A DNA stretch of 64,000 nt from Echinicola pacifica DSM 19836 (lineage in GTDB: Bacteria > Bacteroidota > Bacteroidia > Cytophagales > Cyclobacteriaceae). A model generated the notes under the pieces. It made no database searches. It saw only the letters and a list, made by a program, of their open reading frames with translations, and was not told where the DNA came from. Made by a program: the position numbers and the translations under genes. Of the stretch, positions 1 to 64,000 are shown one piece after another (within the stretch, counting starts at the first letter, position 1; each line of letters begins with the position of its first letter). Where the stretch lies: NCBI RefSeq assembly GCF_000373245.1, contig NZ_KB890738.1:594824-658823 (forward strand), given 5' to 3'.

Positions 1-1124
1 GACTGATTCCCAAAACCAAAGTCTATCCTGATATTCACTCCTTCATCGAGCAATTTGTACCTAAAGCCAAAGCCAAAAGCAGCATGAAATCCATCCCATG
101 AAAATTGGTTTAGGCCAGATTCCACCTGGCCAGTATTTCCAAAAAGCACCATTCCCAAATCTCTATAAACGGGGAATCGATACTCGCCCTGATAGATCAT
201 GGAGGTCTGCTCCCGATACCTGCCCTCATAGTATCCCCGCATCCGTTTGCTTCCACCCAGCAGGCTGAGCTGCTGGAAGGGCGCCAGTCCATCCACCACA
301 CTTCCAAAGGCCTGAAATGCCAATACAGAAGCCGTGCCCACCGGTACATATTGTCTCAGATCCAGCTCATATTTATTATAAGTATAGTCACTGCCCCAAA
401 ACGACTGGTAGCTCATCCATGAAAACTGGCGTAATGCACCCCTGCGAGGTTGGAAAATATCGGATCGGGTATCATGGCTGACTTTCAGCCCCAAGCCAGC
501 GACCAGGGGCTTATCACTCCCGGGAATATCTCCTGAGTCTAGCAATCCACCTTCCTCTTTTTGATATACATTATCCGTGCGGAAGTCCAGCTGAGGACCA
601 AAATACAAATGGGGAAGTACTAGTCTGAGGTAATTAAATTTGAATAGCAAGTACCGACTTGCATAATCCTCCTCATTCGATGAGGGAAGGTCATTTCCTA
701 TGCCATAAAACTTCAGAGGATACTTGGCCATTTCCAGCCTGGCGTAGAAATAATCTTTATTATAATTCCGCCATAAGTCCACGTCAGCCTCCAGAATTGC
801 CTGTTTTTCTAGGGTATAGAGAAAGGTAATAGGCATGGAGCTGGGGCGGAGGTTTTGGCTGATACTTTTGGAATTCCTAAACACCTTGATGGCCCCCATG
901 CCCAGCCCAAGGCTAGTTTCTGGGGAATAGCTCACCGCCGGAATAAAGGACCAGCTGTCAGTGCTCATCCAGTTTAAGACATCATCTAAGGTATTGAAGA
1001 GCTGGTCATGGATCCTGGGTTTTGACTCCGCAATACTGTCAGCAGAAACCTGGGCATGGCCCCCCTGGCCTAGCCCAAAGAGCAAGAAGATGATGCCGAT
1101 GGCTGATCTATAAAAATTCCTCAT
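1..1124 (-). CDS. Omp85/BamA-type outer-membrane barrel protein (3' end outside window)
   Basis: I translated this by eye from the ATG at 1124; the frame stays open to base 1, so the last residues are missing. An N-terminal signal peptide (MRNFYRSAIGIIFLLFGLGQ, then a GHAQ-type cleavage region) is followed by about 350 residues of alternating barrel strands. There is no room for POTRA domains. The stretch GGSKRMRGYYEGRYR near residues 295-310 resembles the conserved (V/M)RGY/F signature of the Omp85 barrel, and it is followed by strands typical of the C-terminal 'surface antigen' domain. Family members insert or translocate proteins or lipids at the outer membrane, but POTRA-less Bacteroidota versions are uncharacterised. 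The gene lies downstream of crtW on the same strand with about 200 bp between them, so co-transcription is uncertain. Confidence 0.75.
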   Translation of the reverse strand, partial: MRNFYRSAIGIIFLLFGLGQGGHAQVSADSIAESKPRIHDQLFNTLDDVLNWMSTDSWSFIPAVSYSPETSLGLGMGAIKVFRNSKSISQNLRPSSMPITFLYTLEKQAILEADVDLWRNYNKDYFYARLEMAKYPLKFYGIGNDLPSSNEEDYASRYLLFKFNYLRLVLPHLYFGPQLDFRTDNVYQKEEGGLLDSGDIPGSDKPLVAGLGLKVSHDTRSDIFQPRRGALRQFSWMSYQSFWGSDYTYNKYELDLRQYVPVGTASVLAFQAFGSVVDGLAPFQQLSLLGGSKRMRGYYEGRYREQTSMIYQGEYRFPVYRDLGMVLFGNTGQVESGLNQFSWDGFHAAFGFGFRYKLLDEGVNIRIDFGFGNQ

Positions 1125-1327
1125 ATGCGCTATATCATTAATCGATAGCCAAAAGTAGAGGATTTTAATCCTTGGAGCAAGATTTGATTTTAAGGTCTTT
1201 TTTCGCGGATTATCTATCAGGGCTTTCCTCCTGGACCTAGCCTATTGAATTCAATGATATGACCCATCATGGCTGGCAGCAAGATTTTAAGGGATTTTCA
1301 AGTCCTGCTATAGGCAAATGCAGGCCT

Positions 1328-1951
1328 TCATTTCATTCTCCAAAGCCGCCACCAGGGAGTGCCAGGGGAATCATGATGCTCATAATGATAGCCAAAAAAA
1401 TAGCAAGACAAAAATGCCCACAGATGGTTTTTGGACAGGGTTCCTGACTTATGCTTGTTGGGATGCATACCCCGATGGGGAGTATAAGTGCCGAAATAAA
1501 ATAATTGAAAGGTGGAAAGAATGGAGGGCAGCATCCAAAATAAAATCACGTTGGTCATGGGAAAGAATACTACCAATACCCAAAATGTAATGCCCATCAG
1601 CAGCATCTGCGGCCATCGGATATAGCTGGTGATGAAGCTCAGGTACCAAGGCCAGAAAGCATGAGGCTCATGATAGTCAGGATCCTTATCAGTAGCCACG
1701 AATCGGTGATGCTCATGATGCTTGGGCAGGAGATCCTGATAAGAATTATAAGCAAACAATCCTGCCGCCAGGGTGCCAATTAGCTGATTAATGGACTGAT
1801 GAGAGGATACACTGCCGTGCATGGCATCATGTGCGGTGATAAATAATCCCGTGTATAAGTGCATTTGCAGGATTACGCCTACATAGACGAGCGGATTGGA
1901 CCAGGAAAATTCATGGTTCAACCAGAAATATGTCGTTAGCATCCATAGCAA
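1328..1951 (-). CDS. crtW: Beta-carotene ketolase, CrtW type
   Basis: This is a membrane di-iron oxygenase of the fatty-acid-hydroxylase superfamily that adds 4-keto groups to beta-carotene, giving echinenone or canthaxanthin. The three histidine clusters are visible: HDAMHG near residue 41, HHEHH near 78 followed by ATDKDPDYH, and YHYEHH near 189. The spacing and the FYFGTYTPHRG stretch fit CrtW rather than CrtZ hydroxylase. The frame has no ATG before the first histidine box except an internal one at Met4. I use TTG at 1951, but in-frame codons continue upstream to a stop near 2042, so the true N terminus may be up to about 29 residues longer. It is the last gene of the carotenoid operon, after ispH. 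Confidence 0.85.
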   Translation of the reverse strand: MLWMLTTYFWLNHEFSWSNPLVYVGVILQMHLYTGLFITAHDAMHGSVSSHQSINQLIGTLAAGLFAYNSYQDLLPKHHEHHRFVATDKDPDYHEPHAFWPWYLSFITSYIRWPQMLLMGITFWVLVVFFPMTNVILFWMLPSILSTFQLFYFGTYTPHRGMHPNKHKSGTLSKNHLWAFLSCYFFGYHYEHHDSPGTPWWRLWRMK

Positions 1952-2102
1952 AATGATGCTAAGACCAATGATAGAGCCCCATGGATCCAGGGTGCTAGGC
2001 GTTATTTGCTTAGTTTTTTTGATAGTCGAAGTGGATAATTATTATTAAACAGGGAAAATTTCTTTCGGCAGAGCCGCCTTCTTACTTATCGGCTATCGCC
2101 AA

Positions 2103-2948
2103 TCAAAAGGCTGAGATAGTTTCTTTCACTGCCTCCATTAGCCACATAGGCGTGGAGGTAGCGCCGCAAATTCCCACCCGGCTTTGCTTGCCAAACCAGT
2201 CTTTATTTACCTGCTCCACGTTGGAGACAAAGTGGGTGTGGGGATTCTCCCTTTTGCAGACTTCATACAGCGCCTTGCCATTGGACGATTTGCTTCCACT
2301 CACAAAGATCACTATATCATAGTTTTTAGCAAAATTACGTAATTCTTTATCTCTATTGGATACCTGGCGGCAGATGGTATCATGAGTATTTACCTCAATT
2401 CCATTTTCCTTAAGCAGCCGATTGATTTCATAAAAATGATCTGTACTCTTTGTAGTTTGGCTGAACAAGGTGATCTGCGGGGGCATTGTGGATAAGTCCA
2501 ACTCATCAATATGCTGAAAAACCACGGCCTCTTGATTGGTCTGTCCCAGTAATCCTGCCACTTCTGCGTGCCCATGTTTACCATAGATGTATATTTTCTC
2601 CTTCCTGTCAAAGGCATTTTTGATCCTATGCTGCAGCTTCAGTACCACGGGGCAGCTGGCATCCACGAGGGTCAGGTTATTTTCGATTGCGAGCTTATAG
2701 GTGGAAGGAGGCTCGCCATGCGCTCGAATCAGCACTTTGGCATCCTTCAGCTGCGCCAACTCCTCATGATTGATGATTTTCAGGCCCTTGGCCACGAGCC
2801 TCTTTACCTCCTCATCATTGTGGACGATGTCCCCAAGACAGTATAGCATCTCCTCCTCATCCAAGATGTCCTCCGCCATCTCGATGGCATATACCACGCC
2901 AAAGCAGAAGCCAGAATGTCGGTCTATATCTATCTGAAGATCATTCAT
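2103..2948 (-). CDS. ispH: 4-hydroxy-3-methylbut-2-enyl diphosphate reductase (IspH/LytB)
   Basis: IspH carries out the last step of the MEP pathway, reducing HMBPP to IPP and DMAPP with an oxygen-sensitive iron-sulfur cluster. Three cluster-ligand cysteines are visible: SGFCFGV near residue 14, DASCPVV near 99, and ICRQVSNR near 193. The length (281 residues) is normal. It begins 6 bases after the lycopene cyclase stop, so the operon couples the C5 precursor supply to pigment synthesis. An exact TTATCCACA 9-mer lies inside the gene at 2487-2495. Confidence 0.95.
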   Translation of the reverse strand: MNDLQIDIDRHSGFCFGVVYAIEMAEDILDEEEMLYCLGDIVHNDEEVKRLVAKGLKIINHEELAQLKDAKVLIRAHGEPPSTYKLAIENNLTLVDASCPVVLKLQHRIKNAFDRKEKIYIYGKHGHAEVAGLLGQTNQEAVVFQHIDELDLSTMPPQITLFSQTTKSTDHFYEINRLLKENGIEVNTHDTICRQVSNRDKELRNFAKNYDIVIFVSGSKSSNGKALYEVCKRENPHTHFVSNVEQVNKDWFGKQSRVGICGATSTPMWLMEAVKETISAF

Positions 2949-2954
2949 ATACTA

Positions 2955-3665
2955 TCAACTAAGTGAAGGCCTTAATGTTTTCCTACCAAGGAAATATTCA
3001 TATAAGGATATATTCATCAGCATCATGGCTAATGAATAAAACACATCCTCCACCGGTATGGTAAATATCCTAAAGCCGAGGTTTTCGGCATCGTCATACC
3101 AGACCACCGGCTCAGGAGTAAATGCTCCCGTTAAAGCACCGTTAACCAATAAAAATGGTATTAGATGGATTAAATAAAACAGGTAAAATCGCTGAAGAAA
3201 TCTCGTTTTGAAAAACCAAAGATGCGTCAGGATTACCAAAGCAGTCACTGCAAAATTGACCGAGGTGTACCATAAGTCATAATGGATTACCGCCATCGCC
3301 AGCAGCAGTAGGGTTAACAGTTGGCTGATGTATTTGGCGATTGTTTCTGAGATAGGAGCTTTCAGCTCATAATATTTGAGCACCTCATAGATGAAAATAC
3401 AGGAATAGGGTACAGTTATAAAAAACAAGCATTCCTCTAAAGGCAAGGGACCAAGGTAAATACCGCTAAGGTACTGCGCATTGAATCCCCAGACGCCCAT
3501 CTGAGTAAACTCATAATCCCAAATCAAGAAGAAGACGGCGGTCAGAAGAATAGCAGGCCAAAGAGCAAACCATTTCTTAAAGTAAGAAACCTTCTTGTCA
3601 AATGACCATAAAAAAGGGAGAATAATGGTGCCTATATTTAAAGCTAAATAAAGATATTTTTCCAT
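2955..3665 (-). CDS. crtYcd: Membrane lycopene beta-cyclase (fused CrtYc-CrtYd type)
   Basis: This is a polytopic membrane protein of 236 residues with about seven hydrophobic segments. Two internally repeated cyclase half-domains each carry an acidic motif: PLPLEE near residue 76 and PVEDVFYSL near 211. Such acidic residues are known to be essential in the CrtYcYd and fungal CarRA cyclase family, which converts lycopene to beta-carotene. It sits 8 bases after crtB. The flavoprotein CrtY type is excluded because there is no Rossmann motif. Confidence 0.88.
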   Translation of the reverse strand: MEKYLYLALNIGTIILPFLWSFDKKVSYFKKWFALWPAILLTAVFFLIWDYEFTQMGVWGFNAQYLSGIYLGPLPLEECLFFITVPYSCIFIYEVLKYYELKAPISETIAKYISQLLTLLLLAMAVIHYDLWYTSVNFAVTALVILTHLWFFKTRFLQRFYLFYLIHLIPFLLVNGALTGAFTPEPVVWYDDAENLGFRIFTIPVEDVFYSLAMMLMNISLYEYFLGRKTLRPSLS

Positions 3666-3673
3666 GATTTCAC

Positions 3674-4516
3674 CTATTCGATACCCAATTTGGAGCCAAA
3701 GTAAATGCTCATAAGTAGGGATAGTTTTTTGATATTAGGGATGCGTACCCGCTGATCAGAGATGGTTTCTGGTTGTAGTTTTCTGATTTTGGCAAACAGA
3801 TTCTGGTAATAAATATAGGCAATCTTCACCCCGATTCTGGCGCCTTTCGGCAGTTGCTTTATTCCCAGATAGGCGGCATCGAAGTCCCTTTGGATATCTT
3901 CTTCTATGCACCGCTTAGCTTCCACGCTGAACGCACTATACTCCAGTCCCGGGAAGTACACCCTTCCCCGATCTTCATAATCGCTCTTGATATCCCGCAG
4001 AAAATTTACTTTTTGAAATGCCGAACCCAATTTGCATGCAGGAGCTTTCAACTGCTCGTACTGCGCCTCATTTCCTTCACAGAATACTCTTAAGCACATC
4101 AAGCCCACTACCTCTGCGGAGCCATAGATATATTCTGTGTATTTGGTGTCATTATACGTGCTGAAATCCAGGTCCATGGCCATGCTATCCATGAACGAAT
4201 CGATCAGGTTTCGCTCGATTCCATATTGATGTACCACCATTTGGAAGGCATGAAGGATAGGGTTTAGGCTGATTTTTTGGTCTATGGCCTCATAGGTATC
4301 CGCTCTGAATTTGCTTAGCAAATGGCTTTTGTCATGGCTATGAAAAGTGTCCACGATCTCATCAGCGAAGCGCACAAAGCCATATATTCCATAGATGGGG
4401 GAATGAAATTTCTTCTCCATCACCTTGATTCCCAGACTAAAGGAGGTGCTATAGCGCTGTGTTACCAGCCTGCTGCACTCCAAGGCCGTGCTATGGTATA
4501 ATTTTAATGGATTCAT
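3674..4516 (-). CDS. crtB: Phytoene synthase CrtB
   Basis: CrtB condenses two geranylgeranyl diphosphates to phytoene. The two aspartate-rich Mg2+/diphosphate motifs are present: RFADEIVDTFH near residue 49 and NFLRDIKSDYEDRGRVYFP near 171. The length of 280 residues is usual for the squalene/phytoene synthase family. The start overlaps the end of crtI by four bases (ATGA), typical of translational coupling. No GGPP synthase gene is visible in the window, so the substrate must come from a gene elsewhere. Confidence 0.95.
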   Translation of the reverse strand: MNPLKLYHSTALECSRLVTQRYSTSFSLGIKVMEKKFHSPIYGIYGFVRFADEIVDTFHSHDKSHLLSKFRADTYEAIDQKISLNPILHAFQMVVHQYGIERNLIDSFMDSMAMDLDFSTYNDTKYTEYIYGSAEVVGLMCLRVFCEGNEAQYEQLKAPACKLGSAFQKVNFLRDIKSDYEDRGRVYFPGLEYSAFSVEAKRCIEEDIQRDFDAAYLGIKQLPKGARIGVKIAYIYYQNLFAKIRKLQPETISDQRVRIPNIKKLSLLMSIYFGSKLGIE

Positions 4517-6018
4517 AGGGTTGATTTTTCGGTAGATGCCGGCTGAAACTGACGGAGGATTTCCTGCGCTACCACCTGTCCAGAAATCAAAGAAGGCGGA
4601 ACTCCAGGCCCCGGAATAGTCAATTGGCCGGTATAATAAAAGTTGTCAAGATTCTTATTTCGAATTTTGGGCTTCAGCATAGCCGTCTGTCCCAGGGTGT
4701 TGGCCAGGCCGTAAGCATTGCCTTTATAAGAGTTATAATCCTGAATAAAATCTCTATGTGCATAACTGCGCTTATAGGATACCTTATCAGCGATGGATTG
4801 GCCTGTGAGCTTCTCCAGCCGAGACATTACTTTTTGGTAATATTCCTCCCGCCGAGCCTCGCTATCTTCAAGTCCTGGTGCAAGGGGAATGAGTATAAAT
4901 AGATTTTCTTTGCCCTCTGGAGCCACCGAAGGGTCCGTTTTTGAGGGACAGCATACGTAAAACAGGGGTTTTTCGGGCCATCCTGCTTCCTCATAGATGA
5001 CATGCGCATGAGGCTCTAAGGCTTCGTCAAAGAAGAGATTATGATGCTCCAAGCCTTCGATTTTGGCATCCACGCCCAGATAAAATAGCAAGCTGGAAGG
5101 AGCAAGGGTCCTCTTATCCCAGTAGGATTCAGAGTAGTTTTCATAGCCTGGGGGCAATAATGCCGCATCTACATGATGGTAATCTGCCCCAGCTACCACG
5201 ATATCTGCGGGGATTACGCGGCCATCTTTCAGGTAAGCGGCGTTGACTTTGCGGTCTGTAATCTTAAAATGCGATACATCCGCCTTATATAGAAATTTCA
5301 CCCCTTTTTCCTCCGCCAAACTCACCATTCCCTTGATGATTTCGTGCATTCCCCCCATAGGATACCAGGTACCAAGTTCCATATCGGCATAATTCATAAG
5401 GCTATACATAGCTGGAATTTTATCCGCTGTCTGGCCTAGGAATAAGACTGGAAATTCCATGATTCTGACCAGCTTATCTTCAGTGAAAGACTGGCGAACA
5501 TGCTTTTTCATAGATTGGAAAAGATCGAGCTTGATCAGGTCATTAAAAATATTAGGCTGGGCAAATTCCCAAATGGTATGGCAGGGTTTATACACCCACT
5601 CTTTGATTCCCACCTCGTATTTTCTTTTGGCTTGCGCCAAAAACGTATCGAGCTTCACCGCACTGCCAGGCTGAAGCCGTTCAAATAAGGCTCGTAGTGC
5701 TAGTGGATCCGCAGGCAAAGAAAGCTCATCCTCCTTACCAAAATATACTTTATATGATGGATCAAGACGTTTCAGCTGATAGTAATCCTCTGGCTTTTTG
5801 TCGAATTTGGCAAAATAATCTTCAAAAATATCAGGCATCCAATACCAGCTCGGCCCCATATCAAACGTAAAACCATTCGCCTCAAACTTCCTTGCTCTTC
5901 CTCCGGGGCTGTCATTTTTCTCTAATACCTTCACCTCAAAACCCTGACTCGCCAGGGAAGTGGCTGCGGCTATTCCAGCAAACCCTGCTCCGATTACTAT
6001 GACTTCCCCTTTATGCAT
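4513..6018 (-). CDS. crtI: Phytoene desaturase CrtI
   Basis: This is an FAD-dependent desaturase that converts phytoene to lycopene. The N-terminal dinucleotide-binding fold is clear: VIGAGFAGIAAATSLAS at residues 8-24, the acidic residue in VLEKN, then SPGGRARKFEANGF. The C terminus has the family signature around YYTGQLTIPGPGVPPSLISG, residues about 462-481. The length (501 residues) is standard. The gene starts one base after the sigma-factor stop codon, so sigma factor and desaturase share one transcript. Confidence 0.95.
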   Translation of the reverse strand: MHKGEVIVIGAGFAGIAAATSLASQGFEVKVLEKNDSPGGRARKFEANGFTFDMGPSWYWMPDIFEDYFAKFDKKPEDYYQLKRLDPSYKVYFGKEDELSLPADPLALRALFERLQPGSAVKLDTFLAQAKRKYEVGIKEWVYKPCHTIWEFAQPNIFNDLIKLDLFQSMKKHVRQSFTEDKLVRIMEFPVLFLGQTADKIPAMYSLMNYADMELGTWYPMGGMHEIIKGMVSLAEEKGVKFLYKADVSHFKITDRKVNAAYLKDGRVIPADIVVAGADYHHVDAALLPPGYENYSESYWDKRTLAPSSLLFYLGVDAKIEGLEHHNLFFDEALEPHAHVIYEEAGWPEKPLFYVCCPSKTDPSVAPEGKENLFILIPLAPGLEDSEARREEYYQKVMSRLEKLTGQSIADKVSYKRSYAHRDFIQDYNSYKGNAYGLANTLGQTAMLKPKIRNKNLDNFYYTGQLTIPGPGVPPSLISGQVVAQEILRQFQPASTEKSTL

Positions 6019-6019
6019 A

Positions 6020-6529
6020 TCAATCTGCTTTATAAACGCTCAACTGCTCCTTAAGGCTTTTTCTGGCAAGGTGAATTCGGTTTTTCACTGTACCGATAGG
6101 CAGGTTTAGCTCCTCCGCTATCTCGTAATATTTATAGCCCTCATGGTGCATCAGAAAAGGTACTTTATAGCAGTCCTCCAGCAGACTGATGCGCTGCCAT
6201 ATATCGCTCATGGCGAAAGAGCCAAAGACGCCATTTTCTATTAATACTTCCCCGGAATTTAAAAAATGCATATTCTCCGTGGTATCCACAAAAGTCGCCC
6301 TTCTCTTAATCTGCTGATAACGAGTGATAAACGTATTTTTCATTATGGTATATAACCAAGCTTTAAGATTGGTACCATCCGAAAACTTGTCCCGGTTCGT
6401 AAATGCCTTCAACATCGTGTCTTGCATTAGGTCATTGGCATCATCAGAGTCCTTCGTCAAACGCATAGCAAATGGACGTAGGGACTCAGAGTGTTCATTA
6501 AGCGAGTAACTGAATTCTTTAGTAGTCAT
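6020..6529 (-). CDS. ECF-type RNA polymerase sigma factor of the carotenoid operon
   Basis: This small sigma-70 protein has about 170 residues from the ATG at 6529. An upstream in-frame TTG at 6553 would lie on the -7 promoter element and is unlikely. Region 2 is seen in DDANDLMQDTMLKAF and NLKAWLYTIMKNTFI; region 4 is seen in HEGYKYYEIAEELNLPIGTVKNRIHLARKSL near the C terminus. It is the first gene of the pigment operon and probably activates carotenoid synthesis in response to a stimulus such as light or oxidative stress (inference from CarQ-like systems elsewhere). No anti-sigma gene is adjacent, so control may act through the operator array in front of it. Confidence 0.9.
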   Translation of the reverse strand: MTTKEFSYSLNEHSESLRPFAMRLTKDSDDANDLMQDTMLKAFTNRDKFSDGTNLKAWLYTIMKNTFITRYQQIKRRATFVDTTENMHFLNSGEVLIENGVFGSFAMSDIWQRISLLEDCYKVPFLMHHEGYKYYEIAEELNLPIGTVKNRIHLARKSLKEQLSVYKAD

Positions 6530-6540
6530 GATTTCGGCTA

Positions 6541-6617
6541 TTTGTTTAATCAAAAGTAGTTATGATTAAACAAAGTACAAACTTTTGTTTACTCTTTTTT
6601 TCTTTTAATTAAACAAA
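6541..6617. promoter_or_regulatory. Four-half-site operator array over the carotenoid promoter
   Basis: TTTGTTTAATCA at 6541-6552 and TGATTAAACAAA at 6563-6574 form a perfect 12-bp inverted repeat with a 10-bp spacer, covering the -7 element. A second, degenerate pair follows: TTTGTTTA at 6585-6592 and TAATTAAACAAA at 6606-6617 (11 of 12 matches to the second arm). The half-sites start at 6541, 6563, 6585 and 6606, about two helical turns apart and in alternating orientation. This looks like a binding array for a multimeric repressor or activator, for instance a MerR/LitR-like protein (inference). Confidence 0.65.
6551..6581 (-). promoter_or_regulatory. Bacteroidota-type promoter of the carotenoid operon
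   Basis: On the minus strand, TTTG (6581-6578) and TACTTTTG (6558-6551) are separated by exactly 19 bases. This is a full match to the known Bacteroidota primary-sigma promoter, TTTG N19 TAnnTTTG. The -7 element ends 21 bases before the ATG at 6529, leaving a very short leader. Confidence 0.8.
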
Positions 6618-7112
6618 CGGTAATAAATGACCTTAAACAGGTAATTAAAGACTGTTTTTTGGAAAAAGTAATTTTCCTCAACTATGCAGCTGAGCTATGA
6701 AAATGGTCTAAATGAGTGATTTAGGAGAAAATAAAAGGATATTCAGAGAAGAAATGGCTTGAAACAGCCTATTTCCGCTTTGGTAAAAAATATAAGGTAA
6801 ACAGAAAAATAATGAATCTATTCACTGTATCCTGCAGGAAGGAGCTTAAGGGATCATGATAGGCTTGGTTCCCTTTTTTATTGCTGCATTAGCAGCAAAG
6901 GATTGTTTTTTTAAAGCCAAAAGATCAAAGCAAGGATGGAAATACCTACTCTAGGTTTAGGCGGGAATCTACAATCATGATAAACTTCTTACCAGGGAAA
7001 TGATAGTTATATAATTATAGACCTAAACCACATGCCCGAAGAAAGACCTCAGCAGTCACGATGCCCCGATCTGGGTTTAAAAATTAATATGCATAATAGC
7101 TTTCACAGCCAA
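6618..7112. other. Intergenic stretch, no gene seen
   Basis: About 500 AT-rich bases lie between the sigma-factor promoter region and the next minus-strand stop codon. I see no convincing ORF, RNA fold or repeat. Confidence 0.5.
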
Positions 7113-7574
7113 TCAATTTCTAATGGCCTCGGAGAAAAAGTTTCTCTTCCACAATTCCTTACTTGAAAAGTTTACTGCATCCAAAATCTCATAGATATTC
7201 TTAGGAACAAAGGGGCTAATTACAAGGCAGAAATGCCCTGATCGATCCTGCATGACTTCCAGTTCGTAGTGAGTCTTGAGCTGCAAGATGGCACGGGGAA
7301 AAAATATCTGTACGTGTGTAGAGGTCAAATCCTGCTGAAAGCCGAATTTTTTCTTCTTATGATGAAAATGCTTTAAGATGGCCCGTTCCTGGAAATCCTT
7401 GTCGGCAAGGGTAAGAGTGGATTGCTGCCATATTTTGGGATTGAATTGATGGCTAAGCTGCATATTGCCCAGCCTGAAAGTGTATTTGATGAGCTGATCC
7501 ACCTGAATCGTAACTGGCAGGTTATTCTTGATGGATAGAAATTTCCACAGGTTATCCATTTTTCTAACATCCAT
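7113..7574 (-). CDS. Hypothetical soluble protein
   Basis: I do not recognise this 153-residue protein. There is no signal peptide or membrane segment. It has a basic central patch (KHFHHKKKKFGFQQD, about residues 68-82) and ends in a mixed alpha/beta pattern. It begins 37 bases after the stop of the gene at 7612-8196 and probably belongs to a three-gene operon with it and the gene at 8224-8685. The ATG at 7574 is the first in frame. Confidence 0.7.
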   Translation of the reverse strand: MDVRKMDNLWKFLSIKNNLPVTIQVDQLIKYTFRLGNMQLSHQFNPKIWQQSTLTLADKDFQERAILKHFHHKKKKFGFQQDLTSTHVQIFFPRAILQLKTHYELEVMQDRSGHFCLVISPFVPKNIYEILDAVNFSSKELWKRNFFSEAIRN

Positions 7575-7611
7575 AATCTTGTATTTTGGGTTGTTTTGCT
7601 ATTCTTGGCGG

Positions 7612-8196
7612 CTATTTTACTAATTCTCTATAATCTACCGCCGTCTTGATCAAGGCTTGCTTGGCATCATCGCTGGTCCATATCGGAAACCAACTTTCTA
7701 CCACCTGCACCTCGATGACTTCGCGATCCTGCAGGCTCATTAGCTTATTTACAAGCAGCTCATGACTTCGCCGATCACCATTCAATATAGAAAAATGTTC
7801 ATTAGTACCCGCATCAGACTGCCGTCTTAGGCGCACCGTGTCCAGCAATTCCAAGGCCGGAGAAAGCTCCGCATAGATATACGCTTTATCCTTTATACGA
7901 TTTACGATCAAGCTTAGGTTTATAAAAATGCTGTCTGCTGAGCCTGAGCGGTCTTTGTGCCGATAAAGTAGCAGCTTGGCTTCGGCTTGCCTTTCGATAT
8001 CATAGTGGATCTGTCGCACATTCTGAAAATAGATTAGACTGGAAGCCTTAAAGGAATTTTCGTCCAACATTCCTGAATTATTGGATTTCCGCTCATCGAA
8101 AAACGATAAAATCAGCACCAGGCTTACCGAAATAAGGCCAAAAAGCTTTATGATTTTTATCAATTCGGGGGTAAAAACTTCCTTTTTTGCAGACAT
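7612..8196 (-). CDS. Hypothetical membrane-anchored protein
   Basis: This 194-residue protein is not recognised. After a short cytoplasmic N terminus (SAKKEVFTPELIK) comes one hydrophobic anchor (IIKLFGLISVSLVLILSFF, residues about 14-32), then a periplasmic domain of about 160 residues with alternating polar and hydrophobic strands and no cysteines. A type II signal-anchor topology is likely. It is the middle gene of the putative three-gene operon, starting 27 bases after the acidic-N-terminus gene. Confidence 0.72.
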   Translation of the reverse strand: MSAKKEVFTPELIKIIKLFGLISVSLVLILSFFDERKSNNSGMLDENSFKASSLIYFQNVRQIHYDIERQAEAKLLLYRHKDRSGSADSIFINLSLIVNRIKDKAYIYAELSPALELLDTVRLRRQSDAGTNEHFSILNGDRRSHELLVNKLMSLQDREVIEVQVVESWFPIWTSDDAKQALIKTAVDYRELVK

Positions 8197-8223
8197 GGGC
8201 CTTTTAGGCTTTAGGGGAAACGC

Positions 8224-8685
8224 TTAGTTCAGGAACAATCCCCAGCCATCATCATATTTATGAGAAGGGTCAAATCCCTTTACCCATTCCACAAAGAGCA
8301 ATTTAAATTCCTCCAAGGCATCGCGCAATAGCTCAAGATGCTCCTCAGCATGGGTATCTACCATAGGCACAGAGTAAGTCATGCTGTTCAAATGACGCGC
8401 ATGCACTTTCATAAAGACGGCGTTTTCCATTTTCAGGATATAATCATCCACTCCCTCGGCCCCGCTAAATTTCCCACAGATCAGCGTCGCATCTTCGATC
8501 ATGAATGTGCCATACATATCTTTTGACATCTCATCCAAGGCTCCCACCATGGCTTCAGTAAGGTGCAGAATATCCTTTGCCTTCTGCATGACAGGATGAT
8601 TTTCTATCCTCTCTTGTTCACGTCGGTACCCCTCTCCATCGTCCTCTTCATCCCAACTATCATCGTCCTCGAAATCATTCCACAT
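8224..8685 (-). CDS. Hypothetical protein with acidic N terminus
   Basis: This 153-residue protein of unknown family begins with an intensely acidic tract: most of residues 3-18 are Asp or Glu (NDFEDDDSWDEEDDGEGY). A helical region at about 35-60 (KDILHLTEAMVGALDEM) and a second near 115-135 (HLELLRDALEEFKLLFVEWV) follow. There is no signal peptide or membrane segment. It is the first gene of the putative operon running to 7113. Its upstream boundary is the terminator at 8714-8736. Confidence 0.72.
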   Translation of the reverse strand: MWNDFEDDDSWDEEDDGEGYRREQERIENHPVMQKAKDILHLTEAMVGALDEMSKDMYGTFMIEDATLICGKFSGAEGVDDYILKMENAVFMKVHARHLNSMTYSVPMVDTHAEEHLELLRDALEEFKLLFVEWVKGFDPSHKYDDGWGLFLN

Positions 8686-8713
8686 ATACTCCTCAATTTT
8701 TATGAATAAAAAA

Positions 8714-8736
8714 AAGCGATCATTAAATGATCGCTT
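8714..8736 (-). terminator. Rho-independent terminator of the DUF3127 gene
   Basis: AAGCGATCATT and AATGATCGCTT form an 11-bp hairpin followed on the minus strand by a run of T. It lies just after the stop codon at 8768 and before the next gene's start at 8685. Confidence 0.85.
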
Positions 8737-8767
8737 AAATATAAACTTTTTGATAAATCTACCTCAA

Positions 8768-9121
8768 TTAGAAAGGCAAAATATCTTCTCCTCCGTCATC
8801 ATTGAAGGTGCTTACTTCCGAATTTGAATTGTTGCTTTGAGCAGGGGCTGAACCTCCACCTGGACGATCCACTCTCCAAGCCTTCACATCGGTGTACCAT
8901 CTGCTATTGTACTCACGGCTTTCGATCTCGATACCTACCTTCACAGCTTCACCCTCTTTGAGCGCAAATTGGTCAATCTTATCACCCCAAATCGTCATGC
9001 ATACCTTTTTTGGGTATTGCCCTTCCGTTTCTAGGATATAATCCTGCTTTCTCCAAGTCCCATTACGGCCATTGCCAGACTGCTCTGGCATAATCTGAAT
9101 GATTTTACCTTCTAATTCCAT
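8768..9121 (-). CDS. DUF3127 protein with SSB-like acidic C-terminal tip
   Basis: I start at the ATG at 9121 (117 residues), because MELEGKIIQIMPEQSG is the family start and the 26 codons before it look unrelated. The first 85 residues have the strand pattern of one OB-like barrel (KQDYILET, KKVCMTIWGD, AVKVGIEIESREY, WYTDVKAWRVDR). A low-complexity Ser/Asn/Gly linker and the acidic tail DDGGEDILPF follow. That tail closely resembles the C-terminal tip of single-stranded DNA-binding protein (DDDIPF), which recruits repair and replication partners. DUF3127 is a Bacteroidota family of unknown function; binding of DNA or of SSB partners is inference. A strong terminator follows the gene. Confidence 0.82.
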   Translation of the reverse strand: MELEGKIIQIMPEQSGNGRNGTWRKQDYILETEGQYPKKVCMTIWGDKIDQFALKEGEAVKVGIEIESREYNSRWYTDVKAWRVDRPGGGSAPAQSNNSNSEVSTFNDDGGEDILPF

Positions 9122-9252
9122 ATCGTTATTTAATTTTTGTTTCGGCTTGAATCTACGAAGGTAATCAATCACCCTTTTTATTAAAAAGTAAAAGACCATT
9201 TAATAGCAGAATTTTAAATTCCACCATCCCTTTTACTTGATTTTCAAGGAAA

Positions 9253-9936
9253 TTAAAATGACCTCTTAGAACTGATTTTTGAGGAAAACTTGCTAATCAA
9301 AATGCCCACCAACACCACATTATAAAACTGACCCAACACTCCAAGGAAGGAGGCGGCCAATTTCGTGGTATGTACCAGCGGGGTGATATCCCCAAAACCA
9401 ATGGTGGTCTGGATAATCGAGGCAAAATAGATCAAATCCACATAGGTATCAGCCAACTTAGCCGAATGCAGAGGCCCAATGGAGCCGGGATGATTATAAT
9501 ACATAAACTGCAAAAGGAATACGCTAATCTCTATTAGCAAGAAATACCCGCAGCCCGCAGCAAAGATGATATCGGCATTGACATAACTTGGTTTTATGAG
9601 GAATTTAATCACTTCCCACATAATCAATGCAAAGAATGCCACATATAGCAAACTCAGTATCTGCATAAATACCTGGTGTTCCTTTAGGAACGAATGGGAA
9701 ATAGGAAGAAGGGTGACGATCACCAGAAGGGAATTTTTAATCGCTATTTTCCAAGGGCCCTTTTCAATAAATACGCCCACACTTGCCAGGCCCAATAATA
9801 AGGTGGTTAGTGGCCAGATGTAAATGATGTAAACGGTAAGATCCTCAAAAAATACAGCAGAATACAAGTGTACTATTAGCGATGCTAGCAGCACTTCGTA
9901 TTTATTGTTCTCCAGAATTGACCTAATTTTTGCCAT
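9253..9936 (-). CDS. Two-pore-style potassium channel (Ion_trans_2 family)
   Basis: This membrane protein of 227 residues has about six hydrophobic segments. The potassium selectivity filter is seen in TTIGFGDITP near residue 178, preceded by a pore helix (DLIYFASIIQ) and followed by the inner helix (AASFLGVLGQFYNVVLVGILIS). No cytoplasmic RCK/TrkA domain follows: the chain ends 15 residues after the last helix, so gating by nucleotides or ligands is not evident. It probably conducts K+ across the inner membrane. Confidence 0.88.
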   Translation of the reverse strand: MAKIRSILENNKYEVLLASLIVHLYSAVFFEDLTVYIIYIWPLTTLLLGLASVGVFIEKGPWKIAIKNSLLVIVTLLPISHSFLKEHQVFMQILSLLYVAFFALIMWEVIKFLIKPSYVNADIIFAAGCGYFLLIEISVFLLQFMYYNHPGSIGPLHSAKLADTYVDLIYFASIIQTTIGFGDITPLVHTTKLAASFLGVLGQFYNVVLVGILISKFSSKISSKRSF

Positions 9937-10026
9937 GAATTATCAAAATAGATCATAATGATAGATAATTACTCCTCCATTACACAATTTCTCAGGAGGA
10001 ATTATAATCAAAAAAATGGTGAGTCA

Positions 10027-10824
10027 TCAAATCAGCCCTTCCATCACACACTGGGAGGCTAAGCTGGCCATGGTGGAATGGCCGGTTTTCTTAAGCACAT
10101 TTTTACGGTGGGTACGCACAGTGTTCTCAGAGATATTCAGTAAATCAGCGATTTCCTTTGGCTGCATTCCTAAAGCATAGGAATGAATGACCTCCAATTC
10201 CCGCTTGCTGAGTACATTGCCAATCTTATCCACAGGACCAACTAGTAAATTAGCATCAAACTCACCCGTGCTGGTTTCCACATTATAGAAAGATTTATCG
10301 CCATTCAAACTGATAAAAGAAATGTGGTCAGACTTAGCTAGCCCCATATAAGAAATATCGGTATGCACACTCAGCACATGCTCGATGGTTCCCTTTTGGG
10401 ATACAGAAAGGACATTTACCTGAAGAAGCATGGTACGGAACTTTCCATATCGGTCCTTCAGGCGATACATATAGAGTATTTTGTAAAACGGCAATTCCTG
10501 AGGTTCAGAGAATTTTTCCAGAAAATCCCTTAGCACCATCTCCTTCCGCTGTACAGAATCCAAATCCTCCGATACTACGCATTTAAGCAATTCTTCCATC
10601 GAAGTATTTTCCGGATCCACATCGATAAATTTGGTGACACTAGGGTGTAAGTACTCCAGCCCTAAATCTTTCATATTTAAAACAAAATAAAAAAACTCAC
10701 CTGGGCTGAATAGTGAAGCAATGTGTTTCAACTGCTCCAAAGCCTTATAAGGATGAAATTTATCTAAATGGCTCGAATAGCCATCTTTCCACATATCTAT
10801 TAAACTAGGTATTCCTCTCTTCAT
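10027..10824 (-). CDS. LuxR-type transcriptional regulator with PAS-like sensor domain
   Basis: The ATG at 10824 gives 265 residues. I prefer it to a TTG at 10845 because the promoter -7 element at 10850-10857 would place the transcription start at about that TTG. The C-terminal HTH is clear: LSKRELEVIHSYALGMQ, then EIADLLNISENTVRTHRKNVLKKTG. The N-terminal about 190 residues contain a PAS-fold pattern (MYRLKDRYGKFRTMLLQVNV and HVLSVHTDISYMG, which resemble PAS/PAC strands). No phosphoacceptor receiver domain is present, so it probably responds to a bound ligand. An exact TTATCCACA lies inside the gene at 10226-10234. Confidence 0.85.
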   Translation of the reverse strand: MKRGIPSLIDMWKDGYSSHLDKFHPYKALEQLKHIASLFSPGEFFYFVLNMKDLGLEYLHPSVTKFIDVDPENTSMEELLKCVVSEDLDSVQRKEMVLRDFLEKFSEPQELPFYKILYMYRLKDRYGKFRTMLLQVNVLSVSQKGTIEHVLSVHTDISYMGLAKSDHISFISLNGDKSFYNVETSTGEFDANLLVGPVDKIGNVLSKRELEVIHSYALGMQPKEIADLLNISENTVRTHRKNVLKKTGHSTMASLASQCVMEGLI

Positions 10825-10849
10825 GATCCTCGTATCCAAATCCAATTTG

Positions 10850-10857
10850 CAAAGATA
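10850..10857 (-). promoter_or_regulatory. -7 promoter element of the LuxR-type gene
   Basis: TATCTTTG on the minus strand matches TAnnTTTG. I do not see a TTTG at the 19-base upstream position, so only the -7 half is supported. Confidence 0.45.
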
Positions 10858-11108
10858 TTATTTTTATGAAAATAAGGCTTTTATCATGCCAAAATTAAAT
10901 TTTACCTACAAAAACGATCAAAAATGCCGCTAAAAATGAGCATATACCCTGAAAATTGCTGCAAATACCTAAGTATTCCTTCCAAGTACTAAATATTATG
11001 GGTCAGGCGAAAAGAAAAAATAAAAAGCAGATGCTGAGAGCCCTAAATGAAAAGTAGAATGTGGATAGCTATCTATTAAATGGAGAAAAATGTAGAACTA
11101 TCAACAAA

Positions 11109-11399
11109 TTACAGGTTCTTTAACCTTTCTTTCCAGAAGGTATCGAAGTAATTTATCCACAAAGAAAGCTCTTCAAATCCTGCACCGTTGAGTTTGCAGA
11201 TTCTTTCACGACCCTTTTTCTGGATGTGGATAAGCCCCGATTCACTCAGAATTTTGATATGCTTCGATACCGCCGGACGGCTCATCTCAAAATTATCCGC
11301 TAAAGCGCTTATGGTATGATCTTGATGGGACAATATCATTAATATAGCTCTTCTATTACTATCAGAGACTGCTTTGAAAGCATCTTTCTTAAGTTTCAT
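11109..11399 (-). CDS. ArsR-family winged-helix regulator
   Basis: This 96-residue protein has the classic ArsR pattern: SDSNRRAILMILSHQDHTISALADNF, then the recognition helix in MSRPAVSKHIKILSESGLI and a wing in QKKGRERICKLN. There are no metal-ligand cysteine pairs. The subtype with 'SNRRAILMIL' usually precedes a SRPBCC/AHSA1 gene, but no such gene follows here. Two exact TTATCCACA sites lie within the gene (11153, 11225), one 34 bases upstream (11433), and an 8/9 match downstream (11060). Confidence 0.88.
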   Translation of the reverse strand: MKLKKDAFKAVSDSNRRAILMILSHQDHTISALADNFEMSRPAVSKHIKILSESGLIHIQKKGRERICKLNGAGFEELSLWINYFDTFWKERLKNL

Positions 11400-11992
11400 A
11401 TCCTGTATTAATAAATAATATTAGTGCTATATTGTGGATAACTTTAATTATAGCATCAGTTTAAATAAAAGTCATACCCTATCCAATGCCCTACTCGGCA
11501 ATGCTAATTAACAGCATAAATTTACTAAAGTTTTTCTAAAAATGAAACCAAAGGGTTACGTCTAATGTAGGAAACTATTTAGTTACCTAATAAAACGCTA
11601 CTTTTTTGATGGGTATAAGGCTGAAAAATAATTTATCAAGCTCGAAATAAAGTTTATACTTTCAACCAGTCCGCAGAAAAAACCTTACACCCTTTGCTAA
11701 GGCTAGGTATAATAAGAGTTATCAGAGCGGATTAGAGGGATTTCATTATCAAGGAGAAAATCTCACCTCATCATTTGGTCTCAAAAATAGCCATATCGAC
11801 CTTTTATTCTATCCGATTTAGTACAACTGAACCATAGATAGAAAGCAGAAAAACTTTATGAATTTCATTCATTTTTACAATCTCAAAAGGCCAATTCAAT
11901 ATGAAGTATTTATGATCTCATGAATATGCCATTATAAAAAAATTAGCTGGCCAGAAAAGGGTAATGCCATTGCCGTCATGCATCATAAAAAA
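11400..11992. other. Intergenic stretch between ArsR gene and GMC terminator
   Basis: About 590 AT-rich bases. It contains one exact TTATCCACA (11433-11441) directly upstream of the ArsR gene. No other gene or structure is evident. Confidence 0.5.
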
Positions 11993-12013
11993 GGACCGCC
12001 CAAAAGGCGGTCC
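11993..12013 (-). terminator. Terminator of the GMC oxidoreductase operon
   Basis: GGACCGCC and GGCGGTCC form an 8-bp GC-rich hairpin with a 5-base loop, followed on the minus strand by six T. It lies 28 bases after the GMC gene. Confidence 0.9.
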
Positions 12014-12041
12014 AAATATTTAACGACTAAAATCTAGCGAC

Positions 12042-13739
12042 TTAGGAATTACCGAAAGCGTGATCCACAGCTCTTGCTGCCAAAACCATATAGGTTAGGG
12101 AAGGGTTTTGGGTACTGGTGGAAGTCATGCAGGCCCCGTCGGTCACATAGACATTAGGGCAGGCGTGAAGCTGATTATGCTTATTGAGTAGGGAAGTTTT
12201 AGGGTCATGACCCATTCTCACCCCGCCCATTTCGTGGATATCCAAACCAGGACGACGTTCATCATCCCATGTTTTGATATTTTTGAATCCAGCCGCATCA
12301 AACATCTCAGACACCTGCTCTCTATAATCTTTGATCATATCTTCATCATTCTGATCATATTCGACGTTTACGCGAAGCTGAGGCATGCCCCATTCATCTT
12401 TCTGACTTTCATCGAGGGCGATATAGTTGGTTTCCTTAGGAATGGTCTCGCCCATCATATGCGAACCAATATGCCATGATCCGTATTCAGCAGAAGAGAT
12501 ATTATTGACCAAATCCTCCCCAAGTCCATCATAACTTACATGCTTGGCCCGAGTACCATGGATGCCTGCGGCATAACCTCGAAGGAAGTTTGTTTCCTGC
12601 TTTTGGACATTTCTAAATCGGGGCATATAGCCGCTGGTGGGCCGCTTACCCTCAGTGGTAAAATCACCAAGCCCCTCATATTCGCCAGAGACACCCCCAC
12701 GATAATTATGGAAACCTATGTATTTGCCCATTATATCATTATCATTTCCAAGCCCATTCGGGAAACGGGAGGAAGTAGAATTCATAAGAATCAAATTGGT
12801 ATTTAGAGCACTGGCATTCAGGAAGATCACAGGAGCATAATATTCTGTCATTTCTTTGGTATGCGCATCTATCACGCGTACTCCGGTGGCTTTTCCTTTC
12901 CCTTCATCATAGATGATCGAGTGCACCACGGCGTCATTTTGCAAGGTTAGATTTCCAGTCCTGGCGGCCCAAGGTAAGGTAGCCGAATTGGAGCTGAAAT
13001 ATCCTCCGAAAGGACAACCACGCTGACATAGCACGCGGTGCTGGCAGATGCCTCGTCCTTGTTTTGCATAATATTCGGCATTGCCAGTGATGTGTGCACA
13101 TCGGCCAGAGATCACATTTCTGCCGGGATACTGCTGCTCCACGACTCCTTTGAAGTAATCCTCCACGGCTGTAAGCTCTATTCCAGGCAGGAAGTCACCG
13201 TCAGGAAGCTGGGGAATGCCATCCGCATAGCCCGCTACGCCTACGAATTTTTCTACATAGCTGTACCAAGGCGCCAGATCCTTATATCGTATCGGCCAGT
13301 CCACCGCAAAGCCATCCCTGGCAGGGCCTTCAAAATCAAAGTCCGACCAACGCTGCACCTGCCGCGCCCACAGGAGTGATTTTCCCCCCGTCTGATATCC
13401 TCTTATCCAGTCAAAAGGTTTCTCCTGAATATAAGGATGCTCCTTATCTTTCACAAAAAAGTGCGCTGCATCCTCTCTGAAAGCATAGCAACGACTCACC
13501 ACTGGGTTTTCTCTCTGTATATCCTCCGGAATCTGGCCCTTATGGTCAAATTCCCAGGGAAGCATATTCGTAGTAGGGTAATCCTTATTATGGACCACAC
13601 TTCTGCCACGCTCCAGCACCAGCGTCTTGACGCCTTTATCGCAAAGTTCCTTGGCGGCAAAGCCTCCACTCATTCCTGAGCCGATGACGATGGCCCCATA
13701 GGTGTTTGCCTCTTCACTCTTTATATTTAGATTAGCCAT
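12042..13739 (-). CDS. GMC-family FAD oxidoreductase, gluconate/sugar dehydrogenase large-subunit type
   Basis: This 565-residue flavoprotein carries the FAD-binding motif IVIGSGMSGGFAAKELCDKG at residues 17-36 and ERG at the end of the second strand. The C-terminal GMC domain holds DIHEMGGVRMGHDP near 502-515 and a Thr/Asn-rich end (STSTQNPSLTYMVLAARA). It probably oxidises a sugar or polyol in the periplasm together with the small subunit encoded immediately upstream, whose gene it overlaps by 8 bases. It has no signal peptide of its own, so export would be by hitch-hiking on the partner's Tat signal (inference from family practice). The actual substrate cannot be read from the sequence. 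Confidence 0.9.
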   Translation of the reverse strand: MANLNIKSEEANTYGAIVIGSGMSGGFAAKELCDKGVKTLVLERGRSVVHNKDYPTTNMLPWEFDHKGQIPEDIQRENPVVSRCYAFREDAAHFFVKDKEHPYIQEKPFDWIRGYQTGGKSLLWARQVQRWSDFDFEGPARDGFAVDWPIRYKDLAPWYSYVEKFVGVAGYADGIPQLPDGDFLPGIELTAVEDYFKGVVEQQYPGRNVISGRCAHITGNAEYYAKQGRGICQHRVLCQRGCPFGGYFSSNSATLPWAARTGNLTLQNDAVVHSIIYDEGKGKATGVRVIDAHTKEMTEYYAPVIFLNASALNTNLILMNSTSSRFPNGLGNDNDIMGKYIGFHNYRGGVSGEYEGLGDFTTEGKRPTSGYMPRFRNVQKQETNFLRGYAAGIHGTRAKHVSYDGLGEDLVNNISSAEYGSWHIGSHMMGETIPKETNYIALDESQKDEWGMPQLRVNVEYDQNDEDMIKDYREQVSEMFDAAGFKNIKTWDDERRPGLDIHEMGGVRMGHDPKTSLLNKHNQLHACPNVYVTDGACMTSTSTQNPSLTYMVLAARAVDHAFGNS

Positions 13740-14298
13740 TGATATTCACTTTTTCGCTTGCGTCAATTTTCTTTTTACCAATAAATACAGGGCCCGGCAC
13801 CTGCTGATAAGGCATGATCTCGGTCATATAATACTCCGATTTCATGTATCCCTGAAGACCAAACTTCTTGGTGATCGCCAGGAATTCCTGAGTGGCCAAC
13901 TGCTGTTCACCTTTTTTCTCAGTACCAGCCATCATGCTCTGAAGATGGGTTTTTCTCTCTGCCTCATCCATTTTGGTAAAGGAGGTGCCAAAGTTTTCTT
14001 TGGTAAAACTACCGAATCCTTTTAGGCCTTTGACAAATTGCTGCTGCTCATTCTCTGCCAGGCAGTCGTTGGCCATTACTAATACAAACTGATCTACGCC
14101 TAGCTCAACACCGCCCTTAAGGGTGGTTTTGGGAAAAATCGTATCGATTACTGCTTGTAGCTGCTCCGCATCACTTGCGGTGATCTCTAGCTCATCATAG
14201 GCGGTAAGCACTTCCTCCTCGCTGAAAGTACAGGAAGGGATCAGCGCAATGCCACCTGCAGCTAAGGCAAGTTGTTTTAATGCTAATCTTCTGTTCAT
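13732..14298 (-). CDS. Gluconate 2-dehydrogenase subunit 3 family protein (Tat-exported)
   Basis: This is the small partner subunit of the GMC dehydrogenase. The N terminus is a twin-arginine signal (MNRRLALKQLALAAGGIALI) followed by SC, a lipobox-like cysteine at about residue 23, suggesting a Tat-dependent lipoprotein. The rest (188 residues total) is the helical domain of this family (TIFPKTTLKGGVELGVDQFV, MKSEYYMTE). The two genes overlap by 8 bases, with this one first, a layout common in Bacteroidota. Confidence 0.88.
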   Translation of the reverse strand: MNRRLALKQLALAAGGIALIPSCTFSEEEVLTAYDELEITASDAEQLQAVIDTIFPKTTLKGGVELGVDQFVLVMANDCLAENEQQQFVKGLKGFGSFTKENFGTSFTKMDEAERKTHLQSMMAGTEKKGEQQLATQEFLAITKKFGLQGYMKSEYYMTEIMPYQQVPGPVFIGKKKIDASEKVNING

Positions 14299-14548
14299 AG
14301 TCTCTTTTTAGGGGCTTTTTGGGTTAAATGATATTTTTTCTGAAAAGATAAAACGGTTTAGCCAAATAACCAATTGAATAGTAAATTCAATCCTCTTCTT
14401 CGAGGCGGTTCTGTTTTGACCTGCCTAAGTTCCATTATTTTTTTGATTTTGTGAAATCCAAGGTGGAGAATACTGCTGATAAGGAAATCAATTTAGGATA
14501 ATCCCTGCGATCGCCAGAGAGAAGATGGTGTCCTCAGAGCAAAAAAAA

Positions 14549-14574
14549 GCCGGCCCACATTCCTGTAGGCCGGC
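14549..14574 (-). terminator. Terminator after the metallophosphoesterase gene
   Basis: GCCGGCC and GGCCGGC pair around a 12-base loop, with eight T following on the minus strand. It ends the sigma/FecR/SusCD/phosphoesterase transcription unit. Confidence 0.88.
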
Positions 14575-14595
14575 AACAAACTAAATCAGCAAAAC

Positions 14596-16161
14596 TTATC
14601 TGATATGGTAAGTGCGCTTACCATAATGCTTTTTACCAAACATATCCGTGGCCTCCACTTCTATGGTATGAGGGCCTACTTCGAGCTTAGTATTGATATT
14701 AGCTCTCCACAGGTGAGTGCTTTTCACCGGATTTGATGGTCGGCGTCCCTCCCAAATCTCCTCAGTGGTATCCCACTGATAGACATCCAGCATATAAGTA
14801 GGATCATATTCCTCCATAAAACTCATATCCTTCCATTCGCCATTATCGATTCTATAGCGAAGCTTATCCGAGTCGGAGCCCATAAAGAAATTCACGAATA
14901 TCCCAGCAGAAGTTCGGCTATCCTTGGCCAGCACTTTAGGCGCAAAAATGGCCATTTGATAGCCTTCCTGCTCATCCACTACCTTATACCTGACCTCATA
15001 TTGGTTGCCGTCAAACTCGATAAAGGCATAACCTTTTGGCGTACCATCACGCATCGTGGATACAGGGATTCCCTTATCATTCAGCTTTCCAGAATACCAG
15101 TCACCGGAAGTGGTGCCCACATTATAATGGTGGTGAGGATTCTTATTTCCCCAGCCATCCTTCTCAAAGAAAAAGTCTTGACGCTGCAGGTGCGTATGCG
15201 CAGATAGAGAAAGGGTATTAGGGTAGTCTTTCAGCAGGTCAAACAATTGCTGGCGATCCTCGTCCTTGAAGGGATCTCCACTAGGCTCGCTCAGTGGAAT
15301 ATGCACAGCAATGACGATCAAATGATCTTTAGGGACAAATTGAAGGTCATTTTTCACAAACTCCAGCTGATCCGGACGGAAGCCACCCCAGTAGCCACTT
15401 TGGTCTCTTGGATCTGGATACATCACATCATCCAATACGATAAAGTGTACTTTGCCATGATTGAAGGCATAATTTGCTGGACCAAAATGAGCTTCGAACG
15501 TTTCATCTGCAAGGTGATCTTCGGTCACATCAAAATTAATATCATGATTACCCAATACATTATACCATGGCACCCCTACTTTGGCGGTGGCATCTATATA
15601 GGGCTTAAATAAGTCAAGATCATTGCCCACCAAATCTCCTAGGGAAAGTCCAAAATCGATCCCATCGATTCCTTCCACCTCGGATACCACGCCATTGGCA
15701 AAGTGATTTACCTCCTCAATCGTATAAGGCTGAGGATCACCAAAGATCAAAGCGGTAAACTGCTCCTTATCTTCCTGCATAGGAACCAGGGCAAAATCAA
15801 GCTTCTTCGGTAGTTTGCCAGTAGGTTTCACCCCTTCAAAATCCAATTCTGGAGAGCCTTCAGGCTTATGAATATAGAAATACTGAGGAAGGTTTTTTTC
15901 ATTTACAGGAGCCTGATAGCCAGCTGGCTTGATGACGAAGACAATCTGATCATCGCTCACAGGAAGCTCATACCGACCTTTATCATCGGTCTGGACCACT
16001 TGGATGCCATTGGAGACGGATACTCCAGCGAGGAGCTCCTCGCGGCCGTCTTTTTTGCCATTTCCATTAAGATCGGCAAAAACCCTCCCTTTGGCGGTTT
16101 CCTGGGCAGATACCGCTAAGCTGGCGGAAATGATTAAGCCTGTTAAAAGTAATTTTTTCAT
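14596..16161 (-). CDS. Secreted calcineurin-like metallophosphoesterase with N- and C-terminal accessory domains
   Basis: The protein has 521 residues. After a signal peptide (residues 1-20, ending SAQ) comes a SdrD-like carrier domain beginning with GRVFADLNGNGKKDGREEL, then the calcineurin fold. Metal-ligand motifs in order are FGDPQP, LGDLVGNDL, LGNHDINF, AVHIPLSEP and LSAHTHLQ (about residues 140-320). The last about 160 residues form a beta-rich C-terminal domain known from this subfamily. It probably hydrolyses a phosphoester in the periplasm or on the surface. Its position directly after susD suggests it processes the ligand taken up by SusCD, freeing phosphate or a sugar. Confidence 0.88.
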   Translation of the reverse strand: MKKLLLTGLIISASLAVSAQETAKGRVFADLNGNGKKDGREELLAGVSVSNGIQVVQTDDKGRYELPVSDDQIVFVIKPAGYQAPVNEKNLPQYFYIHKPEGSPELDFEGVKPTGKLPKKLDFALVPMQEDKEQFTALIFGDPQPYTIEEVNHFANGVVSEVEGIDGIDFGLSLGDLVGNDLDLFKPYIDATAKVGVPWYNVLGNHDINFDVTEDHLADETFEAHFGPANYAFNHGKVHFIVLDDVMYPDPRDQSGYWGGFRPDQLEFVKNDLQFVPKDHLIVIAVHIPLSEPSGDPFKDEDRQQLFDLLKDYPNTLSLSAHTHLQRQDFFFEKDGWGNKNPHHHYNVGTTSGDWYSGKLNDKGIPVSTMRDGTPKGYAFIEFDGNQYEVRYKVVDEQEGYQMAIFAPKVLAKDSRTSAGIFVNFFMGSDSDKLRYRIDNGEWKDMSFMEEYDPTYMLDVYQWDTTEEIWEGRRPSNPVKSTHLWRANINTKLEVGPHTIEVEATDMFGKKHYGKRTYHIR

Positions 16162-16286
16162 TGTACTGTGACAGATTTAAGTGAATTAATTTATAGATTT
16201 CATTAGACTATTTTTACACCAAAATCCATCCAGCACTGGCCTGAAGCCCGCTGGATGGAATGAAGTATTGATTTGCCGCAAGGCAA

Positions 16287-17723
16287 TTATTTTTCCCACC
16301 AAACTTTGGTGTTTATATCATCGCCACCCATTCGAGTGACCGCTGCCTCATAATTGGCGGCATTTTGTAATCTCACATCGATCGGGTACATAAATCGCAC
16401 AGGGACTTTTTGGTCATTTTCCATTCCCTCATGCACGGGCAATACCGGCAAGCCAGTCCTCCTGTATTCGAACCACTGCTGATAGTCATTGAAATACAGA
16501 CCTAAGTATTTCTGAAGCATGATCCTCTCAAGAGTACCGTCATAGGCTGCGGCGGGATTTAGGAAATAATCCCCAGAAATCTCCACTTCCCACTGCTCCA
16601 TGGCTGCTCGTACGCCATTTTCATAATGCATCTGGGCGTCCGCCTGAATGTATCCTCTTTGCGCCAGCTCTGCCTTGATAAACTCCACCTCTGCATAGCT
16701 GAGGATAAGGGAAATCATCGGTGCCTCCACCAGGGCCACATTATGATTTGAGGGAATATACTGAAATTGGTTTTCATCTCCTTGATATCCAGAAGGAATC
16801 CCCTGATACCCTATCGGCGTGGTGCCGTCCAGATCCCTGGCCTGAGTAGCAAATCTTGCCCTACGAGGATCCTCTAGGCTGTTGAGCTGATCGATAAAAA
16901 AGGAGCTCATCGATCTGAAGGTGGTAAAATCTATCGCTCTGCCCCAGGGAGAGAGATTAGGAGTTACGCCAGTTACTTTCAGGATGGCCGACTCTGCCGT
17001 ATTTTCAAATACTGGATAGCTTCCCGGATCATTGATCATCCTTGCCATTTCTGCAAAAGCGTTCGTTTCTGCTCGATTGGACACGCGAAGCAGCAGTCTT
17101 AGTCTTAAGGAATTACAGAATTTCTGCCACTGGGATACCTCATTGTGAAAGAGCACATCATCGCCATATTGCATCTCCCTTGTCAGGTCAAACAGGCTAT
17201 TGGCCTGCTCCAAATCAGCTAAGATCTGAGTATAAATCTCCTCCTGAGTATCAAAAACAGGACGAAAAATCCCCTCCTCGGCACTGCTGGCCTCTCTCAT
17301 GGGCACATCTCCGAAGCAATCCGTCAGCTGGCTATACACCCAGGCATTAAGCGTCATGGCGATGGCTGCATAGTTGGGATCCTCGGCATCCTCAGCAGAT
17401 TGACGCATTTCCTTGATATTCACCAGCCAGCGGTAATAGGTATCCCAGGTGCCATTCCCAGCAGATTCACTGATATCATAGCGATGGTATCCTCCCGCAC
17501 TGGATGGATAAGGAAGTGCAACCTGCATGATCTGAAAAGTCCAGGAATCTGCCCTACGGGTATTATAGCTAGCCACCTCATAGATGATGGGATTCAGCAG
17601 CGTACCTGGGCTGATCCTATCGATACGATTTGGGTCAGTATTGATTTCTTCGAAGTCAGCCGTGCAGCCTTGAAAGAATAGCACGAAAGCCAAGAGGGCA
17701 ATTTGATAGAGTGATCGTTTCAT
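16287..17723 (-). CDS. SusD/RagB-like surface lipoprotein
   Basis: This 478-residue lipoprotein has the signal MKRSLYQIALLAFVLFFQGC with lipidated Cys20. The following ADFEEINTDPNRID is a hallmark of the SusD-like family 2, and helical TPR-type segments follow. SusD proteins cap the partner SusC barrel and deliver ligand. The gene begins 26 bases after the SusC stop. The ligand is unknown; the linked phosphoesterase hints at a phosphorylated compound. Confidence 0.92.
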   Translation of the reverse strand: MKRSLYQIALLAFVLFFQGCTADFEEINTDPNRIDRISPGTLLNPIIYEVASYNTRRADSWTFQIMQVALPYPSSAGGYHRYDISESAGNGTWDTYYRWLVNIKEMRQSAEDAEDPNYAAIAMTLNAWVYSQLTDCFGDVPMREASSAEEGIFRPVFDTQEEIYTQILADLEQANSLFDLTREMQYGDDVLFHNEVSQWQKFCNSLRLRLLLRVSNRAETNAFAEMARMINDPGSYPVFENTAESAILKVTGVTPNLSPWGRAIDFTTFRSMSSFFIDQLNSLEDPRRARFATQARDLDGTTPIGYQGIPSGYQGDENQFQYIPSNHNVALVEAPMISLILSYAEVEFIKAELAQRGYIQADAQMHYENGVRAAMEQWEVEISGDYFLNPAAAYDGTLERIMLQKYLGLYFNDYQQWFEYRRTGLPVLPVHEGMENDQKVPVRFMYPIDVRLQNAANYEAAVTRMGGDDINTKVWWEK

Positions 17724-17749
17724 ATTTTTTGCTTTTCAGTAAAGAAAAA

Positions 17750-20700
17750 TTACAGTTTTAAGGTGAGGTTCAGCCCAAAGGTCCGTGGCGTCGGCAGCTG
17801 GCCGATTTCTACCCCTGGCATCAAGCTTCCTCCATTCAAGGCGGCCGTCTCAGGATCAAAGATGGGGAAGTCAGAAATCAGCGCTAGATTACGGCCATAT
17901 ACGGCGATAGAAGCCTGTCTGATCATCATTTTCTTTAGCCATACCGATGGGATATTCATCTCAAATCTCACTTCCCGAAGTTTGATATAGGAAGCATCAA
18001 ATGAGTTGGACTCGACATTTGCCCTGCGATAATATTCCCGATAATAAGCCGGCACGGTCGTTTGAGTGGTATTCGGAGAGTAAGTACCATCATCATTCAG
18101 CACCACTCCGTCCCCGATGATAAATCCGTCTTCACGACCCATAAGGGTATGCTTCAGCTTGCCTTGTTCAGACATTTTATGATGGGTTTGGGAATAGATG
18201 ATCCCCCCATATTGGCCATCCAACAGCACGCTCAATCGGTAGTTTTTGTAAGTAAACTCATTTCTAAATCCACCTTTCCACTTGGCATAAGCATTGCCAC
18301 GATAGGAGATATCATCCGGGCGCTCAGGAAGTCCGGATTTATTATATACAATTTCGCCCTCTGGGCTTCTCACAAATCCATAACCGTAAATATCACCCGT
18401 GGTGCCACCGACCTTTGCGATGATCTGGGCATTGCCGCCTGTGGCGATGACCTGGCTGTCATCATATCCGTTGGTAAGCTCCAGCACCTCATTGTCATTT
18501 TTGGCCCAGGTGATATAAGTCTGCCATTTGAAGTTTTGAGAAACCACAGGTGAGCCATTAAGGACCAGCTCTATGCCTTGGTTCTGGACTTTTCCAGCAT
18601 TCAGCACCGCACGGTTATAGCCGGTGGTGGGATCCACAGGCACCTCCAGAATTTGGTTTTCGGTGATGCTGCGGTAGAAATTTATATCTGCGCCCAAGCG
18701 TCTATCGAAGAAGATCAATTCGATCCCCGTTTCATAACTGGTGGTTATCTCTGGCTTAAAGTCCACATTATAAAGGGTGGTAGGTACTGATCCGGAGCCT
18801 GGAAATTCGCTTTGCCCATAATACTTACTGGTTTTATAAGGGCTGGTATCATTGCCCACCTGCGCGGCAGATAGTCTAAACTTCGCAAAAGAGATCTCCT
18901 GCGGAAGAGAAAATAGGTCCGTTAAGATAAAACTGGAGCTTGCAGAGGGATAGAAAAAAGAATTATTCTGGATCGGCAAGGTACTGGACCAGTCATTTCT
19001 ACCTGTCAAATCCAGGAACATCTTATCCTCGAAGGAGAAAGAAGCCAGGGCATAGAGACTGTTGATTTCTCTATTATTGTCATAAGTGCTCAGCACGGGG
19101 TTATTGATTCCATTGGCCAGCTTATAGACTCCAGGGATCACCAGCCCATCCACATAGGCACTCACATTCCGGTATTTACGGGTCATGGTATTTCCCCCGG
19201 CGCTGACGCGCAAATCAAATCGATCTCCGAAATGCTGCTTATAGGTAAGAAGGAAATCCGAGTTGATCTCATAATTACTGACATCCTGCTCCTTATAATA
19301 GCCGCGCTGAAAATTCGCGGAGCTATAGGGTCTTTGCATCGCGCGCTCCTCTTGGCTCAGTGATAATCCCGAGCGCAGCATCAGCTCCCAATGATCATCA
19401 AAGCTATATATTGCTGACAGATTGCCCACCATGGCATTATTATTCACCGAGTTGGTCATATCATACGCGATAAGGAAGGGGTTATCTATATAGCTAGAGA
19501 AAGGATGCAGCTGCTCGATATTTTCCATTCCTTCTTTCCAGATCGGTCGGTACCACTCCAAGTCAATACTTGGATTTTGAAAAATCATGAAATAGGAGAT
19601 TGACTGGTTGTTATAGCCAGTAGCTGGTAGGTTATCACTGGCCTTATTGGTATAGTTTACCTTGGCATTTACTTTCAGTTTATCGGTAATGTTTTGATGC
19701 ACGCTAAGTGCGGCCACGAATCGCTCAAAACCCGTATTCGGCATGATCCATTCATTTTTGGTATGGGTGAGAGAGGCTCTCATTCCTCCTTTTTCGGTAC
19801 CGCCTTCCAGCGCAATATTATTGGAGAAGGTAAATCCTGTTTCCCAGAAATCCTTCACATTGTTTTCATAAGGTCTCCATAGCTGGCGTTCGGCAGATTG
19901 ATCTTCGAGGCTTGGATCATATTGGTAGTAATATTGACCTTCAAACTTCGGCCCAAAGCCACTGGAGGTGCCGCCCGTGCTCTTTCCATCTTCGGAAGCC
20001 CCATAGGAATAATACAGCTCACCTTCGGTATTGAAGGCAGTCCCTGTTCCCTGACCATATTCATATTGGCTATCAGGCCATCTGAGCACATCGTTCATGC
20101 TAAAATTAGAGTTGATCGATACACCGATTCCCTTGTCCTTTTTGCTTCCTGATTTGGTGGTTATTACCAGTGCGCCATTGGCAGCACGGCTACCATATAG
20201 GGCGGTGGCACTGGCTCCTTTGAGCACTGTAATATTCTCGATATCGTCGGGGTTGATATCAGCGATACCATTGCCAAAATCCACTGGCACATCATTACCA
20301 GATCCAGCACCATAGGCAGAGCTCACCCCTGAGCTGGTCAGGCCACTATTCATAGGCACTCCATCCAATACGATCAAGGCACTATTCCCATTAGGGTTTA
20401 GGGAATTATCACCTCGCAAGCTGATCTGGCTGGAATTCATCGGTCCGGAGCCAGAAGATAGCACATTAAGACCGGCCACTTTGCCCACTAGCGCATCTGC
20501 CCAGTTATTGGATTTGGCATCCAGCAACTGCTCGCTATCCACTTTCTGTGTCGCATATCCCAGGGCCTTCTCATCTCGCTTTATCCCTAAAGCAGTCACC
20601 ACCACCTCATCCAGCGCCTTACTATCCAGCTGCAGGCTTATCGTGATGGCTGCAGAATTTCTAATGGTATATTCCTGATTCAGGTAGCCCACATAGGAGA

Positions 20701-21229
20701 ATACCAATACATCCCCTTCAAGGGCATTAATAGCAAAATTCCCCTCCAGATCGGAAACAGTACCCCGACCTTTTCCTTTAAGGAGAATATTTACCCCAGG
20801 CAGGCTTTCACCAGATTCCGAATCGATCACCTTGCCCGTCAGGGCAATTGCTGATGGCTGCTCAGCAAGACTGGTTTTCTTGGTGGATATGGCCAAAGTG
20901 GTATTCACCTGCATAAATTTCAGATTCGACTGACGAGAAATCTCCTGCAGGAGCAGCTCTAGGTTCTGCTTCTTCCTAGTGATTTTCACCTCTCCGCTGA
21001 TTTCGAGATCACTCTCATACGAAAACTCAAAATTGCTTTGCTTCTCCACCTCTGCAAATACCTCCTCCAAGGCATAGCTACTTTCGGCAAGCCGAATATA
21101 GGTGTCCGTTAACTTCTGGGCGTTTGCCCGCTCTGCCATGGACCATTGCATGGTGCTAAGACAGAAAAAAACCATCGCGAATAGCCTCATCGTAAGGTAC
21201 TTTAAGGTTTCATGTAAATTTTTTTTCAT
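17750..21229 (-). CDS. SusC/RagA TonB-dependent transporter with STN signalling domain
   Basis: The protein has 1159 residues. In order: a signal peptide; a secretin/TonB short N-terminal (STN) domain at about residues 45-110 (ADTYIRLAESSYALEEVFAEVEKQ region); a carboxypeptidase-like beta-sandwich (ALTGKVIDSESGESLPGVNI near 130); the SusC signature TALGIKRDEKALGYATQKV; the plug (VLDGVPMNSG, GASATALYGSRAANGALVITT); and the barrel to the C-terminal Leu. The STN domain means the transporter signals to the FecR anti-sigma factor encoded just upstream, so ligand occupancy controls transcription. It transports ligand across the outer membrane. Confidence 0.94.
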   Translation of the reverse strand: MKKNLHETLKYLTMRLFAMVFFCLSTMQWSMAERANAQKLTDTYIRLAESSYALEEVFAEVEKQSNFEFSYESDLEISGEVKITRKKQNLELLLQEISRQSNLKFMQVNTTLAISTKKTSLAEQPSAIALTGKVIDSESGESLPGVNILLKGKGRGTVSDLEGNFAINALEGDVLVFSYVGYLNQEYTIRNSAAITISLQLDSKALDEVVVTALGIKRDEKALGYATQKVDSEQLLDAKSNNWADALVGKVAGLNVLSSGSGPMNSSQISLRGDNSLNPNGNSALIVLDGVPMNSGLTSSGVSSAYGAGSGNDVPVDFGNGIADINPDDIENITVLKGASATALYGSRAANGALVITTKSGSKKDKGIGVSINSNFSMNDVLRWPDSQYEYGQGTGTAFNTEGELYYSYGASEDGKSTGGTSSGFGPKFEGQYYYQYDPSLEDQSAERQLWRPYENNVKDFWETGFTFSNNIALEGGTEKGGMRASLTHTKNEWIMPNTGFERFVAALSVHQNITDKLKVNAKVNYTNKASDNLPATGYNNQSISYFMIFQNPSIDLEWYRPIWKEGMENIEQLHPFSSYIDNPFLIAYDMTNSVNNNAMVGNLSAIYSFDDHWELMLRSGLSLSQEERAMQRPYSSANFQRGYYKEQDVSNYEINSDFLLTYKQHFGDRFDLRVSAGGNTMTRKYRNVSAYVDGLVIPGVYKLANGINNPVLSTYDNNREINSLYALASFSFEDKMFLDLTGRNDWSSTLPIQNNSFFYPSASSSFILTDLFSLPQEISFAKFRLSAAQVGNDTSPYKTSKYYGQSEFPGSGSVPTTLYNVDFKPEITTSYETGIELIFFDRRLGADINFYRSITENQILEVPVDPTTGYNRAVLNAGKVQNQGIELVLNGSPVVSQNFKWQTYITWAKNDNEVLELTNGYDDSQVIATGGNAQIIAKVGGTTGDIYGYGFVRSPEGEIVYNKSGLPERPDDISYRGNAYAKWKGGFRNEFTYKNYRLSVLLDGQYGGIIYSQTHHKMSEQGKLKHTLMGREDGFIIGDGVVLNDDGTYSPNTTQTTVPAYYREYYRRANVESNSFDASYIKLREVRFEMNIPSVWLKKMMIRQASIAVYGRNLALISDFPIFDPETAALNGGSLMPGVEIGQLPTPRTFGLNLTLKL

Positions 21230-21313
21230 AATTTTGATTGGATTGGTAGAATTAGCTTTTGCATTTAAATCTGCCTATATCTTCGGCGGGGCTGTTGGAG
21301 CAGCTCCGCCTTC

Positions 21314-22294
21314 CTAGCAGCCTTGGATTCTTAGAATTATATTTTTTTGATTTATAGTATAGGATATGGGAATCGAATAATTGACGGCCAGCAGAAGGTC
21401 CTCCAAGTTTAGGTTATGGTAAGTAGCCGTGAGCCTGCAGTTGGGGTATTTATCAACATTGGATTTTATAGTCACCCCGTACCAATCTTCAAGGGCTTTT
21501 AGCACCTGCGGCAAGGTAGAATTTCGAAAGACCAGTTTTCCCTCTGTCCAGCCAAACACGCTCTCAGCATCAATAAGCTCTGTTCTATTCAGTTCACCCG
21601 CTTCTAGCCGTACCTGCTGAAGTGGCTCCAAGGTTTCCCCTATCTCGTTAGACAGCTGGACCTTGACCAGACCGGTTTTTACGGCCACAGATTCTGGGCT
21701 GCCGGGCCGGGCATTTACCAGGAAGGAAGTCCCTAGGACGCGCGTCTCCAGAGACTCGGTCAGCACGCGAAATGGGAGCTCCTTATTGGGGCTCACCTCA
21801 AAGAAAGCCTCACCGCTGAGCTTCACCAGTCGATTGCTGGAATAATCCGCCGCCACCTGCACCTCACTATTATGGTTAAGGTGAATACTACTTCCATCAG
21901 GCAGTTTGATTTTGCGCTTGGTGCCTGCGGGATTAGAAAACACTTCATATTGGCCAGTCCTATCGGTGCTCTCTGCGCTATGTCCCAGCTGAAATCGAAA
22001 AAGCCAGCTCATAGAAATAATTACCAACAGACCAGCAGCCACTGCCCATTGGAAAGGGATGGACTGATTTCTGGTTCTTGGAAATAGCTGCGCATGTGGG
22101 GTGATCTTTTTCTCCACCTCCCAAAAAATTGCATTTTTTACCTCTTCTTTTTTGCGAAGCTTATAATCAGAAATCTCCTCCACCTCCTGCGCCGATTCAC
22201 GATACCAGTCATTCAGCTGATTTTGCTCCTCAGTGCTGATTTTGCCGCGTAGGGACTTTGCAATTAACTTTTCTATAGTTTTATCTACTTGCAT
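21314..22294 (-). CDS. FecR-family anti-sigma factor
   Basis: The protein has 326 residues: a cytoplasmic N-terminal anti-sigma region (DKTIEKLIAKSLRGKISTEE), one membrane segment near residue 90 (WAVAAGLLVIISMSWLF), the periplasmic FecR domain (GTKRKIKLPDGSSIHLNHNS) and a C-terminal DUF4974-like secretin-type domain (FRNSTLPQVLKALEDWYGV). It transmits the signal from the STN domain of the adjacent SusC to an ECF sigma factor. The likely sigma partner (24170-24763) is not adjacent; an unrelated methyltransferase gene separates them. Confidence 0.92.
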   Translation of the reverse strand: MQVDKTIEKLIAKSLRGKISTEEQNQLNDWYRESAQEVEEISDYKLRKKEEVKNAIFWEVEKKITPHAQLFPRTRNQSIPFQWAVAAGLLVIISMSWLFRFQLGHSAESTDRTGQYEVFSNPAGTKRKIKLPDGSSIHLNHNSEVQVAADYSSNRLVKLSGEAFFEVSPNKELPFRVLTESLETRVLGTSFLVNARPGSPESVAVKTGLVKVQLSNEIGETLEPLQQVRLEAGELNRTELIDAESVFGWTEGKLVFRNSTLPQVLKALEDWYGVTIKSNVDKYPNCRLTATYHNLNLEDLLLAVNYSIPISYTINQKNIILRIQGC

Positions 22295-22634
22295 TATGTG
22301 CTGTGTTCATCTATAAAGTGTCCTGCACAGTGCATTACTACCGTCAAAAACGGTTACTAAAATGTTAATAAAATCGAGTCTTTGGTGATGTTTGGATAAC
22401 TAAGGAGAGGCTTAGCCCTGCCGGGCAAATAAAAAGTATTTCAAAAGGCATTCATGGTCCCAGCCTGAGGTATTCAGAGGAGATTTTTATTGAAGCATTA
22501 ATCTGTTGGGCAATGGGGCCAGCTTATAGTAAAAAAATATACCAGCCTGAGCTATAACTTTAGGTAGCTATAAAAATAATCGATAAATAGGTATTTAGGC
22601 AAGGATGCTTATATATCCACATTCCTGCAAGCTG
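22295..22634. other. AT-rich gap between FecR and methyltransferase genes
   Basis: About 340 bases without a gene. I see no inverted repeats characteristic of an insertion sequence. One 8/9 match to TTATCCACA lies near 22613. Confidence 0.45.
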
Positions 22635-23591
22635 CTAATAGGAACTTGCTTTAGGCAGGTCTGCCACTTTCTGATAGTATAGGCATACCTGATCACCTAT
22701 TTGGTATCGATTATGTTGTGCGGCTTTGGCCTTTAAGCTCTTGAGCTCTTCTTTAGAAAAATAATCTTCCAATTCATGATCCACCATTTTCCTCCCTTGT
22801 TTATATAAGGAAGTATAAGCAAACTGCGCTTCAGTACTGTCAAATTCAGTGTAAAAAAGATGGAAACCAAATTTCTTCCCCAGGTCATTCATGGCCTTGA
22901 TACTGGGGATAAATAAATGCCTCGGAGGATCTAGCTGAAACCAATCTGCCCTTTCCTTTCTCCAAACCTCACTGTCTGTTACTGGCAGGCGGATTAGCAG
23001 CTTCCCGTCTTCCTTAACGATCTTACTCAGTTGTCCCCATATCTCCTGCGGGTATTCCATATACTCAAAGGAATGATTCATCATCACGATATCAAATTTC
23101 CCCCTGACCTCCTGGAGTTCTAAGCCCTGCAGGGTCAATCCAGGTTCTTTCACCTCTTTGGGAAGGAAGGGATCATAGCCATATTGATTGTCAAAACCAC
23201 AGCACCGCAGGTCATAGCTCAATTGGCCATTTCCACAACCAATATCCGCTATCGCCTGATGCTTGGTAGCACGAAGGATTCTAAGCCAATTGAGGTAAGC
23301 GGGCTGGACCGTTCGGATGATTCCCCACTTATAAAAAAGCCATGCCGACCTTTTGAATATGGACCCTATAAATCCACAATTCTTTAGTTTCCTGAAAGAA
23401 AAATATTCAGAACTATAATATTGCATCATATTCTCAGGAGGACTCACCAGCTGTAATGATAAGCATAAGCCACATTCCATATAATCAAACTTATGCCCAA
23501 GGCCAAGACGCTTTTCTGAGGCATAAAAAACAATATTGTCCCTCTCATTTCCACAGGCCACACAGACGGTATTTTTCTTCTCAGCATCCAT
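22635..23591 (-). CDS. Class I SAM-dependent methyltransferase with N-terminal zinc-finger-like domain
   Basis: The protein has 318 residues. An N-terminal four-cysteine module (CVACGNE at 10-16 and CGLCLS near 41) resembles the zinc site of sugar or hypothetical methyltransferases. A class I methyltransferase fold follows: motif I AIADIGCGNGQLSYDL near 124, then FDIVMMNHSFEYMEYP and GKLLIRLPV. Together these resemble enzymes that modify surface sugars (inference). The gene lies between an ECF sigma gene and the FecR gene that would normally be its neighbour, and has AT-rich flanks on both sides, suggesting a later insertion. Confidence 0.8.
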   Translation of the reverse strand: MDAEKKNTVCVACGNERDNIVFYASEKRLGLGHKFDYMECGLCLSLQLVSPPENMMQYYSSEYFSFRKLKNCGFIGSIFKRSAWLFYKWGIIRTVQPAYLNWLRILRATKHQAIADIGCGNGQLSYDLRCCGFDNQYGYDPFLPKEVKEPGLTLQGLELQEVRGKFDIVMMNHSFEYMEYPQEIWGQLSKIVKEDGKLLIRLPVTDSEVWRKERADWFQLDPPRHLFIPSIKAMNDLGKKFGFHLFYTEFDSTEAQFAYTSLYKQGRKMVDHELEDYFSKEELKSLKAKAAQHNRYQIGDQVCLYYQKVADLPKASSY

Positions 23592-24169
23592 ATTATAAAA
23601 ATTTTACTTCTTTCACCCTTTATAAATACTTTCTAAAAGTAAACGGCTAAGCCCGAATTCTGGTAAATAATACTAGTACTATTCAAACAGCATTTATCAC
23701 AAAACCAATTCCTAATTTTACAAAGTGGTCTATACTGAAAATAATCAATAATTCTGTAAAAACATAGCTTTAAAGTCAACAGAGAAGATTTTAAACGAAT
23801 TGAAAACTCAGCATTCTCTAAGTGAAAACTAAAAATGTGGATAACAAATGCGTCTATACCTTAAAAAAAGGTCGATATAGGACTTATAATTGTCCTAATC
23901 TATTGATGTATAGGAATTGGCTATTATACACAAACCTCTTAAAAAGATTAGGATTAATTTTCAAAGAAATGAATAATCCAGAGCTCGGGTACTCATTATA
24001 ATTTGGCTTTCTATAATAGGAAAAAATCCATGCTAAAACCTATCCAGTAAGTAATACTAAAAACAGGTATATACTATAGATGAACTATCCCTGAATTTAC
24101 CAATATAGTGGAGTATAATTCATATATAAAGGTAATGAAACTCTCAGGCTGAGATTCCAAGACTTTTGC
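23592..24169. other. AT-rich gap between methyltransferase and ECF sigma genes
   Basis: About 580 very AT-rich bases. It contains an exact TTATCCACA (23836-23844). No ORF, RNA or transposon end is evident. Confidence 0.45.
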
Positions 24170-24763
24170 TTATTGAACTAGTAATAAGGCAATTACTGGT
24201 GCATATTCTTTGAGCTCGGACCTTAAAAACCTCAGGGACTGGCTCATTTTGTTATGCACAGTCTGGGGGGAGAGGCGCAGCTTATCGGCGATCTCCTCGG
24301 TGGACAGACCATCAAAGCGGCTCATAGTAAAAACCAATTGGGATTTTTGGGGTAATTTATCAATGGCCACATGCAGCTGTTCGTAAAGATCATCCAGCTC
24401 GAGCACATCATATTGGTCATAAGGAAGCTCCACCTCCTCCAGCCCCATGGACCGATGCAGGCGCCGAGAATCAATTTTCTTCATCACCTGATACTTTACC
24501 GCAGTAAATAAATAGGCTTTTATAGAGGTATTGATGGCTAATCGATCATGCCTCGTCCATAGATCCACGAAGAGCTCCTGAAGGAGTTCTTCGACCAGTT
24601 CTTGATCCTGCAATCTGCTATAGGCCGCTTGATAGAGGATTTCCCAATGCTGATCATAAATCAGTCGAAAGGCTTCTTTACAGCCAGTTGACAATTGGGC
24701 GAGCAGCTTTTGATCAGTAGGGCACACTGGATTATTATGGTTAAGATCCGGCGGCAGCAGCAT
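24170..24763 (-). CDS. ECF sigma factor, SusCD/FecR-associated type
   Basis: The protein has about 197 residues from the ATG at 24763; a TTG at 24787 is also in frame. Region 2 is seen in QELVEELLQELFVDLWTRHD and INTSIKAYLFTAVKYQVMKKI. Region 4 is seen in LPQKSQLVFTMSRFDGLSTEEIADKLRLS, then TVHNKMSQSLRFLRS. This subtype is usually encoded directly before fecR-susC-susD. It is probably released by the FecR protein to transcribe the uptake operon, but here it is separated from fecR by the methyltransferase gene. Confidence 0.88.
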   Translation of the reverse strand: MLLPPDLNHNNPVCPTDQKLLAQLSTGCKEAFRLIYDQHWEILYQAAYSRLQDQELVEELLQELFVDLWTRHDRLAINTSIKAYLFTAVKYQVMKKIDSRRLHRSMGLEEVELPYDQYDVLELDDLYEQLHVAIDKLPQKSQLVFTMSRFDGLSTEEIADKLRLSPQTVHNKMSQSLRFLRSELKEYAPVIALLLVQ

Positions 24764-24945
24764 AATTTCCACTATTCTACACTTCAACAGAAGCTATCAA
24801 ATAGGGGCTGATGACACCAAAATTTATCAATCGAATGCTTAAAGGTAAGCGGATTGATGGGTGATGTCATCCCATTTTGTATTATGTTATCTTTAAGGAT
24901 AAAGCGATGAAGGGAAACAAGCTAATCCCAAAGGGGGCAAGAAGA

Positions 24946-25635
24946 TCAGCCTCGGCCCGATTCGAAGCGATCCCATAACCTGTCAAACTCCTTCTCGAAG
25001 GTCCGGACGGTGTGCACATCATCCAATAGCACGATATTTTCATAGTTTTGGCTGGCCGCAGAGCGGGTCCAATTATAACTACCAGTAAGTACTTTTTTCC
25101 GATCAAATATCGCAAATTTATGATGCATATGCGCAGGGCTATGATCAGTCTGTACGGCCAGGCCTTCCTCACGAAGAAGGTCAATATCTGAGCCTAAATC
25201 AAAGACTTTTTCATCATCGGAAATTATTTTTATAGGTATATTTCGGCGTTGGGCCTCGATGATTTCATTGGTAATTTGGTTATCACTAATGGTAAATACA
25301 CAAATGTGGATAATTGACTGGGCCATCCGCAATTCCTGTATTATGGCATCTCTGCAGGCATTTCCTGGGCTGAAAAAGGCCGAACCATAGGCTGTGGCCG
25401 TTTCTTTTTGCTGCAAAAGCTTCACTGCTTCATAAAACCATTGCAGCAGATTCTGCGTATCGACATCCTGCGTCCGAGCCTGTGCCAGCTGGCAAATATC
25501 CGACATCAGCACTTGCCGCTCATGCATCGTCAAGTCGGCTACCTCCGACTTGATTTCTCGCTTTTCGGATCGTGATAAGGCGTGATCTTCTAAGCTTATT
25601 TTAAACTCATCCAAAAGGTGATCCAAGGTGTTCAT
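24946..25635 (-). CDS. Phospholipase-D-like protein with a single HKD motif
   Basis: The protein has 229 residues. An N-terminal helical part (1-80) precedes a PLD domain. The catalytic HKD motif reads HHKFAIFDRKKVLTGSYNWT, about residues 168-187 (His, Lys, Asp, followed by GSYNWT). Only one HKD is present, so a dimer would build the active site, as in Nuc-type nucleases and mitochondrial cardiolipin hydrolases. The substrate could be nucleic acid or lipid; absence of a signal peptide favours a cytoplasmic nuclease. It stands alone, upstream of nothing obviously linked. An exact TTATCCACA lies inside (25305-25313). Confidence 0.82.
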   Translation of the reverse strand: MNTLDHLLDEFKISLEDHALSRSEKREIKSEVADLTMHERQVLMSDICQLAQARTQDVDTQNLLQWFYEAVKLLQQKETATAYGSAFFSPGNACRDAIIQELRMAQSIIHICVFTISDNQITNEIIEAQRRNIPIKIISDDEKVFDLGSDIDLLREEGLAVQTDHSPAHMHHKFAIFDRKKVLTGSYNWTRSAASQNYENIVLLDDVHTVRTFEKEFDRLWDRFESGRG

Positions 25636-25939
25636 ATCCTAAATCTTTAATTGTATAGAAAAATATAGGTTAAAAATACTGGAATAAAGTAAGCAAACCT
25701 AGAGACTGAGAAAAGGCTTCTGGAATGAAGGACAATTGCCAGGCAGCACAAATACCAAGCTCCGACAGCATTCCATTTGCCAATCCATGCGACTCCCTAT
25801 AGGCGATTTACAGTTCTGAAGATTGATAAATGTCATTGCTGGGCTTCTATAAATCCAGCAACTTCCAGTGTGGATAAGTAGAAAATCCCCTATCAAATAG
25901 CCCTAAAAAGTGCTTTCCACGCTGGAGCAAGCAAAAAAA
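25636..25939. other. Intergenic stretch upstream of the PLD gene
   Basis: About 300 bases. One exact TTATCCACA is at 25869-25877. A 65-codon minus frame at 25699-25896 has no family features and I do not call it. Confidence 0.45.
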
Positions 25940-25971
25940 ACACCCGCCAAAAATTGCTTTTGGGCGGGTGT
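25940..25971 (-). terminator. Terminator of the XusAB-like operon
   Basis: ACACCCGCC and GGCGGGTGT form a 9-bp GC-rich hairpin extended by A/T pairs, with eight T following on the minus strand. Confidence 0.9.
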
Positions 25972-26000
25972 AAAATGGTATTGGCTGTTAAGCCCTATTC

Positions 26001-27281
26001 TTAGTATATACCGATATAGAAAGCATCAGCACCCGTTTGAAGAGAAGCACCCTTAGTAAATCCGTCGGCAGTCTCATTTGCTGGATCGAAGATATACACA
26101 TTTCCTCCTTCACCAAGTGGAGCAAGGGCCATGTGGAATTTACCATCAATCATCTTACCACTCTGGTATTGTCTTAGCCATAAGCCATCAGGAACATTCA
26201 TCTCCACCGCTTTATTATTATATACATCCACTCTGGCTACAGAATAGTTATTATCACCTTCGATGTCCAGATTAGCATAAGGCACATATCCGATGCCGTT
26301 GCCCACATAGAACCAACCGTAAGATCTTACCCGCTGACCGAGAAGCTCAGAAAGGTTAAAGCTATAGTTATCATCATAATCGCCATTGGAGATTTTCAGG
26401 ATGAATGTATCATCATTTTCGTCCAAAGTGGTTACTATCTGATAGATATCATCATTCTCATCTACATGAGCCACAGGAGTTCTGTAGCCATTGGTAGCAC
26501 CCTTAGCTCCACCTGCGGTGGTACCGATGATTCGTGGATTGGTAAGACTTGGGAAGTCCAGCACCATCGTCTCCACATTAGTGTTATTAGGAACTATAGT
26601 TCTGGAGTCTGGATCATTAGGATCAAAACCACTACGGCTAAGACCATAATATAACTTATCACCCACAACTACCGGAGCATCGATACGACCTACATAGTCC
26701 AGGCCATTATCACCGCTGGTAGGAATCTCAAATTTTTCGATAGTTTGCATATCAAGGTTCTCCAATGAAAGTAAAACTATACTTGCATTGGCCTGCTTCA
26801 TGGTGACTGCACCGGAAGTTTCATCCACATAATTTTCGGTTTGCACATAATGTAACATGGCATACTCATCATTCAATGGAGTAATACGTGGATTAGCTGT
26901 ACCAATGGCGTATTCCACATTCACCTCAGAAAGCTGGGTATAAGACTCACCACCATTTACCTGAAACTTATACACACGGCCTCCACCGTAATCCAGGTCA
27001 TAAAGGTTGCTTCCATCAGTGGATTGGAAGATCCGTGCCGTACGAGTAGAAGGCACTTCAAAGCCATAGGCATTAAAAGAAATAGACCGATCTGCACCGA
27101 AGTCCTCAAGACTCTGGACAAAAGTAACAGACTCACCAGTGGATCCGGCACCCAAAGCAATCGTATGATGAGCCTCAGTGGTCCCCGGCTGCGGAGTAGG
27201 CTCAGAATCATCAGTACAGGCTCCCAGGCTCAAAGTCAAGCCTGCAACTAAAGCGGCAATTTTGGTAGAATAGTTGTTCAT
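26001..27281 (-). CDS. DUF4374 surface lipoprotein, XusB-like
   Basis: The protein has 426 residues with a lipoprotein signal (AALVAGLTLSLGAC, Cys22). The rest shows repeating beta-propeller-like segments (NLYDLDYGGGRVYKFQVNGG, GDKLYYGLSRSGF, FHMALAPLGEGGNVYIFDP). DUF4374 includes XusB of Bacteroides thetaiotaomicron, a surface lipoprotein that captures ferric xenosiderophores beside the TonB receptor XusA. The gene starts 24 bases after the receptor stop codon, matching the xusAB layout, so a role in ferric-siderophore capture is likely. No PepSY reductase (XusC) gene is adjacent. Confidence 0.85.
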   Translation of the reverse strand: MNNYSTKIAALVAGLTLSLGACTDDSEPTPQPGTTEAHHTIALGAGSTGESVTFVQSLEDFGADRSISFNAYGFEVPSTRTARIFQSTDGSNLYDLDYGGGRVYKFQVNGGESYTQLSEVNVEYAIGTANPRITPLNDEYAMLHYVQTENYVDETSGAVTMKQANASIVLLSLENLDMQTIEKFEIPTSGDNGLDYVGRIDAPVVVGDKLYYGLSRSGFDPNDPDSRTIVPNNTNVETMVLDFPSLTNPRIIGTTAGGAKGATNGYRTPVAHVDENDDIYQIVTTLDENDDTFILKISNGDYDDNYSFNLSELLGQRVRSYGWFYVGNGIGYVPYANLDIEGDNNYSVARVDVYNNKAVEMNVPDGLWLRQYQSGKMIDGKFHMALAPLGEGGNVYIFDPANETADGFTKGASLQTGADAFYIGIY

Positions 27282-27305
27282 TTTCGTATATTTTTAAAAT
27301 ATTAA

Positions 27306-29747
27306 TTACAATAGATTATAAGTAAGCTTGGCATAGAAAGCCCTTCCTGGCTTCTGCAAGGCCCAATTGTCAAATACCTGCTCATCCGTAATGTTTTTTA
27401 CATCAAAACTAAAGGTGAATCGCTGGCTCGGAACGGTATAGGAGCCACCAATGGAATGTACCATTTGGCTGGGAATGACATTCTTACCCGCGCTTCCCAG
27501 GCTCTCCCAGTTGCGGAAATAATCATGCACATATCCGATATTATAATAGAAAGTGCTTCGTGAACGCTCCTGAAACCAGTTGTCTGCCGTATATCTGATA
27601 TTACTGTTGGCAGTGAAGTAGGGGGCATTTCTTAGTCGATCGCCATAGTAGATATATTCGGATCCATATTGGTCATATTGCTGATTAAATCGCGCATTGA
27701 AGACCGAGACGCCTAGCATCCAGGTAAGCTTATTGTCATAAGAATAGCTCAGCTCCGTATCAAAACCCTTGCTCAGGATTCTATCATTATTTTCAAATCC
27801 ATAGGTCTCCGCCTGCTCTGAGGCCACCACCTGGCGGATCATATCCAGTGTATTTCTGTAGAATACATTGAAATTCATTTGGAAAGAGTGCTTATTCCAG
27901 TGCAAGGCCTCTAAGTTGAATCCCAAATTGGCATTATAACTTTGCTCTGGATCCAGCTCATAGGAAGGGTCGATAGCCTCTGCATCGTTCCCGAATACCT
28001 CATTGCCGGTGGGCATACGAATGGCTTTTTCGGCGGAAGCCGTAAGCTGAAACTTCGGAAAAATATAGTATCCCAGCGCTAGACCATACCCACCAAAACT
28101 GCTGGTTTTGCTGTATTCATATGGAACAGGCGTGCTGCTAAATCGCTCATATTCCACATCCTTTAGGCTCACCGTTTGGTTATAGTATTTGTAAAACAAG
28201 GAGGTCTTAAGCTTATTATCGATACCATTGGCGTTCAGAAAGACCCCTGTGATATTCTTGTTCAGGTAGCGGGTGTCGGTCAGGTCTCTGACTTCCTGTA
28301 CTTGCATGGGATCATCTGGCTTCCGACTGAAATAATTGCTAAGTTGATTCACCCCAACGGTGAAGTTTTCATTGAGCTCATATTGGGCATTCAGACGAAC
28401 GACGGCTTGTTTTTCCCTTGATTCATTCAAGGTAGGGCTTCCCGCCTCTGCACCGGAGGACCATTCCTCAGGCTTGCCATCCTCATTGAAATCCACCAAT
28501 TCTCCATACCAGTTATAGATATAAGGAATCGTATCCACCACATTCCTCTTCAGACTGGAGTAGGAGGAAAAGAAATTCACATCCAGGCCTTCCTTAAAGA
28601 GATCTTCTTTTCTATAGCTGATGCTCGCCAGATTGGTGCTTTGGGAGGTGGAGCGATTACCATATACATTTTCCATGGTGGCGCCATGCTGGATGTCCTT
28701 TTCCATTCCGGAGCTCAACACATCCACCAAAAACTCATCCGCCCATTTCACATTGGTAAAACCCGCCGCGGCTTTGATGCCCATTGAGCGGTAGTCATCG
28801 TGAAATCGTGGTGCTTTGATATAGGTGATTTTTCCAAATTTGTCAGTGACATAAATTTGATTTCCCCATACCTTATAATTATTGTTGGAGAAATTATAGA
28901 AAGCGGAGCCTCTGAAGGTAAATCCGTTTTTGGCGTTTCGGTAATTCCCATTGATGCTGGCCTGCTGGGTATTGAAAGAGCCATAGGAGATCGAGGCGTT
29001 CAGCGTATTGGGGGATTTGGTTTTTAGGATTACGTTGACCGCTCCTCCGAGGGCATCATTGCCAAACTCGGCTGGCACCACCCCCTTATACACTTCTATG
29101 CGCTCAATCATCGAGGTAGGAATGCTATTCAATGAAAAAGAACTTCCGTAATTTTCCATAGGTATTCCATTGATAAATATTCGAATCGCATTGCCGCTAA
29201 GGCCATTGATATTGTATCGAACCCTAGAGCCTAAGCCTCCATCTTGCCTGATCCTTACGCCGGCAGTTTGATCCAGAATGTCATTGGTCTGCAGGGATTG
29301 GTTTACGAAGTTTTTGGTATCAATAGCTTTCACCGCAAATCCGCTGGTATTGATCTCCGTAGAGGTGGATTTCCCCAGCACCTCGACCTGTGATAAATTG
29401 GTCATAGATTCTTGGAGCCTTAGATTTAGCTCATGATGATTGCCGGCCTGGAGAGAGACCTGCTGCTCCAGCGGTTGGTAGCCCATAAGCTTTACGCTTA
29501 AAATCTGATCCCCGGGCAAAACCTCCGGAAGATGATAGCTTCCCGATTCATCACACATAGTATAATGATCCAATGAAGGAATCCCCACCACTGCAAATGC
29601 CAATGGCTGGCCACTTGGGTCAGTCACTGTACCACCAAGGCTGGATTTGCCCTGCTGCGCCATCACAGTTTGCAAGTGGCTAAGTAGTACTATACTTAGC
29701 AGCAAAATGGATGGGAGATTGTTATATTTATTTCTTTTTTGATTCAT
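27306..29747 (-). CDS. TonB-dependent outer-membrane receptor, XusA-like
   Basis: The protein has 813 residues. A signal peptide (about 1-30) is followed by a carboxypeptidase-like domain (GGTVTDPSGQPLAFAVVGI), a plug (QTNDILDQTAGVRIRQDGG, SGNAIRIFINGIPMENYGSS, VYKGVVPAEFGNDALGGAVN) and a barrel ending in an aromatic/Leu-rich strand (RAFYAKLTYNLL). Length and the absence of the SusC signature fit siderophore receptors rather than SusC. Together with the DUF4374 lipoprotein encoded 24 bases downstream it probably imports an iron chelate. Two identical-type palindromes upstream (29800-29873) suggest metal-responsive control. Confidence 0.9.
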   Translation of the reverse strand: MNQKRNKYNNLPSILLLSIVLLSHLQTVMAQQGKSSLGGTVTDPSGQPLAFAVVGIPSLDHYTMCDESGSYHLPEVLPGDQILSVKLMGYQPLEQQVSLQAGNHHELNLRLQESMTNLSQVEVLGKSTSTEINTSGFAVKAIDTKNFVNQSLQTNDILDQTAGVRIRQDGGLGSRVRYNINGLSGNAIRIFINGIPMENYGSSFSLNSIPTSMIERIEVYKGVVPAEFGNDALGGAVNVILKTKSPNTLNASISYGSFNTQQASINGNYRNAKNGFTFRGSAFYNFSNNNYKVWGNQIYVTDKFGKITYIKAPRFHDDYRSMGIKAAAGFTNVKWADEFLVDVLSSGMEKDIQHGATMENVYGNRSTSQSTNLASISYRKEDLFKEGLDVNFFSSYSSLKRNVVDTIPYIYNWYGELVDFNEDGKPEEWSSGAEAGSPTLNESREKQAVVRLNAQYELNENFTVGVNQLSNYFSRKPDDPMQVQEVRDLTDTRYLNKNITGVFLNANGIDNKLKTSLFYKYYNQTVSLKDVEYERFSSTPVPYEYSKTSSFGGYGLALGYYIFPKFQLTASAEKAIRMPTGNEVFGNDAEAIDPSYELDPEQSYNANLGFNLEALHWNKHSFQMNFNVFYRNTLDMIRQVVASEQAETYGFENNDRILSKGFDTELSYSYDNKLTWMLGVSVFNARFNQQYDQYGSEYIYYGDRLRNAPYFTANSNIRYTADNWFQERSRSTFYYNIGYVHDYFRNWESLGSAGKNVIPSQMVHSIGGSYTVPSQRFTFSFDVKNITDEQVFDNWALQKPGRAFYAKLTYNLL

Positions 29748-29797
29748 TACTAAAAAATCCTCAGTAAATAATTCCTATCAATTTAATATCGGCTTTA

Positions 29798-29873
29798 TTT
29801 AGATTTAATCTATTTTGACACAAACATACGGCTAAGTCCTCTTTTCAGCAAGGCTTATTTAGATTAAATCTAA
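29798..29873. promoter_or_regulatory. Twin palindromic operators before the XusA-like receptor
   Basis: TAGATTTAATCTA at 29800-29812 and TTAGATTAAATCTAA at 29859-29873 are perfect odd palindromes. They share the surrounding ATTTAGATT(A/T)AATCTA and are 60 bp apart. The form resembles DtxR/IdeR-type boxes (TTAGG...CCTAA) and would fit iron or manganese repression of the receptor operon (inference). On the minus strand a TTTG lies 19 bases before TAAATAAA, so the proximal palindrome would sit between -33 and -7. Confidence 0.6.
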
Positions 29874-30012
29874 GCGATAGAAAAAATTTATTGGATTTTT
29901 GAATTGATAGATACCATCTAGGCTAATTATTATAAATAGCAAAGTCTTAGGAGGATGAAAAAAAAGCAGGGTAAAACTAAGGAGCAATGAGGTATATAGA
30001 GGACTCAAAAAA

Positions 30013-30045
30013 ACAGGCTGATAAATAAGGTATCTATCAGCCTGT
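30013..30045 (-). terminator. Terminator of the fucosidase gene
   Basis: ACAGGCTGATA and TATCAGCCTGT form an 11-bp hairpin followed on the minus strand by seven T. Confidence 0.9.
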
Positions 30046-30074
30046 CATCGTATAAAAAGGGGTTTTTAATGTCG

Positions 30075-31220
30075 TTATTTTTGGCTGGCCCATACTTTTG
30101 CCAATCTTGGGGCGGCTTCGGTCAGGGCCTCAATATCTTCATCAGGAAGGGATCCATCTGGTTTTGGGCCGATATTGAGCAATAAATTAGCGCCAATATC
30201 CTTTGCATTTTGGACCATCTCGACGACTTGATCGGCAGATTTATGCTTTCCATCATCAGCTTTCATATAGCTCCAGCCATGAGGTTGCATGGTATTGCAT
30301 ATTTCTGTGGGCTTGCCCTGATTACGCTCAAAGGCGATCTTGGCCACTGGATATTGATTCCCCACCTTGGCATTTCCTGCTCGTTCGGGAGCACTATAAT
30401 CCTCCTGCCCATTGGCTCCCTGCTTGAAGGAAATTAGCGCATGGGGAGACAATGTCCTGATAAGTGCATAGGTTTCATCCACTGGAAAGAGCTCAGGATT
30501 GGCATAATATCCCATAATGGGGTCAAACCAAATTCCGGCAATCCCAGGATATTGCGTCAGCATCTCAGTAAGCTGCTCATGCACAAAGTCCACATAATGT
30601 CTAAAATCCTCAGGTTTCTGGTATTTATAGCTAGGCTCAGGCTGTTGATAATGAGGCCTGGCCACTTCCCAACCGTCTTCAGGATTATAAAAATAAGGAT
30701 GATGCCAATCTGCACCATAACTATAGTATAGAAATAAAGCCATGCCTTTGGCCTCGCAGGCATCATATAATTCTTTTACCAAATCTCTTCCGGCAGCAGC
30801 ATTCATCGAATTATAATCGGTCGCCTTGGTATCGAAAAGACAAAAGCCATCATGATGCTTAGAGGTCAGCGTGATATATTTCATCCCTGCTTGCTCCGCT
30901 ACCTCCACAATCCTCGCCGCGTCAAAATTCTTAGCGTCAAATTTTTCCGTCAGCTGCATATAGTCACTCAAGGGAATGGTATCCCGAAACTGCACCCAAG
31001 CGCCTTTTTCAAGGATAGAATATAGGCCATAGTGTAAAAACAAGCCGTAATCCGCTGATTCAAACCATTCAAGGTTGGCTTTACGGGGATCTTGTGCATA
31101 TTCCTCGGCGTACTCAGACAAATAGGCAGGAATATCACTCGAGGGAGATTGGCAGGATATCAGACCCATACCAAGCATCATAAAGGTTAAGAGTACAATC
31201 AGGGAGTTTTTCAGATACAT
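30075..31220 (-). CDS. Alpha-L-fucosidase, glycoside hydrolase family 29, lipoprotein
   Basis: The 381-residue protein starts with a lipoprotein signal (LIVLLTFMMLGMGLISC, Cys23). GH29 features are visible in order: LFLHYGLYSILEKGAWVQF near 60, KYITLTSKHHDGFCLFDTK near 114, and IAGIWFDPIMGYY near 228, whose Asp is the expected nucleophile. It would release L-fucose from glycans on the cell surface or in the periplasm. It is a compact version without a C-terminal carbohydrate-binding domain. It stands as a single-gene unit between its own terminator and the BstA-like gene. Confidence 0.9.
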   Translation of the reverse strand: MYLKNSLIVLLTFMMLGMGLISCQSPSSDIPAYLSEYAEEYAQDPRKANLEWFESADYGLFLHYGLYSILEKGAWVQFRDTIPLSDYMQLTEKFDAKNFDAARIVEVAEQAGMKYITLTSKHHDGFCLFDTKATDYNSMNAAAGRDLVKELYDACEAKGMALFLYYSYGADWHHPYFYNPEDGWEVARPHYQQPEPSYKYQKPEDFRHYVDFVHEQLTEMLTQYPGIAGIWFDPIMGYYANPELFPVDETYALIRTLSPHALISFKQGANGQEDYSAPERAGNAKVGNQYPVAKIAFERNQGKPTEICNTMQPHGWSYMKADDGKHKSADQVVEMVQNAKDIGANLLLNIGPKPDGSLPDEDIEALTEAAPRLAKVWASQK

Positions 31221-31305
31221 TATAGTGAGGCCTTAAATGAAATTTCATCTTTCACTCACCAATTTGTAAAATTCCCAAGACAATTAGGCCTAAACCCCAA
31301 AATTT

Positions 31306-31869
31306 TTAAAGAATATATTCCCGTTCAAAATCCCCTTTATATTCCAGCGCTTGTCGAATATGGGCAAGATGATGCTTTCCATGCCAGCTATAATGGTCTA
31401 TCACGCCACCCAGACTCACCTCTCTTCTTTGTCCGGGATGGTAAAAAGTACGCTTTAGCTGAGCTTCATTCAGATTGTCCAAAAGCATCGTCCATCGCTG
31501 ATGGATACCATGAAGGATTTCCAGTGAACTACTAATATCAGCGGCCATGCTATCATTAAGTTTGGCCCATTTCACCTCATCATAAGTGGTGACAACAGGC
31601 TTATGCTCGGTAAGAGCCAGTTTGCTCCTCATCAAGGCATTCATATGGCTATCAGCACAGTGATGTACCAGTTGTCTTACCGTCCAGCCATCAGGCCTAT
31701 GCAGGTATTCGAGCTGCTCCTCAGTCAGTGAAGCGGTGATTTGCTCCAATTGCTCAGGAAAAGAGCTGATGTCTCTGATCCAATGTTGAATGTCTTCCTC
31801 CGAAAAATAGGTCTGCTCATGATGCTGACCAATAGGGTATTTGAGTTTCTCCAGTTCTACCGAATCCAT
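31306..31869 (-). CDS. DinB-fold protein of the YfiT/BstA bacillithiol-transferase type
   Basis: This 187-residue four-helix-bundle protein starts with LKYPIGQHHEQTYFSEEDI, typical of the YfiT/BstA branch. The three histidine ligands of the DinB fold are likely the His in VRQLVHHCADSHMN (about 67-80) and those in HGKHHLAHIRQ near 160-170. BstA proteins transfer bacillithiol to electrophiles for detoxification; some Bacteroidota make bacillithiol. The true thiol cofactor here is inference. The gene is preceded by a long non-coding stretch and is not in an operon. Confidence 0.82.
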   Translation of the reverse strand: MDSVELEKLKYPIGQHHEQTYFSEEDIQHWIRDISSFPEQLEQITASLTEEQLEYLHRPDGWTVRQLVHHCADSHMNALMRSKLALTEHKPVVTTYDEVKWAKLNDSMAADISSSLEILHGIHQRWTMLLDNLNEAQLKRTFYHPGQRREVSLGGVIDHYSWHGKHHLAHIRQALEYKGDFEREYIL

Positions 31870-32472
31870 AATAGTATGTGCTTTTGTGGTTTATGATGAA
31901 TATAATATAACCTTTAAAATCATTAAGCTTCTATAAAAGTAAGGCTTAAGCAAAGGCTATGTTTACCTGCTCAAAGGCCACTCCTAAAAGCGCGCTTGAG
32001 ATGGTAAAGCCTTCTAAACAAAATGAAGGCCAAATATGCCCTTTATTTTTAAATCAGGTAAAAAATACTTGTTGAAGCAAGTAAATTGCATAGGTAAGAA
32101 TGTGGATAAGTAAGCGTCATAGACTGGGTATTGCCTCTATTGCATCCTTTGCTTTAGTGATTGTTAGTATTTCTTATTAGCCCTCCGGGCAAAATCATTT
32201 TCCCTTACAGTGAGGAGAATATTCTACACTATGCCTACTCCAGTGAAATTCACCCTTTAGGAATATAGCCTTTAATCTAGGCAAAAGAAAGTCAGGTTTA
32301 TGTCAGGATAGAAAACAGCTAGCCCTTATATAATGCTAAGGAACTCTCGAAAAAACATACCTTGATAACTTCCATTGGATGAAATATCCTTACTGTAGGC
32401 ATCTTCTATCCAATCCTTACAATTATATAAGTGAAGGAATGATCAAGATAACATCCTCATAATAGAATGCAT
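31870..32472. other. Intergenic stretch, mostly featureless
   Basis: About 600 AT-rich bases between the divergent BstA-like and HAD genes. One exact TTATCCACA is at 32101-32109. No gene or RNA fold is evident. Confidence 0.5.
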
Positions 32473-32503
32473 TTTACGGTGTCTAAAAAAACCGCTACTT
32501 TTG
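32473..32503 (+). promoter_or_regulatory. Promoter of the HAD gene with near-leaderless geometry
   Basis: TTTA (32473-32476), N19, TACTTTTG (32496-32503). The -7 element ends four bases before the ATG at 32508, so transcription should begin at or very near the start codon. Confidence 0.6.
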
Positions 32504-32507
32504 CTTT

Positions 32508-33164
32508 ATGGAAAATAAAGCAGTGATATTTGATATGGATGGCGTCATTTGCCATACGAACCCTTTTCATTCGCAGGCATTTGATGCATTTTTTGCCAAG
32601 CGTGGCATGCAAGCTAGCCAGGAGGAATATGCTAATCATATGTATGGAAAACCTAATAGCTATATATTTAGCCATTTCCTTCAAAAAGAGATTAGTGCTG
32701 AGGAGCTTTCCGAGCTTGAAAACGAAAAAGAAGGGCTTTTCAGGGAGATTTATGCTGATCAGGTGATGGCCGTTCCCGGTTATATGGAATTTCTTGCGGC
32801 TTTGAAAAGTGAAGGCTTCAAAACTGGTGTAGGAACTTCCGCACCGCGTGCAAATATGGACTTGATCCTCGACAGCCTGGGGATCCGCTCCAATATGGAA
32901 TCCTTGATGGCCAGTGAGGACGTAAGCAGTCATAAACCAGCGCCAGAGGTTTACCTCAAATCAGCCAGTAAGCTAAGTACTGAACCCAAAAACTGTGTGG
33001 TATTTGAGGATTCTTTCTCGGGTGTTTCGGCAGCCATCAATGCAGGTATGAAGGTGGTGGGAGTGCTTACCTCTCATACCCAAGAGGAGTTGCCACCTTG
33101 CGACCTATACATCAAAGATTATACAGAAATAAACATCAAAAATATTCAGGAATTATTGGGATAA
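32508..33164 (+). CDS. HAD-superfamily phosphatase / beta-phosphoglucomutase-like
   Basis: The protein has 218 residues. HAD motifs in order: motif I VIFDMDGVICHTNP at residues 7-20 (nucleophile and acid/base Asp), a cap domain at about 20-85, motif II GTSAPRAN near 108, motif III Lys in SSHKPAPEVYL near 143, and motif IV VVFEDSFSGVSAAINAGM near 165. It resembles phosphatases and mutases acting on small sugar phosphates; the substrate is not determined. It is a single-gene unit with its own promoter and a strong terminator. Confidence 0.88.
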   Translation: MENKAVIFDMDGVICHTNPFHSQAFDAFFAKRGMQASQEEYANHMYGKPNSYIFSHFLQKEISAEELSELENEKEGLFREIYADQVMAVPGYMEFLAALKSEGFKTGVGTSAPRANMDLILDSLGIRSNMESLMASEDVSSHKPAPEVYLKSASKLSTEPKNCVVFEDSFSGVSAAINAGMKVVGVLTSHTQEELPPCDLYIKDYTEINIKNIQELLG

Positions 33165-33199
33165 AACCAAAAGGCTTTTTTACGGCTATAAAAACGTGC

Positions 33200-33242
33200 A
33201 AACGTGTGGAAAAGTATCGCCATCGATATTTTCTACACGTTT
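33200..33242. terminator. Bidirectional terminator between convergent HAD and YjbQ genes
   Basis: AAACGTGTGGAAAA and TTTTCTACACGTTT pair over 14 bp with one G-T wobble. Seven T follow on the plus strand and a T-rich tract follows on the minus strand. Confidence 0.82.
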
Positions 33243-33244
33243 TT

Positions 33245-33667
33245 TTATTGGCCATAGGCGGTGAGCACCAATTTCCTAGAGCCACCATAATCCCTAAATT
33301 CTCCCAAATATATGCCCTGCCATGTCCCTAGGGCCAATTTACCTGCAGAAATAGGGATCTGAACCGAACAGCCAAACATGCTGCTCTTGATATGTGCTGG
33401 CATATCATCTGGGCCTTCATAGGTGTGGATAAACCGTGGATAACTTTCTGGAACCATGTCATTAATGAACGTTTCGAAGTCCTTGCGTACAGTAGGATCG
33501 GCATTTTCATTAATGGTAAGCCCAGCAGAGGTATGCTGGATAAATACCTGAAGCATACCCACTTTAATCTCTCGAATCTCTGGAATGGCCGACTCCACCT
33601 CATCCGTAATCAGGTGAAACCCTCGAGAAAATGGTCGTAGCTTAAGATGTTTTTGATAGCATTTCAT
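33245..33667 (-). CDS. YjbQ/UPF0047 family protein
   Basis: The 140-residue protein matches the small YjbQ family along its whole length: LRPFSRGFHLITDEV at the start, VFIQHTSAGLTINENADP near 45, YEGPDDMPAHIKSSMFG near 84, and LGTWQGIYLGEFRD near 112. The conserved His and Asp residues are present. Some members have weak thiamin-phosphate-synthase activity, but the physiological role is unclear. An exact TTATCCACA lies inside at 33424-33432. Confidence 0.9.
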   Translation of the reverse strand: MKCYQKHLKLRPFSRGFHLITDEVESAIPEIREIKVGMLQVFIQHTSAGLTINENADPTVRKDFETFINDMVPESYPRFIHTYEGPDDMPAHIKSSMFGCSVQIPISAGKLALGTWQGIYLGEFRDYGGSRKLVLTAYGQ

Positions 33668-34010
33668 ATCCTACAAAACTACACAGCAGCCAGCACAAAT
33701 TAAAAGAAAAATTCAAAGCAGTGACTCTGGCGTTAATTAATAAAAGCTAATTAACAAACTGACTTCTTATATCTCATTGTTACGGATTGAATCACTGAAA
33801 AAGCCTCCTCACTGTGCATAGTAATCTAAAACATTAGCATAATCTATAGTACCGCACCAATTATGAATGAACTATAAGCCAGCTCCTAAAAAGAAAAAAA
33901 ATCTATATGGGATTCTTAAATATAAAATCACTTGATATAAAAAAGTATGTGCAATGAAATAAGAATACTTAGTATATGCAAACTAACAAGCTCGTAACAG
34001 TGAGCCGAGA
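33668..34010. other. Intergenic stretch, nothing recognised
   Basis: About 340 AT-rich bases upstream of yjbQ and downstream of radA. No terminator hairpin or gene was found. Confidence 0.45.
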
Positions 34011-35387
34011 TTAGGAAAATAAGCGCATATAGACCTCATCCAATTTGGAAACAGGAATAACCTCAATGCCAAATGTGGATAAGTCAACACCCTTAACCGC
34101 ATACCGGGAAACAATTATTTTTTTAAAACCTAGCTTATCCGCTTCAGCAATGCGGTTTTCTATACGATTGACCGCACGGATTTCACCACCAAGGCCCACT
34201 TCCCCTGCAAAACACATTCCCGAAGAGATAGGAGAGTCCTCATACGAAGACAGCAGGGCTGCACAAACCGCCAGATCCAAACCTGGATCATCCACACGCA
34301 TACCTCCAGCCACATTCAGAAACACATCTTGCTGTCCCAGCCGCATTCCTCCACGTTTCTCCAGCACCGCCAGCAGCATATTCAGCCTTTTAGCATCATG
34401 ACCCGTGCTGCTCCGTTGCGGTGTGCCATAAGTCGCCGGGCTGATCAAAGATTGGATTTCAATAAGCAGTGGACGATTGCCCTCCAGCATCGCACCGATT
34501 GCCACGCCGTTAAGCACTTCATCGCCCTGACTCAGTAGAATTTCGGAGGGATTAGCCACTTCCCGAAGACCATCAGAGCGCATCTCGTAAATACCCAACT
34601 CATTGGTCGATCCAAAACGGTTTTTGGAAGTCCGCAAAATCCGATAGGAAAGATGTCGATCCCCTTCAAACTGCAAAACGGTATCCACCATATGTTCCAA
34701 CATCTTGGGACCAGCGATGGAGCCATCCTTAGTAATGTGCCCAATCAGAAAAACCGGGGTTCCCGTTTCTTTGGCAAACTTCATTAATTCTGCGGTGCAT
34801 TCTCTCACTTGAGAGACCGAGCCAGCGGCAGATTCCACATGCTTACTATGCAAAGTCTGGATGGAGTCGATCACCAAAATATCGGGTTGCACCGCCTCCA
34901 CCTGCTGAAAGATATTTTGGGTATTAGTTTCTGATAACACATAGCAATGATCAGAATGATGCTTCATCCTGTCGGCGCGCATTTTTATCTGGCTTTCACT
35001 TTCCTCCCCGGACACATAGAGCACCTTGGTTTGGTTAAGAATCAGCGCAATTTGCAGCATCAGAGTGGACTTACCTATGCCGGGCTCTCCACCAATAAGG
35101 GTAAGTGATCCCGGCACAATTCCTCCTCCTAAGACCCGATCCAATTCGGCATCTTTGGTGACTAATCTAGGGTGCTCTTCAAAGTTTATCTCCTGTAATT
35201 TCCTGGGCGAATTCGTCCTCTTCGTAGCGCCCGAATTGCTTTTCCAGCTTCCACGGCCAGTTTCCTCCTTGTGTATAACCTCTTCTACATAGGTATTCCA
35301 CTCATTGCAAGCAGGACATTTACCCACCCATTTTGGGCTTTGGTTTCCACAATTCTGACAGAAAAAAGCAGTCTTAATTTTCGGCAT
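34011..35387 (-). CDS. radA: DNA repair protein RadA (Sms)
   Basis: This 458-residue protein is an ATP-dependent branch-migration helper in homologous recombination. An N-terminal four-cysteine zinc finger (FCQNCGNQSPKWVGKCPAC, about 9-27) precedes the RecA-like core with Walker A GGEPGIGKST near 94 and Walker B ILVIDSIQT near 170. The RadA-specific KNRFGSTNELGIY is near 253, and a Lon-protease-like C-terminal domain (LNVAGGMRVDDPGLDLAVCAALLSS) follows. Length is standard. An exact TTATCCACA is at 34074-34082. Confidence 0.96.
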   Translation of the reverse strand: MPKIKTAFFCQNCGNQSPKWVGKCPACNEWNTYVEEVIHKEETGRGSWKSNSGATKRTNSPRKLQEINFEEHPRLVTKDAELDRVLGGGIVPGSLTLIGGEPGIGKSTLMLQIALILNQTKVLYVSGEESESQIKMRADRMKHHSDHCYVLSETNTQNIFQQVEAVQPDILVIDSIQTLHSKHVESAAGSVSQVRECTAELMKFAKETGTPVFLIGHITKDGSIAGPKMLEHMVDTVLQFEGDRHLSYRILRTSKNRFGSTNELGIYEMRSDGLREVANPSEILLSQGDEVLNGVAIGAMLEGNRPLLIEIQSLISPATYGTPQRSSTGHDAKRLNMLLAVLEKRGGMRLGQQDVFLNVAGGMRVDDPGLDLAVCAALLSSYEDSPISSGMCFAGEVGLGGEIRAVNRIENRIAEADKLGFKKIIVSRYAVKGVDLSTFGIEVIPVSKLDEVYMRLFS

Positions 35388-35613
35388 ACAGGATTATAAT
35401 TAATTAGGAACAAGGCCAGTTATCCACCTTACAACAGATACTCTTCCTATTCCGGAGGGATATAGATTTTAATAATCGTTCCTCACTTATCCACCAATTT
35501 ATTCCGCAGCCAAAAACTTACGAAAATGGTCACTTCGTGTAGGAAAAGGATCCTCTAAGGAAGATCATTATCGCTCCCTAAGGCGCTCTTAAATAAATGT
35601 GGATAATTGATTT
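35388..35613. other. radA-polA intergenic region with three DnaA-box-like sites
   Basis: The 226-bp gap holds TTATCCACC at 35420-35428 and 35487-35495 (8 of 9 each) and the exact TGTGGATAA at 35598-35606. No gene is present. Confidence 0.6.
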
Positions 35614-38430
35614 TTAGTGGGCTTCCAGCCAGTCATTTCCGACTCCCACTTCTACCTTCATTGGTACATCGATTTCCAGGGCTTCAGTCATCAGGATGGG
35701 TATATGCTTTTGCAGCAATTCCACCTCATCCTTATGCGCATCAAAGACCAATTCATCATGTACTTGAAGAATCATCTTAGATTTCAGCTTTTGATCCTGC
35801 ATCCACTTATGGACGTGGATCATGGCAACCTTTATCATATCGGCGGCACTTCCCTGGATAGGCGCATTAATGGCATTTCGCTCCGAAAACCCACGCATAG
35901 TGGCATTTCGGCTATTGATATCACGCAAATAACGTCTTCGGCCCAAGATGGTTTCTACATATTCATCTTTACGCGCCTTTTCAATACAGTTATTCATATA
36001 CTCACTTACCGCTGGAAACTCCTTAAAGTAAGCATCTATAATTTCTTTGGCCTCGCCACGGGGAATATTTAGCCGCTGTGAAAGCCCAAAAGCTGAAATA
36101 CCATAGATAATCCCAAAATTTGCCGTTTTGGCTTTTCTTCGCATATCAGAGCTTACCTCCTCCAATGGCACACCAAATATCTTAGCAGCTGTGGTGCTGT
36201 GGATATCTCTGCCTTCGCTAAATGCTTCAATCATCGATTCATCCTTCGAAAAAGCCGCCATAATCCTTAACTCGATCTGGCTATAATCAGCCGCCAGGAT
36301 CACATGATCTTTGTCCCTAGGCACAAATGCCTTTCGGATCTCCCGACCTCGCTCTGTACGCACAGGGATATTCTGTAAGTTGGGATTTACAGAGGACAAT
36401 CGACCAGTAGCTGCAACCGTCTGATTATAAGAGGTATGTATCCTTCCAGTTTTAGAATTGATTAAAGTCGGAAGGGTATCCACATAGGTATTCTTCAGCT
36501 TAACCAACTCTCTAAATTCCAATATCCTCTGGGCTATCTCATGCTTTGGTGCCAATCGCGATAGTACTTCCTCACCTGTGGCAAATTGACCCGTTTTTGT
36601 TTTCTTAGCTTTAGGATCAAGTTCCATCTTTATAAACAGCACTTCCCCCAACTGCTTTGGCGATGCTAAATTAAAAGTGGTGCCCGCCAGTTCGAAAACT
36701 TCCGCTTCTATTCTTTTGATATCCGTCTCCAAGGTCAGCGATAAGGCGGCCAGGCTTTCGGTATCTATGCTTATACCTTCAAATTCCATAGCAGCCAAAA
36801 CAGGGATAAGAGGTGTTTCTACTTCATAGAAAAGCTTTTCGAGCTTATTTTCCTTGAGGCCAGGATTAAGTTTTTGGGCAAGCTGAAGGGTAATATCAGC
36901 ATCCTCAGAGGCATACTCCACGACCTTATCCACATCAACATCGCGCATATTACCCTGTGATTTTCCTTTTTTACCTATGAGACTCTCGATAGATACCGGC
37001 TTATAATTCAGGTAATGCTCCGCCAGCCAATCCATATTATGCTTGCCTTCGGGCTCGATCAGATAGTGCGCCAACATGGTATCATATAAGGTGCCCTCCA
37101 CTTCAAGCCCATAATTCTTCAATACCAGCACATCATATTTTATATTTTGGCCTATCTTGACGATTTCCTTATTTTCAAAAACCTCCTTCAGAGGCTCCAA
37201 TAGTTCCTTGCACTTATCCACATCTGCTGGTAATGGAAGGTAAAAAGCCTCTCCAGCCACATAAGCGAAGGAAATCCCTACCAGCTCAGCCTCATTTGGA
37301 TTCAAACTGGTAGTTTCTGTATCGAAACAAAATTCCTCTTGAACCTTAAGATAGGATATCAACTCTTTGAGCTCCTCTAATCCATTAATCTTATGGTAGG
37401 AATGCACTTTGGAACTAATCGTATCAGCGATCTGAAGGGTTGGTATGGGATCCAATGCTTCTTCTTCTTCACTTACTTCGTCTTGATCCGTAGTTCCAGT
37501 AAAAAGACCTAACTGCTCATTCACATCTACTTTTGGCTTCTTCAGCGCTTCGCCAAACACACGCTTGGTGAGGGTTCTAAATTCCAATTCTGCAAATAAG
37601 GACTTCAATTTTTCCTCATTTGGTCCAGTATATTCAAGTGCTTTAGGTACAAATTCTATAGGTACATTTTGCATGATGGTAGCGAGCTCCTTGGAGAGCA
37701 GACCTTGCTCACCGAAGTTTTCCACATTTTCCTTTTGCTTACCTTTTAACTCGTGGGTATTTTGGAGCAATCCTTCGATAGTGCCATAGGCCTTCAGGAG
37801 TTTCTTGGCTGTTTTCTCACCGATTCCTGGGATCCCCGGAATATTATCCACTGCATCTCCCATAAGCCCAAGGATATCCCTTACCTGATCGGGAGATTCA
37901 ATTTCCCATTTTTCACAAATCTCCTTTACCCCCATGATATCCACCGCATTTCCCATGAAAGCAGGTTTATACAGAAATATATGTTCCTCCACCAGCTGTC
38001 CATAATCCTTATCAGGCGTCATCATAAACACCTCAAAATCCTTATATTCAGCTTTCTTGGCGATGGTGCCTATGATATCATCAGCCTCATAGCCATCCAG
38101 CTCCAAAATGGGGATGTCAAACCCTTCCACAATCTGCTTTACCCAGGGAATACCAATGGATATATCCTCGGGTGTCTCCTGCCTATTGGCCTTATACGCC
38201 TCAAACTGCTCATGACGAAAAGTAGGAGCGGAAGTATCAAAAGCCACCGCGATATGCGTGGGGCGCTGTTTCTCCAGCACTTCCAATAAGGTATTGGTAA
38301 AACCTAACATCACTCCTGTATTGAGCCCTTTTGAGTTGATGCGGGGATTTTTGCTAAACGCAAAATGTGCCCGATAGATAAGGGCCATGGCATCTAAAAG
38401 GAATAATTTTTTCTTGTCTGTGCTGGACAT
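35614..38430 (-). CDS. polA: DNA polymerase I
   Basis: The 938-residue polymerase has three domains. The 5' nuclease spans about 1-290 (LFLLDAMALIYRAHFA, MMTPDKDYGQLV, GDAVDNIPGIPGIGEKTAKK). The 3'-5' exonuclease (about 345-540) keeps its catalytic residues: DTETTSL, NIKYD and YASEDAD. Proofreading is therefore probably active. The polymerase has motif A AADYSQIELRIMA, motif B RRKAKTANFGIIYG and motif C QVHDELVFD. It fills gaps in repair and removes Okazaki primers. Two exact TTATCCACA sites lie inside (36926, 37214). Confidence 0.97.
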   Translation of the reverse strand: MSSTDKKKLFLLDAMALIYRAHFAFSKNPRINSKGLNTGVMLGFTNTLLEVLEKQRPTHIAVAFDTSAPTFRHEQFEAYKANRQETPEDISIGIPWVKQIVEGFDIPILELDGYEADDIIGTIAKKAEYKDFEVFMMTPDKDYGQLVEEHIFLYKPAFMGNAVDIMGVKEICEKWEIESPDQVRDILGLMGDAVDNIPGIPGIGEKTAKKLLKAYGTIEGLLQNTHELKGKQKENVENFGEQGLLSKELATIMQNVPIEFVPKALEYTGPNEEKLKSLFAELEFRTLTKRVFGEALKKPKVDVNEQLGLFTGTTDQDEVSEEEEALDPIPTLQIADTISSKVHSYHKINGLEELKELISYLKVQEEFCFDTETTSLNPNEAELVGISFAYVAGEAFYLPLPADVDKCKELLEPLKEVFENKEIVKIGQNIKYDVLVLKNYGLEVEGTLYDTMLAHYLIEPEGKHNMDWLAEHYLNYKPVSIESLIGKKGKSQGNMRDVDVDKVVEYASEDADITLQLAQKLNPGLKENKLEKLFYEVETPLIPVLAAMEFEGISIDTESLAALSLTLETDIKRIEAEVFELAGTTFNLASPKQLGEVLFIKMELDPKAKKTKTGQFATGEEVLSRLAPKHEIAQRILEFRELVKLKNTYVDTLPTLINSKTGRIHTSYNQTVAATGRLSSVNPNLQNIPVRTERGREIRKAFVPRDKDHVILAADYSQIELRIMAAFSKDESMIEAFSEGRDIHSTTAAKIFGVPLEEVSSDMRRKAKTANFGIIYGISAFGLSQRLNIPRGEAKEIIDAYFKEFPAVSEYMNNCIEKARKDEYVETILGRRRYLRDINSRNATMRGFSERNAINAPIQGSAADMIKVAMIHVHKWMQDQKLKSKMILQVHDELVFDAHKDEVELLQKHIPILMTEALEIDVPMKVEVGVGNDWLEAH

Positions 38431-38826
38431 GGATATAATCTGCTTGTTATGTTTGACTTAGCCCAAAAGTGAAAATTCAGCCTTGGGCATGGAAAGCTAA
38501 ATTACAAATTAATCGCCCAATCCCGCAACAGGATCTGTAAATAGCTGGGGAATCCTTCAATCATTCGCCCCCCTTCAGAAATTGACCTCTCATGATAACT
38601 TTTGCATGATAAGAGACGAAATTAAGCGCTATAAGAACCAGCCAACTCCACCAATAAGACATTAAACCTGAGACTTTTGCAAGATTATATTTGTTGACCT
38701 ACAATTTTTGGTTTGATATTTGATAATTATGGCCTAATTATTAAAACCTAGTTTCTGTTGACCATAATCATTATTATTACACTAAATATAAAATTCATAA
38801 TCCATAATTATTAACCATTGATAGAT
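38431..38826. other. Intergenic stretch between polA and a small membrane-protein gene
   Basis: About 400 AT-rich bases between divergent genes; it should hold both promoters. TGTTGACC occurs twice (about 38693 and 38756). No gene is evident. Confidence 0.4.
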
Positions 38827-39144
38827 ATGAAAAAAATAAGCTACTTTTTAGCAATTATGTTCTGCTTCCTAGCCTTTTCACCCGCTGTGAATGCAGCAGG
38901 CTTGAGTAAAGACAAAGAGGAAACTGAATTGAGTCCGGAAGACGAAGCAAGACTTGAGGAAATGAAAGCTCGCGTCGATGAAATCAAAAGCATGGACCTA
39001 AGCGAGCTCAGCAAGGACGAGAGAAAAGAAGTCCGTGAAGAATTAAGAGGAATGAAAAAGGAGGCTAAAGCAATGGGAGATGGAATTTACCTATCGGTTG
39101 GTGCCATTATCGTCATCTTGCTAATTCTAATCCTAGTAACCTAA
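38827..39144 (+). CDS. Small secreted/membrane protein with charged helix and C-terminal anchor
   Basis: The ATG at 38827 gives 105 residues; the TTG three codons earlier is less likely. An N-terminal signal peptide (KKISYFLAIMFCFLAFSPAVNA) is followed by a highly charged helix (SPEDEARLEEMKARVDEIK, LSKDERKEVREELRGMKKEAK) and a C-terminal hydrophobic segment (IYLSVGAIIVILLILILV). The family is not known to me; such small Bacteroidota proteins are annotated as hypothetical. It is a single gene with a bidirectional terminator downstream. Confidence 0.78.
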   Translation: MKKISYFLAIMFCFLAFSPAVNAAGLSKDKEETELSPEDEARLEEMKARVDEIKSMDLSELSKDERKEVREELRGMKKEAKAMGDGIYLSVGAIIVILLILILVT

Positions 39145-39180
39145 TTAGCTATTATTCAGCTTTTTATAATTACACAAAAA

Positions 39181-39232
39181 TATCCCAAATCCTCGAAAAG
39201 CGACTTTAAAAGCTTCGAAGATTTATGGGATA
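39181..39232. terminator. Bidirectional terminator between convergent genes
   Basis: TATCCCA...CTCGAA pairs with TTCGAAG...TGGGATA in a long imperfect hairpin, with eight T on the plus side and a T-rich tract on the minus side. Confidence 0.8.
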
Positions 39233-39238
39233 TTTTTT

Positions 39239-40033
39239 TTATGGCATGACGGATTGAAGCTTTTCCCAAGTTTCCTCCTGGATGATTGACTGATCCACCT
39301 TATCCCAATCCTCATATTCTTCCAAAATGTTGTTTGCTCTTTCCTGGCTATCTGGATGTGTACTAATCCAATATAGTGCGTCGGGCATATCACTGTTTAG
39401 AGTACTCAGCATATACATAAAATCTGCCAAATGAATGGGATTTATCCCTGCTGCATCGAGGTATTGTGCCGATTGACTATCCGCCTCACGCTCCTCATCA
39501 CGGTCAAAGGAAGTTGAAGAGAGATGACGAAGGATATCATGGATCATTCCCCCGGAATTGCCAGTGCTTGCAGAAACCAGAATCGCAAGTCCCATTTCTC
39601 TAACCAAACGATGCATGACATGCTTCTGGGTAATATGCCCCATCTCATGGCCAATGACGCCAGCAAGCTGCCGATGATCCGTAACTTGATTGATTAGACC
39701 CGAATTAATTATTAGATGTCCATCGGGAAGAGCAAAAGCATTGACCTCTGACTTATCCACAATATGGATTTTAAAGTTTTCACGAGGAAGGTCATTCGCC
39801 TCACATAGTGCATTCACCAAGGAATCAACCGTGTCCACGATAAATTCATCCTTTAGTTCCTGACCATTATAAGAGTACAATCTCCACAATTGCTCACCTA
39901 ATTTTTCTTCTAAGGCATTTTTTGAATCAGATTGACCGAGCCACTGGTCCCAGGGAAATTTGGATAAGCCCCACCAGCAAGCAAGAAAGAGTAAGATGGT
40001 GAGTAAGCCTTGAATTATGGTTTTAGCGATCAT
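39239..40033 (-). CDS. M48-family membrane-associated metalloprotease
   Basis: The ATG at 40033 overlaps the upstream stop codon (ATGA) and gives 264 residues. An N-terminal membrane anchor (IIQGLLTILLFLACWWGLS) precedes a peptidase domain. The zinc site GVIGHEMGHITQKH is near residue 125-138, and the third ligand Glu lies in DRDEEREADSQSAQYL about 60 residues later. Such enzymes degrade or process envelope proteins. It is the last gene of the TM2-DUF2752-DUF4870-M48 operon. An exact TTATCCACA is at 39753-39761. Confidence 0.88.
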   Translation of the reverse strand: MIAKTIIQGLLTILLFLACWWGLSKFPWDQWLGQSDSKNALEEKLGEQLWRLYSYNGQELKDEFIVDTVDSLVNALCEANDLPRENFKIHIVDKSEVNAFALPDGHLIINSGLINQVTDHRQLAGVIGHEMGHITQKHVMHRLVREMGLAILVSASTGNSGGMIHDILRHLSSTSFDRDEEREADSQSAQYLDAAGINPIHLADFMYMLSTLNSDMPDALYWISTHPDSQERANNILEEYEDWDKVDQSIIQEETWEKLQSVMP

Positions 40034-40464
40034 TTGGCAGGGCAGATAAGGTGAGTAAGATTCCCATAAAACCACCATTCTACATGAATCCCCTTACGGG
40101 TCTGAATAGCGGTATAGATAGTAGCAGCGAACTCGGCCAAATTAAACAATACCAAGGTCACCATATATCCCATATACTGATTCGTGAAATCAACATCCCC
40201 CATAAAAACCGAAACTGTCCACCAGAAACCTACGCTGTTGGTGCCGAGCAGAAACACCTGCGAAACCAAGGCCTGAGTACAATGCCAACGGACAAAATAG
40301 GTTCCTTTGCGATTGCTCAGATAAAAGAACAAGGTCGCAAGAAGATTTACTATGGGCAAAGGCAGGCCGGCTATTGCCGCAATAAGGGACATCAAATAGC
40401 TATTTGAAGCCTTTTCGGTTTCATAATCATGAGGTCGATAAGGAAATTGGCGTATTTGTATCAT
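40030..40464 (-). CDS. DUF4870-like small membrane protein
   Basis: The ATG at 40464 overlaps the DUF2752 stop (ATGA) and gives 144 residues. It has three to four hydrophobic segments (SYLMSLIAAIAGLPLPIVNL, TQALVSQVFLLGTNSVGFWW, YMGYMVTLVLFNLAEFAATI) with RKGTYFVRWHCTQAL between them, a pattern seen in DUF4870/Tic20-like proteins. The function is unknown. It is the third gene of the overlapping operon ending in the M48 protease. Confidence 0.75.
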   Translation of the reverse strand: MIQIRQFPYRPHDYETEKASNSYLMSLIAAIAGLPLPIVNLLATLFFYLSNRKGTYFVRWHCTQALVSQVFLLGTNSVGFWWTVSVFMGDVDFTNQYMGYMVTLVLFNLAEFAATIYTAIQTRKGIHVEWWFYGNLTHLICPAK

Positions 40465-40874
40465 AATTCTTTTATAATATTCCAAGCCCAATTCATCAAT
40501 ACCAACAGCACCAAAGGAATCGCCAAGCCGGGTCGTTTTAATTGCTTCTCCAGCTTATTAAAAGTTATCCACAGCGATTCTGATCCGGAAATTAAGTCCG
40601 TGATTAACCAAATAGGACCAATACTGAGGATAAGAAAAATAATAAAACCCAAGGGATTAATCATAGCAGCAGAAAGGAAGTCACCATGAAAAATTTCCAT
40701 TAATGAACGGGTGGACCCGCAGGAGGGGCAGGGGATTCCAGCTACAATCTTCAGCGGGCATACCACCAAACCAGCATGCCTGGATACCGCTAGTAACTGG
40801 TATCCGATCCATGCGTAAGACAGGATAAACCCTAGCCCCAAAAATGTGTATAAGTTATTCCTGTTCGCTTTCAT
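40461..40874 (-). CDS. DUF2752 membrane protein
   Basis: The 137-residue protein has three hydrophobic segments. The family signature CPLKIVAGIPCPSCGSTRS (about residues 39-57) is intact, with its conserved CPSCGxTRS. The biochemical role of DUF2752 is unknown; the cysteines could bind metal or form disulfides. The gene overlaps TM2 by 20 bases and DUF4870 by four, showing tight coupling. An exact TTATCCACA is at 40565-40573. Confidence 0.85.
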   Translation of the reverse strand: MKANRNNLYTFLGLGFILSYAWIGYQLLAVSRHAGLVVCPLKIVAGIPCPSCGSTRSLMEIFHGDFLSAAMINPLGFIIFLILSIGPIWLITDLISGSESLWITFNKLEKQLKRPGLAIPLVLLVLMNWAWNIIKEL

Positions 40875-41220
40875 TAGGCATATGAGCTAGCGTCTGTCTA
40901 AGCTTTTCGCCATTTTTTTCCTTTGCTACACCTTGAATTAGAAACCAATCCACAATGGTCCATACTCCAAATCCTCCACAGGTTAGCAGTTTGGCCACGC
41001 CTAAACCTACATCCCCAAGCATAAAACGATCAATACCCAAGGAACCCGCCAATACGGATATCACCTGAATGGAAGTAGGGTCATGAAAATCCTGCATATA
41101 TACCGCCTGCCAGTCGCTTTCTCTTAGCCCGGTTAGACGATTGTAAATATTTGAGATCTGATAGTTTTCAAAGTGTTTCCCTTTGACCATCAAAAATAGG
41201 TCAACTTTACTTATACTCAT
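40855..41220 (-). CDS. TM2-domain protein
   Basis: The 121-residue protein has an N-terminal cytoplasmic part of about 45 residues, then the TM2 signature: VISVLAGSLGIDRFMLGDVG, LGVAKLLTCGGFGVWTIVDWFLI, with the conserved GxDRF and the WxxVD-type motif. The C-terminal tail is charged. It is the first gene of the four-gene operon. TM2 proteins are small double-spanning membrane proteins with no settled function in bacteria. Confidence 0.88.
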   Translation of the reverse strand: MSISKVDLFLMVKGKHFENYQISNIYNRLTGLRESDWQAVYMQDFHDPTSIQVISVLAGSLGIDRFMLGDVGLGVAKLLTCGGFGVWTIVDWFLIQGVAKEKNGEKLRQTLAHMPNESEQE

Positions 41221-41457
41221 ATTTCAGTTAGGTTTAGATTATAAATGAATCTTATACACAAAAATCAAGAGATGAATTATGCGAAAAAACCATTCATTGA
41301 TAAATTTAGGAGCTAAATATATCAATTTATTGTTTCGGCATAGATAATAAGTTTAATAAATCTTACCTATACATTGAAAAATAGTAGATTCACTGGTATA
41401 GCCTTGCATTGTTTACCCAAAACTGGCTGACTATATGATTGATAAAATAGGAAGATA

Positions 41458-41907
41458 TTATTCTGGAAGAGATTGTAGGTATTTCTTTACTTCCAAGGCT
41501 TTCCAGAGAATAAGGCTTAATGGAATAAGCCAAAATAACTCGTTGAAGCCCAGATGGAAAAGGGTTCGCTTATTCCAACCCAGGACTTCTATATAGCCAA
41601 TCATAAACCAAACCGCAGAAATAAGTTTTCCACCTATGCCTGCCATTAGTAGGTAAATCCATGAAATGGGATAAAAAGCGCTCAAAAAGAGTAGGAATCC
41701 CACGATAAGGACGAAGCTGCCATAGATCACCGTATCCACCTCGAGGCCTGGACCCGAATTCATCGCTAGCCAATTTACTAAATAAGGACCAAACCATTTG
41801 AAAAAAGCCCCCCAGGCCACCGTCATCATCCCCGAAATAAGAATCAGACCACGCATGGGCATGGTAAAATGTGGGATCTTGGTGGAAGCTGGCTCAGGAT
41901 TATTCAT
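41458..41907 (-). CDS. Hypothetical four-helix membrane protein
   Basis: The 149-residue protein has four hydrophobic segments: LILISGMMTVAWGAFFKW, TVIYGSFVLIVGFLLFLSAF, WIYLLMAGIGGKLISAVWFM and LFWLIPLSLILWKAL. The spacing and the GGKLISAVWF stretch resemble small uncharacterised Bacteroidota membrane proteins. No motif identifies a substrate. It is monocistronic, 237 bases upstream of the TM2 operon. Confidence 0.72.
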   Translation of the reverse strand: MNNPEPASTKIPHFTMPMRGLILISGMMTVAWGAFFKWFGPYLVNWLAMNSGPGLEVDTVIYGSFVLIVGFLLFLSAFYPISWIYLLMAGIGGKLISAVWFMIGYIEVLGWNKRTLFHLGFNELFWLIPLSLILWKALEVKKYLQSLPE

Positions 41908-42541
41908 TTTTCTAATTTCTAATTTCTACAAAACTACAGCATCTCTTCTAATAACCCGCTATCTGAAAAAGTTTTTGAGGATTAATACCAAAGCATTCCA
42001 ACCCGATGTTTGTCTACATAGTGAAATACCAATAAAGCCCCTCATAAATTATGGGACAACAATCCCAGGCATTGATACGGAAATAAATTTTCCTTAAAAG
42101 TGAAAGCTTAGTATAGGTTAAAGAAAAATTGACGTAAACCTAGTATGAAACAGGATGAGCAATGGAGCAATCCATATTATTTTTGCGTACCATAATTTTA
42201 TATAAAAAATTATTTGCCTAATATTATTATTTCGATTACTTCCTGTATAGAATTAAATACTGAGAGAACTACGACCCCCCTAATTTGCCCCAATCGCTTT
42301 ACCATAATACTTAGCAACCGCCCTATTATGAACTAATTATAAGAAGGCACAAGGAAGAAGAGGTGAGAATATCGCTAAGAATTATCCCTGCTGTAACCTG
42401 TGGATAAGTATTTAAAAAGGTCTCTAATCGATTAATGAGGACTTTATTAAGTATAGGCTCATGGCATTTCCCTTGATCTTATTTCAGCCTATTTGAGGGC
42501 ATCAATAGAAAATTTTTAACCCTAAAATAATCAATACCCTT
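41908..42541. other. Intergenic stretch between divergent genes
   Basis: About 630 AT-rich bases. One exact TTATCCACA is at 42399-42407. I see no RNA or coding feature. Confidence 0.45.
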
Positions 42542-43417
42542 ATGTCAAAATTTACCCTTCCTATCTTTTTGCTGGCCTGTATCTTAATGGTCATCCCAAA
42601 TTTGATGGCTCAAAATCGGCCCATTTCGGTTCCGGATAAGGTCAAATCGAAAGATTGGCGACCAATGATCGATGAAGAGCTGTCCCTGTGGGAAGTGTGG
42701 ACCGGCATACCCGATCCTTCTGTGGAAAACTTACCAGCTGACTATACGAAAGAGCCTAATGGAGAAAACAAAGTTGCCATAGGTTTAGGTGATCCTATGG
42801 GCATCTATGAGGTAAGTATGGAAAACGGGGAGCCAGTTCTTAATATCTCAGGACAGGTTTATGCGGGTCTCACATCCAAAGAAATCTTTTCCAATTATCA
42901 TTTAACCTTATTATTCAAGTGGGGCGAAAAGAAATATGAGCCTAGACTGAACAGAAAGCGTGATAATGGGGTCCTTTATCATTGCTATGGGGAGCATGGC
43001 GCCTTCTGGAAAGTGTGGAAATCGAGCTTAGAGTACCAGGTTCAGGAGGGTGACTTTGGTGATTTATACAATCTAGCCGGTACCAGCAATCAGGTGACAG
43101 TAGATGAGGAGGGAAAATGGAGTCCACATTCTGAAAAGCTAAATACAGTTAGCAGAACGATCCGCTCTCAGGATTTAGAGTCTCCCCATGGTCAATGGAC
43201 GAGGATTGATATTTATGTATTGGAGGACCAAAGTATTCACATGACCAATGGGACAGTAGTTCTGGCACTAAAAAATGCCAAGGATAAGCAAGGCAAGCCT
43301 CTAATGCAGGGACAGCTGCAACTACAATCTGAAGGAGCGGAATGCTATATGAAAGATATCCACATCAGGCCTATCAGCAAATTCCCTAAAGCTATTCAGA
43401 AAGCAGCAGGCTTATGA
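42542..43417 (+). CDS. DUF1080 / 3-keto-disaccharide-hydrolase-like secreted protein
   Basis: The 291-residue protein starts with a signal peptide (LPIFLLACILMVIPNLMAQ, cleavage after about residue 24). The DUF1080 beta-sandwich then runs from MIDEELSLWEVWTGIPDP through FSNYHLTLLFKWGEKKYEPR, NGVLYHCYGEHGAFWKVWKSSLEYQVQ (here cut into segments) to DIHIRPIS. The family includes enzymes that open 3-keto-disaccharides, though many members are uncharacterised. The start codon matches a strong N-terminal basic residue followed by a hydrophobic core. No partner dehydrogenase is adjacent. Confidence 0.85.
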   Translation: MSKFTLPIFLLACILMVIPNLMAQNRPISVPDKVKSKDWRPMIDEELSLWEVWTGIPDPSVENLPADYTKEPNGENKVAIGLGDPMGIYEVSMENGEPVLNISGQVYAGLTSKEIFSNYHLTLLFKWGEKKYEPRLNRKRDNGVLYHCYGEHGAFWKVWKSSLEYQVQEGDFGDLYNLAGTSNQVTVDEEGKWSPHSEKLNTVSRTIRSQDLESPHGQWTRIDIYVLEDQSIHMTNGTVVLALKNAKDKQGKPLMQGQLQLQSEGAECYMKDIHIRPISKFPKAIQKAAGL

Positions 43418-43439
43418 CCCTGTATATGAAGCCTTTATC

Positions 43440-44813
43440 CTATGCTCCCAGGGGCTGCTTGAGCCTTTTTTTCCAGTAGCCCATTTTAAAATAAATAAAT
43501 GCGATAATCGCCGAAATCCAGTTGGAGATCGGAAAAGCCCAATAGATGCCGAGATGAGCAAGGTCCGTGTGATAAGCCAGCATATACCCGACAGGAAAGC
43601 GAATTATCCACAAGTTCAAAAATGAGATAAACATGGAAGCTTTAGTAAAGCCTGCTCCATTAAAAGTACCATTGATGACCTGCTGCACTCCCAGAAAGCC
43701 AAAGCTAGGACCCATAATTTTAATAAATCTTGCTCCATCAGCTATTACCTGCGGCTCATTAGGCACGAAAAAGGTCACTAATTCTTCGGCAAACAGATAA
43801 AGTAAAATACCCATGACCGTAAGGCCAACGAAGGCAATTTTGATACTTAGCAGGCTCGTTTTTTCAGCTCGTTTTATCTTCTTAGCTCCGATATTTTGCC
43901 CTACCAGGGTGGTGGTGGCTATCGCCAATCCTAATGCAGGGATGATCACAAAGCTCAGGATCCTGGCGCCTACACCGTAAGCAGCGACAGTTTCACTTCC
44001 AAAACTCGTCACCAACATCACCATCATGGTCATGCCTAGCGCCCGGGCGGACTGCTCCATGCTGGAGGGCAGGCCGAGGCTAAATAACTTTTTGGTCCAG
44101 GGCCAATTCCACTTCATCTCCGAAAAATGAATCTGCAAGCCATGCTTTCCTTTCAGCATAATGTATAAACCCGCCGCCGCAGACAGACCCTGGGTGATCA
44201 CACTGGCCACAGCAGCTCCAGCCACTCCAAATCCAGGAATGGGACCCCAGCCATAAATAAATAAGGGATCCAAAATTAAGTTCAACAATACCGTCACCAA
44301 GATGACATAGACAGGCAAAAGTACATTTCCGATGCCTCGCATCAGCGATTGAAAAACAAAGAAAATGAATAGGAACACAAAGCCAAGAGAAGACACTCTG
44401 AAATAATCTACGGAGTCTTTATACACTTCCTCACCTGCACCAATCATCCTCATCAATGGTCCAGAGCCAATATATCCTATAATTGCCAGGCCTACCGAAA
44501 TCAGAAATACGATAAAAACAGTTTGAGAACTCGCCTTATTGATCATCACTTGATCATTGGCGCCCTTGTGCTGGGATACGAGGACGGTGCCTGCAAGGGT
44601 AAGACCGGCTCCAAGGGAAAGAATCAAAAATAATATGGGAAAGCTTAAGCTGACTGCCGCCACCGCATTGGCTCCTAGACGGCCCAGCCAAAAAGTGTCT
44701 ATCAGCTGATAGGCAGTTTGTAGGATATTGGCCAATATGATCGGAAAAGCTAACCTTACCAATGAATTGAGTAACTTTCCTTCAGTAAAAACTTTTTCCT
44801 TTCCTGCGCTCAT
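43440..44813 (-). CDS. MATE-family multidrug/sodium antiporter
   Basis: I start at the ATG at 44813 (457 residues) rather than the upstream ATG at 44837 or TTG at 44864. This places the first helix (LVRLAFPIILANILQTAYQL) about 15 residues in. Twelve hydrophobic helices follow in two halves, with typical MATE stretches DTFWLGRLGANAVAAVSLSF and ALGLAIATTTLVGQNIGA. It exports drugs or other cations in exchange for Na+ or H+. An exact TTATCCACA lies inside (43604-43612). Confidence 0.93.
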   Translation of the reverse strand: MSAGKEKVFTEGKLLNSLVRLAFPIILANILQTAYQLIDTFWLGRLGANAVAAVSLSFPILFLILSLGAGLTLAGTVLVSQHKGANDQVMINKASSQTVFIVFLISVGLAIIGYIGSGPLMRMIGAGEEVYKDSVDYFRVSSLGFVFLFIFFVFQSLMRGIGNVLLPVYVILVTVLLNLILDPLFIYGWGPIPGFGVAGAAVASVITQGLSAAAGLYIMLKGKHGLQIHFSEMKWNWPWTKKLFSLGLPSSMEQSARALGMTMMVMLVTSFGSETVAAYGVGARILSFVIIPALGLAIATTTLVGQNIGAKKIKRAEKTSLLSIKIAFVGLTVMGILLYLFAEELVTFFVPNEPQVIADGARFIKIMGPSFGFLGVQQVINGTFNGAGFTKASMFISFLNLWIIRFPVGYMLAYHTDLAHLGIYWAFPISNWISAIIAFIYFKMGYWKKRLKQPLGA

Positions 44814-45327
44814 AATTGATGCCAGCCCCTTCACCATTCCTTTTCCGCTAGTAGTGCAGATCAAATAGGAAGGCTCGGCCGTTTTGTGGAGATCCTAATA
44901 TCCTCCTGTTACAACTCTTTTCCTGAAGATCAAAGATAACTATTGCTAGAGAATTAACGCATTTCCCATTTCATTCTTTCGATCAATGCCCTCCTAATTT
45001 TCTAAGCAAACCAGCCATTATATAACCTCCTACCAAAAGGAAATTTGGTAAATAATCTTAGAAAACTGGTAGAAACTATAGTAAATAAGGTAGAATCTAA
45101 ATATTTAGTGTATTTTTATATAGGAAATCATGCGTAATTGCATGGCTCACTTCTTAATATAAAGGAATTGACAGGTCTGTCTAGCAAAGAAATGGGGCAT
45201 CTGCATCAATTTACAGCCAGCCTAAATTGGTAAAAGCAGGCAGGCGCAACCAAACAAAAATGGCCTCAACCCTGGTCTTCGGCGTAGCGCTAAAAAAACT
45301 AAGGTGGGGCGTATATAACTAGCAAAC
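44814..45327. other. Intergenic stretch, nothing recognised
   Basis: About 510 AT-rich bases between divergent MATE and MscS genes. A candidate minus-strand frame at 45222-45485 overlaps the MscS start and is not supported. Confidence 0.4.
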
Positions 45328-47199
45328 ATGAGAAAGTGGATATCTATATTTTGTGGACTATGCTTAATGTCAATCAGCTCCGGCTGGGCGCAGCAAGACA
45401 GCACCGACCGTGCACAAGATTCCGTCAATTCTATCGAGCTCAGCTCATTTGAAGAAAGCCTAAGAACTATCATTGCCCAGCGCAAGGAGGATTCCTTAAT
45501 GCGCCTTGACCTTCAGGAGCAGCTTCAGACGCTAAAGACCACGGATACTTATAAAAAGGATATCCTTATCAGCCAACTTCGGGACTTAAGTGCTAAGGAT
45601 TCTTTGGCCCGAAGGGCAAAAATCGAACATGTCGATTCTCTGCGGAAGATTACCAAATCTTATGCGGTGGTTGGTCCACTGCAGGATACGCTTTTCCGGC
45701 TCTACTCGCGGATCGGCGCTTCTATGCCTCAGGAAAGAGCCGCCAAAATCAGTGATAAAATAAAGTCGCTCTATAAGGATGACCATATAGACCTAGAAAA
45801 GATCAAGGTAATGGGATCTGCCAATATGATCGATATTGTCTATGAAGATATGATCATCATGTCGGTATCAGAGATGGACGCCATTTGGAATGAAACGAGC
45901 TCCGAAGATCTGGCAAATAACTATTCTAAAAGGATCAAAACTAGCATTGCCTTTGCCATTGAAGATGGCAGTTTGCTCAATAGTATTTCGCGGATTGGCT
46001 TGGTTTTATTGGCTTTGGGGGGCACCTGGCTGCTATTATGGGCGATTGGAAAGGGACATCGGAAGCTATTACGCTTTATTGCCACAAATAAGGATCGCTG
46101 GCTGAAGGATCTTTCCTATCATGAATACACCTTTTTGTCTGCTTATCAGGAATTAAAAATTATCATTTTTGCCAGCAGATTGGTCAAATGGGCCATATAT
46201 GTCATTGTCTTATACATTGCCATGCCGCTCGTATTCAGCATATTTCCCTTTACGCGAGGCTGGTCCAGACAACTTTTTGACTGGATATGGTCACCGTTTA
46301 AAAGCATTTTTGTATCTATATACGAGTTTCTGCCTAGTCTATTTACCATCATTGCCATCTATTTAGTGATGCGCTATGTCATTCGATTTGTGCGCTATAT
46401 TTTCGAAGAAATTGAAAATGAAAAGTTGGTGATCACCGGATTTCATTCAGATTGGTCAAAACCGACTTATAATATTGTTAGGTTTTTGCTATATGCTTTT
46501 ACCTTTGTGATGATTTTTCCACATCTGCCAGGCTCACAATCTGATGCCTTTAAAGGAGTGTCGGTTTTCATAGGCATATTGTTTTCTCTCGGTTCTTCCA
46601 CGGCTATCGCCAATATGATTGCCGGATTAGTGATCACTTATATGCGGCCATTTAAATTGGGGGATCGTATCAAAATCGGGGAAACCACAGGGGATGTAGT
46701 CGAAAAAACCTTATTGGTCACACGGCTAAAAACCATCAAAAATGAGGAAATCACCATTCCTAACTCGGCACTATTGACGGGAAATACCATCAATTATTCC
46801 TCTTATTCGCAGACAGAGGGGCTCATTGTCCATACCACGGTGACCATTGGATACGATGTGCCTTGGCAGCAGATGTATGAAACTTTATTAGAGGCAGCCT
46901 TGAGAACACCAATGATCCAAAAGGACCCAAAACCCTTTGTTCTTCAGACGAGTCTGGATGACTTTTATGTCGCTTATCAGGTAAATGCCTATACCAAAGA
47001 AGCCAGCAAGCAAGCCTTGGTTTACAGTTTGCTTCACCAAAATATCCAGGATGTCTGCAATGAAAACGGAATAGAAATTATGTCTCCGCATTATAGAGCA
47101 CAGCGTGATGGTGGTGAGAGCACTATTCCTGCTTCTTATTCCGCTCATGACGAGCGAAAAAAGAACTATCAGCTTGATCCTGAGAAAGAAAAGATATAA
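45328..47199 (+). CDS. MscS-family mechanosensitive channel with large N-terminal domain
   Basis: The protein has 623 residues. A signal peptide (WISIFCGLCLMSISSGWAQ) is followed by a periplasmic coiled-coil-like part to about 215, then several membrane helices (GLVLLALGGTWLLLWAIG, LVKWAIYVIVLYIAMPLVF, TIIAIYLVMRYVIRFVRYIF, LLYAFTFVMIFPHLP). The MscS pore helix and beta domain follow (SLGSSTAIANMIAGLVITY, FKLGDRIKIGETTGDVVEKT, LKTIKNEEITIPNSALLTG). It protects against osmotic downshock or senses membrane tension. Length exceeds E. coli MscS, as is common in Bacteroidota. Confidence 0.92.
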   Translation: MRKWISIFCGLCLMSISSGWAQQDSTDRAQDSVNSIELSSFEESLRTIIAQRKEDSLMRLDLQEQLQTLKTTDTYKKDILISQLRDLSAKDSLARRAKIEHVDSLRKITKSYAVVGPLQDTLFRLYSRIGASMPQERAAKISDKIKSLYKDDHIDLEKIKVMGSANMIDIVYEDMIIMSVSEMDAIWNETSSEDLANNYSKRIKTSIAFAIEDGSLLNSISRIGLVLLALGGTWLLLWAIGKGHRKLLRFIATNKDRWLKDLSYHEYTFLSAYQELKIIIFASRLVKWAIYVIVLYIAMPLVFSIFPFTRGWSRQLFDWIWSPFKSIFVSIYEFLPSLFTIIAIYLVMRYVIRFVRYIFEEIENEKLVITGFHSDWSKPTYNIVRFLLYAFTFVMIFPHLPGSQSDAFKGVSVFIGILFSLGSSTAIANMIAGLVITYMRPFKLGDRIKIGETTGDVVEKTLLVTRLKTIKNEEITIPNSALLTGNTINYSSYSQTEGLIVHTTVTIGYDVPWQQMYETLLEAALRTPMIQKDPKPFVLQTSLDDFYVAYQVNAYTKEASKQALVYSLLHQNIQDVCNENGIEIMSPHYRAQRDGGESTIPASYSAHDERKKNYQLDPEKEKI

Positions 47200-47429
47200 G
47201 TATATTTAGCAAATGCCCTAATCCACATGGATTATTTTGTATATTAGAAGGGCAGGCTTATAATATTCTAATTATACTTAAGGATAGTAATAAGCACTTG
47301 TTCTGTTTAGGTAACTTCTATTTTTTTTGGTTATTCTAGGCTTAAAGGTATTATAGTGAATAAAATAAACCCTGGTCTCCTACAGCAATTTTTTGAGAGT
47401 ATCTAACAACCTTATTTATCGGGAATAAA

Positions 47430-48689
47430 ATGAGAATGGTCCATATTCAGAAACTCAAGCAAATTAATTTATATGTAATTCTGGTAATGACCCTCTCTCT
47501 ACTGGCGGATATATATGTCGAATGGAAGGCAGGAGATTCTCCCTTATTGTACCAAAAAAGCTATGTAAATATATTCATCATATTGGTAGCTGCTCTACTT
47601 TGCCGACTGCGATTCTTGCGGATGACTGAGGTCTTGAGCATTGCCGTTTATTCCATTATTTTGAGCATACTGCTATCACTTCCCATTCGCTTGGAAACCT
47701 CTTCCTTGATTATGGACAGCTATTTTATCAAGATGCAATTAATTATAATAATTTTTATGCTGATCAGCGGCATTCTTGTTCATCCCAATCATATCATTTA
47801 TATTCTTATCATCAATTCACTTTTTATTCTTAGCTGCGTAGTATTTATACCCATCCAGTATCCTTTACCCAAATACCTATTTTATTTTATTGTCACCACC
47901 GGCACAGGCATCGTGAGCAGAATTATATATATGGATATGAGGGAGGTGAAGAAAAACCTTGATGCCGCAAATGAATTGGTATCTAAGCATTATATGGATT
48001 TAGTGGAGATTAATAAGCAAAAAGACCAGCTTTTCCGTATTATCAGTCATGATATCAAGACGCCTTTCAATCAAATAAGCATGGTATTAAGCATGCTGAA
48101 TAAAAACTTGAGTGATGAGGAATTTGATGAATTTACCGGCATTATGCAGAAAGCCACACAAAATGGCAATAATCTTCTGCAGGATTTAATGATTTGGGCC
48201 AGGGCCCAGGCATCTGACTCAAAGCCCGTGATAGAGAAAATATCCGCTTTTTCTTTAGTAGAAAAGGAAATCGAATTCTTTTCCGATCAGGCACGATCAA
48301 AATCAATCACTATCAATAATCTGGTCACAGAAGAAGACACTCTCCAAGCCGATCCTCATATGACTGCCACCATCATCAGGAATTTTATATCGAATGCCAT
48401 AAAATTTTCTCATAGAAATTCACCAGTGGATATAAGGATGAAAAAAATTGGGAAGGACCAAATCATTTCTGTCCAGGATTATGGCATGGGTATGGAGGAA
48501 AAGTACCTGAGTGAATTGCTAAATGATGACAAAAAAATCATTTCCACCAATGGCACCGAAAAAGAGGAGGGAACAGGCTTTGGAGTAAGAATATGCCAAA
48601 AATTGGCTGAAAATCAGGGGGGAATTATCACTATAGACAGTAATAGAGGTCACGGAAGTGTATTTAGCTTAGTCATGCCCATTCATTAA
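47430..48689 (+). CDS. Membrane sensor histidine kinase
   Basis: The protein has 419 residues. About six membrane helices fill residues 10-170 with almost no periplasmic loop, so the signal is probably sensed in the membrane or by the helices. The H box RIISHDIKTPFNQIS places the phosphoacceptor His at 207. N box (NFISNAIKFSH), G1 (VQDYGMGM) and G2 (GTGFGVRICQKLAE) motifs complete the catalytic domain. No response regulator is adjacent, so it is an orphan kinase here. Confidence 0.92.
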   Translation: MRMVHIQKLKQINLYVILVMTLSLLADIYVEWKAGDSPLLYQKSYVNIFIILVAALLCRLRFLRMTEVLSIAVYSIILSILLSLPIRLETSSLIMDSYFIKMQLIIIIFMLISGILVHPNHIIYILIINSLFILSCVVFIPIQYPLPKYLFYFIVTTGTGIVSRIIYMDMREVKKNLDAANELVSKHYMDLVEINKQKDQLFRIISHDIKTPFNQISMVLSMLNKNLSDEEFDEFTGIMQKATQNGNNLLQDLMIWARAQASDSKPVIEKISAFSLVEKEIEFFSDQARSKSITINNLVTEEDTLQADPHMTATIIRNFISNAIKFSHRNSPVDIRMKKIGKDQIISVQDYGMGMEEKYLSELLNDDKKIISTNGTEKEEGTGFGVRICQKLAENQGGIITIDSNRGHGSVFSLVMPIH

Positions 48690-48967
48690 AATATGTCAAA
48701 TTAGATCATTTTTTGCTAAACTTAGCGCTTATATATTCGTTAAGCCATTATATTCCAAAACCGATTCAGCGCGCATTTGAGCTGGATTCACGTTTTTTAG
48801 GAATATAAAAAGCTAGAACCCAAAGAATCCATTTTATTCAGGCTCAAACTTTTAAGCCAGGCAATAAATAAAGCAGCTATATTACTTATCCACCTATTTT
48901 ATTGAGAATTCTGACACCTATTTTGATGTGGATAAATACCTAAAAACACCTTTAACTAAATATAAAC

Positions 48968-49570
48968 ATGAGATTAAAAATCAAACTATTAACAGCACTT
49001 GTCATGGCTTTTGGAATTACCGCTTCTTATGCACAGGACCTTCCTGCAAACCCAACGGATATTTCTCCATTATTAATTGGCGAAAAAGTACCCTCCATCT
49101 CCATTTTGGATGCAGACTCTAAAAAACATAACCTAAAAGATGTGGTAAGTGAGAAACCTACATTATTGATATTCTACCGTGGTGGATGGTGTCCTTATTG
49201 CAATAAGCACTTAGCCGATCTACAGACCATAGAGCAGGACATCCTGGATATGGGTTACCAGATAGTGGCGATAAGTCCAGATTCTCCAGAAGGCCTACAT
49301 GCCACAGTGGACAAGAATGAATTAAAATACGATCTGTACTCGGATAGTGATCTAGCGGTAACGAAGGCTTTTGGCCTGGCTTATAAAGCACCTGAAAAAT
49401 ACAAAAAGATGCTTTTTAATGCCTCAGCAGAGAAAAACCCTGGTGAATTGCCAGTTCCAGCATTATTCGTGGTGGATCAAGAAGGTACGATCCAGTTCGA
49501 ATATATTAATCCAAATTACGATCAGCGAATTAATGCACCCATGCTAAAAGCAGTTTTGGAGAACCTATAA
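48968..49570 (+). CDS. Secreted peroxiredoxin-like thioredoxin-fold protein
   Basis: The 200-residue protein has a signal peptide (RLKIKLLTALVMAFGITASYAQ) and an AhpC/TSA fold with a CxxC-type active site in LIFYRGGWCPYCNKHLADL near residue 75. The second family pattern, YQIVAISPDSPEGLHATVDK, follows. The CPYC pair is unusual for a true peroxiredoxin and fits the 'peroxiredoxin-like' DUF899/TlpA-type subgroup. It probably keeps thiols or peroxides in check in the periplasm. An exact TTATCCACA lies 33 bases upstream at 48927-48935. Confidence 0.88.
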   Translation: MRLKIKLLTALVMAFGITASYAQDLPANPTDISPLLIGEKVPSISILDADSKKHNLKDVVSEKPTLLIFYRGGWCPYCNKHLADLQTIEQDILDMGYQIVAISPDSPEGLHATVDKNELKYDLYSDSDLAVTKAFGLAYKAPEKYKKMLFNASAEKNPGELPVPALFVVDQEGTIQFEYINPNYDQRINAPMLKAVLENL

Positions 49571-49589
49571 TTCAACGCTCGGAAAATAT

Positions 49590-49620
49590 AAACGCAGGCT
49601 CAAAACATGAGCCTGCGTTT
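49590..49620 (+). terminator. Terminator of the peroxiredoxin-like gene
   Basis: AAACGCAGGCTCA and TGAGCCTGCGTTT form a 13-bp hairpin with a 5-base loop, followed by more T to a nine-base run. Confidence 0.93.
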
Positions 49621-49946
49621 TTTTTTGCCCTAATATTATAAGGCATTCTTAAGGTTCAGTTAGCCGAATAGTATAATGGAATGCAGCGATTATTTCACTT
49701 TGTTGATTAATGCAATCGCCCAATAGGCCAGTTATCCACATAAGAGAAATTTAAATCACCGTCCAGATTGCGTCAGGGGCAATTCATCCCATAGTGGAGA
49801 GCAGCGAAGATCTCATCAAAACTTAATTCAGTATATATAATAGTGTGAATAAGTATAGCTTGGTGAGCCATTTCAATTTTCAAGGGCTCTTTCTTTGCCT
49901 CCGGCAAATCATTAATAGAGGCCTAATTATTTATCCTACGGATTGA
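49621..49946. other. Intergenic stretch downstream of convergent genes
   Basis: About 325 bases. One exact TTATCCACA is at 49732-49740. Nothing else is recognised. Confidence 0.45.
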
Positions 49947-50342
49947 TTATGCTTTATTCGCCGAGATGCTCATAGGGTCAGGCTTCATTGGCTCAGGTTT
50001 CATGACTGCTTGTCTATGTTGCAGCCCCCAGGAAACCATGACATCCAGCACAGCACGGATAGATTCACCAGATGGAGTAAGCTCATACTCCACGGTCACC
50101 GGCGTGGTATCATATACGCTACGCTTAATGATGCTATTGAGCTCGAGCTCCTTAAGTTCCTTAGACAGCATTCGAGGAGTTATTTTACCCAAATCTCGCT
50201 CCAGCTCCTTGAAGCGTTTTTTTCCATAAAGCAAGGAACCAATTATGGGTAATTTCCATTTACCACTTATCACATTCAAAGTGTCACGCACCGCAATTAC
50301 ATAATCACTCGAACAATGCTTCACATCATGTAGTTGTATCAT
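49947..50342 (-). CDS. HxlR-family winged-helix regulator
   Basis: The 131-residue protein has the HxlR pattern: VISGKWKLPIIGSLLYGKKRF, the recognition helix in KITPRMLSKELKELELN, and the wing VTVEYELTPSGESI. A cysteine near the N terminus (KHCSSDYV, residue about 10) matches the redox-sensing position of HypR/YodB-type members, though the single Cys does not prove it. It is divergent from a nitroreductase gene and probably represses it and itself through the palindromes at 50369-50400. The C-terminal tail carries repeated Met-Pro residues (MKPEPMKPDPMS). Confidence 0.9.
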   Translation of the reverse strand: MIQLHDVKHCSSDYVIAVRDTLNVISGKWKLPIIGSLLYGKKRFKELERDLGKITPRMLSKELKELELNSIIKRSVYDTTPVTVEYELTPSGESIRAVLDVMVSWGLQHRQAVMKPEPMKPDPMSISANKA

Positions 50343-50368
50343 AATTAAACCCTTTAAAATGAACCTAC

Positions 50369-50400
50369 TATACTAGAGTATATCAGTATACTTTAGTATA
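50369..50400. promoter_or_regulatory. Twin palindromic operators between hxlR and nitroreductase genes
   Basis: TATACTAGAGTATA (50369-50382) and TATACTTTAGTATA (50387-50400) share the arms TATACT/AGTATA and begin 18 bp apart. They lie between the divergent starts, 27 bases before the regulator start and upstream of the nitroreductase -7 element. They are probable binding sites of the HxlR protein. Confidence 0.75.
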
Positions 50401-50428
50401 GTAGTATATAATATATAGCAAATATACT

Positions 50429-50436
50429 TAAATTTG
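50429..50436 (+). promoter_or_regulatory. -7 promoter element of the nitroreductase gene
   Basis: TAAATTTG matches TAnnTTTG and lies 25 bases before the ATG at 50462. No TTTG occurs 19 bases upstream, where the operator repeats end; regulated promoters often lack it. Confidence 0.5.
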
Positions 50437-50461
50437 TATCAAATAAAACCATATCAGACAT

Positions 50462-51091
50462 ATGAACCTTAATGAAATATTAGAGTGGAGATACGCCACT
50501 AAGAAAATGAGCGGTAAAGCTGTTCCACAGGAGAAAGTAGATTATATACTAGAAGCTGCCCGGCTTGCTCCGTCTTCCTCGGGCTTACAGCCTTATAGGA
50601 TCATCGTGGTAACAGATCCAGAAATAAAAGAAAAAATCAAGCCCATCGCCTGGGACCAAAGCCAAATAACAGACGCATCACATGTATTGGTATTTGCAGC
50701 GTGGGACAACTATACAGAAGAAAAAATCAAGGCGGTATTTGAGAAAACCCTCACCGCAAGGGGCCTTCCACTAGACAGAATGGATGCATATCGTGAGCGA
50801 CTTTGGGGAATGTACAGCCAACTTACCGAAGAGCGCCATAATCATCACGCTGCCAAGCAGGCCTATATTGCTTTTGGGCTGGCTATAGCCGCTGCCGCAG
50901 AGCAGAAGGTGGATGCGACTCCAATGGAAGGCTTTGATCCTAATGCTTTAGATGAGATTCTTGGCCTTAGGGAAATGGGATTGAAAAGTGCTTTAGTTCT
51001 TCCTTTAGGATACCGTGACGAGGATAATGATTGGCTCGCAGGATTGGAGAAATACAGAACTCCTGAAGAAGAATTCATCATAAACAAATAA
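50462..51091 (+). CDS. Nitroreductase-family NAD(P)H-dependent FMN oxidoreductase
   Basis: The 209-residue protein shows the family start NEILEWRYATKKMSGKAVPQEKV and ARLAPSSSGLQPYRIIVV near 36, where flavin phosphate-binding residues lie. The central helices and the C-terminal LREMGLKSALVLPLGYRD are also typical. It likely reduces quinones, nitro compounds or other electrophiles, matching control by an HxlR-type redox/electrophile regulator. A hairpin terminator follows 27 bases later. Confidence 0.92.
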   Translation: MNLNEILEWRYATKKMSGKAVPQEKVDYILEAARLAPSSSGLQPYRIIVVTDPEIKEKIKPIAWDQSQITDASHVLVFAAWDNYTEEKIKAVFEKTLTARGLPLDRMDAYRERLWGMYSQLTEERHNHHAAKQAYIAFGLAIAAAAEQKVDATPMEGFDPNALDEILGLREMGLKSALVLPLGYRDEDNDWLAGLEKYRTPEEEFIINK

Positions 51092-51117
51092 TCCTTTTTG
51101 GATATAAACCTAAAAAA

Positions 51118-51147
51118 GCCTCCGCGATACAAATGTACAGCGGAGGC
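51118..51147. terminator. Terminator between convergent genes
   Basis: GCCTCCGC and GCGGAGGC form an 8-bp GC-rich hairpin flanked by A6 and T-rich tracts, so it may work in both directions. Confidence 0.88.
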
Positions 51148-51175
51148 TTTTGACTTTTCTTTATCTTTTGAAGAT

Positions 51176-51586
51176 CTATTTATTAATCGGCAATTCCTCG
51201 TTTTTGGAAACATCCGACCTGCTGCCTACATTAATAACTTCATAGACTACGAATTCACTTTGGCCTCTCCAAGGCAGTTTCCCAAGATATTCTCGGTAAC
51301 GCACCTCAACAAACTTGCCACTGGCACGTTCTAGTTTTTCGGAAACATCTCCATCTACACCGCTAAATCGGAACTCATTACTTTGTAATGCCCCGGCGGT
51401 AGGGCTTTGAAATCCCTCTTGAACTAATCTGCCTTCCCAAGTCTTGAATAGGAAACCTTTCTTTTCATAATAATTTAAGGTTCCACCCTTCACGCCTTCC
51501 GAAAAGACGAAGAAAAACTTCCAATAAATCACCGCAGCAAAAATGATGACTAAAGAAAAAATCGCAATCTTGACGTATCTGTTCAT
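51176..51586 (-). CDS. Hypothetical single-span membrane protein
   Basis: The ATG at 51586 is preferred: it starts MNRYVKIAIFSLVIIFAAVI, a clean anchor at the N terminus, and gives 136 residues. The 22 codons upstream look non-coding. The periplasmic part carries GGTLNYYEKKGFLFKTWEGR and FVEVRYREYLGKLPWRGQSE, both typical of a small Bacteroidota family often mislabelled by similarity. Function unknown. It is convergent with the nitroreductase gene. Confidence 0.78.
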   Translation of the reverse strand: MNRYVKIAIFSLVIIFAAVIYWKFFFVFSEGVKGGTLNYYEKKGFLFKTWEGRLVQEGFQSPTAGALQSNEFRFSGVDGDVSEKLERASGKFVEVRYREYLGKLPWRGQSEFVVYEVINVGSRSDVSKNEELPINK

Positions 51587-51882
51587 ACAAAAGCTACCTA
51601 TTGTTTTATGATTAATGGACATTAATTTCTGACTATTCCATGAATAAAACAATACTTTTTTGATTATTGGCGAAAACTACCTTTTCCCAGCCCAATCTAA
51701 AATCTGAATACACCGTTATAAAAGCTTCTATTCACACTTTAAAGCCAACAATAAAATGTCCAAATCAAGGATTAACCCAACAATTAAGTGGATATATATA
51801 TAAGAAAATAGTGAGCTCAATGGAATACAGGCTGGCCTTCATCAGCTTAATAAGCAGGTAAAATATACTGTTTTTGTCTAAA

Positions 51883-52476
51883 TCAGCGTACCAGTCTTTT
51901 TACCTCATGATGGCGAAAGCACTGGGACAAATGGTCATTTATCAATCCGGTAGCCTGCATATGAGCATAAATGGTGGTGCTTCCAAGAAATTTGAAGCCT
52001 CTTTTCTTGAGGTCTTTAGCCAAAAGATCCGACTCTGGACTAGTGGCCATAGCCTGTGACATATTCACCAGCTGATTATCCTTAGGCTTTCCGTTTACGA
52101 AATCCCATATATAACCTGTAAAGCTGCCCACCTGAGCCTGAACCTCCATAAATTGTCGGGCATTATTAATCGCAGAGGCGATTTTAAGCCTATTTCGCAC
52201 AATTCCAGCGTCTAGCATCAATTCCTCAATCATCTGATCCGGAAAATCAGCCACCATTTTATAATCGAAATTAGCGAAAGCCCTGCGATAGCCATCTCTT
52301 TTCTTTAGAATGGTAGCCCAGCTCAAGCCTGCCTGAGCACTCTCTAGCACCAAAAATTCGAAATGTACCTTATCACTATACACCGGAACTCCCCATTCCT
52401 CATCATGATACTGGATATACTCCTTAAATCCCAAGCACCAAGGGCAACGAAATTTCTCAGATTGATTAATTTTCAT
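51883..52476 (-). CDS. tag: DNA-3-methyladenine glycosylase I (Tag)
   Basis: The 197-residue glycosylase removes 3-methyladenine from alkylated DNA. Zinc-site and catalytic-pocket features are visible: FRCPWCLG near 9, YIQYHDEEWGVPV near 21, FEFLVLESAQAGLSWATILK near 40, and FKFLGSTTIYAHMQATGLINDH near 166. The length is normal. Its ATG overlaps the DUF805 stop codon by four bases, so the two are co-transcribed. Confidence 0.94.
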   Translation of the reverse strand: MKINQSEKFRCPWCLGFKEYIQYHDEEWGVPVYSDKVHFEFLVLESAQAGLSWATILKKRDGYRRAFANFDYKMVADFPDQMIEELMLDAGIVRNRLKIASAINNARQFMEVQAQVGSFTGYIWDFVNGKPKDNQLVNMSQAMATSPESDLLAKDLKKRGFKFLGSTTIYAHMQATGLINDHLSQCFRHHEVKRLVR

Positions 52477-52871
52477 ATAGAATAATAAGATTTAAAGAAG
52501 TTTGATTTCCGACCATAGGGATCTTCACCATAATTATTGATACCATGGGACCCACCCCGAGCAAAGAAAATCAATAAAATAATCGTACCAAATGTTGGAA
52601 TGAAATTAAGCAATAAATACCAACCACTCTTATTTACATCATGTAATCTCCGCACAGAAATAGATAAGCCAGGCAAAAAAGTGATGAACATATAGGCCAG
52701 ATAAAAGGGGCCTAAATCATAATCATACCCAGTCAATCCCAAGGCCTCATCAATTACATTCGAGAGGACTATAACGAGGAGATGTATAAGTACAAAAATC
52801 CAAAATTCCTTACGCGTCGTCCTTCCAGTAAGTTTATAAAAATTTTGGAAGGCTGATAAATAGTATTTCAT
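52473..52871 (-). CDS. DUF805 membrane protein
   Basis: The ATG at 52871 gives 132 residues and the usual family start (KYYLSAFQNFYKLTGRTTRKEFW). Three to four membrane helices follow, with the conserved SISVRRLHDVNKSGWYLLLN and FARGGSHGINNYGEDPYG near the C terminus. The function of DUF805 is unknown. It precedes tag with a four-base overlap. Confidence 0.88.
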   Translation of the reverse strand: MKYYLSAFQNFYKLTGRTTRKEFWIFVLIHLLVIVLSNVIDEALGLTGYDYDLGPFYLAYMFITFLPGLSISVRRLHDVNKSGWYLLLNFIPTFGTIILLIFFARGGSHGINNYGEDPYGRKSNFFKSYYSI

Positions 52872-53331
52872 AAACATTATATAATATGATAAACCTAACC
52901 TTTTAGGCAATATATACGCTTAGAGCAGGAAATAACGACAAGCCACATTGCGGTTTTAAAGATATAAATTCCGTCAACAAAATCACGAATAATTATTTTA
53001 TAAAGTTTTGATTTTCAATTGGTTTGGTAATAAAAACTATAAATAATCAGTATTCACATATTCATGGGAATAATTGAATTTTATAGGTGTAAAATTCCAA
53101 GTAAAATCCATAACCAGAAAACCTCCTGTCCGACAGTCTCCCTCTTAGGATTAGAATGAATGGAATGATTTCCCACCGATGGTGAAGTATAAATACAAAA
53201 GGCCCTCTACTAATTAATTGGGTGCTCAAATAACTTATCCACAATAAGACTGCTTCCCGCGGAAAAGCCTTATAGAATTACTTATTTTAATTATATTTCA
53301 CTCACATTCATTGGAAAAGCATTTTTCACTG
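52872..53331. other. Intergenic stretch, mostly featureless
   Basis: About 460 AT-rich bases. An exact TTATCCACA is at 53236-53244. A short minus frame (53062-53244) has no support. Confidence 0.45.
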
Positions 53332-53362
53332 TTTGATACAGACCAAAAACCAATTACCATTT
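53332..53362 (+). promoter_or_regulatory. Candidate promoter of the sulfatase gene
   Basis: TTTG (53332-53335), N19, TACCATTT (53355-53362), then 17 bases to the ATG at 53380. The -33 is exact; the -7 is only a partial match to TAnnTTTG. Confidence 0.45.
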
Positions 53363-53379
53363 TATAATCTACCCAAAAA

Positions 53380-54861
53380 ATGATTTCTCACTTTCATCCT
53401 GGAGCCTACTGTTTGATTGCACTACTTTCCCTGAGCCTACTATCCTGCCAGGAAAAAGTCAGTCCAAAACCGAATATTCTATTCATAGCAATAGACGATT
53501 TACGACCAGAATTGGGAGCTTATGGAAAAGAATATGTCCACTCTCCAACTATGGATGCGATTGCAGCGGAGGGAAGTTTATTTACAAATCACTATGTAAC
53601 TGTGCCCACCTGTGGCGCATCCAGGTATAATCTGCTCACTGGAATCTTGCCTAAAACCAAAACGGAGATTGGAAACGATGCGGCGGTAAAACTCATATCG
53701 AATAAATCAAGTAAGGAAAGACCCAAAACCTTCCTGAATGAATTAAGGGAAAATGGTTATTATACGGTAGGCATTGGTAAAATATCTCATCATCCCGATG
53801 GCTATGTTTATGGCTACCAAGAACCAAAAAGCGATATTATAGAGCTTCCGGAAAGTTGGGATGAGATGCTTTTTGACTCAGGGAAATGGGGAACAGGTCA
53901 TAATGCTTTTTTTGGCTATGCAGATGGAAGCAATAGAAACGATAAGAACAAGCAGGTAAAGCCTTACGAGTCTACGGATGTAGAGGACGAGGGATATCCT
54001 GATGGACTTACGGCAAATTTGGCGGTGCAGAAACTTAAGGAATTAAAGCAAAAAGGGCAGCCATTCTTTCTGGGACTGGGATTTTTTAAGCCTCATTTGC
54101 CTTTTACAGCACCCAAGAAGTACTGGGACCTATATAATGAAGGGGATATTCCCCTAGCTCCATTTCCGGCGATTCCAGAAAACAGCTCAAAATCCAGCCT
54201 TCAGGAAAGCGGCGAATTTAACCAATATAGTTTAGGGGAAGAAAAAGCAGGACTAGATTCGGCCATGTCTGATGCTTATTCCCGCAAAATTAGGCATGGC
54301 TATTTGGCCGCAATCAGTTATATAGATGCCCAAATAGGAAAAGTTATTCACAGTTTGGAAGAGCAGGGATTGGCAGAAAATACCATCATCGTACTCTGGG
54401 GAGATCACGGCTGGCATCTGGGAGATCAACTCACCTGGGGAAAGCATACCGTTTTTGAAAGTGCCCTCAAGAGCGTCCTCATCATCAAACGGCCTGGGCA
54501 TAAAGGGGAAAAAATTGATCAGATCGTAAGTACCACAGATATCTACCCCACCATCATGGAAATGCTGCAGCTAGAATCCAGTGAGCAGCTCGATGGCCAG
54601 AGCATGGTATCCCTGATGGATGACCCCAGCACCTCCCAATGGAGAAATACCGCATATAGTTATTTCAGAAATGGCATCTCGCTCCGTGTTCCGGACTATA
54701 GAATGACCCGTTATTTCCGTAAAATCAGCCCTGAAGTGGAGCTATATGATTTAAAAAACGATCCAAATGAAACGATTAATATAGCGGATAAAGCTCCCGA
54801 ACAGGTAAAGCGCCTCGATCCGATCTGGCAAAAAGGCAATACAGGCATTTTTCAAGACTAA
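53380..54861 (+). CDS. Sulfatase lipoprotein, iduronate-2-sulfatase-like
   Basis: The 493-residue protein carries a lipoprotein signal (YCLIALLSLSLLSC, Cys23). The active-site signature has the formylglycine cysteine in TVPTCGASRYNLLTG near residue 80. The metal site is in NILFIAIDDLRPELGAYG, and the C-terminal part has LWGDHGWHLGDQLTWGKHT near 343. It needs an anaerobic or FGE-type maturase, not visible here. It probably desulfates a polysaccharide, such as marine sulfated glycans. No SusCD pair is adjacent. Confidence 0.92.
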   Translation: MISHFHPGAYCLIALLSLSLLSCQEKVSPKPNILFIAIDDLRPELGAYGKEYVHSPTMDAIAAEGSLFTNHYVTVPTCGASRYNLLTGILPKTKTEIGNDAAVKLISNKSSKERPKTFLNELRENGYYTVGIGKISHHPDGYVYGYQEPKSDIIELPESWDEMLFDSGKWGTGHNAFFGYADGSNRNDKNKQVKPYESTDVEDEGYPDGLTANLAVQKLKELKQKGQPFFLGLGFFKPHLPFTAPKKYWDLYNEGDIPLAPFPAIPENSSKSSLQESGEFNQYSLGEEKAGLDSAMSDAYSRKIRHGYLAAISYIDAQIGKVIHSLEEQGLAENTIIVLWGDHGWHLGDQLTWGKHTVFESALKSVLIIKRPGHKGEKIDQIVSTTDIYPTIMEMLQLESSEQLDGQSMVSLMDDPSTSQWRNTAYSYFRNGISLRVPDYRMTRYFRKISPEVELYDLKNDPNETINIADKAPEQVKRLDPIWQKGNTGIFQD

Positions 54862-54994
54862 AGGTAAATTAATGCGCTAGTAAATTAAATACCAGCCTAC
54901 TGATAGAGCCTTGGCGTATTACAGACTTTAATAATTGGATTTGTCAAATAGCAATGTCCGCTTAGCAATCCATTTTGCTTTCAGCAAAACCTCC

Positions 54995-55002
54995 TATATT
55001 TG
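54995..55002 (+). promoter_or_regulatory. -7 element four bases before the MutS-like start
   Basis: TATATTTG matches TAnnTTTG exactly and ends at 55002; the ATG is at 55007. A TTTG lies 17 bases upstream, shorter than the optimal 19. The mRNA would be leaderless or nearly so. Confidence 0.5.
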
Positions 55003-55006
55003 ACTT

Positions 55007-56776
55007 ATGAAAATTGACCTTCGTACTGATTCACCTAAGGAAGATTTGGTGATTTGTAAACGCAAAATGGCTAGCTTATCAATAGCGAGGCTATTTGTCT
55101 TTTTAGCACTTGGAGCCACTTTTATCATTGGGGTGACAGAAATCCGCCCGATATTATTACTTTTTGTACCCTTATCGGCTTTGTTTATCTACCTGATTAT
55201 CCTATATAATGCCCAGAAAGATCGGGCTGCATTCCTAAATTCATTATTGGAAATGGAAAAAGAAAGCTCTTTTCGTCAGGAGAGAATGCTAGATAGTTTG
55301 GATCAGGGAAATGAATTTATGGACAAAAACCATCCATATTGTAATGATTTAGACTTATTTGGTTCCCATTCTTTATTTCAACTGATCAATCATACCGTAA
55401 ATAAAGGAGGCCGGAACCTGCTTGCGCAATGGATGAAAGCAGCTACAGAACCTGTTTTAGCAGAAAAACGATTTTCAGCCATCAAAGAACTGGCAGGAAA
55501 AAACCTATTTGTGCGCAATTTTGAAGCTATAGGAAGGTCATTTCTGAAAGAGGAAAAAACAAAATCCCAATTCTATTCCTGGCTGGAGGAGCCCATCGCA
55601 TGGAAATCCTGGTACTGGCTTCCCATGATCCTAGGACCTGTGGGAGGAATCTCTCTTCTTTCAGCCTGGTTATTCACAGGGATTAATGGGAATTTGATTT
55701 CTCTATGGATTCTAATTGGCATTCCTTTATTAGGCTTAATATTCAAACCCTTATTACAGGCCGCCAAATCAATGCCCAATGAGGGAGATCTCAAAACCTA
55801 TGCGCTTTGGACCAGCGAGATCGAAAAGCTAAATTTCCACCACCCTTATAATAAATCCCTGCAAGCGCCCTTTGTCCAGGAAGACTATAAGGCTTCGGAG
55901 GCTTTAAAGTTCCTGGAACAGCGCAGTTTTATGATCCAAAATAGGATCAATTTGATGTATTTGATTTTCAATCTACTCTTTTGGGTGGATTTTTGGGTTC
56001 TGTTTGGTATAGAGAAGTGGAAGAAAAAATATGCCCATCAGGTGCATAATTGGGAAAGTAACTTTGCTGAATGGCAGGTGATGAGCTCTTTAGCGAGCTT
56101 CACTAATGAGGAGGGGATTAGCTGTGCAATAAGCTGGAATAGCAAAGGAACCATTCATGTGGAAAACCTAAAGCATCCACTCATAAATCCATCAAAATGC
56201 ATAGGAAACGACTTTTCCCTGTCTGAAACTCAGCAATTGTCGCTGCTTACCGGCTCGAATATGAGTGGCAAGACCACCTTCATGCGAACCCTAGGTATCA
56301 ATATGGTCTTGGCCAATCTCGGCCTGAGCCCTTTTGCAGAGAAATTTGAATGCAGCAGTTTCCAATTGTTTACTAGCATGAGGAATTCCGATAATTTAGG
56401 GGAAAGTGTAAGTTCCTTCTATGCGGAATTAGCTAGGATCAAAAACCTGCTGGACCGCGTGGAGAATCAAGAACCCATCTTATTCCTCCTGGATGAAATC
56501 CTGAAAGGCACCAATACAGTAGATCGCATCATGGGAAGTGAGGCGCTAATCCGTCAGCTAGTAAAAACACCCAGTAAAGGAATCATCTCTACACACGATA
56601 TAGAATTGGCCGAATTAAGTGATAAAATCAATGGATTAGTCAACTTTAGCTTCCATAGTGAGATAAAAGACAAAGAAATATTGTTTGATTACAAAATAAA
56701 AAAAGGGCCTTGTCCGAGCTTTAATGCCCACAAACTCATGGAGTTAATGGGTATCCGCTTTGAAACATTTACCTAA
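55007..56776 (+). CDS. Membrane-bound MutS-like ATPase
   Basis: The 589-residue protein has two N-terminal helices (SIARLFVFLALGATFIIGVT, ILLLFVPLSALFIYLIILY) and a further pair near 200-250 before the MutS core. The C-terminal ATPase has Walker A LTGSNMSGKTTFMRTLG near 414, Walker B LFLLDEILKGTN near 492 and the His of GIISTHDIEL near 526. Mismatch-recognition domain I of true MutS is absent, so this belongs to the MutS-related membrane subgroup of unknown role, not to standard mismatch repair. Confidence 0.88.
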   Translation: MKIDLRTDSPKEDLVICKRKMASLSIARLFVFLALGATFIIGVTEIRPILLLFVPLSALFIYLIILYNAQKDRAAFLNSLLEMEKESSFRQERMLDSLDQGNEFMDKNHPYCNDLDLFGSHSLFQLINHTVNKGGRNLLAQWMKAATEPVLAEKRFSAIKELAGKNLFVRNFEAIGRSFLKEEKTKSQFYSWLEEPIAWKSWYWLPMILGPVGGISLLSAWLFTGINGNLISLWILIGIPLLGLIFKPLLQAAKSMPNEGDLKTYALWTSEIEKLNFHHPYNKSLQAPFVQEDYKASEALKFLEQRSFMIQNRINLMYLIFNLLFWVDFWVLFGIEKWKKKYAHQVHNWESNFAEWQVMSSLASFTNEEGISCAISWNSKGTIHVENLKHPLINPSKCIGNDFSLSETQQLSLLTGSNMSGKTTFMRTLGINMVLANLGLSPFAEKFECSSFQLFTSMRNSDNLGESVSSFYAELARIKNLLDRVENQEPILFLLDEILKGTNTVDRIMGSEALIRQLVKTPSKGIISTHDIELAELSDKINGLVNFSFHSEIKDKEILFDYKIKKGPCPSFNAHKLMELMGIRFETFT

Positions 56777-56849
56777 TACTGGTATTTTTGGCATAGCGAT
56801 TGATTATTAAAGAATTATAAACCAATTGTTTCACTAAACAACCAATGTT

Positions 56850-57002
56850 ATGAATTCTTTATTGTATTTGATCGCAGTGATATTATTAATCGGATGGGTA
56901 TTAGGAGCCTTTGTATATAGTGTAGGCGGACTCATTCACATTCTTTTGGTATTGGCAATTATCGCTATTTTGTTCAGACTTATAGGCGGTCGTTCTGTCT
57001 AG
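56850..57002 (+). CDS. Small lmo0937-family membrane protein
   Basis: This 50-residue protein was read directly because it is short. It has two hydrophobic helices: NSLLYLIAVILLIGWVLGAF and LIHILLVLAIIAILFRLIGG, ending GGRSV. This matches the lmo0937 family of tiny membrane proteins seen in many bacteria, often stress-induced. A strong terminator follows 22 bases later. Function unknown. Confidence 0.85.
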   Translation: MNSLLYLIAVILLIGWVLGAFVYSVGGLIHILLVLAIIAILFRLIGGRSV

Positions 57003-57024
57003 TACAAATGTTAAATATCGAAAA

Positions 57025-57054
57025 AAACGCTATCCTCACTAAAGGATAGCGTTT
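57025..57054 (+). terminator. Terminator after the small membrane protein gene
   Basis: AAACGCTATCC and GGATAGCGTTT form an 11-bp hairpin with an 8-base loop, followed by three more T. Confidence 0.9.
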
Positions 57055-57096
57055 TTTGTTTTAATTTTGGGCTATCTCATTCTAAAAAGCAAGAAA

Positions 57097-58236
57097 GTGC
57101 AAGATAATTATCAGCAAAAGACCTTGGGAATACTTGGTGGTGGCCAGTTAGGCCGAATGGTTATTCAGTCCGCCATCAACTATAATATTGATATCCACAT
57201 TTTGGATCCCGATGCCAATGCGCCCTGCAAGACGATTTGCCAGCAATTCACTCATGGAAAGCTCACGGATTTTGATACCGTATATGCTTTTGGCCAGCAA
57301 TGCGATGTGATCACAATAGAAATAGAAAGTGTCAATACGGAAGCCTTGGAGAAGTTGGAGCAGGAAGGCAAGAAGGTATTTCCTCAGGCCAGCATTATTC
57401 GATTAATTCAGGATAAGCGCGCACAGAAGCAATTTTATAAAGAAAATAATATCCCTACTGCTGATTTTATCCTAACGGATAATAAAGATGCAGTGAAGGC
57501 CAATGCCGATTTTCTTCCTGCAGTAAATAAACTAGGCAGAGATGGCTATGATGGAAGAGGAGTACAGATTCTTCGTAATGTAGCAGACTTGGAATTGGCA
57601 TTTGAAGCTCCCAGCTTATTGGAAAAGCTGATTGATTTTGAAACGGAGATATCAGTAATCGTTTCAAGGAATGAAAAAGGGGAAATGTCCTGCTTTCCAC
57701 CAGTGGAATGTTCTTTTCATCCAACTGCCAACTTGGTAGAATTTTTATTTGCGCCAGCGCAAATTTCCTCTGATATCGCAAATAAGGCCTTGGAAGTGGC
57801 CGAAGACATCATAGTAAAATTAGGCATGGTGGGTATATTGGCCGTGGAGATGTTTGTGACGAAGGAGGGAGAAATATTAGTCAATGAAATAGCTCCAAGA
57901 CCACATAATAGCGGTCATCATACGATAGAAGCGAATTATACCAGCCAATTTGAACAGCATTTGCGTAGTGTAATGGGCATGCCTTTAGGGAAAACAGGCC
58001 TTAGAGGACCTGCAGCCATGGTAAATCTCCTTGGAGAAGATGGATATATTGGTGACGCCTTGGTCGAGGGAATGGATGAAGCGATGAAAGAAAAGGGGAT
58101 ATATATACACCTTTATGGTAAAAAAACCACCAAACCTTTCCGAAAAATGGGTCATGTGACTATTTTGGAGGAAAGTGTCGAAGCCTTAAAAGCTAAGGCG
58201 ATGAAAATCAAGGAAATCATTAAGATAAAAGCATAA
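57097..58236 (+). CDS. purK: N5-carboxyaminoimidazole ribonucleotide synthase PurK
   Basis: PurK uses ATP and bicarbonate to convert AIR to N5-CAIR in purine synthesis. The frame has no ATG near the conserved N terminus. A GTG at 57097 gives QDNYQQKTLGILGGGQLGRM; the TTG at 57067 is nearer the hairpin and less likely. ATP-grasp features include VNKLGRDGYDGRGVQI, EKLIDFETEISVIVSR and ILVNEIAPRPHNSGHHTIEA. Length (about 379) is normal. purE follows after three bases. Confidence 0.93.
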   Translation: MQDNYQQKTLGILGGGQLGRMVIQSAINYNIDIHILDPDANAPCKTICQQFTHGKLTDFDTVYAFGQQCDVITIEIESVNTEALEKLEQEGKKVFPQASIIRLIQDKRAQKQFYKENNIPTADFILTDNKDAVKANADFLPAVNKLGRDGYDGRGVQILRNVADLELAFEAPSLLEKLIDFETEISVIVSRNEKGEMSCFPPVECSFHPTANLVEFLFAPAQISSDIANKALEVAEDIIVKLGMVGILAVEMFVTKEGEILVNEIAPRPHNSGHHTIEANYTSQFEQHLRSVMGMPLGKTGLRGPAAMVNLLGEDGYIGDALVEGMDEAMKEKGIYIHLYGKKTTKPFRKMGHVTILEESVEALKAKAMKIKEIIKIKA

Positions 58237-58239
58237 ATT

Positions 58240-58755
58240 ATGAGCAAACAGGTAGGAATCATTATGGGTAGTAAATCTGATCTTCCCATTATGTCTGAAG
58301 CCGCCAAAGCCCTGGAAGAATTGGGTGTAGGTTACGAGCTGACCATCGTATCAGCGCATAGGACTCCGCATAAGATGATCGATTATGCAGAAAGTGCCCG
58401 CCAAAGAGGCGTGAAAGTGATAATTGCTGGCGCCGGTGGGGCAGCTCATCTCCCTGGAATGGTCGCATCTCTCACTTCATTGCCGGTAATCGGTGTACCT
58501 ATAAAATCCTCCAATAGCATAGATGGCTGGGACAGCATACTGTCTATCCTGCAGATGCCCGCTGGAATTCCCGTGGCAACTGTGGCATTAAACGGCTCCA
58601 AAAATGCTGGAATTCTTGCCGCATCTATTATCGGGGCCTTTGATCCTAAAGTAGCCGAAAATATGGAAACTTTCAAAAAGGAATTGAAAGCCAAGGTGGA
58701 AGAAAATGCCAGAGATGTTGAAATCAAAGGATGGAAAGATACCTTGGATGATTAA
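58240..58755 (+). CDS. purE: N5-CAIR mutase PurE (class I)
   Basis: The 171-residue protein isomerises N5-CAIR to CAIR. Class I signatures are complete: GIIMGSKSDLPIM near residue 6, SAHRTPHKM near 44 and IAGAGGAAHLPGMVASLT near 70, with SNSIDGWDSILSILQMPAGI following. It starts three bases after purK and is followed by a strong terminator, so purK-purE form a two-gene operon. Confidence 0.96.
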   Translation: MSKQVGIIMGSKSDLPIMSEAAKALEELGVGYELTIVSAHRTPHKMIDYAESARQRGVKVIIAGAGGAAHLPGMVASLTSLPVIGVPIKSSNSIDGWDSILSILQMPAGIPVATVALNGSKNAGILAASIIGAFDPKVAENMETFKKELKAKVEENARDVEIKGWKDTLDD

Positions 58756-58778
58756 GTCCAAACAAATTTATAAATAGC

Positions 58779-58819
58779 AAAAAAGGCATAAAATCATCAG
58801 TTGATTTTATGCCTTTTTT
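58779..58819 (+). terminator. Terminator of purKE
   Basis: An 18-bp perfect arm pair (AAAAAAGGCATAAAATCA with its complement) encloses a 5-base loop and ends in six T. Confidence 0.93.
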
Positions 58820-58945
58820 GATTCAATTCTATAAGCTGATATACCAGGTCTTAGTTATTGGATAAATCGATTACTATTTTTTTAAGGATAAATCAGCCGA
58901 AGAAATATTCAAAAAACCAGCTCCCTAAGTTTTCTAAGCCTAGGA

Positions 58946-60382
58946 TTACCTCGCTGAACTGTCGCGGTCCTTCAACTCATTGAGTTTGTCCATCAACAAT
59001 TGCCAAGCTTCTTGAAGGTGTCTTTCTTCCACATCCGTCTGTGCAATCACCCAGCGAATAACATAAGTTTCATTGAGCTTGGTATGCGTAAAGAAAGCCT
59101 CACCCGTATCATTTACTGCTTTCATCCATGCTGCATTAAGTATATTAAGCTGCTCAAGCTTCATATACTTATCCACATACCGGAAACATATGACATTCAA
59201 CTCATTAGGTGCAATAATTTCAATATTTTCATGCCTCTCCATCCAATTTTTAACCTTTTTGGCTAATTGCAAATGGTTTCGGAGCTTAGCTCTAATTCCA
59301 GAAACGCCATAAGTCCTGATCACAAACCAAAGTTTAAGCGCCCGAAATCTTCTACCCAACTGAATTCCCCAGTCTCTATAATTTCGAACTTCTTCATCAT
59401 GAGAGGTTTTCAGATATTCAGGGTTAATGGCGAAGGTATTTATTAATGCTGAAGGGTCCTTGATAAACATTATCGAACAATCGAAATTAGTAAACATCCA
59501 TTTGTGTGGATTAAATACAAAACTGTCGGCCATTTCCTGCCCTCTGATCAAGTCACTGCATTCTGGTAATAATAAGGCCGTACCTGCATAGGCGGCATCG
59601 ATATGGTGCCAAACAGAAAATTCAGCACAAATTTTCCCTATATCCTCGATGGAATCCAAGGCGCAAGAGCCTGTCGTTCCTAAGGCAGAAACTACGGCCA
59701 TTGGGATATAGCCTTGCTCTATATCTTCCTGTATAGCCTGCTTTAAAGCTTGAGTATTCATGGAAAAATCGGCATTTACGGGTATTTTAACCAAATTACT
59801 TATCCCCAAACCTGAAATTTTTACAGCTTTATCCACAGAAGAGTGCGCTTCGGTAGAGCAATACACTCGTAGTGGTGAGGAAGGAAAGATCCCTCGGTCA
59901 TTGACGGAAAATTGGGTATATTTTTCCCGGGCAGTGAGTAGGGCACATAAGGTGGCTGTAGAGGCAGTATCCTGAATCACTCCAGTCCATTCTGGTAATA
60001 AACCCATGGATTTCCGTAACCATTCAGTTACTTTAGTTTCTAGTTCGGTGGCTGCTGGCGAAGTAAGCCAGGACATACACTGAGCACCTAAGGTGGCCAT
60101 CAGCATTTCTGCCAAAATAGATGGGGCAGAATTATTCGCTGGAAAATAGCCAAAGAATTTAGGGTGCTGCCAATGGGTCATTCCAGGCAAAATCACTTTT
60201 TCAAAATCCTTGAATATATCTTCAAAATTTTCAGGATGTTCAGGCGCATGATCAGGCAATTTTTGGGCGATCTCGCCAGGAGAGACTTTTGGACTAACGG
60301 AATGGATTTCTTTTTTTTCTAAATAATCCGCCATCCAATCCACAAGGGAATGAGCATTTTTTCTAAATTCAGAATAATTCAT
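58946..60382 (-). CDS. PLP-dependent group II decarboxylase (aromatic-amino-acid type)
   Basis: The 478-residue protein resembles aromatic-L-amino-acid and tyrosine/tryptophan decarboxylases. The substrate entry stretch GMTHWQHPKFFGYFPANNSA is near 72, the PLP-contacting DTASTATLCALL near 138, and the Lys Schiff-base motif NPHKWMFTNFDCS near 291. The His at the PLP ring is in YCSTEAHSSVDK near 170. It would release an aromatic amine such as tyramine or dopamine. It is monocistronic. Two exact TTATCCACA sites are inside (59169, 59829). Confidence 0.92.
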   Translation of the reverse strand: MNYSEFRKNAHSLVDWMADYLEKKEIHSVSPKVSPGEIAQKLPDHAPEHPENFEDIFKDFEKVILPGMTHWQHPKFFGYFPANNSAPSILAEMLMATLGAQCMSWLTSPAATELETKVTEWLRKSMGLLPEWTGVIQDTASTATLCALLTAREKYTQFSVNDRGIFPSSPLRVYCSTEAHSSVDKAVKISGLGISNLVKIPVNADFSMNTQALKQAIQEDIEQGYIPMAVVSALGTTGSCALDSIEDIGKICAEFSVWHHIDAAYAGTALLLPECSDLIRGQEMADSFVFNPHKWMFTNFDCSIMFIKDPSALINTFAINPEYLKTSHDEEVRNYRDWGIQLGRRFRALKLWFVIRTYGVSGIRAKLRNHLQLAKKVKNWMERHENIEIIAPNELNVICFRYVDKYMKLEQLNILNAAWMKAVNDTGEAFFTHTKLNETYVIRWVIAQTDVEERHLQEAWQLLMDKLNELKDRDSSAR

Positions 60383-60829
60383 GTTTAAAAACTATTTTTT
60401 TACACCGCTGAGATTTTCATTTCAAAAGTTAAGTTAAGAGTATTTTAATTCAGCCGTTTCAAAAAACATTGCATATCAATCTTTTTTGGGGCAGGGTTTT
60501 AAAACCATTATCAAGTGAGGGAAAGGAATATCACAGGGATATTAAGGGTTTGAAAAGGAACTTGATCTTTATCAACCAGGCAAAAATTATCTAAACAGAT
60601 GTCGCTTACCAAGCTTAGCAAAAATCACGCATAATATGTCTCAAAAACAAGGTCAGGATGACTAGTGGAAAGGACCCTATTTATGGCGCAGCCTAAATGG
60701 TTTGGGAATTTGAAGGCTCCTGGTCTAAGCTTATCCAGCGCATACACCTCACTTCCAAACAATATGATAGAATATACTGATAACTAGCAGTCTATAAGAG
60801 GAAAATTACCACTCACAAATCAAGGTATA

Positions 60830-60922
60830 GAATCCTTAGGAGAAGCATCAGCACAATTAACTGCAATGACTATGGGAGAGAATTATAATTTTGGCGCAGC
60901 CGAAAACGAATATAGAATAGAA
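60830..60922. repeat. Tandem repeat core, copy 2
   Basis: A 93-bp core from GAATCCTTAGG to TATAGAATAGAA. It differs from the copy at 61051 by one missing T and by GAG in place of TAG. Weaker similarity extends back to about 60715 (CTGGTCTAAGC). Confidence 0.85.
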
Positions 60923-61050
60923 AAGCGCATGGAAAGCAGCTTACGACCTGGGCTAAGCCAGCATAATTCATTGGTAAATTATATGAAATAATAAACTGAT
61001 TACTACCAATTTATAATAGGAAAACCCCCGACCGAAAATCAGGTTATACA

Positions 61051-61144
61051 GAATCCTTTAGGAGAAGCATCAGCACAATTAACTGCAATGACTATGGGAT
61101 AGAATTATAATTTTGGCGCAGCCGAAAACGAATATAGAATAGAA
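61051..61144. repeat. Tandem repeat core, copy 3
   Basis: A 94-bp core from GAATCCTTTAGG to TATAGAATAGAA. It is nearly identical to the copy at 60830, and the weaker similarity extends back to about 60948 (CTGGGCTAAGC). Confidence 0.85.
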
Positions 61145-61186
61145 GAGGGTCGAAGGGAGTCTAAAATACTTATATTATAAGGCCAC

Positions 61187-61945
61187 TTAATGAACGTATG
61201 AACCTGCATTGACATCTATGGTGCTGCCAGTAGCGTGGTCCGAAAGACCGGAACAGAGCAAACAAACCAAGGGAGCGAGGTCTTTGGGCTCGGTGAGGCG
61301 ATCGAGGGCAATATCATTAAGTGCAAAATCCTCACCATACTGCTCCATAAACTCTTTGGCCATCGCGGTACGCACAAAACCAGGGGCGATGATAAAAGCC
61401 TTAATGCCCTCCTTCCCATAATACCGCGCAATGGATCGAGTAAGGCCCACCAAGGCGGATTTGGAAGCTGCATAGGCCAAATAATCTGGGGTGTCCCCCC
61501 GAAAAGCGGCACGAGAACTTATATTTATCAGCCGTCCATTTTGATTCGCCTTAGCATGCTCAATAAATTCCTTACATATAATGGCCAAAGCATGGACATT
61601 TACATCCATCGTCTTCAGCCAAACCTGAGTCCAGACCTCTGTATCGGCATTATCAGGCACTGAAAGTGCAATTCCAGCATTATTTATCACCGCATCTATT
61701 TTGCCATATTTATCCACCAAGGCTGGAATCCACCCTTTTACCTGCTCCAAATCACTAAGGTCACAGGAAACAATATGAGATTTTTGGGGAAGTTTACCCT
61801 GAAGTTCCTGGGCCGCATCCTTATTCTTATTATAATGGATCAAAACCTCGGCTCCAGAAGCGGACAATTGGCTGGAAATAGCTTCTCCAATTCCCCCAGA
61901 AGCACCTGTAACGAGAATTCGCTGATTATTAAGTGAAATATTCAT
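61187..61945 (-). CDS. Short-chain dehydrogenase/reductase, FabG-like
   Basis: The 252-residue protein is a classical SDR. The cofactor motif is LVTGASGGIGEAISSQL near residues 11-27, followed by NNAGIALS near 88. The catalytic Ser is in NISSRAAF near 142 and the YxxxK is in YLAYAASKSALVG near 155. It could be a 3-oxoacyl-ACP reductase or another alcohol dehydrogenase; the substrate is not determined. It lies 10 bases after the GGCT-like gene, so the two may be co-transcribed. Confidence 0.9.
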   Translation of the reverse strand: MNISLNNQRILVTGASGGIGEAISSQLSASGAEVLIHYNKNKDAAQELQGKLPQKSHIVSCDLSDLEQVKGWIPALVDKYGKIDAVINNAGIALSVPDNADTEVWTQVWLKTMDVNVHALAIICKEFIEHAKANQNGRLINISSRAAFRGDTPDYLAYAASKSALVGLTRSIARYYGKEGIKAFIIAPGFVRTAMAKEFMEQYGEDFALNDIALDRLTEPKDLAPLVCLLCSGLSDHATGSTIDVNAGSYVH

Positions 61946-61955
61946 GGTTTATCTA

Positions 61956-62588
61956 TCACCTTATGGATTTTCGGATACAATTGGCTAATTCTTCTTCATC
62001 AAACATGTCTCTAATTCCCCTTTTACTATATAAATAATCCATAATGGACTCATCAGATAGATTATGACATTCTTTTAAACCTCCAATAATCGTCATAAGG
62101 TAAGCTATATCAGGCTTAATATTAGGCTCATAAAGTGTAGAACTGGTAAAAGTAAAGATGGGCTCTCCTTCATAGTCACCTAAATATACTATAGTATTAT
62201 ACCAACCACGATCTATAAAACACAGATATTTATCTGCCTTCACCTGGTCTAGATCGAGGATTATGGTATCCGGAATATTATTTTCCTGCTGTACCAATTC
62301 CATAAATTGCGATCTGGTGATCCTATACTTTCTGGCCAGGGTTTTATCTTCAGTTTCAGTAGCCACATCGATAAAAGCAACACCACCATCATTCCATACA
62401 CTTGCCTTTTTGGCAAAATATAATTCGTAAGGAAGCTCATGAGGCCTATTTCCGGTGGGCAAGGTTACGTCTTTACATCCGCTATAAGTCCTGGAGGATC
62501 CAGCAGGCTTACCGCCTTGAATATAGCATAAAAAGCGTGATTCCAGAAGATTAGAGCCGTAGGAGGCATACCATACATAATCAGTCAT
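61956..62588 (-). CDS. Gamma-glutamylcyclotransferase-fold protein
   Basis: The ATG at 62588 gives 210 residues; the nine upstream codons are not needed. The fold's signature is at the start: WYASYGSNLLESRFLCYIQG (about residues 5-24), the YGSN loop of GGCT/BtrG-type proteins. A following glycine-rich YSGCKDVTLP and a central WNDGGVAFID fit the barrel. Enzymes of this fold release 5-oxoproline from gamma-glutamyl compounds, but longer bacterial members such as this are uncharacterised. It precedes the SDR gene. Confidence 0.8.
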   Translation of the reverse strand: MTDYVWYASYGSNLLESRFLCYIQGGKPAGSSRTYSGCKDVTLPTGNRPHELPYELYFAKKASVWNDGGVAFIDVATETEDKTLARKYRITRSQFMELVQQENNIPDTIILDLDQVKADKYLCFIDRGWYNTIVYLGDYEGEPIFTFTSSTLYEPNIKPDIAYLMTIIGGLKECHNLSDESIMDYLYSKRGIRDMFDEEELANCIRKSIR

Positions 62589-62733
62589 TCTTAATACTAA
62601 GAAAAATATAGGCACTAGAAAAGAAATATGGGCAAAGAAATGTGGAATATGGGTATCAAAAGATGGTAATCAAGCTCAAAAAAACAAAACAAGGCCATTA
62701 AACAGGGTAAAAATATAACACGAAATTTTTGCC

Positions 62734-63426
62734 TTATTTCCCTGCTGCAATCACTGCGAGATCCACCTGCTGGGTTTTGCTGGACAGGAGCACATTTGCA
62801 CAGGCGGAAAGCGTAGCACCAGTGGTCATGACATCGTCCACCAGAAGCAGGTGTTTGCCTAAAACTTCAAAGCTTTGATTAATACCAAATACCCCTTCCA
62901 CATTGGAAATTCTCTCCATGCGAGACTTTTTGGTTTGTGTACTGGTAAACTCTATCCTATCAAGGGCCTTCCATACGGGTACATTTAAGACCAGAGACAA
63001 GCCTTCAGCGAACATTTGGCTTTGGTTATACCCGCGTCTTTTTTCTTTAAGGGGATGCAAGGGAACGGGCACGATCCCATCCCAACGGATTTCGAAGCCA
63101 TCCTCCAGGAGTTTTTGGCCGTATAGACGGCCCAGCAAGCGACCAATTTCAGGTTTTTTTCTGTATTTGAGGGCATGTAATAATTTCTGGCTCATTCCTT
63201 TTTTGGAAAAGCGAAGAAAGGCCATGACATTGGTCGCCTGAGTCAAACCCATTATTTTTATGCTAAGGTCATTATTCTGTGGCCTCAGGTGATAATTGGT
63301 GGTTGGAAGTTGGTGTTCACAGATTCTACAAAGGCCTTTTTCGAAGTCAAAAAGGCTTCTTTTGCAGACCACGCAAGTTTGCGGAAAGAGCAGGGCCAAA
63401 AAATCATTGAAAAAAGTGAAACGCAT
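62734..63426 (-). CDS. ComF-family phosphoribosyltransferase-like protein
   Basis: The 230-residue protein has an N-terminal zinc-ribbon-like double CxxC (CVVCKRS and CRICEHQ, about residues 18-38) and a type I phosphoribosyltransferase domain. The PRPP loop is LLVDDVMTTGATLSACANVL near 191. The RRGYNQSQMFAEGL stretch near 131 is a ComF hallmark. ComF homologues take part in uptake and processing of DNA during transformation in naturally competent species; other roles are likely in this phylum. It is divergent from the AhpD-like gene. Confidence 0.92.
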   Translation of the reverse strand: MRFTFFNDFLALLFPQTCVVCKRSLFDFEKGLCRICEHQLPTTNYHLRPQNNDLSIKIMGLTQATNVMAFLRFSKKGMSQKLLHALKYRKKPEIGRLLGRLYGQKLLEDGFEIRWDGIVPVPLHPLKEKRRGYNQSQMFAEGLSLVLNVPVWKALDRIEFTSTQTKKSRMERISNVEGVFGINQSFEVLGKHLLLVDDVMTTGATLSACANVLLSSKTQQVDLAVIAAGK

Positions 63427-63470
63427 AAGGAAAAAGGGTTGTTAGTTCTAATTGACAGGAAAATACCTGT

Positions 63471-63478
63471 TATATTTG
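63471..63478 (+). promoter_or_regulatory. -7 promoter element of the AhpD-like gene
   Basis: TATATTTG matches TAnnTTTG and lies 30 bases before the ATG at 63509. The expected upstream TTTG is not seen at 19 bases. Confidence 0.45.
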
Positions 63479-63508
63479 CTATTTAGATAAAAACTATCCT
63501 ATAAGATA

Positions 63509-63865
63509 ATGAATTTAGTCAACGAATTCAATGAGTACCGTGCATCCATGAATGAGAAGATCCTCGGCGAGGATAATAAGGTGCTAAAGCGGATATTCAA
63601 CCTAGACACCAATGCATTTCAGGAAGGTGCCGTGGATGTCAGAAGTAAGGAGATGATAGGCCTCGCCTGCTCCATGGTTTTGCGATGTGACGATTGCATT
63701 CGCTACCATTTAGGGAAGTGTTTTGATGTGGGAATAACTAAAAAAGAGGTGTTTGAGGTATTCTCTATTGCCAATTTGGTAGGTGGTACCATAGTGATCC
63801 CACATTTACGGAGAGCTGTAGAGTATTGGGAAGCTTTAGAAAATCAGGAGAAAGACAATGCTTAA
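63509..63865 (+). CDS. AhpD/carboxymuconolactone-decarboxylase-like protein
   Basis: The 118-residue protein has the AhpD-like redox site: LRCDDCIRYHLGKCFDVG near residues 63-80, with the CxxC pair followed by the catalytic His. The rest is the all-helical CMD fold (MIGLACSMV, VFSIANLVGGTIVIPHLRRA). It probably reduces hydroperoxides with a thiol partner. Its last eight bases overlap the start of the next gene, so both are co-transcribed. Confidence 0.9.
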   Translation: MNLVNEFNEYRASMNEKILGEDNKVLKRIFNLDTNAFQEGAVDVRSKEMIGLACSMVLRCDDCIRYHLGKCFDVGITKKEVFEVFSIANLVGGTIVIPHLRRAVEYWEALENQEKDNA

Positions 63866-64000
63866 GAAAGAATATGATCTGGAAAAAAGGTGGGGAAAAC
63901 TCCTAATAGGTATAAAAGACCTGCTAGGAAAGAAACCTGCTGACCTTAATGGCGTTTTATTCATCATAGGTGTTCAGGAACTGGGCCAAGGCATGAAGAA
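63858..64000 (+). CDS. Hypothetical protein, 5' part only
   Basis: From the ATG at 63858 the frame stays open to the window's end (47 codons). It overlaps the AhpD-like stop by eight bases. The visible part (KKEYDLEKRWGKLLIGIKD, then FIIGVQELGQG) has no recognised motif. It probably belongs to the same operon. Confidence 0.7.
   Translation, partial: MLKKEYDLEKRWGKLLIGIKDLLGKKPADLNGVLFIIGVQELGQGMK

What the first reader, a model, noticed from the sequence alone, without database searches (positions are those of the whole stretch)
2487..59837. Extreme over-representation of the 9-mer TTATCCACA across the window
By manual scan I count at least 23 exact copies in 64 kb on both strands together. 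With A/T near 57% the expectation is about 0.7 (0.285^6 x 0.215^3 x 128,000). The 9-mer equals the high-affinity DnaA box. The copies are not restricted to promoters: 14 lie inside unrelated genes and 9 in roughly 10 kb of intergenic DNA. Flanking bases often extend to TGTGGATAAGT. None occur from 11.5 to 23.8 kb or from 25.9 to 32.1 kb, both dominated by uptake and exported-protein genes, so the density is uneven. Ten of the first twelve read TGTGGATAA on the plus strand, and nine of the remaining eleven read TTATCCACA. Possible meanings are DnaA titration or regulation, a chromosome-organising motif, or an unknown binding protein.
Basis: partly seen in the sequence, partly recalled or inferred. 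Interest (0 to 1): 0.78.

Follow-up and report, generated by a model that had tools for sequence, protein, structure and literature searches.

The report
DnaA-site belt beside replication origin
In this marine bacterium and most of its close relatives, a roughly 55,000-base stretch on one side of the chromosome's replication start point is studded with likely binding words for the start protein DnaA, and evolution keeps these words even inside unrelated genes, so it may work as a sponge that helps time DNA replication.

Summary
That stretch lies 11-75 kb from the predicted oriC, which is 6.7 kb beyond the window edge near mnmG, on the side that carries a parS-like array. Eight of nine fetched congeners have the same one-sided belt (21-38 exact boxes at -66 to -9 kb); of six other genera fetched the counts are 35, 16, 8, 5, 3 and 0. 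Gene content of the belt differs between species. TTATCCACA is the most enriched real 9-mer there. In orthologous genes inside the belt with identical peptides 408 of 490 boxes are unchanged against 111.5 expected; mismatched words of the untolerated class show no excess (20 of 98 against 21.2). This points to purifying selection for single DnaA sites. Most likely an origin-linked DnaA titration reservoir (about 0.6); a DnaA/parS segregation domain is the main rival. Origin-proximal box enrichment is known in E. coli; the compact, one-sided, codon-level conserved belt seems new. Binding and function are untested.

The parts
1..59837 (.). Part of the box-rich belt that lies in the window. The belt runs C1:590150-654660 (two more exact boxes lie 3.5 and 4.7 kb left of the window); predicted oriC lies right of the window at window coordinates 70659-71056 and a parS-like array at 65939-66147.
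2487..2495 (-). exact DnaA box, in ORF 2103-2948
10226..10234 (+). exact DnaA box, in ORF 10027-10845
11153..11161 (+). exact DnaA box, in small ORF 11109-11399
11225..11233 (-). exact DnaA box, in small ORF 11109-11399
11433..11441 (-). exact DnaA box, intergenic
23836..23844 (-). exact DnaA box, intergenic
25305..25313 (-). exact DnaA box, in ORF 24946-25635
25869..25877 (-). exact DnaA box, intergenic
32101..32109 (-). exact DnaA box, intergenic
33424..33432 (-). exact DnaA box, in ORF 33245-33667
34074..34082 (-). exact DnaA box, in radA (TIGR00416) ORF 34011-35387
35598..35606 (-). exact DnaA box, intergenic between radA and polA
36926..36934 (+). exact DnaA box, in polA ORF 35614-38430
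37214..37222 (+). exact DnaA box, in polA ORF 35614-38430
39753..39761 (+). exact DnaA box, in ORF 39239-40078
40565..40573 (+). exact DnaA box, in ORF 40461-40874
42399..42407 (-). exact DnaA box, intergenic
43604..43612 (+). exact DnaA box, in MatE transporter ORF 43440-44864
48927..48935 (-). exact DnaA box, intergenic
49732..49740 (+). exact DnaA box, intergenic
53235..53243 (+). exact DnaA box, intergenic
59169..59177 (+). exact DnaA box, in PLP decarboxylase ORF 58946-60382
59829..59837 (+). exact DnaA box, in PLP decarboxylase ORF 58946-60382

Best explanation
The copies are single high-affinity binding sites for the replication initiator DnaA. They form a belt about 55-65 kb long that starts about 10-20 kb from oriC on the parS/mnmG side and is kept by natural selection. 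The belt most likely works as an origin-linked titration reservoir: before initiation DnaA first fills these consensus sites, while oriC itself holds only mismatched boxes; when enough DnaA has built up the origin fires, and soon after (a few minutes at fork speeds known from other bacteria, recalled) the belt is doubled, so that free DnaA falls and a second firing is delayed. Shown here by sequence: the belt, its place beside the predicted oriC, its conservation, its word specificity and the 9-bp footprint of selection. Inferred: that DnaA binds these sites in the cell, that consensus sites bind tighter than the oriC boxes, and that titration is the advantage selected.
For: Position: a cluster of 7-10 words within one mismatch in 450 bp in 9 of 9 fetched congeners, beside mnmG, with an AT-rich stretch at the same spot in 15 of 15 fetched genomes (0.86-0.94 A+T over 50 bp), taken as oriC. 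8 of 9 congeners carry 21-38 exact boxes at -66 to -9 kb and 0-7 at +9 to +66 kb. Against 1000 permuted words that share no 6-mer with the box: 221 observed in nine congeners, mean 5.5, largest 32. Whole chromosome of G003: 23 in the belt against 1.06 expected from the rest, P 6e-23; densest 57-kb stretch beyond 150 kb has 5. Specificity: 216 inside against 27.9 expected, top real 9-mer; TTTTCCACA, ATATCCACA, TTATGCACA enriched, TTCTCCACA and TTATCGACA not. Selection: orthologous genes both inside, identical peptide, exact boxes 408 of 490 unchanged against 111.5 expected; tolerated variants 230 of 318 against 71.9; untolerated 20 of 98 against 21.2; the excess covers positions 1-9 with flanks near zero. 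Position-dependence: at under 0.70 nucleotide identity 64 of 170 boxes kept when the ortholog is inside the belt interval, 6 of 50 when outside; of 65 ortholog groups with members in and out, 16 have more boxes inside, 3 outside, 46 tie. Coding 236, intergenic 52 boxes over 15 genomes, 0.336 and 0.396 per kb: place in gene does not matter, as titration predicts. No exact box within 600 bp of the predicted oriC of the 8 belt-bearing congeners. One protein with a DnaA C-terminal domain; the DnaA-family search gave only two further weak hits of equal score, one of which I scanned and which is an IS21 IstB helper, so no Hda was seen.
Against: Titration does not predict one-sidedness: both arms next to oriC are copied at the same time, yet the other arm holds only 0-4 exact boxes from 0 to +50 kb in nine congeners. 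It also does not need individual sites to be kept for long, and many are. G002, sister of the other eight on the tree, has only 5 boxes there; G049 has none in 48 kb and G053 has 3 there but 10 on the other arm; seven other genera read by position list have 0-3 exact boxes on that side. So the belt is not needed for replication control in the family. G036 has a belt and one exact box at oriC, against the idea that belt species keep oriC free of exact boxes. The evidence is comparative only; no DnaA binding data exist here.
Confidence: 0.6

Rival explanations
1. The belt is a segregation or folding domain: DnaA bound along the parS-side flank marks that side of the origin, interacts with ParA/ParB/SMC or membrane, and couples initiation to origin movement.
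For: A parS-like array (2-5 copies) lies at -4.7 to -4.9 kb in 15 of 15 fetched genomes, on the belt side, and the belt starts beyond it; one-sidedness is otherwise unexplained. DnaA acting at parS in Caulobacter is described in passages of PMC6399470.
Against: parS is in the same place in genomes with no or a weak belt (G049, G002, G059). In Caulobacter the boxes lie in parS; here the 9 kb on either side of oriC, which include parS, hold 0 or 1 exact box in each of 15 genomes. Boxes also lie farther out on the other arm: G001 at about 97-108 and 151-160 kb, G003 16 at +50 to +150 kb, G004 8 at +46 to +80 kb.
Confidence: 0.2
2. DnaA acts as transcription factor on genes of the belt.
For: 9 of 23 window copies are intergenic; DnaA is a known regulator in other bacteria (recalled).
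Against: Density in coding and intergenic DNA is alike over 15 genomes; the genes in the belt differ between species, and box-rich G036 and G062 share none with the belt of G000 by reciprocal best hits.
Confidence: 0.06
3. A protein other than DnaA reads the same 9-mer, for example a nucleoid or division-site factor.
For: No binding data; origin-proximal sites are also typical of Noc-like factors (recalled). Some strongly enriched or conserved words lie outside the consensus TTWTNCACA: ATATCCACA, TTATCCACG, TTAACCACA, while TTATTCACA and TTATACACA, inside it, are kept only about twice as often as expected.
Against: Most of the variant spectrum agrees with the DnaA consensus TTWTNCACA as used in PMC12371093; only one protein with a DnaA C-terminal domain in the genome; the same word family builds the predicted oriC.
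Confidence: 0.08
4. Neutral: base composition, mutation bias or spread of a repeat.
For: The belt interval is much rearranged between species.
Against: Permuted words 5.5 against 221; no shared flanks to the eye in the listing of the 23 copies beyond a frequent AC before TTATCCACA; G+C of belt and other arm alike; excess conservation confined to DnaA-compatible words and to nine positions.
Confidence: 0.02

Closest known systems
Origin-proximal DnaA-box enrichment of E. coli and Salmonella (PMC12371093; outline with abstract, sections 6 and 13 and passages seen)
   Same: DnaA boxes denser near oriC, over-represented beyond composition; proposed to serve titration.
   Different: [quoted passage not shown] Here about 55-65 kb, one-sided, about 20-fold over the rest of the chromosome in G003, with codon-level conservation of single sites. 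E. coli boxes are said to prefer the lagging strand; belt boxes do so mildly (132 of 221 in nine congeners), less than far boxes of G003 (56 of 78).
Bacillus subtilis DnaA-box clusters (DBCs; passages of the review PMC5295017 seen, primary paper not read)
   Same: DnaA boxes outside oriC whose joint removal gives early initiation, read as a matter of free DnaA.
   Different: Six discrete clusters; here dispersed single boxes about 1.6 kb apart on average, mostly in coding DNA.
E. coli datA and DARS (passages of PMC5295017 seen)
   Same: Non-oriC DnaA boxes that tune DnaA activity.
   Different: datA is about 1 kb with five boxes and IHF; the belt is neither short nor noncoding. A conserved three- to four-box intergenic locus at +29 to +76 kb looks more like this kind.
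Caulobacter DnaA boxes at parS (passages of PMC6399470 seen)
   Same: DnaA sites on the parS side of the origin.
   Different: Boxes there lie in parS; here the stretch of 9 kb on either side of oriC, parS included, holds at most one exact box per genome.

Membership tests
DnaA boxes | match to TTATCCACA or TTWTNCACA | tested here: met
   23 of 23 exact; several one-mismatch words behave alike, some of them outside TTWTNCACA
DnaA boxes | a DnaA with canonical domain IV in the same cell | tested here: met
   one PF08299 protein; its recognition stretch reads GGRDHSTVIHA (that this is canonical is recalled)
DnaA boxes | bound by DnaA | not testable with these tools
   no binding data
E. coli type origin-proximal enrichment | density peak near oriC against composition and uniform nulls | tested here: met
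E. coli type origin-proximal enrichment | lagging-strand preference of the enriched boxes | tested here: inconclusive
   132 of 221 in nine congeners, 164 of 288 in 15 genomes; far boxes of G003 56 of 78
E. coli type origin-proximal enrichment | enrichment on both sides of oriC | tested here: not met
   221 on the mnmG side, 31 on the other, nine congeners, 57 kb each; the other side is still above the permuted mean of 0.45-0.78 per genome
oriC | dense boxes within some hundred bases plus unwinding region | tested here: not met
   belt boxes 1.6 kb apart on average; predicted oriC found elsewhere
datA / DARS | short noncoding locus with several boxes | tested here: not met
   236 of 288 belt boxes coding
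B. subtilis DnaA-box clusters | discrete clusters | tested here: not met
   257 gaps in ten box-rich genomes, CV 1.18, near random spacing with a slight excess of gaps under 200 bp (0.148 against 0.114)
Titration reservoir (function) | loss of sites advances or multiplies initiation | not testable with these tools
   needs the recoding experiment
Genome-wide skewed words (Chi, KOPS, HIP1 type; recalled) | enriched over the whole chromosome | tested here: not met
   G003 beyond 150 kb 14.5 per Mb against 11.2 for the reversed word

The most novel reading that the evidence does not exclude
A polarised origin domain: DnaA decorates one flank of the origin, the centromere side, as a selected, tens-of-kilobases-wide landing strip that gives the two sides of the origin different identities and ties DnaA level to both initiation and segregation. 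It would be a new kind of chromosomal domain written into the synonymous sites of whatever genes happen to lie there.
Probability: 0.2. Interest if true: 0.88.

Novelty: new variant of a known kind. Interest (0 to 1): 0.68.

Why it matters
Whether DnaA titration on the chromosome really times replication was proposed decades ago, and the abstract of PMC12371093 says that experimental evidence was still lacking. Here the reservoir, if that is what it is, is concentrated in about 1% of the chromosome, is present in eight of nine species of a genus and nearly missing in their sister, and could be recoded largely with synonymous changes. It also suggests that a regional chromosome function can impose selection on synonymous codons of unrelated genes according to where they lie.

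Tried and rejected
Orientation flip in the window as a sign of the origin: rejected, the flip near 36 kb is not at the predicted oriC and is weak after correction for choosing the cut. The three-box locus at C1:719.4 kb as oriC: rejected, the mnmG-linked cluster with near-boxes and AT-rich stretch is the better candidate and is present in 15 of 15 fetched genomes, in G062 with 4 near-boxes only. GC skew minimum in G000 is near C1:650 kb and in G002 near 1.65 Mb, about 15-20 kb from the predicted oriC; in G001 it coincides. Belt tied to polA-radA: rejected as general cause, G004, G036 and G062 have belts without those genes in the fetched stretch; but polA-radA does carry boxes also where the belt is weak (G002, where the 5 boxes lie by radA-polA, and G059, 2 of 5). 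Second own clusters on contig C13 as copies of belt genes: the C13 stretches gave no match over 500 bases to the fetched origin regions of congeners; unexplained.

Limits of the tests: ortholog pairs are not independent (nine species; tree, rooting by midpoint). Per-pair results are: of the listed pairs five have no kept box (G036-G049, G009-G062, G007-G062, G010-G062, G004-G059), the others exceed expectation in at least one direction. Boxes are kept above expectation outside the belt too, less strongly (10 of 23 against 5.5 with same peptide), and at above 0.76 identity 5 of 10 are kept when the ortholog is outside. Genes were called as longest ORFs. Zone limits -66 to -9 kb were chosen; the other-genus and whole-chromosome tests used the same limits. 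In one search, where permutations that are shifted copies of the box were not excluded, the best permuted word reached 10-23 on the belt side in belt-bearing genomes; one search excludes them. Genomes G005 and G006 of the genus were not fetched (9 of 11 were). Belt-side counts for G022, G023, G027, G038, G040, G046, G066 (1, 2, 2, 0, 0, 3, 0) and G055 (5, plus 7 at -75 to -93 kb) rest on printed position lists and an oriC place inferred from mnmG, not on their sequence; the G023 list is cut at 100 of 112 and the G055 list is partial. Genus Echinicola is inferred from family, genome sizes and the carotenoid gene order given in PMC8683446 (passages), not from a named record. That G053 and G049 are Arthrospiribacter ruber and Indibacter alkaliphilus is inferred from equal contig lengths only.

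Print searches for earlier reports. Only the top 5-20 papers of each were listed, with titles and the starts of abstracts; none of those describes such a belt in Bacteroidota. Subscription papers are not held.
Full report
OBSERVATION. The window holds 23 exact TTATCCACA on both strands, with 0.65 expected from dinucleotide shuffles and 1.02 from a third-order Markov model; it heads the over-represented 9-mers of the window.

REGIONAL, NOT GENOME-WIDE. The genome (5.44 Mb, 22 contigs) has 126 copies against 51 of the reversed word; 25 of the 126 lie in C1:590150-654660, and the window is C1:594824-658823 (which prints the first 100 places). In 400 kb of C1 around it 34 copies occur, 25 of them in that stretch.

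WHERE IT IS. A cluster of ten words within one mismatch of the DnaA box lies at window coordinates 70659-71056, 6.7 kb beyond the right edge of the window. mnmG (TIGR00136) lies a few kb from it. Such a cluster lies in the same place in nine congeners (7-10 words) and six other genera (4-9 words), with an AT-rich stretch at the same spot in all 15. I take it as oriC; this is a prediction. Five parS-like words lie at window coordinates 65939-66147, between ybeY and mnmG, and 2-5 such words lie at -4.7 to -4.9 kb in 15 of 15 genomes; a few words with up to three mismatches occur elsewhere, and G009 has one more at -0.5 kb. So the order is oriC, mnmG, parS, then the box belt. In G000 the belt runs from 11 to 75 kb from oriC.

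CONSERVED IN THE GENUS. With oriC at 0 and mnmG on the plus strand, exact boxes at -66 to -9 kb number 22, 22, 5, 23, 24, 31, 21, 38, 35 in G000, G001, G002, G003, G004, G007, G008, G009, G010; at +9 to +66 kb 6, 2, 4, 1, 7, 6, 2, 0, 3; within 9 kb of oriC 0, 0, 1, 1, 0, 0, 0, 0, 0. Two of the eleven genomes of the genus (G005, G006) were not fetched. Over 1000 permuted words the nine-genome total is 5.5 on average and 32 at most, against 221. In G003, read over the whole chromosome, the belt has 23 where 1.06 is expected from the rest, a further 9 lie at -100 to -66 kb and 16 at +50 to +150 kb, and beyond 150 kb the density is 14.5 per Mb against 11.2 per Mb for the reversed word. The other arm is therefore not free of boxes; G001 has clusters at about 97-108 and 151-160 kb on that side, and part of the first is orthologous to belt DNA of G004, G007, G009 and G010.

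OTHER GENERA. Of six further genera fetched, the same interval holds 35 (G036), 16 (G062), 8 (G050), 5 (G059), 3 of 43.5 kb (G053, which has 10 on the other arm) and 0 of 48 kb (G049). Position lists of seven more genera show 0-3 exact boxes there; an eighth, G055, shows 5 and 7 more at -75 to -93 kb in a partial list. On a tree of seven origin-linked proteins (midpoint root) G002 is sister to the other eight congeners, and G036 and G062 lie in another clade. The belt thus expanded within the genus after G002 split off, or was lost there, and arose or persisted separately elsewhere.

NOT TIED TO PARTICULAR GENES. Only the block within about 9 kb of oriC is syntenic over the 15 genomes; beyond it gene content is scrambled, and G036 and G062 share no belt gene with G000 by reciprocal best hits. 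polA-radA carries boxes even where the belt is weak (G002, G059), so some sites may be older than the belt. Of 65 ortholog groups with members both inside and outside the interval among nine congeners, 16 carry more boxes inside, 3 more outside and 46 tie (sign test p 0.004).

THE WORD IS THE DnaA WORD. Comparing 456 kb of belt with 1154 kb of control DNA from the same eight genomes, TTATCCACA is the top real 9-mer (216 seen, 27.9 expected; a run of N in one genome ranks above it). One-mismatch words ATATCCACA, TTTTCCACA, TTATCCACG, TTATGCACA and TTAACCACA are 4-5 times enriched, TTATCAACA 3.3 times, while TTCTCCACA, TTATCGACA, TTACCCACA and TTATCCATA are not enriched. The fit to the published E. 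coli consensus TTWTNCACA is good but not perfect: ATATCCACA, TTATCCACG and TTAACCACA lie outside it. TTACCCACA, not among the belt's favoured words, is a regular member of the oriC cluster, in keeping with weaker oriC sites. The genome has one protein with a DnaA C-terminal domain, a 475-aa DnaA; the two weak further hits of the DnaA-family search have equal scores, and the one scanned is an IS21 IstB helper, so no Hda was seen.

SELECTION ON SINGLE SITES. In orthologous genes lying inside the belt in both of two congeners, 468 of 811 alignable boxes are unchanged against 107.4 expected from other 9-mers of the same gene and codon phase. Where the peptide is identical, 408 of 490 are unchanged against 111.5; tolerated one-mismatch words 230 of 318 against 71.9; untolerated ones 20 of 98 against 21.2; boxes outside in both 10 of 23 against 5.5. 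The excess covers positions 1 to 9; flanking positions lie within about 0.05 of expectation. At nucleotide identity below 0.70, 64 of 170 boxes are kept if the ortholog is inside the belt and 6 of 50 if outside; at 0.70-0.76, 85 of 196 and 0 of 9; above 0.76, 306 of 402 and 5 of 10 (pairs with G002 as partner counted apart). The pairs are not independent, but single pairs agree, for example G000-G001 5 of 8 against 0.5 and G003-G007 6 of 10 against 0.5; five distant pairs with few boxes have none kept. This is the strongest result: the boxes are maintained as 9-bp sites, at the cost of synonymous freedom, and mainly while their gene lies in the belt.

ANATOMY. Over 15 genomes 236 belt boxes are coding and 52 intergenic, 0.336 and 0.396 per kb. 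Spacing is near random (257 gaps, mean 1.65 kb, CV 1.18). Strand use is 132 to 89 in favour of the lagging-strand sequence in nine congeners, weaker than for far boxes of G003 (56 of 78), so orientation does not seem to be what is selected. No exact box lies within 600 bp of the predicted oriC of the eight belt-bearing congeners, but belt-bearing G036 has one, whereas G046 has four and G038 two at the inferred oriC.

MECHANISM. Dispersed single sites, indifferent to strand, gene and promoter, concentrated beside an origin with mismatched boxes, are what an initiator-titration reservoir should look like: it fills before the origin and doubles soon after firing. One-sidedness is the part that titration does not explain. 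The parS array on the same side makes a segregation or folding role the main rival, but parS is in place in genomes with no or weak belts too.

KNOWN WORK. PMC12371093 (outline with abstract, sections 6 and 13, passages) reports a broad box-density rise near oriC in E. coli and Salmonella and single-molecule support for titration; a search of its main text for 'bacteroid' gave no hit. PMC5295017 (passages) tells of six B. subtilis box clusters whose joint removal advances initiation, and of datA. PMC6399470 (passages) reviews DnaA acting at Caulobacter parS. The listings of searches show no report of a one-sided conserved belt. I therefore call it a new variant of a known kind.

Noticed in passing
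C1:719439-719544 (window coordinates 124616-124721, outside the window): Intergenic locus with three or four exact DnaA boxes (spacing 0/20/97, or 0/77/87/97 in relatives) seen in 6 of 15 fetched genomes at +29 to +76 kb from oriC; in G000 beside an SSF transporter gene; G003 has a similar triple (0/20/95) at about +123 kb in the position list. Looks like a datA/DARS-type element.
   Followed up: partly
G000 C13:21872-32649 (L042) and C13:106925-111332 (L043): Two further dense groups of exact boxes, 10 in 10.8 kb and 5 in 4.4 kb, on another contig; the first over ordinary genes (HrpB-type helicase, tRNA methyltransferase, amidohydrolases); no match over 500 bases to fetched congener origin regions. 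Unexplained.
   Followed up: partly
window 1328-6553, minus strand: Carotenoid gene order sigma factor-crtI-crtB-cyclase-ispH-ketolase, as described for Echinicola in PMC8683446 (gene names by inspection and recall, passages).
   Followed up: partly
window coordinates 65939-66147 (2 kb beyond the window): Array of five parS-like words between ybeY and mnmG, 4.8 kb from the predicted oriC, with counterparts in 15 of 15 fetched genomes; no ParB motif hit in the scanned stretches of G000, G001 and G002.
   Followed up: partly
predicted oriC regions of congeners versus G046, G038: The eight belt-bearing congeners have only mismatched boxes in oriC, some other genera without a belt have exact ones; might be a trade-off between origin and reservoir affinity, though G036 has both.
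   Followed up: partly
whole genome of G023: 112 exact boxes against 51 of the reversed word, spread over the chromosome with no belt in the 100 printed places: a second way of having many boxes.
   Followed up: no
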